NCBI GenBank assembly: GCA_916610825.1
Contig: OU744450.1
Location: forward strand, 744,001 to 808,000
Length of the DNA: 64,000 nt
Direction: 5' to 3'
DNA from: Haliclystus octoradiatus
Taxonomy: Eukaryota > Cnidaria > Staurozoa > Stauromedusae > Haliclystidae
Part shown: positions 1-64,000 of the stretch, piece after piece
How the letters are laid out: the number at the start of each line of letters is the position of its first letter
Numbering within the stretch: the first letter of the stretch is position 1
Position numbers and translations under genes: made by a program
The notes under the pieces: model-generated
Databases searched by the model: none
Told to the model about the DNA's origin: nothing
What the model saw: only the letters and a program-made list of their open reading frames with translations

Positions 1-199
1 TTTTATTCTTATGATTTGAGATATATATTTCCTTAAAGTTACTACACCCTCTTACTGTGACTAAATGTATTGATTATCAAATAATTCCCATTGATAACAA
101 ACTGTCGATATTGTTTAAAATACTATGATAATGAATATTTACAAATTTAAATTTATCTCAATAAATTATTATAATTAATGATTCCAAATAATAATTTAC

Positions 200-1815
200 T
201 CAGACAGCAATTAACGATGGAAATAACTCTGATAATGGTTCACTCCACGTATGTTCAGTAAAGGATGTATTACTTTGATCTAACATAAGCTCAATATCGA
301 GACAGTCCGTACTTAACATTTCATTTTCGGGCTCGAACCCCACCACGCTTCCAAGATCTCCGCAGATTGACAATATGTCATCAATTTCCTCTCCAGAAAC
401 GCTCTCTGACGGGGAAGGGATGCTGTCTGCAGACGTAAACTGCTCACTAGACGCACGGCTGTTGCTATTAAATCCTTCGTGTTTGATTTCGGAGGCATCC
501 AAGAGCATAGTGCTTTCAGGCTGTTGTCTGTTACTTGTGAACTCAGCCAAGAGGTCGATGACGTCAGATTTGAACTCCTCAGCCAATTCATGATCAAAGC
601 AAGAAGAAGAATCAGAGATTTCTGCTGCTGAGAAAAGAAGAGTGATGCATACTCTGTTGATTTTTCTTCTTGCTTGATCATAATATGGTCATGGTCGTTT
701 ACTACTGGTGTCATTGGAATTGGAGATGCCACAGGCGTCAAAGGTGAATTATAATTTATTACTTCTTCATTTGCTGAAGGAGACGATGGTGGTGTTAGAC
801 TTAAACGAGAGCGAAGGTCTACATTTTCTGTCGATAAACAATGAGCATGTGTTCGAAGGTCTTCGTTATTTCGCTTTAAATGTTTATTCTGAAATAAAGA
901 ATGAAAACAATGTATTTATAGTTTGAAGTTGAGAATTCAAGAACAATTATTAGAAGTGATAGAAAAAAATATGTGTTGTGTTTCCAATGTGATCTCCAGA
1001 CAAGTGTACAAGTTGACTTGCAGACATTCTTCAAGGCAGCTTCGATTGATTCTAGTTTTTGAAGTTAATTCAGGTGTATGCATAAAGGCCCATTGAAGGC
1101 TTATCACTCAATTCTACTTTGGAATGAGAACCTTCTTCTTTAGAAATTCTACAGGTCATAAAATCGTGAAATAGGATAAATACTCCCTTGGTTACCATTA
1201 ACTCAATATTGCCCTATATTGGTTATCTGCAGAATATATTTTATTTAAATCTAAACAAAATTAAATAAATGTTTCGATATTGGAGAATATACAAAGTAAC
1301 AAAAACATAATTGTCTTGAAAAGTTAACTGACGGCCCAGGTCATAGATCATCTGATCATCCATGGATCACTTGAGATGCAAATAATGAAAAACAAATATA
1401 GGCTACATTTATTAGACTCACTTCACTTTCAAGTCGTAAAACTGTTTCTTCTAATTCTTGCATTCGAGTCTTTTTTCTGTCTCTAGCAGTTTGCGCTGCT
1501 ACGCGATTCTTTAATTTCCTGTAAGAACGTAAACATAATAATATTGAGTATTCGTGTCGAATAAGATGGCTGGTTTCAATGCTATAAATATTCGGCAGCT
1601 TCAGTTAACTAAATAAGTGCATAAATGCACATGGTCCACTAAATGAAATATAGCAATTCATCGAAATTTTACCTTCGCAAAATTCGTTCTTCTGGTGTCA
1701 AGTTATCCAATCTTTTTCGTTTTCTTGGTTGTCCATCTTCAAATGTTTGTGAACATTCGTCCAAGGAAGCGAACACTTTTTGACTGTCAACATTCCGTAG
1801 TTCGATAACACTCAT
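200..1815 (-). CDS. XBP1: XBP1, bZIP transcription factor of the unfolded protein response (3 exons plus IRE1 intron)
   Basis: Three exons on the minus strand: 1815-1673, 1518-1422 and 888-200, with GT/AG introns. Exons 1-2 encode the basic region with the XBP1 signature (RRKLKNRVAAQTARDRKK) and the start of the leucine zipper, which continues in exon 3. The zipper frame runs unspliced to a stop near 313, giving about 271 residues (XBP1u). Removal of 20 nt at 628-647 shifts to the second frame, which ends at 200 and gives about 302 residues (XBP1s). The last residues, SELFPSLIAV, match the conserved XBP1s C-terminus of vertebrates (ELFPQLISV, from memory). XBP1s activates ER chaperone and ERAD genes after IRE1 splices its mRNA in the cytoplasm. 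The start is the first ATG in frame with the bZIP; no other ATG lies between it and the basic region. Identity is very secure; exon borders are read by eye. Confidence 0.95.
590..681 (-). promoter_or_regulatory. Long RNA stem enclosing the two IRE1 hairpins
   Basis: The segments 590-614 and 658-681 are near-perfect reverse complements: 25 and 24 nt, with one bulge and one mismatch. They enclose only the two splice hairpins. In the mRNA this is a base stem bringing the two cleavage loops together, as in the basal stem of known XBP1/HAC1 mRNAs. It lies in coding sequence used in both frames. Confidence 0.85.
628..647 (-). other. Putative IRE1-excised unconventional intron (20 nt) of XBP1
   Basis: In the mRNA sense two 7-nt loops sit on 5-bp stems: AGAGU-AUGCAUC-ACUCU (639-655) and UUUCU-CAGCAGC-AGAAA (619-635). 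Cutting each loop after its third base (AUG|CAUC and CAG|CAGC) removes 20 nt. Twenty has the same remainder on division by 3 as the 26-nt human and 23-nt fly introns, and it joins the bZIP frame to the frame ending in the conserved XBP1s tail. The 3' loop fits the CNGCNGN consensus. The 5' loop departs from it at positions 1 and 6 but keeps UG|CA. Known: IRE1 cuts such loops between G3 and C4. Inferred: the exact borders. Confidence 0.85.
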
Positions 1816-1995
1816 TATGAGTTACGATAAATTTAGTTGTTGTGTATCTATATATATGGATAAACCACGAGGCACAACATCAGATGTGCTTTACAAGAAA
1901 CTGTATGACGCCAGCGTCAACGAAAAGGATATTTATTCATGGAAATAAGTTGGCTGACGAAACGGGAACAAAATTTTCTTGATCACCATCTTAAT

Positions 1996-2014
1996 CGTGG
2001 CTTGTTATGATTGG
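1996..2014 (-). promoter_or_regulatory. Exact ER-stress response element (CCAAT-N9-CCACG) upstream of XBP1
   Basis: On the minus strand the bases read CCAAT, nine bases, CCACG, an exact match to the ERSE consensus bound by NF-Y and ATF6. It lies about 180 bp upstream of the XBP1 ATG in the correct region for a proximal promoter. A nearby inverted pair TGACG-N4-CGTCA (about 1906-1919) resembles two UPRE/CRE half sites. A TATA-like run (about 1849-1857) lies very close to the ATG and is a weaker call. Confidence 0.8.
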
Positions 2015-2117
2015 TTAATTTCAATCATGTGATCTTCCGCTGACCATAACATCCGCTTTCTTTACGTCATTTGCTTGATCAGCTGATCGGATTGTAATCA
2101 AGATAAACCAGATCCAT

Positions 2118-2230
2118 TATCATCATCATCATCATCATCATTTATTCAGAACCTGATAAGCTACAGGAGCTTTTTTTATTGTAAAAAAGGAAAAAAAGAA
2201 ATAGGAGATTATACATTATACTCAAATTCA
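2118..2230 (-). mobile_element. 3' tail fragment of a LINE related to the 11.5-15.4 kb element
   Basis: Read on the minus strand, the segment ends with a short A/T-rich 3' UTR, a CTGAATAAA-like block and a run of ATG trinucleotides. The intact LINE downstream ends the same way (CCCTGAATAAATGATGATG at 15376-15408). No coding part remains. Confidence 0.6.
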
Positions 2231-2434
2231 CCTTACATTCGCAGTGCTGTAGCGCTCAAATGTAGGCTTCATTATCACTAATTACAATTTGCTAAAACGA
2301 AATGTTGGAAAATATCAAGGTCCTCAAATCAAAAGCAGAGGAACACGGTGTAATATAATGCGGGATATGTTAAAACGCGGAAATATTGCAAGCTGCATAA
2401 TTTCTTTGAATAAAGATTTACAGTGCTCTTCAAA

Positions 2435-2696
2435 ATGAAATTGTTATGTTAGGAATATTGTGTCTAGTCGTTGTTCCTACGATTTCAACTAGGATCGACG
2501 AAGGTGAGGATTTATTAAAAATAATTCAAATTAATAATTAAATTCCTATTTCTCGACCACTACAGTGGTAGTTGTTTATATTTATAAGCAATAATGAAAA
2601 TGTAATTAGGCCTACTTCGAATTTAAGATGACACACAAGAAGATTTTGAAGATATCGAAGACCAAGACAGCCAACTGATTCGCCAATCGATTGAAG
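2435..2696 (+). pseudogene. Relic or orphan 5' part of a secreted acidic/cationic peptide gene (copy 1)
   Basis: Two exons match the 5' ends of the two downstream copies. Exon 1 has an ATG at 2435 that aligns with the starts of the other copies (MKLL) but reaches TAG after five codons. A second ATG at 2446 opens a hydrophobic MLGILCLVVVPTIS signal-like peptide ending IDE with a phase-1 GTGAGG donor at 2504. Exon 2 (2640-2696, 57 nt, phase 1-1) encodes an acidic stretch beginning EDFEDIEDQD, with donor GTAGCA. No cationic DPRPWWW-type exon is seen before the next copy at 6514. It is therefore a decayed copy or an alternative first exon spliced into the next gene, since all phases fit. Confidence 0.55.
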
Positions 2697-3185
2697 GTAG
2701 CAAAACTATACATTTAAAATCTGTTCATGATTTCTAAATCCAAATAAAATTTTAAATGTCTACGGAATATGTTTATAGGCCTAATCAATGTCTAGTGTAT
2801 CGTCTATACTATACTTAGTCTGATTGATTAAATTAAGTCAGAGCATGGCTAGAGCTACATGCTGAAGAAGAATTTTTGCAAAGTTCAAAACGTTCAGCAA
2901 CTCTTACGATGTCAATCTAATAATATACATTTCTCCCTAATAGTTGATCTTAGTAGACAGTTGTAGCCAAGCCTGGCTCATAATAGGCCATCCTATTTTA
3001 GGCCTATACTTTTATTTCCTGAGACTGGTTAGACACCTTTTGCGCGGCGTGTTTTGCTGCATATAACAACGACAATGTATTCTCAGCACCGTAAAAAGTC
3101 GGCAGCACTGGGTTATGCATTTCATGACATTCTTATTTTAGGGCGGATAATAAGCCAATAGTAACCGGTCTGAAATAGTAGTCTT
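2697..3185. other. Intergenic or intronic stretch, no feature recognised
   Basis: No convincing ORF, exon with flanking splice signals, or repeat was found here. It was searched for a missing last exon of the copy at 2435 and none was found. Confidence 0.5.
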
Positions 3186-3189
3186 TGTT

Positions 3190-3600
3190 GTTGATTTAAT
3201 TGTGTTATTCCGTGTAAGTGCTTCCCAAGGAGACGTTTGAAAGTTGGCCTGTTGGATACGTCCTTCATTGTAGACGGTAGTTAGATCGTTCCACTTATAA
3301 GCACAATCATTTTGAAATGAGTGGCAACGGCTTGATTTTTAATGTAAATGTCATTGTAGTAGTGAGAACTTGTTCTGGTGGTATGTGGTCGTTGAGATAA
3401 TGTGTAAAGCAAAGGAGGAAATTGGTTAAATTTAATTTTATGGGTGAACATTAGTCGATTTGATGTTATTCGGTCTCTGACCGAAAGCCATCCAAGCTGA
3501 CTTTGCATATCCGAGACACGAGTTCGCTAGTTATAACGGAGCACTGACCTCATTCTTCTGTTCTCCAATATCTCTGGAGGCAATCAAGATGTCCCCCATA
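3190..3600 (-). mobile_element. Degenerate LINE fragment (C-terminal end of the RT ORF)
   Basis: The minus-strand translation (RTRVSDM, then SVRDRITSNRLMFTHKIKF, YNDIYIKN, KWNDL) aligns with the C-terminal end of the RT protein of the LINE at 12-15 kb (RTSISEM, SVKNRITFYQLSMVHKIKF, HNNIYNDK, IHKWNQ). Stops interrupt it. It is an old 5'-truncated copy of a related CR1/L2-group element. Confidence 0.7.
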
Positions 3601-4030
3601 CAATCACGCAGTAGTTGGTACTAGATGAAAGTCTGACGTAGGAATAGAAGTAGTTCATACATATATTTGCACCCAATTCAGCGTAAAAGATAATTTGCTA
3701 TGATACATTGATTCGGTCAGGGGTATTTACATTTGAAAATATTGTACATTTTGTTAGAATCATACTAAAGTTAATGACATAAAGTATAATTTAGTAGGTT
3801 TAGTTAAATTTTACTTTAAAACGGCTAAAATTGATAAGGTAAATGACATTCGTTAAAATCAAACTAAAGTTATGACATGGAAAATTTTTTGTACTAATTA
3901 TTGTTATTATTATTATTATTTTTTGTTGTTGTAATTTTAAGGCTAAAACTGATAGTGTAGATAGGATATATGAAAGCTAGATTTAGTTTCATCATAAAAT
4001 AATAATAAAGCGGAAAATTTAAACTATGAA
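3601..4030 (+). other. AT-rich stretch without gene
   Basis: Low-complexity AT-rich sequence with two diverged copies of a phrase like AAACTAAAGTTATGACAT (about 3764 and 3863). It may be eroded repeat sequence; nothing coding is seen. Confidence 0.4.
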
Positions 4031-4345
4031 AGGTATGATACGAAATCTAAATCCATACGAAATTAGATCCAGCATAAACACTGACATTTTTAAAACAAAA
4101 CTGAAGACTTACCTTTTTAATCTAGCTTTTAAGAAATAAAACAATTTTACTTTGGACAATTTTAATTAACACAATGCTTTATTTTATTCTATTTTATTCC
4201 ATTTTATTCAATTACGTAACAAAGATTTAACTTATTTTTATGTAAAACAAATTTTATATTTTTACTTGTGATGCGCATAGAACAGCAATGAATATGCGCT
4301 ATATGTGCTATTATTATTATTAAATGCTATTATTATGATACTCAA
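4030..4345 (+). mobile_element. 3' end of a second LINE type (plus strand)
   Basis: A short frame ending FKTKLKTYLFNLAFKK then a stop (about 4087-4138) resembles the C-terminus of some non-LTR retrotransposon ORFs. It is followed by a 3' UTR ending in GCGCTATATGTGCTATTATTATTATT, a tail layout common to such elements. Family assignment is from memory and not tested. Confidence 0.45.
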
Positions 4346-5080
4346 TAGAGCTAATGTTCATCGTCACTTTTCTTAGCATATGACATATATGACAATATTC
4401 CAGACATGTGAAAATAATGAGATGCGTTGGAGCCACACTCTTTGCATATACAACTTGATGATGGTTGATGGTATGATTTATCAAGGCAAAGTTTGTGATG
4501 GAAACCATGAATTGACACACGGGTGATGATATGACGATTTTGTTGATTTCTAAACTTCCACCAGGTGATGTTAGCCATTGGTGAAAGCAACGCGCCTTTT
4601 CCAATCCATTTTTGGATTTTTAGAGATTGATTTTATTTATCTGCAGAGATTTGAAATATGGAGCAATGATTTGAAAACCATAAGAGATAATTGGTGCAAT
4701 CTTCATGTTGAATATTTCAAGGGCAACTTGAAAGGACAAAAGAGGTAGATGTTGTAGAAGATTTATTGATATTGAAGCTTTCTGATTTTTCATTTGAATA
4801 TGTTTATGAAATGATAGAGATGTTTGAAGAGTTACCCCTAGGTAGGTATATTCTTTGACATATTCCATTTGTTTATTATTATACTGTAAATTATCATTTC
4901 GGCATATGTATCCTCCTTTACGAAATTTCAAGGCTTTTGTTTTGTTCAAATTTACTTCTAACTGATTTGTGACTGACCATTTCTCAAGAGTATGCAAAGC
5001 AACTTGAATAACAAGGACATCATTTGGGTACAATACAAGGTCGTCAGCAAAAAATAATGACGAAAGGTTGGAATGTTCTG
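4346..5080 (-). mobile_element. Fragment of a non-LTR reverse transcriptase (different family), minus strand
   Basis: Read on the minus strand, the fragment starts with the catalytic RT motif FADDLVLY (about 5040-5063), then LEVNLNKTKALKF and YLGVTLQTSLSFHKHI, the usual post-catalytic RT motifs. A shifted frame follows with a Cys/His cluster (CKECGSNASHYFH). The 5' part and a continuous frame are missing, so this is a dead fragment. Confidence 0.7.
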
Positions 5081-5244
5081 AAAATGAGGATGCCAGATAG
5101 GAATAGAAGTAAAACTGTTAGTTAGTATGAATGTTCTGAAAATGAGGATGCCAGATAGGAATAGAAGTAAAACTGTTAGTTAGTATGAATGTTCTGAAAA
5201 TGAGGATGCCAGATAGGAATAGAAGTAAAACTGTTAGTTAGTAT
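5071..5244 (+). repeat. 58-bp tandem repeat, 3 copies
   Basis: Three near-identical 58-bp units start at 5071, 5129 and 5187, each beginning GAATGTTCTGAAAATGAGGA. They abut the end of the RT fragment, and the first unit overlaps its edge. The near identity suggests recent expansion. Confidence 0.9.
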
Positions 5245-5287
5245 GATCATGGTATGATTGCTGTCGAAGCTCTACTATGGGGATTTT

Positions 5288-5377
5288 GTAGTAGATTAAA
5301 TATTAACCAGCCTCTTTATGATGATGGTCTATTATCGACTATCTCATAAAGAGCCTGGTTAATATTTAATCTACTAC
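5288..5377. repeat. 34-bp inverted repeat with 22-bp loop
   Basis: Segments 5288-5321 and 5344-5377 are reverse complements with one mismatch. The perfection over 34 bp implies a recent foldback insertion or a template-switch event. No gene function is apparent. Confidence 0.85.
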
Positions 5378-6290
5378 ATATCTACCACGTAGTCCAGTTA
5401 AAGTCTAACGTATTTTCAATACCGTTAATCGAGATTCAGTTTAGTTAAATATATGTGATTCTTACTGTTACTTTCATTTCTTATCATTCAAATGGTGACT
5501 TTTGAAGTTTCATAAATCACAAATATATGTTCTACTCAATAAAAGTTGCCATGCAGTAGCCTCTGAGAGGTAGTTATCGTTATTTAAAAGCAAGTGATGT
5601 TCGATTAATAATAATGTATCAGAAAGGTACAACGTGCATATATTAGCAAGGCTACTTATGGTCACTCTAACCCTGTAACCTGTAACCTCGACTTGAAACT
5701 GGAATTACATGATTATATCATCTACAGAAGCTTCTACAGAATCTATATACCTCTACTTCATGCATAATAATCGGATGTAATACAAACCGTGTGTAAATAC
5801 AGTGTCAGCGATCGACAAAGTACATTGCATCGCATTAAGTGCAGTGCAAACATGCAACTTGTTCTATGTTGTCAAAAAAAAATGCACCTGATTTCCCTTC
5901 GTTTGAGAAACTTTCGGCCGCAACAGATTATATATCTACAAGCATTCGGCTTGAGAACCTGCACCCGCTTCTCAATCCGAGTGACTTGCAAGGTATCTGA
6001 TTGATTATTCTGTATATCATGTGGCCTATAAATGGAGCTACTGTACTGTGCAACAAAGATGTTCCAAATGTGTTCAGACTGGTCGCACCATGCCATGGAA
6101 TGCCCTTATATCATGCAATGAAAGATACCATGTATTTCAATCCAAAATGTTCCAAACTCACGGTCACGCTACCGCAAACGTGAAGTAAAAAGTTGTTTTT
6201 AATAAGGTTTCAGTTGGATGATTTTGCAAGACGAAAGTAAAAATCGAAACTGCTATCTGACGGTGTATCTGACAATTCAGTAGACTATTG
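5378..6290 (+). other. Upstream region of the second peptide gene, nothing coding recognised
   Basis: Short ORFs here (for example near 5789 and 6001) lack homology signs and codon bias and are taken as chance. No repeat structure was recognised. Confidence 0.4.
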
Positions 6291-6302
6291 TTTTCTTGAC
6301 AA

Positions 6303-6312
6303 TATATAAATA
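6303..6312 (+). promoter_or_regulatory. Candidate TATA box of the peptide gene at 6514
   Basis: The sequence TATATAAATA lies about 200 bp upstream of the start codon. It fits a TATA element if the 5' UTR is about 170 nt. No transcript evidence is available. Confidence 0.4.
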
Positions 6313-6513
6313 CCCTTCGCGGTCTTACATAGAAATATCTGCTTTCAATTTATCAAAGAATAGCAACGACCAAGCATTATTTTGTACGCAACACAATACC
6401 CCCTTTCAGTGCTTTGGTGACTGCTTCGTGATTCTAGTTTGGTTTATAACTTTCTCATTTGAACTCAGACATTATTTCATCCGTCACGAAGTATACGCTA
6501 CTCTGTTCTCAAA

Positions 6514-8332
6514 ATGCAACTGTTGGCTATTCTAAGTTTGATTGGTCTGTCATTTAATGTTGTTTTTTCACACGAAGGTCAGTCAGTCAAGGACAATTTA
6601 AATTCATAGATTTATACCTATTAATCATCTTGGAATTATTTGGCTAAACCTATATGAAATGTTATTTTTATCTTTAAGTTAAGTTTGACTGATGCGTGAT
6701 TTACAATTTCAAATGTAATAATTTTATTGACAAATTTCGTATTTGAAATTAAATTATCGTAGATCAGTAGATCTTACTGCGAAGAAAATCATATAGACGG
6801 TAAAGTCTACCCGAGCCTGATATCAATGCCATTTGTTTGGTATAACTTGCAGTCACTGATGCATTTGACATTTTGTTTAATACGCCATATTTGTTTTGTT
6901 GTCAATCGAATCTCTCTTAAGAAGTTCAAACTGTATTATGTAGCTTGGAGCGTTATTGCATGATGACGATTTTTAATTATAGATGATGAGTCTATTTTTG
7001 ATCACGATGAAAGAGTTGGCGACTTGGAAGAAGGTAGGGTTCTGAATTGTTGAATTGTACACACACATATATATATATATGCATGTCATCAATCAATTAA
7101 ATGTAAGGCATCCTGTGCTTCTCGAACTTTAAATCTACGTCTGATAGACTTCGAGGGGTGCAAAAGGGCGTAGCAGACAGGCATTTTATCCACATTTGAG
7201 TACAATTATTCCTGATGCTTTGTTCTAGCTTTGCTTGAATAATTGCAGTCTACCAGAATTCTTTTGTGGATTTTTATACCGGTCTTCTGCTTAACGCTTA
7301 ATGCTGCCTCCGTTTCAGATTTAGAAGACTATGCTGAAATTCCGTCAAAAGAGGAAATCCTACCCCACGGTGAGTTATCCTATAATGAGCTACCCTACGG
7401 TGAGCATTGTCATAAACATGGCTATCCATTAGCATATCTGTTAATTTTAAGTAGTCTTATTTCGGTTGAACACTTCCCGACTGCATTGCTGGAGATATTC
7501 CTTTTTATATCTCACGTCGCATACTCAAATATGTTGATTGATTGATACCGCCTCTAATATTTGATATTTAATTTGATCATATATAATAGTATTAGCACAT
7601 GTATAGAACGGCGTATGGACCATGCCTGAAGCACGGTCAAATTAAACACTGTTATGTCTACTGTTATATATGGGGAATTAAACTCTTAGTATACTTCCCT
7701 GTCGTGTATACAAGGAAATAAGCTCAGCATCCATGAGATTCCACACGACACGAGGATGTCATGATGTTTATTTCAAAGCAGATGAGTAACTCCGCTAGGG
7801 GCAACGAGTTCGTCTCTTCCATTTATGGGGAATTTTCTGAAATATTGCAATAATGGATGTCAATAAATTCTTCACCTGTATTTAAATGGCGTACAAGCTG
7901 AGTATTACACATGCGCTAATAGAATTAACCAATCAACGAACGACACCCGTTAAAAAAAGAAAAAATATTGCCTAGTTTGCGGTAAAGTGATAAATGAAAA
8001 AAAAATAAAACTGTTTGACCCATGTCATGTCCCCTCTCTTGAAACAATCAGTTACAGTTGGCCGAGTATAGGTGTAATGTAATGTAATATAGATAGTAAA
8101 CAGTTAACCTTTCTTTAACCTTTCTTCAGACTTGGAAGATGAAAGCCTTGAAGATGAAGTATAAAGATGTGTTGATATAATAATCACTTATGTTTTATGC
8201 TCAGATCAACGTGATCCTCGTCCTTGGTGGTGGGCTAGAAGACGGAGGAGGAAGATTAGCGGGTTTACATCATTTTTCCGCAGACGTCGTGCTTTCACCA
8301 GTCGCCGCCGTGGTAATATCCACGTTCCTTAG
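6514..8332 (+). CDS. Secreted precursor of a Trp/Arg-rich cationic peptide, putative antimicrobial (copy 2)
   Basis: Proposed exons: 6514-6577 (signal peptide MQLLAILSLIGLSFNVVFS), 6983-7033, 7319-7369 and 8205-8332. All introns are phase 1 with GT/AG ends, giving 97 residues. The two middle exons are acidic (9 of 17 and 6 of 17 residues Asp/Glu). The last exon encodes QRDPRPWWWA followed by clusters of five, four and three arginines, with 15 Arg/Lys and one or two acidic residues. A signal peptide, an acidic propiece and a Trp-rich cationic end is the plan of known antimicrobial precursors such as echinoderm centrocins and vertebrate indolicidin-type cathelicidins. No sequence homology to a named family is claimed. 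The extra exon-like block at 8130-8159 has lost its phase-1 donor and is left out. Confidence 0.75.
8130..8159 (+). pseudogene. Decayed acidic mini-exon inside the last intron of copy 2
   Basis: After a TTTCTTCAG acceptor, the phase-1 frame reads DLEDESLEDE, very like the acidic exons of this family (exon 3 of copy 3 begins GLEDEI). The expected GAAG|GT donor reads GAAG|TATAAAG here, one G short. Use of the shifted GT would end in phase 0 and throw the cationic exon out of frame. Retention would stop after two more bases (GTA TAA). It probably is skipped. Confidence 0.65.
8205..8329 (+). other. Mature cationic Trp/Arg-rich peptide region (copy 2)
   Basis: The exon follows a TATGCTCAG acceptor and encodes the DPRPWWW core, shared with copy 3, followed by arginine clusters and Phe/Ile. 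There is no cysteine. Only the N-terminal core is shared with copy 3; the remainder differs almost fully, as expected for host-defence peptides under diversifying selection. Confidence 0.7.
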
Positions 8333-10740
8333 AGAAAACATCAATGCTATCTAATATCTACCATTTCCATGTAATATGTAATTCATGTATGAAATTCTGT
8401 TATTATTTTGCTTTGCGTCAATATGCCGCATCTTTTGTATTTTTTCACTTGGATTACTGTCTGTCAACCACCGATCTATGTAAAAGATTGAGCGCATCTA
8501 AGCAAGCGCACCAAATAGATAACATTGATGTAAATGAATATTTGCGATGAATCAAACCATGATCAAACATTTTCGATAAGAGCACTATGATCAAATTCAT
8601 CTGTAATTTATTATTCATTATTTTCGTTGGAAAATACGAAAATATAACAATCAAGGTTTGAAAAGTCTAACCAGTCAGGCGACTTAATTATGCTGGGTTG
8701 AATATAGGATGAAACTGCCATAAAAACAGGCCGCGGCACTAACAGCCCGTTTCACCGTTACCCATGCGGGTTTGCACGACCAATGTAACACCCCCGTTAC
8801 AATATGTGGTATTAGCAAGACTTCATGGGTCATTTGATATGATATGATATGATATATTTTGTCAATGGGGTTTGACGGGCAAATAAAGGAAGACTTGATT
8901 AAATTGAAAGCCTCCACTTACATACAGCCAGCAATAAACGAATATATATATATATATTGACTATGCATTTACATTTTACATGATTATTATTATTATTTGT
9001 ATCATTATTATACCGGCTTGTTTTCAATATTGCAAAAAGATGAAATGTCTGCTTGGTTTGAATGATGATTGAATGCCGTTAATGTTTTTGACTCTGCAAT
9101 ATGCTCTTCTAATCAATTCCACCATTGGATGGTACGAAGGGAAAATGGATGCTTGCTGGACTCAAGACGTGGTGAATTTGAGTTTAAATCTCTGTCCGCG
9201 ATAGCGTGTATTTAGAAATGTCATAATGTAAATATAAGGTATATATAGAGTTAATAAGTCTACTATATGTCATGTCATATTTTATATGGCATAATCAGGT
9301 CTGCTTTGACTCGTCTCAGCTCTAGCGATTCTAGTTTTAAAATACGTAGACGATCAGAGTAACTCTGATATTTTAATTTTCCTAGTTTGCAAACCTTCCC
9401 TGTATATTTGAACAGGTATAGTCACTAAAGTAGGGAGTTCAATATTTGCTTTGTGTGTAACGCCCTAATTTGTAAAATTTATGATGATTTTTAAGATCCA
9501 TAATATTATGATTATAGTCATTAGGAATTTAATTGACTTGAAAAGAAATTGAGAATCCGATACTGACCTAGCCTCATTCCATCACGGCCCTCATTTCCTC
9601 ACTGGAGCGTCGCGCGGAAATGAGGGTCATGATGGAGTGAAGCTAATACTGACCTATGTGCTATGTATATCAAGACTTTTCAAGATCATTCAAGCTGACT
9701 TGCAGTTGCCCTCTTCCAAGTATGATATTAATCCTGCTTTTAAGTTGAAAATTATTACCGTAATTGAAATCTCGTTGGGCATTATATATGAAGAAAACTT
9801 CATTTGTGTTTCGTCCGTACACATTTTATTCATTCACAATTTAATTTAAATATTTCGAAAAGCTTCTGTAGAGCTTCTATCCTGAATTCTGGTGTGTACG
9901 AGAAAATTAACTACATGAAGTACAAATCATGTTTCCATTATTTTAGTAATGAAAATAATTGAAGGAGTTAGATATTTTTTCACTTTTTTAGGTCGTTCTT
10001 GTCCATTAATTTAGCTGTCAGAACGCTACTAAACTGCTACATACGATATATTATCACTGTCGAGAGGAGTAGAGTGAAATACGATTTCTACATCACCAAA
10101 TTTCAGTGTCTAAGTCTCTTTACGCATGCGATAAATACTCATACATTATTAATGAGAAGATGAGATTGACTGTAAATGTATACTGATACTACTGTATCCA
10201 TGCAAAGTACATCATGCACTGGTCAAAGGACAACGGTGACTTTTCAAACTTTACCCAACATTTAAGAACTACTATTTTCCTGCTCCTTTCTTCATCGCTT
10301 TCAAGATAATCTTTACATCGTGGCAAGGTTCCGGATATCCGTACAAAAACCGTGTTAAAGGGACTTATCCCGTGATTAAATATTTTGCCAAGAAGCCTTT
10401 CTTCAAAAGTAAATTTTAGTTGGCAATGATGTTAAAATTACAACTAAAATGAGGCATTCTAATTACACAAAAGCAATCTTCAAATAGAACAAGTGAGCAG
10501 AACAATGAGAGGAAGATTTTTTAAATGCATCGAATTATAGGACATCGTAAACCTATTGAAATGGCAGTGAACACGTCTGCAAATCCAATGTTAATTTGAC
10601 AATGGGTTTAAAACATCTATTGTGTCAAAATATATTCCGTGCAAACATATTACAAAATACAAATGATGAATTTGTAGTCAAATTGTATTTTTCTTCTTCA
10701 AAGCAACTGCTTGATGCAGAAAGTTCACATTCACTAAGAG
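8333..10740 (+). other. Spacer between peptide-gene copies 2 and 3
   Basis: Contains possible AATAAA poly(A) signals for copy 2 (8882 and 8933), a TATGA pentamer run (about 8838-8860), a TA run (about 8943-8958) and the hairpin at 9569-9645. No coding region is supported. The ORFs at 8344 and 9637 look like chance. Confidence 0.5.
9569..9645. repeat. 30-bp inverted repeat flanked by direct repeats (small MITE-like element)
   Basis: Arms 9569-9598 and 9616-9645 pair with four mismatches around a 17-nt GC-rich loop. The phrase ATACTGACCTA occurs just outside or overlapping the element on both sides (9560-9570 and 9646-9656), as a target duplication would. Confidence 0.6.
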
Positions 10741-10761
10741 AGTCAAGAGACAGTCAATAAA

Positions 10762-13700
10762 ATGAAATTGTTAACTTTGTTGGGCTTGGTTAGCATTTCT
10801 TTAAGTGTGGTCTCATCATACGAAGGTTTGTAAATATCTAAATATATGTATGATAAATAATAAAATTTATGTTTATCTTATATATAGGGCTCTATATGTC
10901 TTCATTTGACAGAGTGGTAAATAATAATAATATATGGTGAAAGAGTCAAAGAATACACAATCTTCACTGTTACTCAAGTTTCACGCATTTCACTGCGATC
11001 TTCAGACAGATTTTTTACTCAAAAAAATAGTAAAAAAAATAATTTTTTAAAGTAAAAATCTGTCCTCTTTATGTATCATCGTAAATGAAATTGAATTAAT
11101 ACCTTTTATTTGTAGCTCGTGAAGACTTATTTGATGAAAATGAACACGATGACGAAGGTAAAACGAAAACGTATGTCACGTATAGGCACACAAATTACTC
11201 TACGTATACTGATTTATTTCCTAATTTATTTGATTTGCTTATTTCCAGGCGCGGATCCAGACGGGTGCACGTAGGTCAAATGCCACCCCTAAATTTTTCG
11301 GTAAAATTTAAAGATGACGTCACTATAAAATCACGTCATCGTTTATTTGTTAATGATGAATTTATTTTGTATTTTGATCAAAATTATCATTCCTTTTTAT
11401 CTTCTGTTCAATTATTTTTAACGATAAACTTTCAATATTTAATGTTCGTATTTATTTTGTAATAAATGATCGTAATCGTATTGAATTCAATGTTCAGCTT
11501 TCAATTTCAAAGTGTCAATTGGTCTTGGTTTTGATTCTGGTTGGTTGTATATTTTATTGTTTAAAAACTGTTAATATCGGACGTGGTTCTCTAAATGGCG
11601 GTAAAACTATATTCATCATTCATTTTCTAATCAATTTCAAAGTGTCAGTTGGTCTTGGTTTTGATTCTGGTTGGTTGTATATTTTATTGTTTAAAAACTG
11701 TTAATATCGGACGTGGTTCTCTAAATGGCGGTAAAACTATATTCATCATTCATTTTCTAATCAATTTCAAAGTGTCAGTTGGTCTTGGTTTTGATTCTGG
11801 TTGGTTGTATATTTTATTGTTTAAAAACTGTTAATATCGGACGTGGTTCTCTAAATGGCGGTAAAACTATATTCATCATTCATTTTCTAATCAATTTCAA
11901 AGTGTCAGTTGGTCTTGGTTTTGATTCTGGTTGGTTGTATATTTTATTGTTTAAAAACTCTTAATATCGGACGTGGTTCTCTAAATGGCGGTAAAACTAT
12001 ATTCATCATTCATTTTCTAATCAATATCAAAGTGTCAGTTGGTCTTGAGTCATACTCATGATGGCACTTCGTTTAAATTTGTTATACCTTATTATGTACA
12101 TTTTTATAATATCAAAAAAGGCTGAAAAAGACTTTTATGCTGTTTCCTTAAATGCCTCTGGAAATGGTTGGAATATCCAAGGCGAAGATCATTTTAGAAT
12201 AGTAGCATACCCTTATAATTATATTATATTGATAAATAACAGTAGATCTAAATTACCTAATTATAAAAATAGATATTTTGGACTATTGTTAATTTTACTA
12301 AGTGGAGATATTGAACTTAATCCTGGACCTATTGTCAGTGTTACGGACATTTTGGATGGCCGTGAAGTCTACAATAATACAAGTGGCCTAAAGATTTGTC
12401 ATTTGAATACAGGGCAAGGTGGCATCCTAACCCATTTTGAACAAATTAAGATGTTTCTCCTGGAGTGTTGTCCTGACGTTCTCTGTTTTACTGAGACTTG
12501 GTTGTCTAAAGAAATTCCAACCGGTCTTCTGTCTCTGGATGGCTACAGTCCCCCTTTCAGGCGTGATAACAATGGCCGTTTTCATGGTAAACAAGGTATT
12601 GTTATTTATGTAAAACTTGGATTTATTTTCAAACCCAGGCTAGATTTTGATGCTTTCGACCTTATGAGTGGTACAATTGAATTGCGTCTTCCACGTAGTC
12701 GCGAAATACTACTAATCACATGTTTATACAGGCACCCCCAATCCCCTGTTGATTATTTAGATGAATTTTCCGATATGCTTTTACATTCAGACACATTAAA
12801 TCATAAAAATATTATTATTGGTGATTTTAATATAAATATGTTCGATAACTCATCATTAACCCGTAAATTAAACTCTATCAATAAGGATGCAAGTTTTAAA
12901 CAACATATTGAATGCCCAACAAGAATTACAAATACGTCCTCTACTTGCATTGATTTGTGCATAAGTAATTTTGATGATGACTACACGTGTGGTGCCACAG
13001 TAGACAAAGTTGCTGATCACAACATGAATTTCTTTATTGTTCCTCAACGTATCAAACCTCATTACGAGCATAAGTTCTGCCTGACCAGAAATTATAAGTC
13101 ATTAAACATTGATAATTTAAATCTGGCGATAACTCTTATGAATTGGGAATTTTTAAATATTTTTCAAACTATAAATGAAAGATATCAAGCTTGGCAGACC
13201 GTGCTTCTAGCAATCATAAATGAATTCGCTCCACTAAAAAGGATAAGAATCAAAAACAAATGCAATACTATAATCATGGATGACACTGCAAAATTATTGA
13301 AAAATAAACGAGACAATTATTATAAGGAGTTCATCAAAACTAAAAATGGAAAATATTTTGAACTTTATAAACAGTCCAGAAACCAATTCATAAAATATTT
13401 TAGGCTTTGTAAGAAAAACTACTATAGTGATCGAATCTTCGCATGTCAAGATAAACCGAAAGAGATGTGGAAAATATTGAAAGAAGTTCTTCCCAATAAA
13501 ACAAACAAACGTGGGATAGACACCTTAGAAATAAACAATAAAACCATTAATAATAAACTAGAAATTGCAAATGAAATTAACAATTACTTCAGTAACATTG
13601 CAAGTAAACTGGCTTCCTCGATTCAAAATGTCCAGTATTGTCCAATTGAGTATGTCCGTGAGTATTTGTGTTTGGAAAATAGTGAACGCATTGAGCTCTT

Positions 13701-16700
13701 ATCAAACCAATTTAGATTAAGTAAAATAGATACTAAAGATATTGAAAATATTATAAATTCATTGCCAATGAAGCGTTCAACAGGAATTGATTATATTGAA
13801 ACAAAACTTATAAAAATAATAGCGCCATCTATTGCTCCTCACTTATGTCAACTGTTTAATTTATCATTAGAATCAGGAATCTTTCCTGAGGCTTTTAAAT
13901 GTGCTAAAATAAATCCCCTTCACAAAGGTAAATCAGCTCAAGATATAAATAATTATAGACCAATTTCTATCCTTCCTGTGATTTCAAAAATACTCGAAAA
14001 AGTAGTTCATCGACAATTTTACGATTATTTAACTGACCAACAGCTATTATCAGGATCTCAATCTGGTTTCCGTAAACGTCATTCAACATCAAGCAGTTTA
14101 CTTTCCCTCACAGAATTTTGCTTTGCAGAAATGAATAAAAAAAATATAATTGGAGTAATAAGTTTGGATTTACGTAAAGCTTTTGATACTGTTAACCATA
14201 ATATTCTACTAACAAAACTTAAAATGTATGGATGTGATCAAAGCAGTTTAAACTGGTTTACAACTTACCTTTGTGATAGGAAACAACTAGTATTAAACAA
14301 TGGAGTGTCATCGAACATATGTACTGTGGAGTGTGGTGTTCCCCAGGGTTCGATATTAGGTCCACTTTTATTTTTAATTTACATTAATGACATTGTTAGT
14401 TCAGTAGATTTGTGCTCAATAAATCTTTACGCTGACGATACAATCATTTATTATGCAGGCAAATCTAATGAACTAGTAAATGATGTCCTACAGACTGAAA
14501 TAGAAAAAGTATATATATGGCTTTGCTCTAATAAACTAAGTCTAAACGTAAATAAAACAAACTGTATGACAATCGGCACGAAACAAAAGCTTAAACATTC
14601 AAATCGATTAAACATAAAAATTAATAATAGTGAAATTAAAACCACAAACGTACTAGATTATCTAGGAATAAAAGTTGATGAAAATTTAAACTTTAATTCA
14701 CACATAGACACAGTCGTTGGAAAAATCAACAGAGGCTTGGGTGTACTGAGATATGTATCAAAATTTTTACCTCTAATTTCCAGAAAACTTTTATTTAATA
14801 GCATTGTCCTGCCTCATTTTGATTATTGTGCTGTTGTATGGGGGGGCTGTAAACAAGAACATCTAACTCGCCTCCAGAGATTACAAAACAGAGGTTACGG
14901 ACAATACTTCGTTGTGGCTACAGGACTTCCATCTCCGAAATGCTCAATAAAACGGAGATCATGAGCGTTAAAAACAGAATCACGTTTTATCAACTTTCAA
15001 TGGTTCATAAAATAAAGTTTCAATTAGCTCCTCAAAAAATTGCCACTTTATTTTCATGTCCTAATTCAACCAAAACTCGCTCTTTTGCTCACAATAACAT
15101 ATACAACGACAAATGCCACAGTCACTCATTTAAATCAGCTGGTATTCACAAATGGAATCAACAAGCCTCCTGGATAAAAGAAATAGCTAACAGAACAACA
15201 TATATAGATAATTTGAAGAAAACATTAATTAAATAATATATATCTTATGTAAATTTGTATACTTTTTATAAATGTAAAATTTCCTAATACTGTACTAACA
15301 TTTTATTCTTAAATATTATATTGTATGCATTTTGTAATCAGCCCTGTGAAAACAAGCCTAGTATGGCTTACCAGGCCCTGAATAAATGATGATGATGATG
15401 ATGATGATGAACGTTTTGATTCCCTCAGAAGTTGTACTAAATTACGTAATATACTGAAGTCAAGCGGGGCTGCGGTGTGCTGCGGCAGTAGAAAAGACCC
15501 ACACCAGCGTCACGACTACAGTTTTGCGGTCTTAAAAAATCTATTGTTTATAACTCTGTCTATTGTTTCTGTCTCAAATTTTTTTAACAATTGACCTACC
15601 GTCGGCGAGCTCGTTGCCAAAGAGAAAACAGGACTGACCTACTCATCCGGGAGCTATTTTGACCGCCCATCCCACTTCTTTTGTGCGTTCGAGTCACCGA
15701 TTGGTGAATTGGCTGAAAAAATAACAATTGACCTACCCACGTGGTAGTTTTGACCTACAGAATTTGAGGAAATTTTGCCTGTGTTTCAGGGTCGTAATCT
15801 CAAAAATATGTTCGCAAATATGTTCGCAGAAATTGCACGCGTTGTGCTCAGTCTTGATATCTGATTGGATAAATTCAAAGTAACTTCACATGGCGGTTCT
15901 AGATATTTCTGCAGTTTTATTCAACGGTCTTGTTCTCGTGTGACTATCAGTGTTGAAGCATCAGAACAAATTCAAAGCAAATCTACTCTGCTATAAACCA
16001 TGTTTATTGCAATGGTCATGAAGAAAGAGACAAACCATGTTTATTGCAATGGTCATGACGACAGAGAATACCTATTTTATCAAGACTTTCTTCGAATTAT
16101 TACGAATTGATCCCTAATCAACAACGAGATATATTTGGAAGAATGAATTGGAAGGCAGATAGATTTACACGCAGAAATTATACGCAGTAATTAGAAATTG
16201 TACAAACTGGTAGAGAACTCGGAGGAAATGTGTAAGTACGTCTGTTATATAAATAACGTTGTTTATATCATTTCAACCTGAAATCAATTGTGTCGCAATT
16301 TCCAAGGTCGACAAAGAATAAATAAATTTGAACCTGACAAAAGCAACCAGAAAGAGGGCAAAGTCAGATAAGCCATAACAATTGTTTATATTTGAAATAA
16401 TTGTGATTGTAGTTCTGATTTGATTTAATTTCGATTTACAGTGTTATGAGAATGAAATTTCAGAATTAAAATGTAAGTGTGCGTGTCTCGAAACTGTAAG
16501 TTGTCGTAGACATGTGTTCAAAGCATGTCACTACTGTGTTTGAATTTGTCACGCTATTGGATTCTTCTGACTGCTTGTCCGTCCTTTTTGGGTTCATTTT
16601 GCTGCTATTAGTCTCTTGCAAATTGTTGTAAATCTAACCTGGCATCAAAACTTGAGTACCGGAAATAGAAAGCACAACAAGCCGGCCCAACTGTTAACAT

Positions 16701-19061
16701 AAAATATAAGGCAATGGAACTCAATGCTACAACTATTTACCTTGAAAACTTTATACCTGGAATAGACAATGAACTTAGCTTTGTGGATTTCTTGATCAAA
16801 GTGGTAAACTCACTTCAAATACCAGGACTATAGGGATTTCTAATAAAATGGAACAGCTTATAATCGATATAAATCCCGGATAAATTCATCAATTTTATAT
16901 AACACTACACCCTTTCAAGAGTGGATATCCACTTATAGTTCATATATGTATGTTTTATTTGTGGATTGTCATTTTTTTAATGTTGCAGATTGTAGCTGAA
17001 TTGTATATTGGATATTAAAGACTAATTCTTGATGAAGTGAAGTTCAATATAATTATATATATTTAACTCAAAATAACCATTACAATTTAACATTTATTGT
17101 CATTGTATGTTTATCGTTATGTGATTTTTTGACTGACTCCTTTCTTCTTACTCAATCTTTCTTTGGTGTACAAAATGGGCGTGGCAAATGACGTAATTAA
17201 TTTTGACCCCCATAAAATAATTCCTGGATCCGCGCCTGCTTATTTCTGCTGGTGTTTTGTTTATATAAAGGGTTGCATGATCGTAAAATGTTTGACGTAC
17301 TTTTCATTTCAGGGCTAGAAGACGAAATTAGAAATTTGGAAGCAGAATTCATAGACGAAGGTAGGCTAAAATACTGGCCATGAATCTACTGGTATCATGT
17401 TTGTTTTGAGAAGAGTTTGTTGTAGAAATATTATTATATTTCAAAATAATCAGCTATAACTAGAAAACTATAAAGAAATATTCTAATTATATCAATAGGG
17501 AATATAAAAATAATTACAATCAAAAGCCACAGACTTTCAACCGTCTTATCAACTGTCTTAGCAGAACAACCGAACTTCAGGTCGGATCATATCTGATCGA
17601 CTGTGGTTCAAATCCCCCTAAGGTCAGCTCAGCCTTGACTTTATCTGAAACATCAAATGAGTACCATCTGAGGATGGCGGATGGAATGATCCAGAGGGAA
17701 TTGCATTGTGATTAGCTGCGGCGCATCGTTGCGCATTGACAATCAAGACCTATCTGCCCTGAAATCTGTTGACATTGATCTGCAGTATCGCGGCTGAGAT
17801 CAACAAAGAGCGTTTAAAATCATTGCTCTCAGCGAAAAAAGTCACTCATCTAGAAATAGAGGAGTGGTACGGGTGCCTTCGGAAGGAAGACACCGTCTAC
17901 ATTACTTAATTACTTACTAGCCAATCAAAAGCTCGGTTTACCACCCCAGGACATAACCGGGATAACCAAGGAGTAAAGAATCCGGGTTATACAAGTGAGC
18001 AGTGTGAATGCAACTAACCCGGGTTAGTTTTGATCCACATTCATGAGGTGGGTTCGCCCCAGTTAAAGTTGGTTCGACCTGGGTTGGTTATAGCATGAAT
18101 GCAAACTAGGGTCGAACCTGGGTTAGTTTTTTACATGAGCAAAAGCATTAGATGAGATAAACATGCTTTTAAAACAGGTTATGGAACATCAAATTTTAAC
18201 AGTTTCAAGTCGAGAAAGTATAAAAGAATATCATAATCAAGAATATCTGCAATTATTATTAATTTATGTTGTATATTTCAATGAGCTAAAAAGCCAGTAG
18301 ACACGATTTTTCAGAATTGTTTTATCTAAACATCTTCTGTTTTTGAAATGTAATGCATTTCTGTCAATTTGTAAGCTTTTATCGGATATGGTTTTTAATA
18401 GGAAAGAAATAAGATTTATTAAAAACGTGACGTCAGATTCCTTTATGTGAATTAGCCTGACCCTAGTTTGACTTTGTTTCACAAGAGTTAGTGTGAACAA
18501 AACAAAACTAACCCGGGTTAGCGTAACTGGGTCGAACCCGGGTTAAATGTGTTGTAGTGTGAAAAGTTCTAACAGACTGGGTGTCTGGATATATAGATAT
18601 ATAGATATATATATCTATATAAACCGGGTTAGGAACGATCGAATGAAAAAGCAGGGATTTTCTTCTAGGACGTAGCGGCAGCAGTAAATTTCAGGGCAGG
18701 TTCCACGTAGGGAGAACGTCTTGTAATGATGCCCAAACTATCGAAATATATTTTTTATTATATTTTTTTTTAAATAATCAATGTTAATCATTTGTAAGTT
18801 TCTCTGCTGGGATGTAACAGATAGTACTATTGAATAATGGGACGCCCAGCGGTTAGGGAGAGGCTATAGTAGCATCATACAACACCATCTTTACCATTTT
18901 ATTTTTCAGGTCAACAAGATCCTCGGCCTTGGTGGTGGATCAAACCGCACAAACCGCGACCGCAATTACCAATTACGTTTCCAAGAAGACGCCGAACACC
19001 ATCGCAGCCACGCATCACACGACGCCGTGACCACCCTGTTCATCGTCGTTATCTTGGATGA
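10762..19061 (+). CDS. Secreted precursor of a Trp/Pro/Arg-rich cationic peptide, putative antimicrobial (copy 3)
   Basis: Exons: 10762-10825 (signal peptide MKLLTLLGLVSISLSVVSS), 11116-11157, 17313-17360 and 18910-19061. All borders are phase 1 with GT/AG introns, giving 101 residues. The two short middle exons are acidic (8 of 14 and 7 of 16 residues Asp/Glu). The last exon begins GQQDPRPWWWIKPHKPRPQ, then an RRRR cluster, an RRR cluster and a final RRYLG. The terminal Gly could donate a C-terminal amide; an N-terminal Gln could cyclise if cut after Gly. Exon 1 has the same length (64 nt) and exon plan as copy 2, so the two are tandem duplicates. Intron 2 is 6.2 kb because of a nested transposon. 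Function as an antimicrobial is inferred from composition and layout. Confidence 0.78.
11501..12050 (+). repeat. 130-bp tandem monomers in the LINE 5' UTR (4 copies plus a partial)
   Basis: Units start at 11501, 11631, 11761 and 11891, nearly identical, each opening TCAATTTCAAAGTGTCA. A 30-bp partial unit runs to just before the LINE start codon. Tandem 5' monomers acting as promoter are known for some LINEs (mouse L1). The repeated 61-codon ORFs within them are by-products, since 130 is not a multiple of 3. Confidence 0.92.
12058..14964 (+). CDS. LINE ORF: 2A-like leader, AP endonuclease and reverse transcriptase (C-terminus frameshifted)
   Basis: A 968-residue frame from the ATG directly after the monomers. 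Residues 1-20 are hydrophobic and signal-like. Residues 83-91 read GDIELNPGP, a 2A ribosome-skipping motif. Endonuclease motifs run from about residue 110 to 325: HLNTGQGG, TETW, GDFN and a terminal ADH. RT motifs follow at about 600-870: NYRPISILPVISKILEK, LDLRKAFDTVNH, VPQGSILGP, LYADD and YLGIKVDE. The enzyme nicks target DNA and copies its RNA there. Near 14893 the frame slips: after the LQRLQNR motif the expected continuation (about 105 codons with SVKNRITFYQLSMVHKIKF) is in another frame to 15236. This copy is probably inactive, though fairly young. Confidence 0.93.
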   Translation: MMALRLNLLYLIMYIFIISKKAEKDFYAVSLNASGNGWNIQGEDHFRIVAYPYNYIILINNSRSKLPNYKNRYFGLLLILLSGDIELNPGPIVSVTDILDGREVYNNTSGLKICHLNTGQGGILTHFEQIKMFLLECCPDVLCFTETWLSKEIPTGLLSLDGYSPPFRRDNNGRFHGKQGIVIYVKLGFIFKPRLDFDAFDLMSGTIELRLPRSREILLITCLYRHPQSPVDYLDEFSDMLLHSDTLNHKNIIIGDFNINMFDNSSLTRKLNSINKDASFKQHIECPTRITNTSSTCIDLCISNFDDDYTCGATVDKVADHNMNFFIVPQRIKPHYEHKFCLTRNYKSLNIDNLNLAITLMNWEFLNIFQTINERYQAWQTVLLAIINEFAPLKRIRIKNKCNTIIMDDTAKLLKNKRDNYYKEFIKTKNGKYFELYKQSRNQFIKYFRLCKKNYYSDRIFACQDKPKEMWKILKEVLPNKTNKRGIDTLEINNKTINNKLEIANEINNYFSNIASKLASSIQNVQYCPIEYVREYLCLENSERIELLSNQFRLSKIDTKDIENIINSLPMKRSTGIDYIETKLIKIIAPSIAPHLCQLFNLSLESGIFPEAFKCAKINPLHKGKSAQDINNYRPISILPVISKILEKVVHRQFYDYLTDQQLLSGSQSGFRKRHSTSSSLLSLTEFCFAEMNKKNIIGVISLDLRKAFDTVNHNILLTKLKMYGCDQSSLNWFTTYLCDRKQLVLNNGVSSNICTVECGVPQGSILGPLLFLIYINDIVSSVDLCSINLYADDTIIYYAGKSNELVNDVLQTEIEKVYIWLCSNKLSLNVNKTNCMTIGTKQKLKHSNRLNIKINNSEIKTTNVLDYLGIKVDENLNFNSHIDTVVGKINRGLGVLRYVSKFLPLISRKLLFNSIVLPHFDYCAVVWGGCKQEHLTRLQRLQNRGYGQYFVVATGLPSPKCSIKRRS
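12304..12330 (+). other. 2A-like ribosome-skipping motif (GDIELNPGP)
   Basis: The codons for GDIELNPGP follow the leucine-rich LLLILLS, matching the 2A pattern D-(V/I)-E-x-N-P-G-P, where the last Gly-Pro bond is not made. Such motifs are reported in the N-terminal part of ORF2 of CR1/L2-type elements of sea urchins and other marine invertebrates (literature knowledge). Skipping would release a 90-residue leader from the enzyme. Confidence 0.88.
14893..15236 (+). pseudogene. Frameshifted C-terminal segment of the LINE ORF
   Basis: The third frame, from about 14896, continues the conserved C-terminal region (RTSISEM, SVKNRITFYQLSMVHKIKF, HNNIYND, IHKWNQQ) to the TAA at 15234-15236. The fragment at 3190-3600 carries the same region, which shows it belongs to the RT protein. 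A small indel near 14893 separates the frames. Confidence 0.8.
15411..17223. other. Right internal part of the hAT element
   Basis: Non-coding by inspection. It holds a 27-bp direct repeat, AAACCATGTTTATTGCAATG plus TCATGA-like continuation, at about 15996 and 16033. Two GACCTACC-type phrases lie near 15590 and 15730. No transposase domain was seen. Confidence 0.45.
17530..17920 (+). repeat. Possible tRNA-derived SINE
   Basis: GGTTCAAATCC (17605-17615) matches the RNA polymerase III B box. The segment ends in an ACATTACTTAATTACTTAC-like AT tail near 17920. An A box is not clear and no target duplication was found, so this is tentative. Confidence 0.3.
17985..18625. repeat. Foldback-like repeat rich in AACCCGGGTTAG palindromes
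   Basis: About seven copies of (A/C)C(C/T)GGGTTA-type words occur in both orientations, including an 18-bp perfect palindrome AACTAACCCGGGTTAGTT near 18013. The pattern recurs at both ends of a 500-bp AT-rich centre. It lies in intron 3 of peptide gene copy 3, next to an ATATAGATATATAG microsatellite. It is probably a MITE or nested foldback element. Confidence 0.5.
18910..19058 (+). other. Mature cationic Trp/Pro/Arg-rich peptide region (copy 3)
   Basis: Fifty codons, including 12 Arg, 2 Lys and 3 His, three consecutive Trp and many Pro, no Cys, and a C-terminal Gly. The composition resembles linear Trp/Pro/Arg-rich host-defence peptides. The N-terminal DPRPWWW is the only segment shared with copy 2. 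Confidence 0.7.
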
Positions 19062-19242
19062 AAATGAGACAATCAATTATTGATCTGTAAAACCAACAAA
19101 TGTATTCTTAGTGGTGCGGCTAATTAAGAAAATATGATTTGCTATTCTCTACTTTGTGTTATTGCTATTATACTGGGATTATATTCTGTCATGTTTTTCA
19201 ATGAATTTGTTGTATGGATAATTATATTGAGATTCTGGTTTC

Positions 19243-19248
19243 AATAAA
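19243..19248 (+). terminator. Candidate poly(A) signal of peptide gene copy 3
   Basis: AATAAA about 180 bp after the stop codon and on the coding strand, followed by a GT-rich sequence (AATGTTCTCC). It is the first such signal after the stop. Confidence 0.6.
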
Positions 19249-19249
19249 G

Positions 19250-19873
19250 GCGACAATGTTCTCCAATCAGCCGCAGTATACACATCATCAAATATCCTTT
19301 TGCCTGGTCAATATCTGTTTTTAATATGCAAACATTGACTGGATTAAGTACCGTATTCTGTTTGCAGCCTCACTTCCATTATTGGAAGCGGCTTTCACTT
19401 CCCAACCCATCAAGATCAGCACAACACAGAAGTGAGACATGAGCAAGTCAAATGCAAACGTTAAGGGCATGGCAGAATACAAACGGCGGATTTCCTCCTT
19501 TTCTGTTAGCTCCAAAACAAACAAAACACTGATGTAGCTATTGTTTTGATATGTTTTCATGGATTTTCCTCTCTCTAGTCATTCTCGTGCATGAACGTTT
19601 GAGATATCACATACTCTCATCATAAGTACAGCATTACTGAGGCAGTCAACAAACAATATAAGGCAATTTGAAACTATATTTGGTATTTATAATAATTCAT
19701 AAAATAAGAAACATCTATATGAAAGGATGATGGAGGCTCTATTTAAATTTCTTACAAGGTTATAAATCTCGAATAAATACATGTCTTGCATGTTAACTTA
19801 ATTTTGTTCACAGCTGCAAAAAAGTATTTCTTGTTATTGTGACACAAATCTCCTATTTTTGAAACGGGAATGT
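19250..19873. other. Spacer between converging genes
   Basis: Lies between the 3' end of peptide gene copy 3 (plus) and the stop of the giant gene (minus), and must hold the latter's 3' UTR. No clear AATAAA for the minus-strand gene was found. The ORF at 19321-19560 (minus) shows nothing recognisable. Confidence 0.4.
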
Positions 19874-22800
19874 TTAAACACTGTCACTATCACTTTTATA
19901 TCTTTTTAGATCATCTAGCGCTGATTTATGGCTGTTCAATGATTTTTTATGATCTGGTGTTTGGTTACTGGCGTCTACTGTTGATCTGCTGAAGCTTCGA
20001 TCTCTTCTCCAATTGGCTGATATGACATCTGATCCGTTTGAATGGGCTAATCCACGATAGGATCGATAAGGCCTATTTGATGTCCTCAATAATAGATCGG
20101 ATGACCTCTGAATCCTTCTGTTAGAAATTAAAGGTACATTGAGACTGGTTTGTTGTTTTTTTAATCTCTTTAAGGCCCTCCTTGGTGCCCTGACCACGCC
20201 TTCTACTCTAACTGGCACCTCTTCATCTGTTGTGGAGCCACTTGTACTCTTTGGTAGAATTAGTCTCGGTAACTCACTTGCTTTGATATCATGAAGGGGA
20301 AGATCATAGCTGTTAATTCGTGTTTGCTTTGTTGGCGATGGTCTATTTCCTCTTCTGCGTCTCGCTTGCGGTTTCCTGCGTGAGGGACTGGCTTTTGTTT
20401 GGAATTCAACAGGCAACTTGGCCTTAACAGGGATAACTACTCTTTGTTTGTCTTCTTTGCGTCGTCTGTCAGATGAATCAAGTTGAATTATGAACTTATT
20501 AGGGTTAATATTTCGGCTGTGTGTTCGAGGTGATGAATATGGAGGAGGAGGAGAAATTGGAACAGCTGGAAGTCTTCTGGGTAGTACAGGCTGTGCTGTC
20601 TCAAAGAGAAAGGGAGCTTGTGGTTGTTGTGATGTTTCGAGGGGTGTTGATGTTTCAATGAGATCTCGAGAAAAGCCACGCCTATCGTTTTCATTGAGAT
20701 TGTGTTGTGTTGTTGACAAAGAGCTTCGTTTCACAGGGCTTAATACCTTTCTTTCCTTGGAATCAATAAAGCGTCTGGACTTGCTATGTTGTGGTTTTGT
20801 GAACCAAGCAGGCAGTGGTACATATAAATCAGGAGGTAGATACATTGAAGCGCCATGCGGCTGCATAATTGGCCCATCTGTTTGATAGCCTGATATTGGT
20901 ATAACAAAAGGCAATATATTCCCATCGCTATCAAACTTTGCAGGTTTAACTTCACCCACAATGCTCTGTTCTTTGAGAATCTTCTTAACGAAAGCGTCCT
21001 TTTTAGTCCTTGTTTCAAACGTTTTCTTACATCCATAATGGGCCAAGAAGCAAAATAATACGAGAAAAGCTGTCACTAGAAATGGTATTAAATAAAGTAA
21101 AAATTCTTGCCCAGGCCTCTCTTCATCAGTGCGAGCAACATCCACAGGAATTTCTACTAGGCTTGAATTACACCCTTGATTGTATTTTTGCCCCATGGCA
21201 ATAACGAAGTCCTCTCTGAAATTCGCCATAAATTTGACCTTTGGAGAGCCAAAGTCATCGAATGCAATCAAAACAAAATCTAGGACGTCTCGACGGTTAC
21301 ATGTAGAGTTAGAAATAGATGAATTTGCTATCTTCAAAAGTGTGTTTTCAATGTTTGAAGTAGGTTCAATAGAGAAATAACTAATAACGCTGCTAGAGTC
21401 ATTGTATGCCTTTGTCAAGTTTGTGTAAAATTCTCGTTGCAATCCTCTGTCATGATAAAAATCTTGGTATTTGACTTTAACGAGGAACTCAATGAGTATA
21501 CAGCATGAAATAGGACGATCTATATCAAGACTAAAGACATCAACAGCAGATCGACCACATGAGTCCAGCACCTCAAAATGAAGCTGTGCAACACTTTGAA
21601 TATAAGGCAGATTATCGTTAAGAATAAATACACTTAATTCATAAGTGACAATGTCAAAATAAATCCAAGATCTATTGTTGATCGTTCGAGGTGCATCAAT
21701 AGAAATAACTGCAGTGCCATTCAATAGACCATCTTCTTCGTCATAAAATGTGTTTGTTGGCAAACTAATTGTTGTGGGTTGACCAATCAAAGCAGTCAAT
21801 ACACCAAGGCTATCAATCACACGTGGCGGAGTGTTACCAAGGCAGCGATTTGATGTTGAAACGGAAACTGAAGTAGAGTATGAGCTGAAGGAAGAGAAAG
21901 CTGTACTGATAAACGGTGTCAGTTCCATTGTTATTGATGTCACAGAGGGATTAACGAGAGCTATATCAATGATAATACATCGCAGATCTGTCGTTTGATT
22001 ACTGGTAAAGTTGCCAAGCAGCAGGGAGACAGCACGTGAATCATATGAGTTGTTACAGATAATAAATTCAGCAACAATCAACTCCTCCGTCATCATCAAT
22101 GATGACACTGCAATAGGCTCAACAGGATTGCCAAGAAGTGTCTTTGTACGAATCAGCAAATCCTCCAATATTTGAAACTCACTTGCGTTTGAACCACAAG
22201 TAGCATTGAGTATTATCCTCAACAAACCAGTGCTAGATTGTGAATCACTAACAATGAATTGCAGTTCGGTAGTAGCATTTTCTCCCTGTGAGTCAAATGC
22301 AACTACGACCAAAGTGAAAAGGACTGGTTGAAATTCTGGGGCTAATGGGTATGCAATAATGGTTTGATTAACCAATGAGAGTATGATGCGTGGTGAGTTA
22401 CGTGCTGTTGATACAGATAGGGTAAGGTTTCTCGTGAATCCATCTTCTTCGTCATAAAATAGATCAGCCGGGATCGTGTAATTGAGTATAGAACAATAAG
22501 AAATGCCAAAGGTAGGAAATGGGTTGATTACTTTTGGAGCTGTATTCAATTTACAAGCATTCAACCTATCAATCTTGTGGGATATGATGCTAAAAGCCGA
22601 AGATATGGATGCAATCCAGTCTGAGAGGAGTAAGGCAGATTCATATCGGTCAACAGTATTATCATCACATGATGCCGATGATCCATAACATGAACCCCAT
22701 GATGCATTGACATAGGTGCTATCACGTGATATTTTAAAGCGAATCAGATTCAGTCTTGTCAATTTAAAGCCATTGAGATGAGTTTGTAAAAATGTATTAA

Positions 22801-25800
22801 CGCTGTTAGCAAGAATATTCTGACATGGAGCTTCAGAGATTTTAAAGGTAGCCTCATATTGGAATTGTGTTGACACTTGTTCTGATGTTTGTGTTATTAT
22901 ATGGATGTAGGCATCTGAACTCAGCTGGGATTGGTCAGTTGCTCTTAGAACCAAAACAAAAAGAGTATCATTAATTGGTTGAGCCTGTGTCAAAGCAATT
23001 GAATGCGTAGAAGGTTCGTAATGAAGAGGTGATGCACATGTGACTGGTGTATCGTTGATTGTAATGAGCTGTAAAGTTAAATTTCTGATGTCTCCATCCT
23101 CGTCTTGAAAGGTGTCAAAAGGGATAGCTATATCTTGATTTCTGCATTGTGATAACGTTGCTGTTATATTCCGCACAGCTGTAGGTGGCTTATTAATAGG
23201 TTTTTGGCAATTTCCCGTTCGCTTCACGGTAGCAGACAATAATGCTATTTGTGGGAAGAAAAATGAGACAAGCTGCTGGTTAATAGTCAGACTATTTGTT
23301 ACGATACGGTTCTCAATTTGCTCAGCAATTAATAAATCACAACCACTCCCAGATGATATTGTGCAGTTACTCCATTCTAGAAATATATTGATAGGGTTTG
23401 TGTTATTGACATGAAAGTGGTGGACCTGCACAGTTGCTAAGTTACTATCACCAAAGTATTGTGTTATTAAATCAATCATTCTTATCATTACCATCAGAGG
23501 CTTCACATTACCCAAGAAAAATGACACTGCTTCGAAATTAACTGTGAAGTTTCTACCCTGAATGAGACTAGGTAGCATGATACTGAGATTTGTCATGGCG
23601 GTGTTGTTAGATGAATCTGAAATGATGACGTCATATAGTAGCATATCTCTTCCTTCTAGTTGTCGTAAATCATCGTTTGTAATGCGAGCAACTAGTTGTA
23701 GCGTAACAGGATCAAAATTTATGACGTCATTATTATGGCCACTGGATACGACACTAACAGATAGATTCAACATGTTGCCATCTTCTTTATCAATAAATAA
23801 GTTGTTAGGAAGAGTGTAATTCAGAGTTTTACATAACGAAATCATGAGTACTGGCAATGAAGCATTCTGATAAGGAGGTTGGTCTATTGGGCGACATCTT
23901 TGTGGTTGAATAACTAAGAGGCTATTAATTTGAAACGGAGGCAGCATAGAATCTTTGAAGGCAACTGAACTAAATGTAGCATACAAACCATTGATTTCGT
24001 TTGGAGTGATGCAAGGTGTTGTTTCAGCCGAACAGTTTGTTAATGTGATGTCTAGTCCTTCTGGGAATTTGTTATCACGTGCAATGCCACCCACTCCAAA
24101 TCCAGCAAACCGAATTTGCAAAGACTGTAAAGCTAAATTGAATTTTTGTATGAACGAAACAAGTAATGAAACAGAGGATGTCGAAGGATAGTTATTACTC
24201 TGCACATGAAACTTGTAGGAATAGGAATCATTTGGGAAGGCATTCACTATTTTGATATTAAACGAGAACGAGGCAGATAGACCTTCTTTATCATAAGCTT
24301 GTATAACATAATTATAACCCATTGCAGGCTCATTTTCAAGTACTGAGTATTGTGCTATAGCTGTTAGTGTTTGAGTTGTGACATTAAATTGAACCCAGTT
24401 TGTTCTTTGGAGCAACTTATTACTTGCATCAAGAACATTAACAAATAAACTTCTCGTCGCTCCATCTTCATCATCAAGGAATGTATCACTTGGTATTTGG
24501 AAAGTTAATATCTCACATACGGAGACATTGAGTTGTGAAAAGATGTTTCTTATCCTCGGAGGTGTATTGATAGTAGAAGAACAATCACCTCGTTTGATTT
24601 CCTGTATCCTCGATATCGTGTAATTTAATCCAATTGAATCTCTTAAATCAGCCTTGATCTCACCAGATGTTGAATATAATTGCGAGCTAATACGAAGAAC
24701 GGATGACACAGGGCATTGTGGATATTGTGTCTCACAAAGTGAAATAGAGAAAGTCAATGAGTTTCCCGCCCTTGCAAATTGAGTGATTCTGATTGGTTCA
24801 TTGAAATATGATGTGAATACTGAGAACAACTGATTTCCTATACTCCAATCGGAAGAAGATGCTATCGTATCAGTGGTAGTCAATAAAAACCTGATCTCGT
24901 ACGAAGTATTGATTGAGACAAATGGTGGATAGACTGGATTGAGAGCAATAGTAGTTGACTGATCTTTGCTATCCGTGGCAGTGAGGTTGTAACTGTTATT
25001 GATGCCATTCCGCACTACAATGAGGCCTCGGATGGTATGATCAGTATTGTTTAACTTCAGCAATGAGCTTGTGTCCACATTCAGGTCTTCAACCTTCATC
25101 AAAGATAAATTCAGATCCCACGCCCCTCCATTTTCATCTTCAAATGTGTTATTTTCAATAACATACAATACAATCCCACATGTATTTGACAGGACAGTCA
25201 AAAGTGATGAAATAGGAAATGGATGTTGATCGACGCAGTTCCCGTAAATTTGGTCGCTGACTGATTGCACTACAAACTCAGGTAGGAGGAACAAGTCAAA
25301 AGGTATTGCGGATATTTTGTTGTTTGACTGTGATAAACTGTTACGTGGTATTATATGCTTTGAAGTTTGTTCCACGTGAGCAGGAGTACAGTTGTTTACT
25401 TGAAATGAACATAATCCGAATTGAACATTTTGGATGATAACATCACTGACATTTGATGATATAACCACAACCTCATTTTGACCAACAGAAAAGTAATCAG
25501 CCAATTTGCTATAGATTGCCCTTAGGACAAACGAAGGATCAGGAAGAAATGCAATATTTCGCATAGCGGTACATGTCACTATATATCCAGCATCGTACTG
25601 GCCTGTTTTAAATGTCACCGCTACTAAACTGACACTTGTTAAACCCTGTCTGTCCATTGCTGTTAGTGTACCTTGCAACAGTAAGATATTGTCTTCCTCC
25701 AATAAATTTAGGATGGGATAAATCATGATCACTTGATTTTGTTCATTAAAATAGAAAATTTCTTTAAAGTTGTCAAAATGGAGAGTTAGGTTCAAATTAC

Positions 25801-28800
25801 GTGTGTCTCCTTGTTCTTGATCGTAGAATGTATCTGCTGGGATAAGATATGACAATTCTGAGCTGCATATTGTGACGTTTAATGTAATATTTCTCAAGGT
25901 AATAGGAGCAGTGTTACTAGCCACGCTGCATTGACCTGCTGAAACACCACGGATGCTTCGTATGGTGAACTGAAGCTGTAAATAAGAGGTTAGGGACGTT
26001 GATGGTGAAGAGAAGGTTGTTGATTGGAATATTTTTGAAAGGACATCGTTGTCGGTACTAATGTTACATGTCTTTCCTCGAAATGCATTGATTGTCCAAT
26101 TTAAATTCAATTCACAATTAGGAGTGAGCGAAATACTGGCTGAGCAGATCAAAATGCGATCGACGTGCAAGTATGCTTTCATTAACTGTTCAAATTTTTC
26201 CAACACGGACACAAGGGTTGGACATTTTTTTGTTCTAAGTGACGTGATAAATATGAAATTATTTTCTTCCTCTATAATCGGATTCATGTTTATGATCAGT
26301 GTCACAGTGGCTGAGGCATTGCGACTGTCCGTTGCAACTAATCGAAGATTTTGCACACCATTTGGAAGAGAGTCACGGATTACCTGTGAGGGTAGGAAAC
26401 CAGCTAACCGTGATGGATTTACAACAAGTGAGATCCATGATGTTTTATCAATAGCCACATCATTATTATCCAGTAATAACAAGCTAAGTTTTTCTGTACC
26501 TCCATCTTCAGGGTCCGAAAAAAGATCTGGCGGGACATCCCATTGAAACCGCTCACATTCGGTTGCACTCAACGGTATGCTTGATTGTCTGGCAATAGGC
26601 TTTTGATTGCTGCTGTCCTTGCATTGAGGCGCCACAACCAGTGTCACTCTCCTCACAATGAAATTTGTTTGCATAAAAATTAAGAATGATGGGTCGACGA
26701 TTTCTTCTCCTGATCCAATCAGTCTCTCTTTCATATAATCCAGCAAGATATAATCACATGGAAACAGCCTCGCAGTTGTATTAGCAATTACGGCCTCTCT
26801 TCCAGTTCCACTTTGAATATATTTATCTAGTAAAACATTTTCACGCTGACTATCATTGAAGTAACTAGCCATTTCATTTATCAGCAAAATTTCTTCGTTA
26901 ACACAAGGTAATGCAGGGTCAACTGCATCCATTTCAATGACAAAACTAAAGCTGTATGACAAAGTTGTGATACTAAAATTCAAGTTCATATCTACCGATT
27001 GATTGACTCTATCCGTTGCTCTAATGAAGTATCTATATCCACCTGGTGTTGGTTGTTCGTCGAGAAGCTGTCTTGTAGGTACAACCGTTAGTTCTTGTGT
27101 GTCCTGTTTCCAATCAATAGTGCATGTGTTCTCAACATTTCTCCTTCCAATGTCAAGTAATTCAAGCTGCAATGCTCTTGTAAGACCATCTTCATTGTCA
27201 AAAAATGTTGCTTCTGGTATTGTGTATGTGATTATATTCGGCTGAGAAAATGTCAATCTAGGCAGCGGGTTGATGATCACTGGCGGTTGGTCTATTGGCT
27301 CAAGACAAACACCGAGGAGGGTTGTTTTAACAGTCAATATAAAGTATGAAGGTAGGAGTGAAGCAACATAGTTAGGATTTGGTTCTGTAGTGTCAAGATG
27401 GAGCTGACTCTGAATGCTTTTGATATCTTCTAATCGACAAAAAGTATCAGGTAAAGTGCAGACAGTGAATGAAACAACTAGCATTTCATCGACAACAGAG
27501 TAGCCTTGGAGACCCAACTGTGCCATGTCATCTAGATCAAGGTAGGAGAGAGTTGAATTCAATACATGATTTACATATTCGATTGTAGGTTGATTGAATA
27601 AACCAAACAAGCGGACTTCTAAGTCAATGATAAAATTAGGTCTATAGAATGAAGAAATACGATTTACTGTGAATGGAGCATCGACAGTTGCGCCTTGCTG
27701 ATCCTCTATATGTAAAATGAAAGATTCGAGAACCCCTGTTTGTGATTGTAGCAGAGGTACACGACCTAGAACAATCAGAGTGTCTGCATCGAAATTAATC
27801 CAAAATGTCTGTGGAACATCTGATTGGTTGCCAAAACGTAGAGATGTCTTTAGATTGGCTAAACCACCGTTCTCTACATCTGTGATGTCACTATCAAATA
27901 GTTGATAGACTAAAGGGGAACAATATGATATACTGAGAGGTGGTATGGGTCTGTTCACCATAGGGATGGTGTTACCTGCACATGGACCAACTTTCTGTAA
28001 TGTAGCTTCCAGAACATTGAACTCTGGAGCCATAATCTTCTGTAGTTCAGAACTAGGTGCATCATTAGTAAGCAGCACAGACGAAATTTTATTGATACCA
28101 TCAAGGTCACATGGTAATGATCGAATGGAGCAGTTGCTAAAGCGTATGGTAGAAGTGTCAAATCCACGTTCTACAGATTGTAACTTGATGCTTTCTTCGT
28201 AAGTGGCATTGTTGATCTGTGCTAAATTGTCAAAGAACTTCCGAACAAAGGATGCATCACAAGTGGTTTGAAGCTGTGTGCTATGGATAAGAAATATTAA
28301 TTGGAGTCCAATCTGAACTACAGAATCAATTATGTTCACTTCAAAGAAAGATATAGCGGAAAGTCCTTTCGAGTCTGCTGCTTTTAGGATATACACTTGC
28401 TTTGATGGAGCCATACTAGAAAGAGGCTGTCCAAATACGGATCTTGTTGATGGATTGAAGTTAAGCCACGAAGAACAAGGTAGGGGATCCCCTGATGCTT
28501 GCAACAATGAGAGAATCAGAAAACGTGCATCACCATCTTCTCTGTCGTAAAATGCATCAGAGGGAATCGTGTAGCGCAGTGATTGGCACACTGTAATGGT
28601 TAATGATATATTTCTTAGGCTGATAGGGTGACTGTTGGTGTCTGTGATAGCACTTGCAGATACAATGACTGGTTGGGATGAGGTGGATGCAATCATGATG
28701 CAATCGTCAGATAATTTCAAATCAATGGCAGTTAAGACATAATCTGGTGAAAAAACATTTGAAAATGCTGATGTCGGGTTACTACCATCTGATGATATTT

Positions 28801-31800
28801 TTTCAAATAAGGAATTAATTCCATTTGAAGGACATGGCTGAACCGATAATGTACAATTTGAATATGACATTGATATCGTGTTGGAAACGAAATCGATAGC
28901 AAATGACTGAATAATGACATGGTCAGTTGTAGAATCATCATGGAATGTTGCAATCTTATTGGCCAGTGAAATTTTATGATTGACAGGAAGAGATGCTTCA
29001 AGGCTGTCACTTGTAATACTAACTGTGATGTTATGATTATTAAAAGCTGTTGCATCAATGAGTTGGATAGTAAAGAAGGATGTAGCAGCATTTCCGTTGC
29101 TATCAGATGCTCTAATTGCAAAATTGTTCTGACCTGTTCCCTGCAGGATATAATCTTGTACACTTGGATAACCGAATATAATCTGAAATGTTTGTATAAA
29201 TTGGAGCCAGTATGTTTGGGGTATTGCTGTTAGATTTCCAAATAATAACTCCAGCTGCAAATTTCTTGTGTCTCCATCTTCAGGATCATAAAACGTATCT
29301 CTTGGAATCTGATGAAAATATGAACCACAAAGCGAAATATTTAACGTTTCTATTGGATTTGATATCCGAGGGGGTCTGTTGATTGGTCCGATTGAGCTAC
29401 TTGTAGTCAGAATTGAAGATGATGGAGGCGATACTGATGGTGAAAAAACTGAACTTGACGGAAAACAGGGAGACTTCAAATTCGTTTCTTCTGAAATTAG
29501 TGAGAACTCGCTAGGAAAAATGTTTTGGAATTCTGTTCTGGTTTGACCGAATTGATCTATGATAAGTTCGATTACTCTTTTGACGGATTGGAATGGACAC
29601 GTGCTATTGTTGCTACCAAAACAAGCAGTCCACGAGAGTTGTAATTGCCTTGTAACACGGTTTATGGTGTGAGACAAAAAGTAAATTGATTCAGTATTTC
29701 CAGGGAAAAGGAGATAATCACTTATTTTTGTTCGTATTGATATTAATAAATTAGTATCCAGTTGCTGTGAACCTGCTATAATAGAAAGGGTGATGTCTGA
29801 TTGGAAGTAAACGTATGGTACCATTTCATCTGATACATCCAATTGTAAAGGTGTTGATGCGGAACGACCAAATCTGTCCTTTGCAGTCACAATGTAGATG
29901 AAAGTGGTTGCTGTTCTAATCAGATCTTGTGTAATTGTACCAAATACAAGCTGCAAATTAGGAAGAAATTGAATCCATGATGTCTGTTCAACTGCAGTGC
30001 CATCAGAATAGGTTAGAGTCAGTGCGAGGTTTCTAGTTGATCCATCTGAATCAGAAAAGAATGTCTGATCGGGAATTTGAAACGACAATACTTTGCAAGG
30101 GGAAACCATAACAACATCTAATGGTTGAACCACTCTTGGACCCATGCTTCGAACTGATGAACTGACAGGAAAAACAGACGATGAAAATATGCTGGAAGGT
30201 ACATCAGTTGAGAAAGTCAATCCACATAAGCCAATGAACTGATGAGAGACTGAATCAAAGAAAAATTCAGGAAAGAATATACTCTGAAAGGCAATATTCA
30301 CTGTTCCCTCTGGGCTTAATATCTTGGATAGAATCTCTGATGTGACCTTTTCACGTCTACATTCAGAAAGATAAGAACAATTCGTCCAGGTCATACTAAG
30401 CTTTCTTGCAAGGTTGTCCTGTTGGAATGATAATATTGCCAATTGACCAAAGCTGCTGTGTCCATAAAATTGAGACAGTTTTGTTGCTAAGGATATCTGT
30501 GAATGAACTTCTGGTAACGTGGAGTCAAGGTTAGATATGACGTCGACAGTAACCGAAAATGTTGGTGGTGGAGGGCTAAGTGGCAATTCGAATATAACAA
30601 CAACTGAAATTGATTGTCCTCTGCTATTTGTTGCAATTAATCGACATTGATAGCCACCTGCTGGTTGTAATTGCGAATCTGTGTACTTTGGGTAACCATA
30701 AAACTGCTGAATATCTGGATAAAATTGAAGCCAAGACAAAGATGATAATTTTGTTCCTGATAAATCAACAACTGTCAAGGTTAATGATCTTGTTCCGCCA
30801 TCGATATCATCATAAAAAGTATCATCTGGCACGTTGTATGTCACCCGAGAGCATAGATCAGCATTGATAAGAGGTATTGTATTGACAACACGTATGGTAA
30901 CATAAGGGGAAGGATAGATGATGGTTGATGTTGGTAGCGTTGTTTGTGTAGTTGCATCTATACATTGAGGATCAATCGTCTCATTGGCATCAAATATGAA
31001 ATATTGAGGTTTAAGATAATTCACGAAGTTCAAGTTCAATGTGCCATTTTGATAAACAACAGAGTTGGGAAGCTTTGTTGCATTACATTGCTCAGCTTCA
31101 AAGACACAGCTGCGGTATTCTAAGTGGGATATTCTGTTTGGCTGACGATTGAATGACGTCACAAGAAGATTAGTAGCATCGTTGTATCCATAGAATCGTG
31201 AAACCTTTGTAAGCAAAGTAAAAAGTTCATTAAATTGGTTTTCTTGATCATTGAATAGCTGATTGACTCTGATGCTTATCACATAGCCAATAAACAGTGG
31301 CATTTTGGGTAGTAAGATATTCATTCGTGTACTGACTTCAAGTCCATTCGAATTAGTTGCTGTGACAATGTATGTGATTACACCTAGGTTGTATTTCTCC
31401 AAGACACCAACAGTGAGTATTCCATAGAATGATTGGAGCTCAGGATTGAATTGAAGCCATGCTTCCCTCCCTAGCAACGCTCCTTGCAACGATGTGACTC
31501 TTAATTTCAGAAAACGAGTAGACCCATCAATACTATCGTAAAATATTTCTGCTGGTATTCGATATGTGAAGAGCAAACAAAGGTCTGCAGTGATGTTAGG
31601 AAAAGGGTTTGCTACGATAGGACCAGTGTTAGTTGCCACTGACGTCATGATCACTGGAAGGGTAATCACAGACGATGGCTGAATACTGAAGCTACTAAAT
31701 ATCGGGAAACGACTTGGGAAAGTTAAACTGTTTACAGGTTTGAGTATTGATGTACTGACGACTGTTGATTGTAAACTAAAAGTGGATGATATTTGCATAG

Positions 31801-34800
31801 ACGGTACAGGACTGGATGTGGTTTGATGGCATGTCAAATAGCGTTGAACTACAGCTTTTCTAAGTATATACTGGGGTGAGAAAACAGATTTGAATTGTTC
31901 AAGGAGCTTCCCATCAACATCCATCACGAGATCCGTTAGAGATTGGATTATTTGAACAGGGCAAGTACTTCGACTCAATGAGCAGTCCGTGAAGCGGTAG
32001 TTCAACTTTGTGTTGGTAATTTGGTCGACAGTCAATGATATTGGATTTATGAACGATGGTCCAGCTGAGGCATTGAAATAATTAGAAAGTTTATTATTCA
32101 GCTGAAATAGATCATTTACAAACGGTAAGCCCGGATCATAAAGCGATTCAACATCGATTGAGATGGCATAGAAGATCCATGGTATAACGGATGGTAATTG
32201 AAAACGAACTTCCATACTTGAAGATTGTTGTTTTGAATCAGTTGCAATAAGCACAAAATCGTAATCCCCAAAAGGTTGACTCGTTTTTACTTCAACAAGT
32301 AATTGGCCATAGACCACTTGCAACTCTGAATGAAATTGAATCCAAGAGCCACGACCAATGTCGGATCCATCAACATTAACAAGCTTCAACTTGAGATCTC
32401 TTGTATTGCCATCTTCATCAGTCCATGCGTTAATGGGAATTTGGTATGCAAATGAAACACAATATCCAACTGCAAATTTCAGGAAAGGAACAAGGGCAGT
32501 AGGAGGTTTGTTAGAGTCAGCTACACTGCTTGACATTGTCGATGTGATTGTAACTCTAGATAATATTTTTGAGTCTATACTATATAATGATTGGCCAACA
32601 CCAGACGTTGCTAATATCAATGATGAAATTGGATTGAACGTCGATGGCATAACTTCAGAGTAGATTCTATCAGTTGCTATGGATACTTTAGGTGTAGATG
32701 AATATTGCGTGGATGTCAATGAAGGTGTGGTTAGGTAAGAAGGACAGCTACTTGTGTCGATAATTTCATTTCTTGTAATCAATATGTCAGGTGCTAAAGC
32801 AGATGAAAATCGAGCATTAACAGATCCATCTTCATTGAACATCTTGTCAACTAACTGCTGGCGATGTGGTAGGTCACATGACTGTGAGGTTGTGCATTCA
32901 TTCCAAGAGAACTGCAGCAATATTTGGGTAGAGACAGTTTTCTTCATCGATATAAATACCAGATCATCCTGTTGAGAATTTCGTAAATACAACTTGATTT
33001 TTGATGACAACAATGTTTGCAATTCAACAAAAGTACTTTCCCTCGCATTATCCGAGTACACAACAGCAGTTGTTTTGAAGTAAAAGTTAGGTTTTTGAAC
33101 AGAATTAATAAGTTTCAATTGTAATGTTGAATTAGTTGTCAATGCAAGGCTGTTTGTAGCTATTACGGTTAGAAAAATATCAGAAGCGAAATTAAAATCA
33201 TCCAATCGTGGGTAGATTAATAGCCTTTGAGAGACTGTTTTGAATACAACCCAATCTTCATGTGGATCTAGACTCTTGCCATTACGAGTAATATTTAATA
33301 TCAGATTACGAGTGTCGCCATCTGTTTTATCATAAAATGTGTCAGCTGGTATAGTATACTGTGTGAATTTACAAAAGGTAATGAATACATCTATATGCGG
33401 TTGATTTACGACAGGATAGAGATCAGATGATGGGGTTGGTGTCGGTTCAATTACTACTGTTGTTCTGTATAAGCATTGTGAATAATCTATATTAAACTCC
33501 AAGGCTATTATACCGAAGTTAGGGGCCATGAAGCGAATGAACGTTACAGATGGATTGCCACTCGATTGAAGAAAGAACTCTCTGATTTTCAGCAGTTCTT
33601 CACTTTGACAAATACTTTCAATTGAGCATAAAGTCCAAGAAAGTGTAACTAACGAAAAAGACCTAACAAATGGGTGATATGAAAGGAATTGGAGCGAAGT
33701 TGACGTGACCCCATGTTGCGATAAGTACTGTCTAATTCGTTGCTGGAACATTATTTGAATGGATACAACGTGATCAGGGTCTGGCAGATATATATAGGAG
33801 CGGGCTCTAATAAAATTGTTTGACTGGAAATTTTCAAAATCAACTTCAATATTTATTGTTTGAGAAACGCTGAGGTCTCCGGAGTCATAGCAGACAACTC
33901 TATATAGTAATGGTGGCTGTATCGAATTTTGCATATCTACAGTAACTATGGCTTCAAGATAATAGTACGTTTGTTGCTGCCGTTGTGTCTGCCTGAGCTG
34001 TATCCAATTCCAAACCTGTACTATAGTGCCATTGAGATGCATCAGTTGCAAACGCAGGTCAGGAGTGTAGCCATCTTCAGAATCGTAGCAAAAGGTTGAT
34101 GGCACCTGATAGTTGAGTTGAGAACAAGGTGTCATCTTCAATGTTGGAATACTATTTATGATAACTGGAGGATGGTTTACAATGGGCGTCGGTTGAATAG
34201 TAAGAGATGTTTTATCACGTGTTGATGCGACTGAGATTAATGACGGGGGAGTTGACAACAGGGTGACAGAATTTGTTGATATAGCTTTTGTAATGTTGCA
34301 TTCAAAGGGCCAACTCAATTCCACATTCAATACAAGAAGTATTGGCGTTAGAGATAAAAGCAAGGCAGGGTTAGCTTCCAAGCTGTTGCCTAGTTGAACC
34401 ATTGAACGAAATGATTGCTCCTGCAGAACAGTACAATGACCAACAATAATTCTACAAGAAGACCATGTAAAGGTTATGAGATTTTGATATGAACGATGGT
34501 AGTCGATGATTGCTATGTCTCGACGATTGGGGTATCGAAAATATAATGACAACCTTTGAACAATTGACTTTTGCATAGCGGAATCTGACTCCATATCTCT
34601 TGAATAAGGAACAGCTTCTGTTTTAATCTTGACAGCAAATGTAATATGTACATCAGTTGGATTAATAATGATAGTCATCGAAGCATAACTGTTACCACTG
34701 TCATATGCTCTTAGCTTTAAATCGTTGTTTGTAATTTGTATCCCATCTGATAACTTGAATAAGCCATAAAGCTGTTTGTTTGTATTGTTAACTTTGAGCC

Positions 34801-37800
34801 AGAAAGCATCACCTGTCACAGGACTATCATCAATAGTAAGAACCAATCTTAGATTTAAAGTGCCACCATCTTCTACATCTTCAAATAAACCATCCTGCAA
34901 ATCCATTTCAAACCAAGCACATATTGATGGTGAAATATTTAGAACTTGTCGATTGGCCTTTGGTGGATTATTCACAGCAGCTGAAGGGAGAGGTGTGATA
35001 GGATAGACTGATGAGGGGGTTACACAGATGGCCTCGTTTGCAAAATGAGCTGATTGAAGTACCATTTCCGGTGGCATTGCTAGTAAAAGCCTCGGTTGGG
35101 CTGATTTGTTTGGATCTCCATTGATAAATATTGAATTTAAAAGGATATGCATTGATCCAAGGTCGCAGCGTTGTAAAGTAGTATTGGTGTAGATGAAAGT
35201 CAGCCTTCGTGGTACTGACTGTAATCGGATGAAATTGAGAAACAACATTGTGCTTTGATTTGGATCATTGAGGTAGTGACGGATCTTTTGACTGATTGAT
35301 GATTTGATCTGTACGTTATTAGTATCCAAAGAATAGTAATCAAATGCAGTGAATGTAAATCTGTGGAATGGGTTGGCGATTGGGTCTACAGAGAAAGTGA
35401 TTATTTGGCTTGTGATCAATCCTCCACTATCAGTTGCAATCAAGAGGTAACGTTGCGATAGACTTGATGATATCTCATTGTAGTTTGGGTACCAATACAA
35501 TACCAGATCTGTTTTGTTCAGCTGCAGCCAGAAATCTTGAATGATATTTGAGCCATCTTCCGTTAAAAGGTCTACTTTCAATTGGTGGATGTTACCATCT
35601 TCATGATCAACAAATGTATTATCAGGTAATTGAAGAGTACTGTACAATCCGTAGACGATCTTTATTGTACCAATGGGCTGAACCACTATAGGTGGAGTGT
35701 TGACAAAGACTGAAGCAGAATGACTTGGTAAAAATTGAGACATACTTGGATTTACAAGACATGGATCAAGCCTTGTGGATTCCACATTAAGTAGGTTGAA
35801 ATTTGGCTGCAATGCTGCTCTAAAGCTCTGTTTAATCATTCCTTTACTGTCTATCATTGAATTAGCAATGTCGGAGATCGCTTCTATAGGACAAGGTTGG
35901 TATGGTAAAGTGCAATTTGACCAAGCGAGGCCTAATTTCTTAGTTGTTATATTTCTTTCAAAAGAAATCACTCGAATTGAAGTTGTGTCTCCATCCCCAA
36001 AGAATTGACTAATCTTTGTTGTAAGTAGAATAAGCTCATTTACATTGGGTACTGACTCATCAAAGAAACCTTGAGCTGATAACATAAATTTATGATTAAC
36101 AGGAGGAGAGAACGAGGGAATCCTCACTCTGAACGGCGTCCTTACTGATTGGCCATTTGAATCGGTCGCTTCAAGTTGATACGTGCAACAAGATGGTGGC
36201 AAAGAGAGGAAGTCGACTGCAGTGAATATTCCATATAGAACATGAAGACCATCACTGAGCTGTATCCAGGATGCCTTGGAAATGTCTTTATCATCTTCTT
36301 CAAGTAGCCTCAGCTTCAAATTCCTACTATCCCCATCCTCATTGTCATAAAACAGGTCATCAGGTATCTGCTGTGAGAATGGTAGACAAAATGAAACGGG
36401 AAAGGGTAGCATTTGACTTGTTACCCTTGGAGGATTGTCGATCACGACGGAGGCTGATGGAATAGGCTGTGAGGTTGACTTTGCTATGCTGCATGATCCA
36501 AGGAGCTGTACATTAACAGCAGTTATCTCAGCAGATGGAAAGAAAGCAACAAACAGTCCGGGGTTGATTGATCCATCATTGAGTTCAAATTGTGATGCAA
36601 AACTATTCATTGCATTGAATTGACAAGGTGTTGTTGTCAATGACGCATTGGCCCAAATTTGAATGAAACGATATGGCGATGTTCTTGTCCTCTCAAAGTA
36701 GACAGCCTTTAACGTTTGGTCATCATTATAATCCAGATAACGAGATATTATATGAAAGAGAGAGGTTGCTGCATCTATGTTGTTCGAAGTAAAACTGTAA
36801 TGATCAATTCCTTGAACGGAAATTTGCATTCCCAGATCTACAGCAGGGTCTACACCATGAATCAAGAAACGATGCACGGTTGTGTAAAACCGTGAGTTTG
36901 TAACAAGTAAAGAAAACTCAAATAGATGACTTGATGATCCTCGCAATACAGACTGATATAGCATCCCGTAGATAATTTGACCTGATGTATTGAACTGAAT
37001 CCAAGAGTCAAATGGAAGGGTATTTCCAGCACTTGTAACCATGACAATACTTAATTGCCTTGTATAACCATCTACGTCATCATAGAAAGCATCCCATGGG
37101 ATCTCATAGATTAGATATTGTGTTGTTGAAGCATTCAAAACACCGATTTCAGTTATTACAGTTGGATAGAGGCTCGTAGGTGTTGGTGATATGCTTGGCA
37201 TGATTGTCATGATGCTGCTGTTAGTTAAACAAACTCCATCAGCTGTTTGTTCAATTCCAAGAACCTCGTATTGTGGCATTAGTTTCTCTGCAAATCTTTC
37301 ATTAATAGAGCCATCGATATTGATTATTTTGGATGTTAGATCAGATATTTGTGATGCCGGGCAAGTACTTGATGATAATGTACAGTTTGTCCAACCTATT
37401 GTTACTCTGTTTGCTGTTTCATTGCGAGATGAACGTAGAAGCTCCAAGGTGGAGAAGTATGAGTCTTCATAATATGTCAAGATCTTCAATAGTAATAACA
37501 TTCTCTCGTGTACAAGAGGTGTCGATAAATTAAAAAAGTTTGTAACGGTCAACTCAATTGAGTAATAGACGATAGGTTTTGTTGCAGGCATGTTGATATG
37601 TAGTGATGTAGAAGCAGATAGACCAGATGAATCTGTGGCATGTACCAAATAGATATGCTGTATTTCACCATCATTAACATCAGCAGGTGATAAGACACCA
37701 TAAATTACAGCTAGTTTTTGACGCAGCTGAATCCATGAATCAGGACTTAATGGGGTGCCGTTGCTTTGAGACAGTGATAACTGCAATGATCTAGTATTTC

Positions 37801-40800
37801 CATCTTCTTGATCGAAAAATAATGTTTCTGGTAAGAAGAACGTAAATAGTGAACAGTATGATGCATTGACATGGGGCAAGCTGAATCGAACAACAGGGGC
37901 AGTATTAGGGGTAGGGGCAACTGGGGTAGACACTTCCAATGTCAGTGCAGTACTTGGAGTAATAGCTTGAGATTGAACATTTGTTTTAACTGTTGATATA
38001 GATGTTTGCATAGAAGGAGAATAAGACGATGTGCTATCACAATGATCAGCCCAATGAGCTTTGATTGTATTTAGAGACAATTCTGGTAAAAGTGAATTTT
38101 TAAATCCAGGGGTCGGTTCCCCGTCAAGTTGAATAAGTCTTTTGTTGATTTGTTTCAGCTTATTGCTGTGGCATTCAGCATTTAAAAGGCTACAATTACT
38201 CCACTTCATCTGAATGCGTTCAGCTGTGACATTATAGTCAATAATATAAAAGTTCTCCATCTTTCTAGACATCAAATAAAAACCAATCTTATCTACAAGT
38301 AGAACCAACGCTTCTAATTGGTTCAGCTTCAATTGAAAGCTGTGTGTGACGTCAATAGTATAATAATGAGAAAATCCAAGTTTTGACATTGGAAGGATAA
38401 CGCTAAAGTCACTTGTTGCCACTGTTCCGTTGCTCAATTGAGATCTTAAGCTATAATTTATTATCTTTGAGTTAAATGATTCCCAGACAGTTTCAGTTAG
38501 CACACCATAGACCATATTAGATGTCGTAAATAATTGCAGCCAAGAAGAGTTTAATACTGCGCTTGATTGTTCAGTTACATGATAAAGAGTTGCGTTACTA
38601 CCTGCGGTTATTATCTGCGGGATATGGTGAGCGAATAAGCTACAAAACGTTGCAGTAAATGTTGAGAGATCTTCATGGTCTGAAGGAATTAAATTGTTAT
38701 CCATGCGTTGTCTTGCGGGAGGAGATAATCCTTGTGTCCCTGTCCTAAAATTCTTATAGTAACACAAACCATACCACTGAAATTCAACACTTGAGACTTG
38801 AAAATATTGTAAACGAATCAGTATAGAAGGTGAAATGCTGTGGTATTTCATCACATAGTCAGAGTTACATCCACGAGTTGATAGTTCGGAGATTGAAAAT
38901 GAGACCTTGCGATCATTAACATTTTCATTCAGTAAAGCATAATTTCCATCACCAAGATATTCTAGAAGCCATAAATAGAATGGTAATAAAAAATCATTGT
39001 TCTGACAATCTATCATCGTATTACATTCTAATTCAAATTTAATAATAAATGAAGGGATCTGTTGCATAAAATAAGGGCGTTTCAGTGCAACAGTAGTACT
39101 GATGCTTGTATTCATTTTATCGCGAGCAGTCAGGGTAATCTCATGTGATTGTTTATTTCTGTATTCCAAATTTGGTAAGATATAAAGTATCTGTTTCACA
39201 TTATTGAATCGTACACCTGATTCTCCGTTCTCTGTGTTACTCAATTCAACTTTGAGATTAGGTGTAAAACCATCCTCCGCGTCGTAGAATAAATTCATAG
39301 GTAATTTCCATTCATACATTTCACCGTAACCGACTGTTAATTCGATGTTTGATATCAGTGTAATAGGTGGTGAGTTTCCAAGGCAACTCGTAAGATTCAA
39401 TCCAGCACCAAGTGGTTTAAAATGACGTGATAAAGACGTCGTAAATGGATCAGTCGGCTCCCCTTCATCATCAACGAATATATCTTCCAATTGTTTCAAC
39501 ATTGTTATGTTACAAGGCTGACAGCTACTACGGGTGAATTGAAGTTTGAAAACAATTAAAGTATGCCTCTGGAGGTTATGTCTATTGTAAGATCTCAATT
39601 TAAAAGATGCATCAGGTTCATGTTTGACAAAGTTAGCGAGGCTATTGAACAGTGTTGCCATCGTAACCATAATCGCGTCTTCTGTGCTGGTTAATTGTTC
39701 CAGAATGACAGTGAATGAATGACACTCATTGATCTTCTCAAAGAACTTGAAAGGTACCATCACTGGGATTTCTTTCAATGAGTCACACATATTCGTCACT
39801 GTCAACATAAACCGCATGAAAAGATTGTTTTTGAAAATCTCATTCTTGTCCTTATCCATTGGCATGCTAATTAATATACCATTATCGACAGTTAGCCAAT
39901 AATCAGAGGGTAAATCTTCTCCAAATGCGCTTAGCAACTCCCAATCAAACTCTTCTGATATAATAGTATGTCTTTCCCCTAGAGACTGTTGTAGAACATT
40001 CCAAATGATTGCTTCCCCCATTACTCCTAGCAGTGTAATTGTAATTGGCAAAGAGTCAAGGAGCGACTCACTGCATTCAGAGAAAGGCAACCGATTAACT
40101 TTTACTTGTCTAGGCAGTCTCAAAGGTTTATTAATAATATTATTTTGATTAAAACTTTCATCGTTGGAATATATTGTTAATGAGTTATGCTGCTGCCACG
40201 GAATGCCATATTTTATTTTAATGTCAGCTAAGGATTGATGAATGGTTGTTTTGATTTTTATGAATTTTGTGAAATCCTCAACAATTCCTTTAGCAATGTT
40301 TATATCCATATTTGAATTACACTCGTATGGAAGTATAATTCTTATTGGTGCACGTAATAAACCGCGTTCTTCTTTTTCAATCAGTGCAATATTGTGCGAT
40401 TCAGCTGTTAAATATTTCCTTTTTTTTATTTCTTCCGTTTGCAGCCAAATGTCAAATATTAATTTCACGTCGTCATCGTTGTATGTATCATCTGATGTAA
40501 ATATACCAAGATCAAAATACGTCATAAGAAAAGGTTTTTGACAACAACTGTGTAAGCATCGTCCATTCTGTACATCGATCTGCCATCGTTCAGTTTTCAA
40601 ATCCGTTCTCATTATGGTAACAGACGTCATTATTTCGATGTCATTTATTCTCGGTAGTCCAAATAGCTTTCCATTGGCCTCGCTGTGCTGCAGCCAATTG
40701 ATTGACGTATCTCTGGCGGAATCAATCTACAAGAAAGTAATATTTGATTAAAGGACAACATCAATTTGAAACACAAAACAAGTTTACTAAAATAACTATG

Positions 40801-41725
40801 ATTACTATAATTCATTTATTAAAATAATTTTGATAAAGTTGCCTTATATCATAAAATTATGTAAATAAATCAGGAGAAGAAGAGCAGCATATTTGATAAA
40901 CTTACACAAGCAAATAAATGTTGTGTGGATTTAATAGAAATACTCTAACCTATAGCTATAACTCATATTCCTTTTACCCATCATCTTAATTTTCGTACAA
41001 CGTATCATCAAAGAATAGATCAGGATTAGTTTATAGAATGTTATAGTTTCAATCTATAATTATCTCGAATAAAAACAATGTTTGTTATTTACTCACAGCT
41101 TTTTCAAAAATTAATTTGGTAATAAAAATCTAATTCGATACCTTATTTTAAGATAGTATCTATTACATGGATTGGAAGTCCAGCAGTGAAAAATACCATG
41201 GAAGTGCATTGAAGAATGAATGAATGTACCAACTTTCGATTAATAAATATTAATCATAATAATCTTAAATACCTTCCCGTACGTCTAGCAACTCTTAGCT
41301 GAGTTGGTGCAAACTTTACCAACACCATTTTAATTCAATGTATTAAACGTGCTACACAATTTCTCAAATTATGTAATTATATATAAGCCAGAAAGATAAA
41401 CTAAAGGATATACAATTTTAACCAACCGTCTAGACTTGCTTGAATAATATAATTATTTCTTGAATAATATAATTATTAATAATATAATCATAATAATAAT
41501 TATTATTATTACCTTCACATTTGCATTCGATGGTAATTTTATGTAAAAAAGACAGTTTGCAATTGCTTGATATTTCTTCGTATGCAAACTGCCATCATTT
41601 ATCCAAGGCAATAAAATTAATAGAAATACAAACATCGTGCAATGTAGACATTGTGCTTTCCTAAATACATTCTTCATTCCAATCATGCAGCAACTTAAGA
41701 AACACAAAACTATATTCCTCGCCAA
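19874..41725 (-). CDS. Giant dystroglycan-like type I membrane protein A (about 7,021 residues, 26-27 modules)
   Basis: Exon 1 (41725-41513) gives a signal peptide (core CTMFVFLLILLPW) and 71 residues. Exon 2 (40726-19874) is one 20.85-kb coding exon. Phase-0 joining rebuilds a CADG domain across the intron. Then about 26 modules repeat every 230-300 residues, each a cadherin-like CADG domain (IPxDxFYDxEDGxTRxLxL, then WLQF..LYG, then ATDSxGLS) plus a SEA/S6-like domain (WSNCTLxxxPCP, then a late Cys), both as in dystroglycan. Mucin-like Ser/Thr/Pro linkers separate several N-terminal modules. A membrane span (21040-21110) precedes a 386-residue basic tail with PPPPY. Dystroglycan links matrix to the dystrophin cytoskeleton through such a PPxY; a giant adhesion receptor is inferred. 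The start could also be the inner Met at 41686 or 41677. Confidence 0.9.
20537..20551 (-). other. PPxY motif in the cytoplasmic tail of protein A
   Basis: Codons for PPPPY (context SPPPPYSSP). In dystroglycan the C-terminal PPPY binds the WW/EF-hand region of dystrophin and WW proteins. Here it is about 160 residues inside the tail and not at its end. Confidence 0.75.
21040..21110 (-). other. Transmembrane segment of protein A
   Basis: Encodes FLLYLIPFLVTAFLVLFCFL, followed by a basic stop-transfer stretch (CKK..TRTKK). The following DAFVKKI resembles ATFIKKG of the dystroglycan juxtamembrane tail. Confidence 0.9.
40726..41725 (-). other. Signal-peptide exon and single intron of giant gene A
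   Basis: Exon 1 ends ..LPSNANVK at 41513 with a GTAATA donor. The acceptor TTTCTTGTAG precedes exon 2 at 40726, which begins IDSARDTSINWLQHSE. Both sides are phase 0. The joined text forms one CADG strand pattern running into WLQ..GKLFGLP, which supports the junction. The intron is 786 bp. Confidence 0.8.
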
Positions 41726-43006
41726 ACATTCAGCATTTTAAAAGTAAATTGAAGTTTTAAAAGTAATTGATGAATACACCATTATACAATTGATATTAAA
41801 TCTCCTATAAAATAATAACCATATACATTTGTAAATTGGATGTTTTTCATGAGCAATCAACACGTTCACAAAGGCAACGCTGCTTTGCTAACTCTAAAGC
41901 GCGCGTTCAGTTTCAGCACCATGAATACAGCACACTATTTTATCTGTGGTTACTATAGAAACCAAAAAGATGGCTTCGATCGGTTCCAGGTGCTTTGTTT
42001 ATGTTGCGCGGACATGTAACCACGATGCAACGCACACAAGACTCGCTGTTGTTGCTCTTTTATTTTTATTTGACTTTAATTTTAGCTTGTTATGAACTTA
42101 ATGTAGTAAGGGTTACCAAAATCAATCTACAACAGGCATGTAATCTTCATTAAGGTCGTAATTTTGGAACACGTTTGATATTACTAGATTTTAGAAGATG
42201 TACACAAGAATACACGACTTATTTATGTAAACATCAGCCTTAAATCGTTGCGGTTTTAATTATCACAATATCAACATTCAACAATCTATTTTTGTATGAA
42301 TATATTTTTGCCGAAGCATTTAATTTTTAGAATTAATAATTCGAAATAATTAACCCATTATGTGGATTTATTCTCATCGCTCTTATTCGGATAATTCGAA
42401 GCGTTAGATAAATAGGAAACCGAATCGCAACAATTTATCTGTACCGAAGCAAAGCAATCCGTTATTGCAATATAGTAACATCAACGGATATATTGACAAT
42501 TGGACAGCATTAATTATTACATGTTAAATATTAAGGTATATGCTATCTGTTGCGGCTGCTATTTTATCGATCGAATATAACATATTCAGTCGAGGCTTGG
42601 GATTTTCTGATGCTTTCTTCGTGCCTAATTAAGCAACACTCGTTTTTATATAACCAATATTGCACAGTGTTTAATATTTGCTTATCTACGGATATATTGA
42701 TAATTCGACTGCAAACAGTTGGTAATTTGAATCTTTACCGAGCACCGTGAGACTAGCTTTGAAAAACCTGTAATTCTGACTTTAATAGAATAATAAATAA
42801 TAAAATCAATTGTAGCAGCATATCAATATAGTTCAAGTTATGAACAATTGATTTGAATTTAATGCGAAACAAGAAAACTTCTACATCTATTCTATAAAAA
42901 AGTGGAATTGCAGCAACAAAATCCAATCTCTATTTTATAATCATTAAATAATTATTATAATCATTCCGATCGGTTGAACATCATATTAACAAACTTCTTT
43001 TTTTAA
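41726..43006. other. Intergenic region between giant genes A and B
   Basis: Must hold the promoter of A and the 3' UTR of B. A short less AT-rich stretch with CpGs (41870-42030) could be the promoter of A. No core element is convincing. A TTTATT (AATAAA on the minus strand) near 42366 is a possible poly(A) signal for B. Confidence 0.4.
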
Positions 43007-46000
43007 TTAATATCTATTGTCTGATGTGGTATAATATCTAGTGACTGTTTCTCTGTTCGTTTTTCCATTTTTTCCCCTGTACACTCTCGTGTCTGCACTT
43101 TTACTCCTTCTGGAACTGTCTGTAATATCGATTCCATCACCATCATCATAGCTATAACCATCATTGATCACATACCTTGATGCATTTGATGCACCTTCGA
43201 ATCGGTTTGAAATCCTTCCTTGATCGAATTCCGATACATAACCAGGTCCAACCGAGCGATTAAAATTTGTTGAAAACCCTCTTTCTGCGGACCGATTTCT
43301 ATTGGAGAACCCCCCATCTACCGAATGATTTCTACTCGAAAACCCTGTACCTCCAGATCGATTTCTACTCGTCAACCCTCTACTTGCCGATCGACTTCTC
43401 CGTGATTGTTTTATTTTCAACTTTTCACTGTTTAGTAAAGACGCTAAACCACTTTTACTGATTCTCAATTTCAATTGATTGCTTTGATTGTTTCTGCTTC
43501 TATTTCTATTTTCAAAATCATCGCCTATATGTGATTCCATGTATTCTTGACGTCTTTGATATGATGGTTGACGCAAATAGATTGGGATTTCATCGCTAGA
43601 CCGTCTTGGGTAGGAGCGCCTCTCCTGTTCTCCATTCTGCCTAGCATTCAATGATCTGCTTCTTCGATTGAATGACTTTCCACGCTCTTCAGTTACATAA
43701 TAGCCACCATTGTATGAACCGTCGCCATAATTATTACTCAGTTCTCCGTCAGAAAAATAAACAATCGTTTCTTCACTGTCATCGGTATAATCATCTTGCC
43801 GTGAGCGATTGGTTCTCTCAGATGATTGCTCAAAGCCTCTGTTAACGATATTACCTCTCCGGAAACGTGACCGTGATTGCCTTGATGTATTGCTTTGGTT
43901 GAATAAATCATTTTCACGTAAGAGATCTCTGCTGATTAATACGCTGCCCTTTTTAGATCTATTATATCTTTTCATTGATCTCTCATTAAGACTTTCATTA
44001 TTCCATCCATCAACTTTGTTTCTACTTTGATTCAAATCTCCGTTAATTATGTACGCATTAGATCTTGGGTCTGTGTAAGAGTACGCAATTACTTTTGATG
44101 ACGAGCGCTGTGATGAGTCCAACTTTCTACTTCTCTCATCTAAGTAATCATCAAATTCCATATTGTCACGTGACCATCGACCCCCTTCAAGAGACTCCCC
44201 TCTGATTCCTCTATCCATAATCGACCCTCTATAGCTTCGGTGATCTTGTCCTCCATATGAGTTTGACCAAAACACTTCATCATCCCCTTCTTCAAGGTTA
44301 TCAGTTCGTCTTCCTTGGCGTTTAGAGAATGCAGGAGGAACAACAGGAGGGTACACAGCTGGCTTTGCAATGATCTCGTCCACACCATTGCCTCCTTCTA
44401 TTGACAATGTCCTCGCTGATGGTTTACCACCTCGTTTCGAAGGTGAATCATAGAAATGAGGTGGAGGTGGCACCCCACTTATAAACTTCCTATCAGCCTC
44501 GTAACTATCTCCGTCTGAGATTGTATCCCCGTCCCCTTTCAACGCAGCAGCCGCTGGTCCCCCCGTTGGGGATAATCCATTCTCCAAAGTAGCCACTTCG
44601 TCAACCTTTTTGTTAGCATCAAAAGAAGAATATTTTCCCAGACAACATCCTTTACAGCATGGAAATAGCCGTCCACAAATACCAGGACAACACCTAGGAA
44701 TACACAGCCAACAACACCATAGCAATAAGAAAAGTATAGCCAGGACCAGTAGGAGAATTAAGACCCACCACGGTATTTCTGAGTCTGTTACAGGAGGTGG
44801 GATGGGAATTACACAAGTGGGGTCTGTCTCAATTGATGCACTATTAAGTATCAGCTGGGGCCCAATTTCATCAACAGCTTCTTTCTTCAAATTTCCATTT
44901 GAATCTAATAACTGCTCTTGTAAATATAACCGTGATGCATTGGAGCAATTATGATACGATACAACACTTATTGATGCTTCTGTAGCGTTGATTGTTGAAT
45001 TGTCTTCCGTTATGTTATTCACCGTAATGCTAGAACGAGGAACCCGAAATAATTTTGCTGTTTTGTCAATGATCTCTTTGCCAAGGGAGCAATTCTTTCT
45101 TATGTCACCGTATGAATTATCAAAGCCCATCATCACATATTGTCTCGATTGTATAACTTCTTCTTCTACTCTTGTATTGATTTCATCCGTAGCTGACAGA
45201 CCGCATGCATCGATTGCTTTTAAAAACATTCTCTCTGTTCTTGTCGTAGGCACTCTTCTAGATTCTTCAACTGTTAACAGTCCACACATTTTTATCTGAT
45301 CGTCATATTCAATATTAATCCAATCTATTTCATCTGAGCTTCTTCCATTGTAATCAGTTAAGGTCAAGCTGAGATTTCTTGTTCCACCATCTTCTACGTC
45401 GTGAAACGTTTCTTCAGGTATTTCTGTTTCATAATCTTTCCCTGGTGTCATAGGCATTTCATTGATATCCTGTACAATCTGTGGGCGATTCGCCGAAGTA
45501 CAAGGACCACGTAATTCAGGGCGTACACCATTAACAATTACTTTGGGCTCCGACGTTTCCATGAATTGTTTAAATGCACTAACTTTAGAGTTCATTTCTC
45601 TCAACCCTTCACAATCACATTGCTTTGTTTGATCTTTACAAAAGCTCCATTGGAGCGTGATGATATAGGGGAACCGTGATGATCTAGTTAAACCGTGATC
45701 ATTTATACCTGAATCACCAAAGAAATCACCAATCTTTTTGATCAACGTGATTTCTACTTCAATATCTTTTAGACTTATCATACTTTCTGTATTTGCTTGA
45801 ATGCTATAAACAACATTAGGATCTGTTGTTCCTAAGATGTTAACAATGACAGGCAGATCGGCTGAACGTCCAGTTTTATCAGTTGCTACGAGAATATATT
45901 GGAATCTCCGTTGCATCTTGTCAATATTATCCAATGGTACCCTGGGATATCCAAAGAGAATTTGATCTTGATCATTAAATTGCAGCCATGACGTCGATAG

Positions 46001-49000
46001 GATTGGTTCTTTATTTGATGTCAATAATTTTAAATCAAGATTCCTTGTACCCCCGTCTTGTGTATCAAAGAAAGAGTTCTCTGGAACCGAAAACGATGCA
46101 TTTGTGCATAGTGTTATATTAACCTCAATTGGTTCTTTGCGAGACTTTGGCAACAGAATTTCTTCTTCTGGATTGCATAGTGGATTATTAACTTCTTTGA
46201 CCGATGATATCGATGCATCTATTGTATTGAATGTGTCGCTTAACCCAGGTTGTACGTCACCGTTTGGTAATAGTAATTTGTCTTTAATCGCAACCTGTAG
46301 CGAATAGCTACAATTCTTATAAAAACGACTACAGTCTGTCCAGGATATGTTCAAACAAGTATTATCATTTTTATAAGAAACTAACTTAACTGCCGATATG
46401 TTTGGTTTCAAGTAACTTTCAATCGCATCAAGTATTTTATAGAGGGCCGTTGAGTCGAGTAACGTTTTATTTTTGAGACATACTTTTGTTTCTATTAGAT
46501 AATAATCATCTTCAAAAGTGGTTACTTCATTATTCAGATTAACTCCTAGGTCAGTCTCTGCCATTTGCCCGCATCTATCAGTAGCTGTTACCTTTGATAT
46601 ATAGCGTCCATTTTGTGGTGATCGAATTTGCGGTACAGCATAGAGCCTCTTTGATTGATAATTAATCCAAGAAGAAGTTGGATACAGATCTCCTTGTTGA
46701 TCTGTTAACGTTACTGTCATCTTACTAGTATCCCCATCCTCTTTGTCATAAAATGTCTCATCGGGTATACTCGTCATTATCCTTTGACATCTATTCAAAT
46801 TATAATCTTTCAGAATTGTAAGTACGATGGGTGCTTCATCAATCTCAAACACTTCTTCTAAATTCACAGATTTCACTTCGAGTGTTGGTGATGTTTGCTC
46901 CGTGAATGCTTGACTTGGGTGACCAGATTGTGTAACTAATCGCTGAGTAGACAATCGTAATTTCTCAACTGAAGATTCACATTCTCTTTGTTTGATAGAG
47001 CAATTCCCTATTTTCATATAATAAATCCCGTTGAATGAGTCTTCACTGAAAGTCAACACTCTGTAATCATCCAAAGACGAATCACCCACAAATTGTGATA
47101 AACGTGTCAGAAATTGTATTTGCAAGTCAAGGTATGCCGTACTATCTGTATTACTGCTATGAAACGTAAAGGATAGTCGATAGAAAGATATTTTATCGGC
47201 TTCAACAAAAACACGGAGTTGGCTGACAGAGCTTCTGCCAATATTATCTGTCACTCGGATTTGATAGAGTCTACCATCTTCTACTTCAGCTTTGATGATT
47301 GCTTCGGTAGGAAATGCATAAATCTCCCGCTGGAGGCTGTCTAATAGAATCCATGAATCCTTTTCCAACATTTGATCATTGCTGTTTCTTAACTCAATTT
47401 TGAAATCATTCGATTGCTCGTTATTGATAAAGTCATCAGGTAATTTATATTTGAATCGTCCACAGACATTAACAGTGATATTTAATTGCTCATAATTGAG
47501 TATTGGTTTTTCATTTCCACATGAATCAGCACCAGAAGATATCTGAAGTCCACTTGGAAGATTATTATTTATTTCTGTGATTGTAAGATCCCCTTGTTGG
47601 CCAAGAAGATTAGCACTCAGTTCCTTGTAGCTTGTATCTGTACAATTGGATATATTACAAAGCTTGAAAGAGAGTTCAAATGTAAATGGTGTTCCGCCAT
47701 TTCTTTTTATAGATAAGAATTGCACATCTTCTCTATTTGATACTTGATTGATTGCTTGGTAAATTAATTCAAAGTAATACGCATCGGGTAGCTCATTTGA
47801 TAAGCGACTTTCTCCTTTCATTGTAAATGTGACACCTTCTTTAATTTCCCCAGTAAAGTTAAACGCCAGATTTACACGAAAAACCTGTTGATTGGTGTCG
47901 GTCATTGACACCTGAACCATGTAAGATAACAGCGGTTGGTCAGGGATATTGTACATTGATTCCAATGGGTGTAAAACAACAGCAAACGCTGTTTCATTAT
48001 ACCACAAGGGTGAATCAACAGGGATAACATTGCCATTCTCAGGTGTGACGCTGACAGTAAATTGTGGATCTGTAAGTGTAGGACCAAGTAATGTTAGAAA
48101 GTCAAAATAAAACCGCTCGCATGGAAGAGGGTTCACAATAAATATGTTACTCTGTGGTAGAACTATTTCATCTTCGCATTTTACTTGTTCACTTACGAAT
48201 CCTCGAATTAATGATGGGATAAAATTAAATTCTGGTTGTAAATAAGTGGCTAATTCTGGATTATTGACAGCAGCCATTAGTTGTAAGGTTGCTGTGGCAC
48301 CACACACATCGCAATTACCAATAGTTATAGACATCGACGTATCAGATATCAAAGGATTCAAACCAATATAAAGTCTATTTTCTTTGTTACCACTAAATTC
48401 AGTCAATTTCCTTGTTAATACTAACATTACAGTAGTTACAAACTTGTAGCTAAAGGCAATTCCACCTGTAAAAGATGCATACCGTGGTGCAGGCTTGTAT
48501 TCGTTGCCTTTCATCGTTAATGTAAGCACTGATGTGGCTGACGAACCATCTGAATCAGTTGCTTTGATTATATACTTATAACCATCTTTTGGTTGTAGAT
48601 TATACGACAGTGCTTCTGGCAAACCACTCAACGTCTGCGTTGTTTGATCAAATACAACCCAAGTATCTGTTGGTAACGGATTGTTCTCTGAAGTAAAAAT
48701 CTCCAGTGACAATTTTCTTGTGTTACCATCTTCGTCATCTGCAAATAGGTCTTCAGGTATGACATAATTGAATTCCCCACAATTGGGAAGTTCGATCATA
48801 GGCACTGGTTTGTTCACACGAGGAGGACTAGGGGGTAGTTCAGAACAACTGCTGTTCACAACACTTGATTGAAATTGGAAATAGGCTGAAAAGTTTTCAG
48901 TGAATAATGATTTAGGGACAGATAGTAGCCCAGTTGATTGAGATCTTGAGAACATCTTTGAAAGGAAAGTAGCAACTTCATTGTTATATTTGCTTCGCGG

Positions 49001-52000
49001 TCCAGTGGTATAACTTGTGATAAGAGAGCATGCGCTGAAGGTGATTGAGAAAGGAGCTGGGAACTTTGATGCATCTCTGTTATAATCCAATACCGTGTAA
49101 TATGACGTACTTGTTTGCAAGGCCTTATTCATTGCATCTAATAGTTCTTTCAGTACATAAAAATCAGATAAGAATGGACTGAGGCTAACGCTCCACTTCA
49201 AAGTAACAGAACAGAGGCTAGACGATTTTGTTTCCATTAAATCAGGATAAGTGATATCAAGTGTTGAGCTTGAACTTTCCCCTGAGATTGGATGAGTGGC
49301 AATTAATTTATATTTAAGAACATCAGAAGTCATTTTATAAGCAGCTGGAAAGACAGAGAGGGTTTGTTTGGTTGACTCAAACGAAACATATTGCGGGATT
49401 TCTTGTGTCTCAGACCGCAATTGGATATAGAAATCTTGTGATATCTTTCCAGTTCCATCAGTGAAAGCTGTTGGCGGTACAACAAATAATGACATGCCAC
49501 ACATTGGTTGATTTGGAACCGTGATAATTGTTGTGATAATTGTGACTGTGTTACGGTCACCACATTGCTTATCATTCAAATATACATATGTCGGAAGCAG
49601 TAAACGTTGCATGGCAGATTGTAGAAAATCATTAGGTGTTGACCGGTAACGGTCACGTTGGAATTTAGATGACATGGCTGCAACAGTACCATCGTTGCAT
49701 GGTAACTGACAAAAATAAAACGACATGCTATTTCTTCTGTTGAAATCCTTTACAAAGATACCTTCGTCATTTTCATTTCTAGTGTATGATACTAGCGCAT
49801 TGGTGATGTTCCATAAATAGGCAGCATTGTTCATTTCTAGTTGATCAATGAACGGATTGAAACCGAGAATGAACTCCGTTGAAAAGAGGCTTGATGATGA
49901 TACTATCATTACAATGAATGTAATGTTCGTCGAACGGCCAGATTTATCGGTTGCTGTGATTGAATATCGGTAGCCCTCTGTCGGTGCAGACATTAGTGTC
50001 TGATTTGTAGGCATACCGTAGATGGTTTGGGTATTTTTGTTGAAAGTCAGCCATTCACCCGGCATTAGATTATTTCCATTTTCATAACTTAGACTCAATG
50101 TCATTGATCTCGTGTTACCGTCTTGATCGTCTTTAAATGCCTCTTCTGGTACCCTATAGTCAAGACCCCTGCATATAGGGGCATATTCTGTGAGGGTGCT
50201 TACCCTCTTTTCAGGTGGTTTTTCGATGCAAACATAACTCACAATGACTGTTTCTAAAGAGAAAAGTCTTTCCAGATGATCTTTAAATTCTTGTCTTATT
50301 TCTTCGTTGTCAGTAATTAGCTTTGAAAATATCGCTTTCACTCTTGCAGTATCTTCTATGTCTAAGCCTCTCTCCATACTTATTTTGCTTTCAAATCTCA
50401 ATGAACAAGAAGTCCATTTGATTTCGTATTCGAATTCATTCTTACGATTAAAACTGATGATCTTTATGCCTCCTAAACTGTTCTCGTAATAACTTTGAAT
50501 TAATTTCTTCAGCTCTCTTAACACATACACATCTAAAATAAAATTGTCGCCATATTTCCGTTTAACAACCATTGTTACAGGGCAGTTAGCAATGTATGGT
50601 TGAGTGGATCCTGTGGTTGAAAATTTCGTAGTCATCGTCTTTCCTGAACTTCCTGTTGCTTTAATTTCAAATTGTTGTTCGCTTGAGTATGCTGCAGATC
50701 CAATACCAAACAATTGTAGCGAGGCAGCGTCTAATTGGAGCCAGCTTGATGATGCCACAGCAGTGTTTTCATTTGCCATGAGCTGCAGCTCTAAGGCTCG
50801 AATGTCACCAACACCTGCTTCAACAAAGAGTGATTCTGGCAATTTATAAGTGTAATCAGTACACATTGGTATTTCCAATGTAGGGATTGTAACAGGATTC
50901 ACAGGAGGCTCCGTTGGTGCATTACATGCTTGAGACTTAAATACCCAACCGGTTAATGTGAATGTTGGCTGGAATGCTGTCTCGTAACCATATACTAGCA
51001 TACCATTGATTTGTCTTGTCTGCCTCATTTTCTGGTAAATAAGAGAACTGCATGATTGCGTACTGCACGTTGTCCATCTGATAGAGGCTGATTGCGGTGA
51101 TGTAAAATGACGTTGGAATGACATCATTCTGATGTCTTTTTTGTCAAGAGTAAAATAATCAGAGATGTTTGATGCTAGTTGCCCAGCTAATTCTGAATAG
51201 GGTGTCTCTCGTTGTATATGATAATTAAAATGCATTTCAAAATTGAAAAGTGGATTATCTAGAGTCTGTTCAGTTGTGATTCGGATTGTCAAAGGGATTA
51301 AAGCACTGAGCCCTGCTGTGTCAATACCTTTTAAATTAAAACGATAGGATGTTTTGAGAGGAGAGATTCTTTGTTCTGATAAAGGTGTTGCTGATATTTT
51401 GTAATTAAATGCATTATAATTCACCCATGATGAAATACTGACATCTTTGCTGTTTTCATCAGTGACAGTGATTTTTAGATCTTTTGTATTTCCATCTTCA
51501 AAATCATAAAATAAATCATCAGAAACAATGAATGACTCGCTGCCACAGAATGGCATATTGATACGAAGGGATGGGTTTGCGGGATCAGGCGTTGGTGGTA
51601 AATTCAAGCACTGTCCTTCAAACTGTGCCTTGACGTTTGAGATTGTATATGATGTACCAAAGCTGGAGACAAATTCTGATCTGACTGTTTGAGATTTGCT
51701 TTGAAAGACTCTGCGCAAAACCTTTGAAACAAAATTCTGACTTTTCAATGTCATTGTTGATTGCGAGGATTGGATAAACGTTGATCCGCAAACACTCCAA
51801 ATGAATCGGAATTTAAAATCTGATAATCTGTTTAAACTAACTACTGATAAATCGGATCTAGTAAGTCCAAGAAAAGAAGAAATGGTCTCCAAAAAAAGTT
51901 TTGTGAGAGCAAAATTGCTTCGCTGATTTATTGATGTTGATGATGTCACATCTATACTAATACCACAATCAATAGCAACTTGCCATGGTCCAATCAAATT

Positions 52001-55000
52001 CATTGCGAAGCTATCACGAGCTGACAACTGGGTAGTGTCCGTTGCGACAACATTGAATTGGTATTGAGCTGATGATTTCATTGCTTCAGCTGTTGCTATC
52101 GCGTGTAATGTTTGTTTGGCTGTATCTAGATATATCCAGCTATTCATTGAGATCAGAGAACCAGCCTCGGTTTCAAGGGTTAATTGTAGGTTTCTTGTGT
52201 TTCCTTGTTCAGCATCATAGAAACTACCAGCTGGAATGGTGTAAGCAAAGTCAGAGCACAATGGAAGAGGGAAGTCTTGGATGGGATCTACAACCTCCGG
52301 TGGAGTGGAAATGACACCACTGCAGTCACTATCAGGTTGAACATAAACATATTGAATATTAAAACGAGGTGACAATGCAGTTTGGAATTCATGCGTAACA
52401 ACGTTAGCTGATGTAATAAACAAATCACGAATCATATTCAGTTTACGTACATCACATGGTGTGTAGGACACAGAGCAATTGGCAAACGTGAGTGTTCTAC
52501 GTCCATTGGTGTCTTTCTGGTAGCTAAGTAATCCAAACGAGGCAGTGCTTTCCTGGTTCAAATAAAATGTCAATGATTTTGCAAATTCTTTGATTTCTAG
52601 CACAGCATTCATGGTTGGATACTGGCTTTCATAGCTCACAGCATAGAAATATTTTGGTCTTTCATTCATTTGAAAGCGTATTTTCAACACCATGTCTGCT
52701 TTAAGGCCACTGCTATCTGTTGCTGTAAGAGTAAAAAGATTTTGACCAGTGGCCTCATCACGTGATACAGCAATACTGATTGTCTGCTTAGATTGGTCAT
52801 AATGGATCCAAGACGGTAAGTGAAGACTGCTAGATGATGTAAGGGTGACGTCAAGGTCTTTCGTCGTTCCGTCTTCAGTGTCTAAAAACAGATCCTGGGG
52901 AAGTATCATTGTTGAAACCCCACATTGATTTATCAGTAAGTCCCAAGTAGGGGACTTTGGAACCGGGGCATTTAGAGGGCCCTCACATTGTTCAGCTATA
53001 AAAAGTGTGGCATTGTCAAGGCGGTAAAATGGTTGGAAGATCCGAGCAAAAGTATCAACCAATTGGTCATTACGCTTGACTGTTCTGAAAAACACTCTTC
53101 CTTCGTTTCCACCGCATGTGTTTGCAAGATTTGCGGGTGACCATGTGATTAACAATGATGTCGCTGTTGCACCATAAGTGATGATGTTTGTAATATTAGA
53201 TGAATAAAATGAATTAATAGCTGATACTATAAACCGTTGAGTGAGTAATGTATTGATGTTGCCAGACACTAAAGACATTCCCAATCTAATCGAATAGAAC
53301 ACCTGGGGTGTTTCACCAATGATAACCAATCTTGCGTTCGCCTCTGTCCATAAACCATTGGTATCTGTTGCTCTTATGGTTAAATCATAGTAGCTACCAG
53401 CTATTGTTCGCTGCCTCGCAGCATCATACGTCACCACACCACTTAATCGTGTAGATTGTATCATTTGTATCCAGGAGACTGTGTTTGTTATTCCAACGCC
53501 ATTTATACTGGTAAGAGAATATGCAAGAGATGTGCCATCTTCTTCGTCTCTGAATGAAGACTTTGGAATTGTGTATTGGAATGTTGTGCAAACATATGCA
53601 TATATGGGCCCTATAGGGTCTGCTGGAGTGGGCGTAGTATTAGGTTGACCACAAGGTCCAGCCAAAAAGTCTGAAGTGGCAACAAGTCTGATATCCGGAC
53701 TTAAAGCTTCTAACAGTTTTGCTTCAAGGGATAATTTACTTTTAGTTGCAGATTTAATCGATCTTATAGCACTGAAATCACAAGGATCATAAGATAAGCG
53801 ACAACTTGTTATTTTCACGCCATAAAAAGAAGACTCATGAGTGACGATTTCAATAATTCTGAGATTATTCTGCTGTGAATGTGTTGAGTTGCCATAGTAG
53901 TACTCGTCCAAGGTCTTTAGTAGATAACTATAGATCACAGAATGTTCTTCAGCGTTATTATTTTCCCATGTAAACGAATAAGTTATTGAATAACTGAAAT
54001 TCGTTGGTACAAACATTGTTGTTGATATGTTAACGTTGGTACTACTAGTCAAGCCCCGTTTTGATGTTGCTGTTAATATGAAAACCTCCAAATCAGAAAT
54101 CTCACTTTCGTGAATCATTTTATCTGTCAGCACAGCAATCAGCTGCCTCGTTCTGGAATCGAAATGTACCCAATGAGATTCAGTAATAGCTACTCCTCTT
54201 GAGTCCAATAATGATAATGATAAATGTGACGCATCTCCATCAATCTTATCTTCAAATGTTCCTGATTCAATCGTATAATTCAAATAACCGCATGACGGCA
54301 TTCTGAGAAGAGGTGGAGCAGATACAAGAGAAGGCGGGGTCAATGCATCTTTACAGTTACCATCGTAAACCAATTCAATCGATGTCACTACTCCAATCAT
54401 AGCTAAAGCATTTGCTAATAGCTGATTTGCGGATTTACCAGTGCTGATTAATTTACTTTCAAATGAAGCAAGGGTAGCTGTATCACATTCATCGCTAAGT
54501 AATAACGAATTTCTCCAATTAATTGTTACTACAAACCCGGAAGTTGATGTCACTTGCATAAATTCAATGGCTAGAGATGTAATGCTGTAGCGTAAATAAG
54601 ACAAAAGACTATTTCTTACTGAAGAAAGTATGTCAACCTCGTTGCCAGTGAAGAATCTAGACAATCTCATTATCATAATCACGTGGTGATTGGTTGCTAA
54701 CGGACGATCTCGTACTGATACACTTATAGACTGTTGAGCTGATAGTTGTTTGATGTCCGATGCACGAACAGTGAGGGTCGTTGATGATAAACCAGTTACT
54801 GTAGCAACAATATCAATTCTCCTTAACGCAGTGTTGTATTGTATAAAGAGCCCTCGAGTGAAAACTATAGGAATAATACATTGGAGATTCAAGTTGTATG
54901 CTCCTCCCTGTTCAACATCAAAAAACGAATTGTCTAATATGATATATCTGAAAGTAGAACGGGGGTCAGTTAACAGGTTTCCAATTGCTTCTTTGAATAC

Positions 55001-58000
55001 AGGTGGATTATTAACGCTACATTCTCCAAAGTATTCACTTGAAAGTTCAATGTTACTAAATGATGATGACAGCGTATTTATAAACCCATCTTGCCAGCTA
55101 GATCCAGACCCAATTTTACGTTCCATGAAATCGAGGTTATAGACATTACATGGATCAGCTCCAATTGAACAATTAGAGAACCTCAAAGTATATATTCCAT
55201 TTACAATATCTGATCTATCTGAAGTTGATTGAAATAAATCAATTGCAGTGTTAAGATACGACGATACAGTCATGCCTAAATCGAGTAAAGTCTGACGAAA
55301 GGGATTCGGTACTAATGGAGTAGCAGTGACAATAACATTGAATCCCGGTGGGTTGTATTTTCCTTTAATTCGAATGAAAATATTGCTTGATGCTGTATTT
55401 GAGGTTTTATCCTTGGCATTTAGTATAAACAACAACACTGTATCGGCTACTAACGATGCGTCTTCTGCTGTGAGTAAACAATAAATTGTTTGTTTGTCAA
55501 CATCAAGCCAAATCCATGGCTCCGTAATTGTATTTCCTTCTCGATTTACAAGTGATAAACTTAGGCTTCTTGTATTCCCATCTTCAGCATCCTGGAATGT
55601 ATTTTCTGGAACCTGATATTGTAGAAATCCACAGAAGCCAACCTCCAAGTTGATGCTACGGATGTTAACGGAAGGGGGCTGTCTTCCACATGGCCCGGAA
55701 AAGCTTTCTGTCGCACTGCTAACTTTTATGTACTCATTTTGAGCAGTTAGTTCTGAGGATAAACCACCTGTTAACGAATCAAAGATGACTGATTGAAACA
55801 AGGAGATCAGTTCCTGGCTACACCCTTCTTCTGGCATACCACAAGGGCTGATGACTAAACTTAGATCGTCATCGGTTTGACTCGCAGCCTCGCTTAACTG
55901 CCTCATATAAATTGATTTATAAAATTCATTTCCACCAATCATTGTTTTAAGTTGATTAAATATAATATTTTGTTTCTCTGCCATAAATAATGAAGTTTCT
56001 TTTAATAATTGTATTTTCATTGTGATATTGTAATGTCGAGCAGCCATCTTGGATTGAAATTGATATATTGGTGCTTGGGCCATCGTTTTACCGCCAAGAG
56101 AATCTTCCATAGTTGTTTCCATGGTGATTTTATTATTTGAATTAACCATAGAAAATATTTGATCATTTGGTATTATAGTAAATGTTTGTGCTTCAATATC
56201 ATAACTAATAGGAGAAGTATGATCTAGTGAACCAAAGGAAGGGTTGAGAAAAGCAGATATCACTTTTATATTCCTAGCGTTGCCTTCTTCTTCATCTGTC
56301 ACAAAGTCTTCTGGTATTTGATAAATGAAAGGTTGACAGTTAGGAACTATAGTTGGATTTATCATATAGTTGAAATTGAATTCTGGGTTTGTATTGTCAA
56401 TATTGGCACATATGCCTACGCCTTGTTCTTTAAAAGATGAAGGTGACATTTCAGGTTGAAAATGTTCTTTGATTGCATCAGTTGGCTCGCTTTGACCAAG
56501 ACCAAGTGTTAGTCTTCGTATAATCTTAACCATTCCTGCTACATCACACGGAGAATATGTCAATGACGTATTAGACCATGTGATCCTGAACTTCCCTCTT
56601 ATTATTACTTGAAATGAATGAACTCGCAATGAATTAATGTCTGTGCTAGGAAAATATGAGATTAATTTATGTAATAGAATATTTGTCATTGAAGGTCTTG
56701 ATAGTGTTTGATTGCTTGCTTCTAACGATCCCTTTATTTCATAACTTGAATTTTTAGTTGATTGAACACAAGTAATGAAGAATATATCATCGACATACTG
56801 TCCACTTGACTTTGACATCACACGTAGCGTAAAGGAGTTTCTTGAACCAATTGCAATATCATTTACGTATGGTATAATGAATAGAGTATTATCAACTAGA
56901 TCTACCCATTGCAGTCTTCGATCAACATTGTTTAATAATTGGTACGTCATTGAATCAATTTCGCTAGTGATAGAATAATATGAAGGGAGAATTTGATATT
57001 TCATCAATGTTCCACTGACAACGCGAAGTGATCCAATTGGTCGTTTAATCAAAGGCCGATCACATGATCCTGATAGCGTTACACTTAAGCTAGGTGAGTC
57101 AATTTGTAGAGATGCCGCCAAAAGAGATTGAAATTGTTGATTAATTGTTCCATCTTCGTTGATCATTTTACCTGACATGTCGCTCAACTGACTTGCACCG
57201 CATGGATTGACATTAGCGATACCATCAAATGTAAACGCTATGTAAGAACCGGACACATCTGATGATACTAACTCCTCAATTAAAACCCGTGATGAATCAA
57301 TTCCAAGGTACTGGCTAACAACTGATACAAAAGAACTTGCAAAGTCAAATGTAGACATACGAAAGGCTCTCGATTGTGAAATACGAGCCTTATAGCCAGC
57401 ATTAAGCGTACCAGCGCTAGCCATTTCAAGTGTAAACGAATGAAAGGCAAATGATCCAGTACTACCGAAACCATATAGAGTAAACGCAAATGTAGTTTGT
57501 TGTGTGGGTGAAGCGACACCTACGATTGATGGACTTTCACTCAGGAATGATTTGGACAGCGATATCCAATCATATTGACTGTTCAAAGGGGTGCCATCCC
57601 CCAGTCTCAATTCTAATCTCACCGTTGATGATGGGGCGTTTTGAGGCATAGTAAATGCTGTTCCTGGAATTGCAGTATCGAACACTTTACCGATATCAAC
57701 AATGATGCTTGAAGGAAAAGCTCCTTTGATCGGCACAAATTGCTGGAAAAACGAGCACTCTTGATTTGAAACTGTCGAGTACGAAGAGAGGCGAAATGTA
57801 GACGGCAGCAAAGGGTTGCCAGCTATATTCACAGGATTTAATCGTGTTTGAAGTAAAACAAAATCGTCTACGATGCATGAAGTACCAGCCAGTGACTTAA
57901 TTGTGAATGTCAAATCGAATGTTAGTAGGCCTTCAAGCCTTTCCAAAGTGGTTTTCTCAATTATGAACTCTCTGTAATGACGATTAATTGATTTACTAAT

Positions 58001-59909
58001 ACTAGTAAGTAGCATCAACACAATTTGCGCATGTGCAATTGTATAATAATCAACCACATTATCTGATTTATACGTAAATAATAAAAGCTGATTAGCAGAT
58101 GGTGGCGCTTGGTTAATTTTAATGTGTAACACTTGCTGAATAATGTTTCCTCTTGAATTTGTAGCAGATAAATGATATTCGTAACCTCCAGCTTTTTGGT
58201 TGTCATAAACATCTTTTGTCACATAACCAACAATACGTAATTCATCTTCTATTAAATATATCCATTGGTATCTACCAACTGCTGTATCTGTCTGTGTTAA
58301 TAATTCTAATTTTAACTCATCCCCATAGCCATCAATATCATCGTAAAATGCTTCTTTAGGAATGGTGTAATTTAGAACATAAACATCCGTTAAGAAGATC
58401 GTTGGTAGATGATATCGAATTTGCAGACCACCAGAAGTAGATGTGGTTCCACTAAAAAAATAAAACATTTTAACATTGAATACAAGTGTGTATGTGTATG
58501 TAGGTACCTTTATTTATTCAGACAGGATTAATCTCTCTCAGCAAAAATGCACCATGTAAATTACTGCTATCAATAAATGCCCTGAAACTAAACATTTATA
58601 ACTTACAATAATAATGTATAAATAAAAATAGTAACTGACTATAGAATATGTACAATTGAATTTAAAAATATCAACTTTAATGATTGACGAATAATCTGAA
58701 ACTATTTAACTAGTGATACTATTAAAAACATTACAGTCATGAGAAAAGAAGCCTTCTTCCTTGGTTCTAATTTCGATTCTAATAGAAATAGAAATGAGTC
58801 AGAGACAGCTTCAGTAGAGTTATCGGTTCAGAAAGTCTAGAGCAGGTAAAAATTCGAATGACCAATTTACCATTACAATAAGATATAGGCATGGATTGCT
58901 TTAAGACTTACTTTACCAGCAGGTCTCTTGCGGTCATGGCTATATCAATTACAATTATTAAAGGAATTGGATACCTGTCAACAAATTATTTTAAATATCG
59001 AAAGAAGGGACACGCAAATGAGTTGCTAAAGTTCGTCTTCGCCTTCTTCAAGGTATCACTAAACAATTATAAACAATTAAAAAAGTCTTACTTGATTGTG
59101 ATGTGTACTGATTCATCATGGCCGACGTAACCGGAGATGACGTACCATCCAACTATCGTGTTCCCTAATATGGTACTCATTTTTCCATTGTTGACGTCGG
59201 TCTTTATACTTTGAATAACATCTGAGTTTGCTTGTAACGTCCCGCATGACACAAACCAATTGACAAGAGTGCTCTGTGCTAAGATCCCACCACTTGTATC
59301 TCCGACACCTGACGCAATGACACTGCCATTGAACAAGTCGGTAAAGAATCCAATCCCTTGACCTTGGCTTACACTGACGTTAGATAACAGAATGCCAGCG
59401 TATGAGGCAATTGCAGACTTCAGAGTGGAAATTTGATTTTCTGATAAATTAGGATATGATGTGTCTAATATAACAGTTGATTGAGATACCGGAAGTGTTG
59501 ATTGACAAACGTAAGATGCACTCGAATCCAAAATGGAACGTTTTTCTCTTTTTTGTAATACAGTGATGATGTATCTAAATAGTTGTTGTTGTTGGCCTTC
59601 ATTCTCAACAAGGTCGTATACATGAACCCCATGACTGTTGATTGGTGCAAAACCAGATAAACGTTCGCCATCTTCTGACTGTCTGATCCATTGGATGTTT
59701 TCACCAGTGTTGACATTAATCAATCTATAATCAGATTTAATCTTCACATCCAATTTGATATTAAGTTGTTCACCCTCTTTCACGTAAAAGCTTTCAGTTT
59801 TGATATCACCCACAGTTTTTGTTTCATGACGACAAATTATACATTGTATTTGATAATAGAAGATTATCAAGAGAACATATTTGAAAAAAACGATTTTAAA
59901 ATTCAACAT
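43007..59909 (-). CDS. Giant dystroglycan-like type I membrane protein B (about 5,420 residues, 20-21 modules)
   Basis: Exon 1 (59909-59092) encodes a signal peptide and one diverged CADG plus SEA-like unit with a furin-type site (REKR|S) between them. The donor GTAAGA and acceptor TTTTTTTAG join in phase 2 to exon 2 (58451-43007, 15.4 kb). Exon 2 holds about 20 modules at a steady spacing near 682 bp (about 227 residues). Clear examples are IPEDLFADDEDGNTRKLSL and VPENTFQDAEDGNTRSLSL; several (units 2, 3, 12, 14, 16) have lost the acidic motif. The SEA-like halves keep NCS/NCT and paired cysteines. A membrane span (44705-44770) leads to ten cysteines in 25 residues, then a tail of about 550 residues rich in Arg, Ser and Asn with 11-residue repeats. 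No PPxY is seen. It is a tandem paralogue of A on the same strand. Confidence 0.9.
43268..43402 (-). repeat. Four 11-residue repeats in the tail of protein B
   Basis: Repeats of the form GFS(S/N)RN(R/H)S plus three residues, at 33-bp spacing, in an Arg/Ser-rich region (RSRSASRG upstream). The spacing keeps frame. The repeats may be phosphorylation or binding units; unknown. Confidence 0.7.
44705..44770 (-). other. Transmembrane segment of protein B with Cys-rich juxtamembrane patch
   Basis: WWVLILLLVLAILFLLLW is followed by CCWLC, CCPGIC, CC and CC in quick order (ten cysteines, to about 44637). Cysteines just inside a membrane are common palmitoylation sites; this is inferred. Confidence 0.85.
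58452..59091 (-). other. Single intron of giant gene B
   Basis: GTAAGA donor at 59091 and polypyrimidine plus TAG acceptor ending at 58452 (640 bp). Joining gives an open frame of 5,421 codons including stop. The apparent Met upstream of exon 2 (58468) lies in the intron and is not a start. Confidence 0.85.
59538..59549 (-). other. Furin-type cleavage site in protein B
   Basis: Codons for REKR followed by Ser fit R-x-K-R. The site lies between the first CADG-like and the first SEA-like domain. Vertebrate alpha-dystroglycan is also cut by furin after its N-terminal domain (established), at an RVRR-type site. Confidence 0.6.
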
Positions 59910-61230
59910 AATTATTTGCTATAATCAATTGTAACACAATATATTTCCAGACATTATTACAATATTCTCAGTTAATCAGTTATCAAATGGTATAGCTGTC
60001 CATTCAATTACACCAATACAATAACACTGTCGTATTAGGTGAACTACTTAAATCTAACTAAAGAATTCTTTAAAGTCAAATACCTGCCCTGAATAATTTT
60101 ACACAAATAAATAAGTGTTACCACATTTTCTAAGAGTCTGTTTCGATTACTTTGGGATGCGTTGTCAATACCATGAATGAACGCTGTTATACATTCTTAT
60201 TCATGTCATACAAACTTATACATTCTTCCTTCAACACAATAAATACTTGTGTTTTCAAATGGTCAGCGGTGATCTTTGACAATAGAATTCAAAATAGCTA
60301 TATGGTATAGCCACATGCAAATGTTGCCGTTCATGATAGCTGCGCTATTTTTATATTATACTAGAAGTTTAATAGTTCAAACGTTCCATCTTTTCAACCG
60401 AACGTGTAAACAGTGCACAAGTTGAACAATCTCTCTTTCTAGTTTATATGTCAAGTTTTTAAAATAAGTTACATGTAATGTAATATCTACTGTAGTAATC
60501 ATCAATAAGAGGTTATATGAAGACAGCACAAGGAGGCTGTGTTGATTACACATTCCATTCATTACAAAAATATCAATGCTCAATTGTTCATATATATTTT
60601 AGTGAGCTCTATTCATGTGCATTTCTACAGATCTTAAAGAAAAAACATTTGTTTACGTTGTAATATTCCTAGTTGCAACTGTTTTAATAACTACAAAACC
60701 CAAAAAGAAATTTAACCAAACAAGAATCGACTGACCGCAGCTGGCAATTTCCAATCGAAAAAAAACACATTTCACCGGTCTTCTTGAAACAACTCCTCTG
60801 TTTAAAAGACAACCTCTTTCATCCCAGTTGAATAAGGATGATAGAGAGGATGGTGAAGTCTCATTAATCATCTTTCTTGTGGTGAAAATATTTTAAGATC
60901 TCGTGTTAAACACGTCGACAGAACGCGAAAGTTCTACATGACCTGTAGGTTGCAGAAAGCGTTTGTAGACACCTGATGCTCACACTTCCAACTTTCAAGA
61001 GTTGTTTACATTTTTAATGTACTGCAATTATACGTTATGTCAGCTTAAAAAGACATATATATATATATATGTCTTAACCGTCTGAACAGCGTCTTTACGC
61101 GAAACTCAGAGTAACGGACCGAACTCGTAATCTTTGAGTCATAATTTCTATATATATATATATAAATATATTTATTATTTGTCTTTACTGAATGTAATAA
61201 TGCTCAATGCTATACAGCAGAGCGTGTAAT
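59910..61230. other. Upstream of giant gene B, no gene recognised
   Basis: Should contain the promoter of B. A small AT hairpin, AAGACATATATATATATATA and its complement, lies near 61048-61074. No coding region is supported. Confidence 0.4.
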
Positions 61231-61410
61231 ATAGTAGTTGAAAATTAGGCATTCATTTTGCTACTTAAATTTTCACGCCTAAGCAATCATCAGGCAATTT
61301 ATTAAAAAAAGCTATCATCAGGCTTTTTTAATAAATTGCCTGATGATCGCTTAGGCGTGAAACTTTAAGTAGCAAAATGAATGTCTAATTTTGATTATTT
61401 TCAACTATAT
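61230..61410. repeat. Large inverted repeat (arms about 77 bp, 9-nt loop)
   Basis: Segments 61236-61312 and 61322-61406 are reverse complements with few mismatches and a roughly 10-bp insertion in the right arm. The flanks ATATAGT and CAACTATAT extend the pairing. It is a recent palindrome, probably a foldback element. Confidence 0.85.
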
Positions 61411-63090
61411 ATGTATCTATAATATATGATGATGATGATGCTTACGCAATCATCAGCCAAAATATGGAATATTTATATTTATATTTATCTTTTAACATTT
61501 TTATTAATATATATGATATCATCACAACATTTTCGTTATTTTTCAGCGACATTTTGTTTCTGCTCTCAGTTCGTTTTACAGGAAACCCAAAGCAGAACCC
61601 TGATCTCTGAGGGCTCTGAGCAAACGGAAACTTTTAACAAAAAGGAGATGCAAACCCATTACGTTTTCGCTTTCAAAATACAAAATTTCGCTTCTGATGC
61701 CAAGTGCAACAATTATCAGATTTTGAAAGCAGAGGGTATATTTCATAATAACCAAGCAATTGTTCAAAATAAAATAGATATTATTTATTCATGATGTTCA
61801 AAGACTCCATCAATTCTACATAGCCTCGTTTTGTTGCTATGGACGAATGATCGATAGATGTCATGATCTTTTAGCGCTCACTCGTCGTAATGAAAATTTT
61901 TACATTATGATGTCACTTAACTTTCATTCTCCGTTTTTCAAGATTTGAAATTCTCATTTTCTCAAATGCTTAGTTTTCAAAAACTACTTTTCCGTTTGTC
62001 GAAAAAACTTGGCAACGTAATCAAGTCACTTATTACAGCAACTTAATGTAAAATTTTTGATTTTCAATTTTTTATGATTTGACCCTATTCCATAAAAAGC
62101 GATCAGATATTTATAAAAGCTGGTACAGGCAACGTTTGAAGCTCGAGGTTTTGCTTTTGAACAAAATGTTTTGCCAATTCATGATACTATTTTCGCGCGC
62201 TTTGTTCAAATTTCTCGAGTCTGGGTTTGACGGAACGAAAATATTTCCATAAAAACATTTGACTGGTACCTGTCCAAAGGGAGCCAAGAGAGGCACATCA
62301 AAAATGTTCCAACTCTTGTGAATAGCTGGCATTAACAGTCCCATAACATTTCTAATTTGTTATCCGGTTGACTTCTGTTACAAAATTAAATCTGAGAGTT
62401 CATTTATGTAATGTCCTTATGAGTTGTGTAATGATATCCAGCCTAAACTATTAGTGATAAACGTGTATCTCGACATCACATTGTGTTATTGGTTTAGAGG
62501 CCAGATAGTTATTTTAAGTATATGTTTAGTATTAAGTCAAATAAATTGTAATTAATTCTACCAGTTATAAATATATATATAGCACAAATAAATATGCAAC
62601 ACCTGCAAACTGGACCGCACGGAGAGATATTTTCGCTCCATCTCGCCCTTCTCATGAGGTTATATTTCCCGATTGCATGTAACTTGCACGGATCAATACG
62701 AAGCAAACGAGGCTAATTATTTAATCATGGCATTTCATTCGGATACATGTAAACAAATAAGCAAGGGAGATAGCTATAACATTAAACAAGATTTAACTTT
62801 TATATTATAATCATAATTAGCGCATTTTATTGATGTAGCTACATTATAATTACTATTTAGTAATGAATTTGAAGCTATATGAATAGAACATCGAGTATGC
62901 ACACCCTTGAACAAAGTCATCAGTTTTGAATCGTCTTGTGCAACACGTCCTTTTGCAGCTCAATAAATCTACCAAAAGTAAACTGTTTCGGATTTCAGAA
63001 GATTGACGAACACATGAGTAAATTTATAAAGCACCGCGTTCAACCTACTGAGTCATTATGTATACATTTTGAAGAGCATAACATGGTACA
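61411..63090. other. Intergenic stretch, nothing recognised
   Basis: A 122-codon ORF (61426-61794, plus) opens in a GAT microsatellite and shows no domain or codon bias, so it is not called. The remainder is AT-rich with no clear repeat or gene. Confidence 0.4.
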
Positions 63091-63093
63091 CAG

Positions 63094-63381
63094 CAGAGGA
63101 CGGTGTACAGAAGCCGGAGTCAAACTCCGGCAGAATTATCATCATTTCAACAGGAGCCGGATTTGACTAAATTTTTTTTGCCAGTCAGAGAAGGAATCTG
63201 AGCTGGCGGAGTCTAGAATGATATACTGCTGATACTTAATCCATTTTCGGATTTTGTACAGGAGTTTATTTGAGATACTTTGGAGCCGGAGCCTGAGTGT
63301 ACTTTTCTTGAATGAGTTGAACGCTTTTATAAAGACCTTTTTGGATTCTGAGTCAAACGATTCTGACTCGGTACACCTCTG
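63094..63381. mobile_element. Possible small hAT-like element (diverged inverted ends)
   Basis: The left end reads CAGAGGACGGTGTACAGAAG and the right end, complemented, CAGAGGTGTACCGAGTCAGA. Both share CAGAGG, GTGTAC and a following GAGTC. The interior repeats GGAGCCGGA(G/T)-type words. The 8-bp flanks GTACACAG and ATATGCAG agree at only five positions, so the target duplication is not proven. Confidence 0.4.
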
Positions 63382-64000
63382 ATATGCAGTATGTTATCTT
63401 GGAATTTATGAAAGGCGAAACGAATAATTTGATCGAGATTGCGAATTCTACATTTCAAAACGTCCATCAAGGAGTACACGATTAGATTTGCAAATTTATA
63501 AACAGCTTTGGAGCTATAATACACGTATTTTATGAAACAAAGCAAAGGCTGTGTAGTCTACTAAAATTTCCTTAAATTTCATATAATTTTAGTACCAAAA
63601 GTTTCTAAAAGATTTCATTATACTCAGAGCTGTAAAATAGGCAAAAATATATTGAAAAATATAAGCATTTCATTAAGCTACAATAGAGTACACGAGTTTG
63701 CACTACGCAGCCATAACCTATGGTTTCCAGTCTGATCATGCAGAACGGGTGAAAACATTGCCGTATTGACATTTTCATAGGCCTTCGTGTATACATTACG
63801 AGTAAACTGAATTGCTATAAAAGAATTGTGTATTCTGTTGGAGAAAATATTTTGGTTTCTTTAATATTTTCGAAGAAGTACTAAATATTTTCTTGACATT
63901 TTTGAAAGTTTCTTACAAAAAAACTACGTGTAACTCAATCGAACTTTATTGTTGTTTCTTTTTACAAAATAAACGTTTCTTTGATAATCAGTTTAATTTT
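63382..64000. other. Window end, nothing recognised
   Basis: Short ORFs only, without homology signs. No repeat was recognised. Confidence 0.35.

Follow-up and report, generated by a model that had tools for sequence, protein, structure and literature searches.

Giant dystroglycan paralogues built from tandem IG2–SEA modules in Haliclystus octoradiatus

Two genes in the 64,000-nucleotide stretch of Haliclystus octoradiatus DNA analysed here (the window, C6:744001-808000), termed P1 and P2, and a third gene just beyond it, P3, are, on the basis of their sequence, giant dystroglycan paralogues in which one module is repeated 20-26 times per chain. Dystroglycan links the matrix to the dystrophin cytoskeleton, a link that fails in muscular dystrophies, and in the ordinary protein the SEA domain cleaves itself to give the alpha and beta subunits. 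The best explanation of the three genes as a whole, which we regard as moderately probable, is that they encode mostly uncut, stapled rods that hold a head far from the membrane and are likely to serve long-reach adhesion.

Three giant dystroglycan paralogues in one cluster

The genome searched is that of a stalked jellyfish (Cnidaria, Staurozoa), not of an echinoderm or hemichordate, the groups in which the first-pass annotation had proposed to look for orthologues; it comprises 33 contigs and 261,861,806 bases, among them C6 (27,810,455 bases), which carries the cluster, and C4 (35,873,919 bases), which carries a canonical dystroglycan paralogue. The features are listed in Table 1, in which all splice sites are predictions from sequence made without RNA. 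The first-pass annotation had described a pair of genes, where there is a trio. It had placed the open frames correctly, on the minus strand (6,918 and 5,153 codons, plus a 273-codon first exon), and it had the overall size right but not the exact lengths of 7,021 and 5,420 residues, for which the predicted splice models give 7,008 (P1) and 5,402 (P2). P1 exon 2 is a single 20.9-kb coding exon, and P1 exon 1, in a correction to the earlier placement, sits between the giant exons of P1 and P2. P3 lies head to head with P2, its start about 5.5 kb away, and has an intron that splits its unit 8.

Table 1 Features of the cluster and of the canonical paralogue (window positions unless a contig is given)
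Feature	Position	Strand	Basis
P1 exon 1, 58 aa: signal-peptide-like start, opening half of IG1-like domain	41513..41686	-	predicted splice model, GT donor; hydropathy
P1 exon 2: remaining IG1, 26 IG-SEA units, membrane span, 388-residue tail	19874..40726	-	ORF; AG acceptor; Pfam DAG1
P1 array, 26 IG2+SEA units	21206..39949	-	iterated profile search
P1 membrane span	21041..21103	-	hydropathy 2.71 over 19 residues
Candidate PPxY (SPPPPYSSP) in P1 tail, putative WW/dystrophin-binding site	20537..20548	-	motif in sequence
P2 exon 1: signal-peptide-like start, intron-free region that looks IG1-like by eye, S6 domain	59146..59909	-	Pfam a_DG1_N2; PDB 1u2c; splice model
P2 S6 domain (alpha-dystroglycan N-terminal domain 2)	59146..59507	-	Pfam a_DG1_N2 E 1.9e-10
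P2 exon 2: 20 IG-SEA units, membrane span, 570-residue tail	43007..58451	-	ORF; predicted acceptor; Pfam DAG1, He_PIG
P2 array, 20 IG2+SEA units, mostly colinear with P3 array	44852..58390	-	profile search; identity shuffles; tree
P2 membrane span, then cysteine-rich juxtamembrane stretch common to P3	44720..44770	-	hydropathy; tail alignment
P3, third paralogue, 20 units	C6:809398-825747 (outside window)	+	profile search; splice model
Canonical dystroglycan paralogue, same genome; first exon not located	frame G000:C4:8230060-8231763 and upstream S6 exon inside 8228425-8229030		one unit, profile search

An iterated profile search that began from a single unit recovers 26 units in P1 and 20 in P2, the weakest of them at E 2.5e-27, in line with the 26-27 and 20-21 units counted earlier, with unit starts 195-304 residues apart in the two proteins; the same profile gives 20 units in P3 and one in the canonical dystroglycan on C4. 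The HMM check that had been proposed for the arrays, when run, matched the dystroglycan IG2 (CADG-like) and SEA/maturation modules. The Pfam matches of P1 are to DAG1, in two overlapping pieces (E 1.8e-48 and 1.7e-24), and those of P2 are to DAG1 (E 9.7e-23) and He_PIG (E 7.8e-19). The IG2_MAT_NU module (IG2 plus SEA/maturation), by which we judged membership of the dystroglycan family, is present in units of both proteins. Structure prediction of a single unit, also proposed earlier, led to the same family: Foldseek matches the unit to dystroglycan at E 6.4e-21. The one-to-one match to the CADG and junction region of dystroglycan asserted previously thus stands for the whole unit, by sequence and by the predicted fold of one unit. 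Rows below the dystroglycans in VIA-align were left out, as almost only the IG part was matched.

When P1_06 (window 35729-36454) was compared with its own genome, at least 50 matches were found, at least 48 of them in the cluster; the canonical gene (C4:8230756) and C4:1517699 account for one each. The match at C4:1517699 falls in a frame of 739 residues that combines one unit, a membrane-spanning segment and a long tail. A Pfam DAG1 search of the genome gave seven matches, of which five fall in P1 and one each in P3 and the canonical gene.

Two other identities were considered for P1 and P2 and rejected: up to E 0.1, no Pfam family of sarcoglycans (alpha/epsilon) and none of cadherins was listed for either protein. 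The PDB cadherins that do match are weak and cover only the IG part of the units. The membrane-adjacent (MAD) regions of cadherin-23 and protocadherin-15, whose chains we take to be cadherin repeats followed by a SEA-like end, reach a Foldseek E of 7.7e-8 and weaker, well behind dystroglycan; each of these two proteins has one SEA-like end domain.

Cut-site loss and a covarying cysteine pair

At the alpha/beta site, G-S is found in one of the 66 array units, P2_02, and G-T in P3_04; the membrane-nearest unit is without G-S in all three genes (the cut-site columns of P1_01 and P1_09, for which automatic placement failed, were read by eye). Since G-S is missing in the other 65 units, the junction match claimed by the first-pass annotation is structural rather than functional, and cleavage may still be possible in P2_02 and perhaps in P3_04. 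As the G|S maturation site is absent even next to the membrane, P1-P3 are filed as family paralogues and not as canonical alpha/beta dystroglycan.

An IG2 cysteine (alignment column 6) is present in 47 of the 66 units, and a SEA-strand cysteine just after the old site (column 164) likewise in 47. The two columns are filled together in 45 units, both empty in 17 and singly filled in four; in two of these four, P2_16 and P3_16, the IG2 cysteine is seen by eye just upstream of the alignment start, which brings the units with an apparent pair to 47. The canonical unit has a cysteine at neither column. Because columns 6 and 164 nearly always co-occur, the simplest reading is a disulfide between IG2 and SEA, a bond that we infer from the covariation alone. 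Among the retained cysteines, the final one occurs in 64 of 66 units and that at column 171 in 58; units 10, 12 and 14 of both P2 and P3 lack the latter and carry one at column 104, and the remaining two units without column 171, P1_25 and P3_13, have neither. A cysteine at column 83 marks the last units of all three arrays and three other units.

The 6/164 pair is absent at the array starts (units 1-2 of P1, units 1-3 of P2 and P3), from the last unit of each array, and from further units (three in P1, one in P2, two in P3). In 200,000 shuffles of unit states, the same score for the first two plus the last unit was reached 1,540 times in P1, 1,809 times in P2, 11 times in P1 and P2 together and never in all three, with the proviso that this test was picked after the pattern had been seen and that P3 is not independent of P2.

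The outer part of each chain would thus be a row of 20-26 IG2+SEA modules on one membrane anchor, in which nearly all modules have lost the cut site and most would have gained a cysteine pair stapling IG2 to SEA; with the site lost and the staple in place, a mostly uncut, stapled rod is expected. The same arrays could instead be extensible force buffers or sensors, in which SEA unfolds or exposes protease sites under load, making each chain a spring or a sheddable tether and not a stiff rod. The unstapled units at both array ends and in a few inner places would suit such a device, and PMC6586460 describes chimeric receptors in which the cadherin-like plus SEA pair of dystroglycan serves as a conformational proteolytic switch. 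We nevertheless consider this unlikely, as the inferred cysteine pair in 47 of 66 units would make it harder for the interface between the two domains to unfold.

Heads, membrane spans and tails

According to PMC5216574, a single coding intron is conserved in all dystroglycan genes; it lies in IG1, at human residues 95/96, and is followed by a large 3′ exon. By our own count on chain 9c3c_A, the human place is K|V, ahead of the SWLHW stretch. The P1 exon junction, between exon 1 (41513-41686) and the start of exon 2 at 40726, reads NVK|IDSARDTSINWLQH, i.e. K|I, so that the P1 intron, as predicted, is in the universal IG1-intron place within a one-residue gap. The putative IG1 of the P1 head is recognized by this position and by eye. 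The IG1-like region of P2, also recognized by eye, is free of introns in the splice model, and the S6 domain of P2 matches PDB 1u2c (E 2.9e-4) in addition to its Pfam family. S6 could not be established in P1 (predicted model pLDDT 30.6; hhalign probability 0.3%), and no IG1-S6 exon was found for P3 in the 5.9 kb upstream, where tblastn gave no match up to E 1. The proteins are therefore not made of "only this module pair", as had been proposed: P2 also has S6, and P1 has at least an IG1-like start.

The signal peptide, one membrane span and long tail reported earlier are seen in both P1 and P2 by hydropathy, the first as a signal-peptide-like start. Each protein has one strong span, after the last unit, and weaker peaks of 1.75-1.83 inside the array and at the N-terminus; by this measure the chains are single-pass with a module next to the membrane, as in the dystroglycan family. 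The tails are 388 (P1) and 570 (P2) residues long, compared with 108 in the canonical paralogue. That of P1 has one PPxY, those of P2 and P3 none, and a dystrophin link is plausible for P1 only. The P2 and P3 tails share 33.9% identity over their first 115 columns (E 1.6e-15), a stretch that is rich in cysteine. Separately, the genome encodes EF-hand_2 domains (four matches), which are known from dystrophin and dystrobrevin.

Under the stapled-rod reading, the rod would hold an N-terminal head off the cell surface, this head being IG1-S6 in P2 and at least IG1 in P1, with none found in P3. Assuming about 4 nm per IG and per SEA, simple arithmetic puts 26 units at about 200 nm and 20 units at 160 nm at most. 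Inside the cell, P1 could be connected through its PPxY, which could bind dystrophin, and P2 and P3 through a different, cysteine-rich and basic tail. The likely job would be to let cells adhere over a long reach, either to other cells or to mesoglea. A more specific version, to which we hold only tentatively, is that dystroglycan has been remade as a covalent cable: the self-cleaving junction would have been replaced, module by module, by an IG2-SEA disulfide, the outermost and membrane-nearest units, spared the staple, would form flexible or force-sensitive ends, and the three linked genes would differ in their inner connectors.

The 96 N-glycosylation sequons of the P1 main frame (tail included) and the Ser/Thr/Pro-rich P1 linkers would also fit glycocalyx-like surface-coat molecules that provide spacing or protection and not adhesion. 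These linkers, however, are short and few within the P1 array, P2 and P3 have none at the cut-off applied (50% over 40 residues), no such block precedes unit 1 in P1 or P2, and the S6 kept in P2 speaks for a head that binds a ligand, which makes a coat function quite improbable.

Array history and relation to known dystroglycans

Same-number units of P2 and P3 have a mean identity of 26.5%, against 18.4% for shuffled pairings (maximum 22.0 in 10,000 shuffles), and the best P3 match is the same-number unit for 13 of the 20 P2 units. In a tree of 68 units, 14 of the 20 numbers (1, 3, 4, 8-14, 16, 17, 19, 20) have their P2 and P3 units joined as sisters on starred branches, P2_06 is sister to P3_05, and the other numbers are without a resolved pairing. 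The tree, with 16 of 65 inner branches starred, its bootstrap not settled and a long-branch-join warning for P3_04 with P2_04 and P3_02 with P2_02, was used only for the P2/P3 pairs. The two arrays are thus largely colinear, a relationship that is real but imperfect. This pairing implies that an array of about 20 units predates the P2/P3 split, and the largely kept order indicates that the whole array is under old constraint. The order of the P1 array shows no clear diagonal with P2 or P3 at offsets of -3 to 11 (17.6-20.0% identity). Mean unit identity within one gene is 17-20%, which rules out a recent amplification of units.

Three linked paralogues with units this divergent could also be recognition receptors (self/non-self or cell-type matching) whose many modules provide binding diversity. 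We judge this quite improbable, as the equal unit number, largely equal order and conserved cysteine pattern of P2 and P3 indicate old constraint and not rapid turnover. Pseudogenes or an assembly artefact can be practically dismissed, given that the P1 and P2 coding frames have no internal stop, where each of the five alternative P1 frames has 310-590 and the two alternative sense frames of P2 have 335 and 486, that the 224 kb around the cluster contain no N, and that P2 and P3, despite low identity, are colinear and share conserved patterns of cysteines.

Relative to vertebrate DAG1 and the canonical paralogue, the stapled-rod candidates retain IG2+SEA end to end and one membrane span and, gene by gene, the predicted IG1 intron position (P1), S6 (P2) and a tail PPxY (P1). 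They differ in having 26 or 20 modules where those have one, in the near-complete absence of G-S and in the extra cysteine pair. In the canonical paralogue the alpha/beta site reads RGSVIFAW, a mucin-like block is present and the chain ends in SPPPYNN, whereas P1 and P2 lack a long mucin block before the array and have the longer tails given above.

Duplicated modules have precedents. According to Adams and Brancaccio 2015 (PMC4582122), arthropods, Saccoglossus and Trichoplax have two-module dystroglycans, the Nematostella vectensis protein has six IG2_MAT_NU modules, Nematostella and nematode dystroglycans are likewise without the maturation site, and greater distance and rigidity are proposed for multi-module forms such as the six-module one. 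The two-module proteins share the duplicated module but differ in scale. Nematostella shares the tandem IG2_MAT_NU arrangement and the unconserved maturation site, but its six modules belong to one gene, compared with 26, 20 and 20 in the three clustered genes here. The first-pass statement that no system of this size was described therefore holds for scale, as we found no report of a dystroglycan with more than six modules in the open-access literature searched, but not for kind. The cluster is a real, large extension of known tandem-module dystroglycans, in which only the scale is new, together with a testable structural twist. The covarying cysteines make a specific prediction, a disulfide at the alpha/beta interface, which can be tested on one recombinant unit, and arrays of 20-26 units in three linked genes of a genome that also has an ordinary dystroglycan constitute a natural experiment on what the uncleaved module may offer in reach, stiffness or force buffering.

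A third giant gene and alternate units of P2

Next to the two giant dystroglycan-type paralogues of the window (P1 and P2) lies a third, P3, which is arranged head to head with P2 and has a predicted length of 5,133 amino acids in 20 units, the first of them immediately preceded by a signal-like stretch at the protein start. In P2, the alternate units 10, 12 and 14 have in common a cysteine at a shifted position (present at alignment column 104, absent at column 171) and cluster in the unit tree, as do their P3 counterparts, a pattern that perhaps represents a second disulfide type in alternation.

Features located in the window and elsewhere in the genome
Feature	Coordinates	Strand	Basis
P3, giant dystroglycan-type gene	G000:C6:809398-825747 (L014, L015), outside window	plus	predicted gene model
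Units P2_10, P2_12, P2_14 and those between	window 49604-52267		
739-residue frame, one IG-SEA unit	L028:3507-5723		
Canonical dystroglycan, S6 region	G000:C4:8228425-8230200 (L025)		
bZIP domain	window 200-1604	minus	bZIP_2, E 3.9e-8
Gamma-glutamyltranspeptidase stretch 1	L008:7626-8219	minus	Pfam
Gamma-glutamyltranspeptidase stretch 2	G000:C6:697109-697777	minus	by eye, first 60 letters
Reverse transcriptase fragment	window 4623-5117	minus	RVT_1, E 3e-6
Non-LTR retrotransposon	window 11501-14961		endonuclease and reverse transcriptase domains

Other dystroglycan-type genes

The 739-residue frame is a short dystroglycan-like paralogue with a single IG-SEA unit, a transmembrane segment and a tail of 439 residues that contains no PPxY motif. 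In the canonical Haliclystus octoradiatus dystroglycan, S6 (alpha-dystroglycan N-terminal domain 2) is interrupted by an intron, as PMC5216574 reports for Hydra and Nematostella, whereas P2 has no intron at the equivalent place.

Neighbouring genes and repeats

The two gamma-glutamyltranspeptidase stretches are similar, lie ~5 kb apart and are probably a local duplication. Two overlapping frames lie downstream of the bZIP domain. By eye this arrangement resembles that of XBP1, where an IRE1-type event switches the frame, but a search gave no clear intron motif. The RVT_1 match of the reverse transcriptase fragment falls just under the curated cut-off, and the fragment is overlapped by a perfect 58-bp x3 tandem repeat (window 5071-5246). 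Near its N-terminus, the non-LTR retrotransposon protein carries a DIELNPGP stretch that looks by eye like a 2A peptide. Directly before the element stand 4.2 copies (99% match) of a 130-bp tandem unit, which resemble monomeric promoters.
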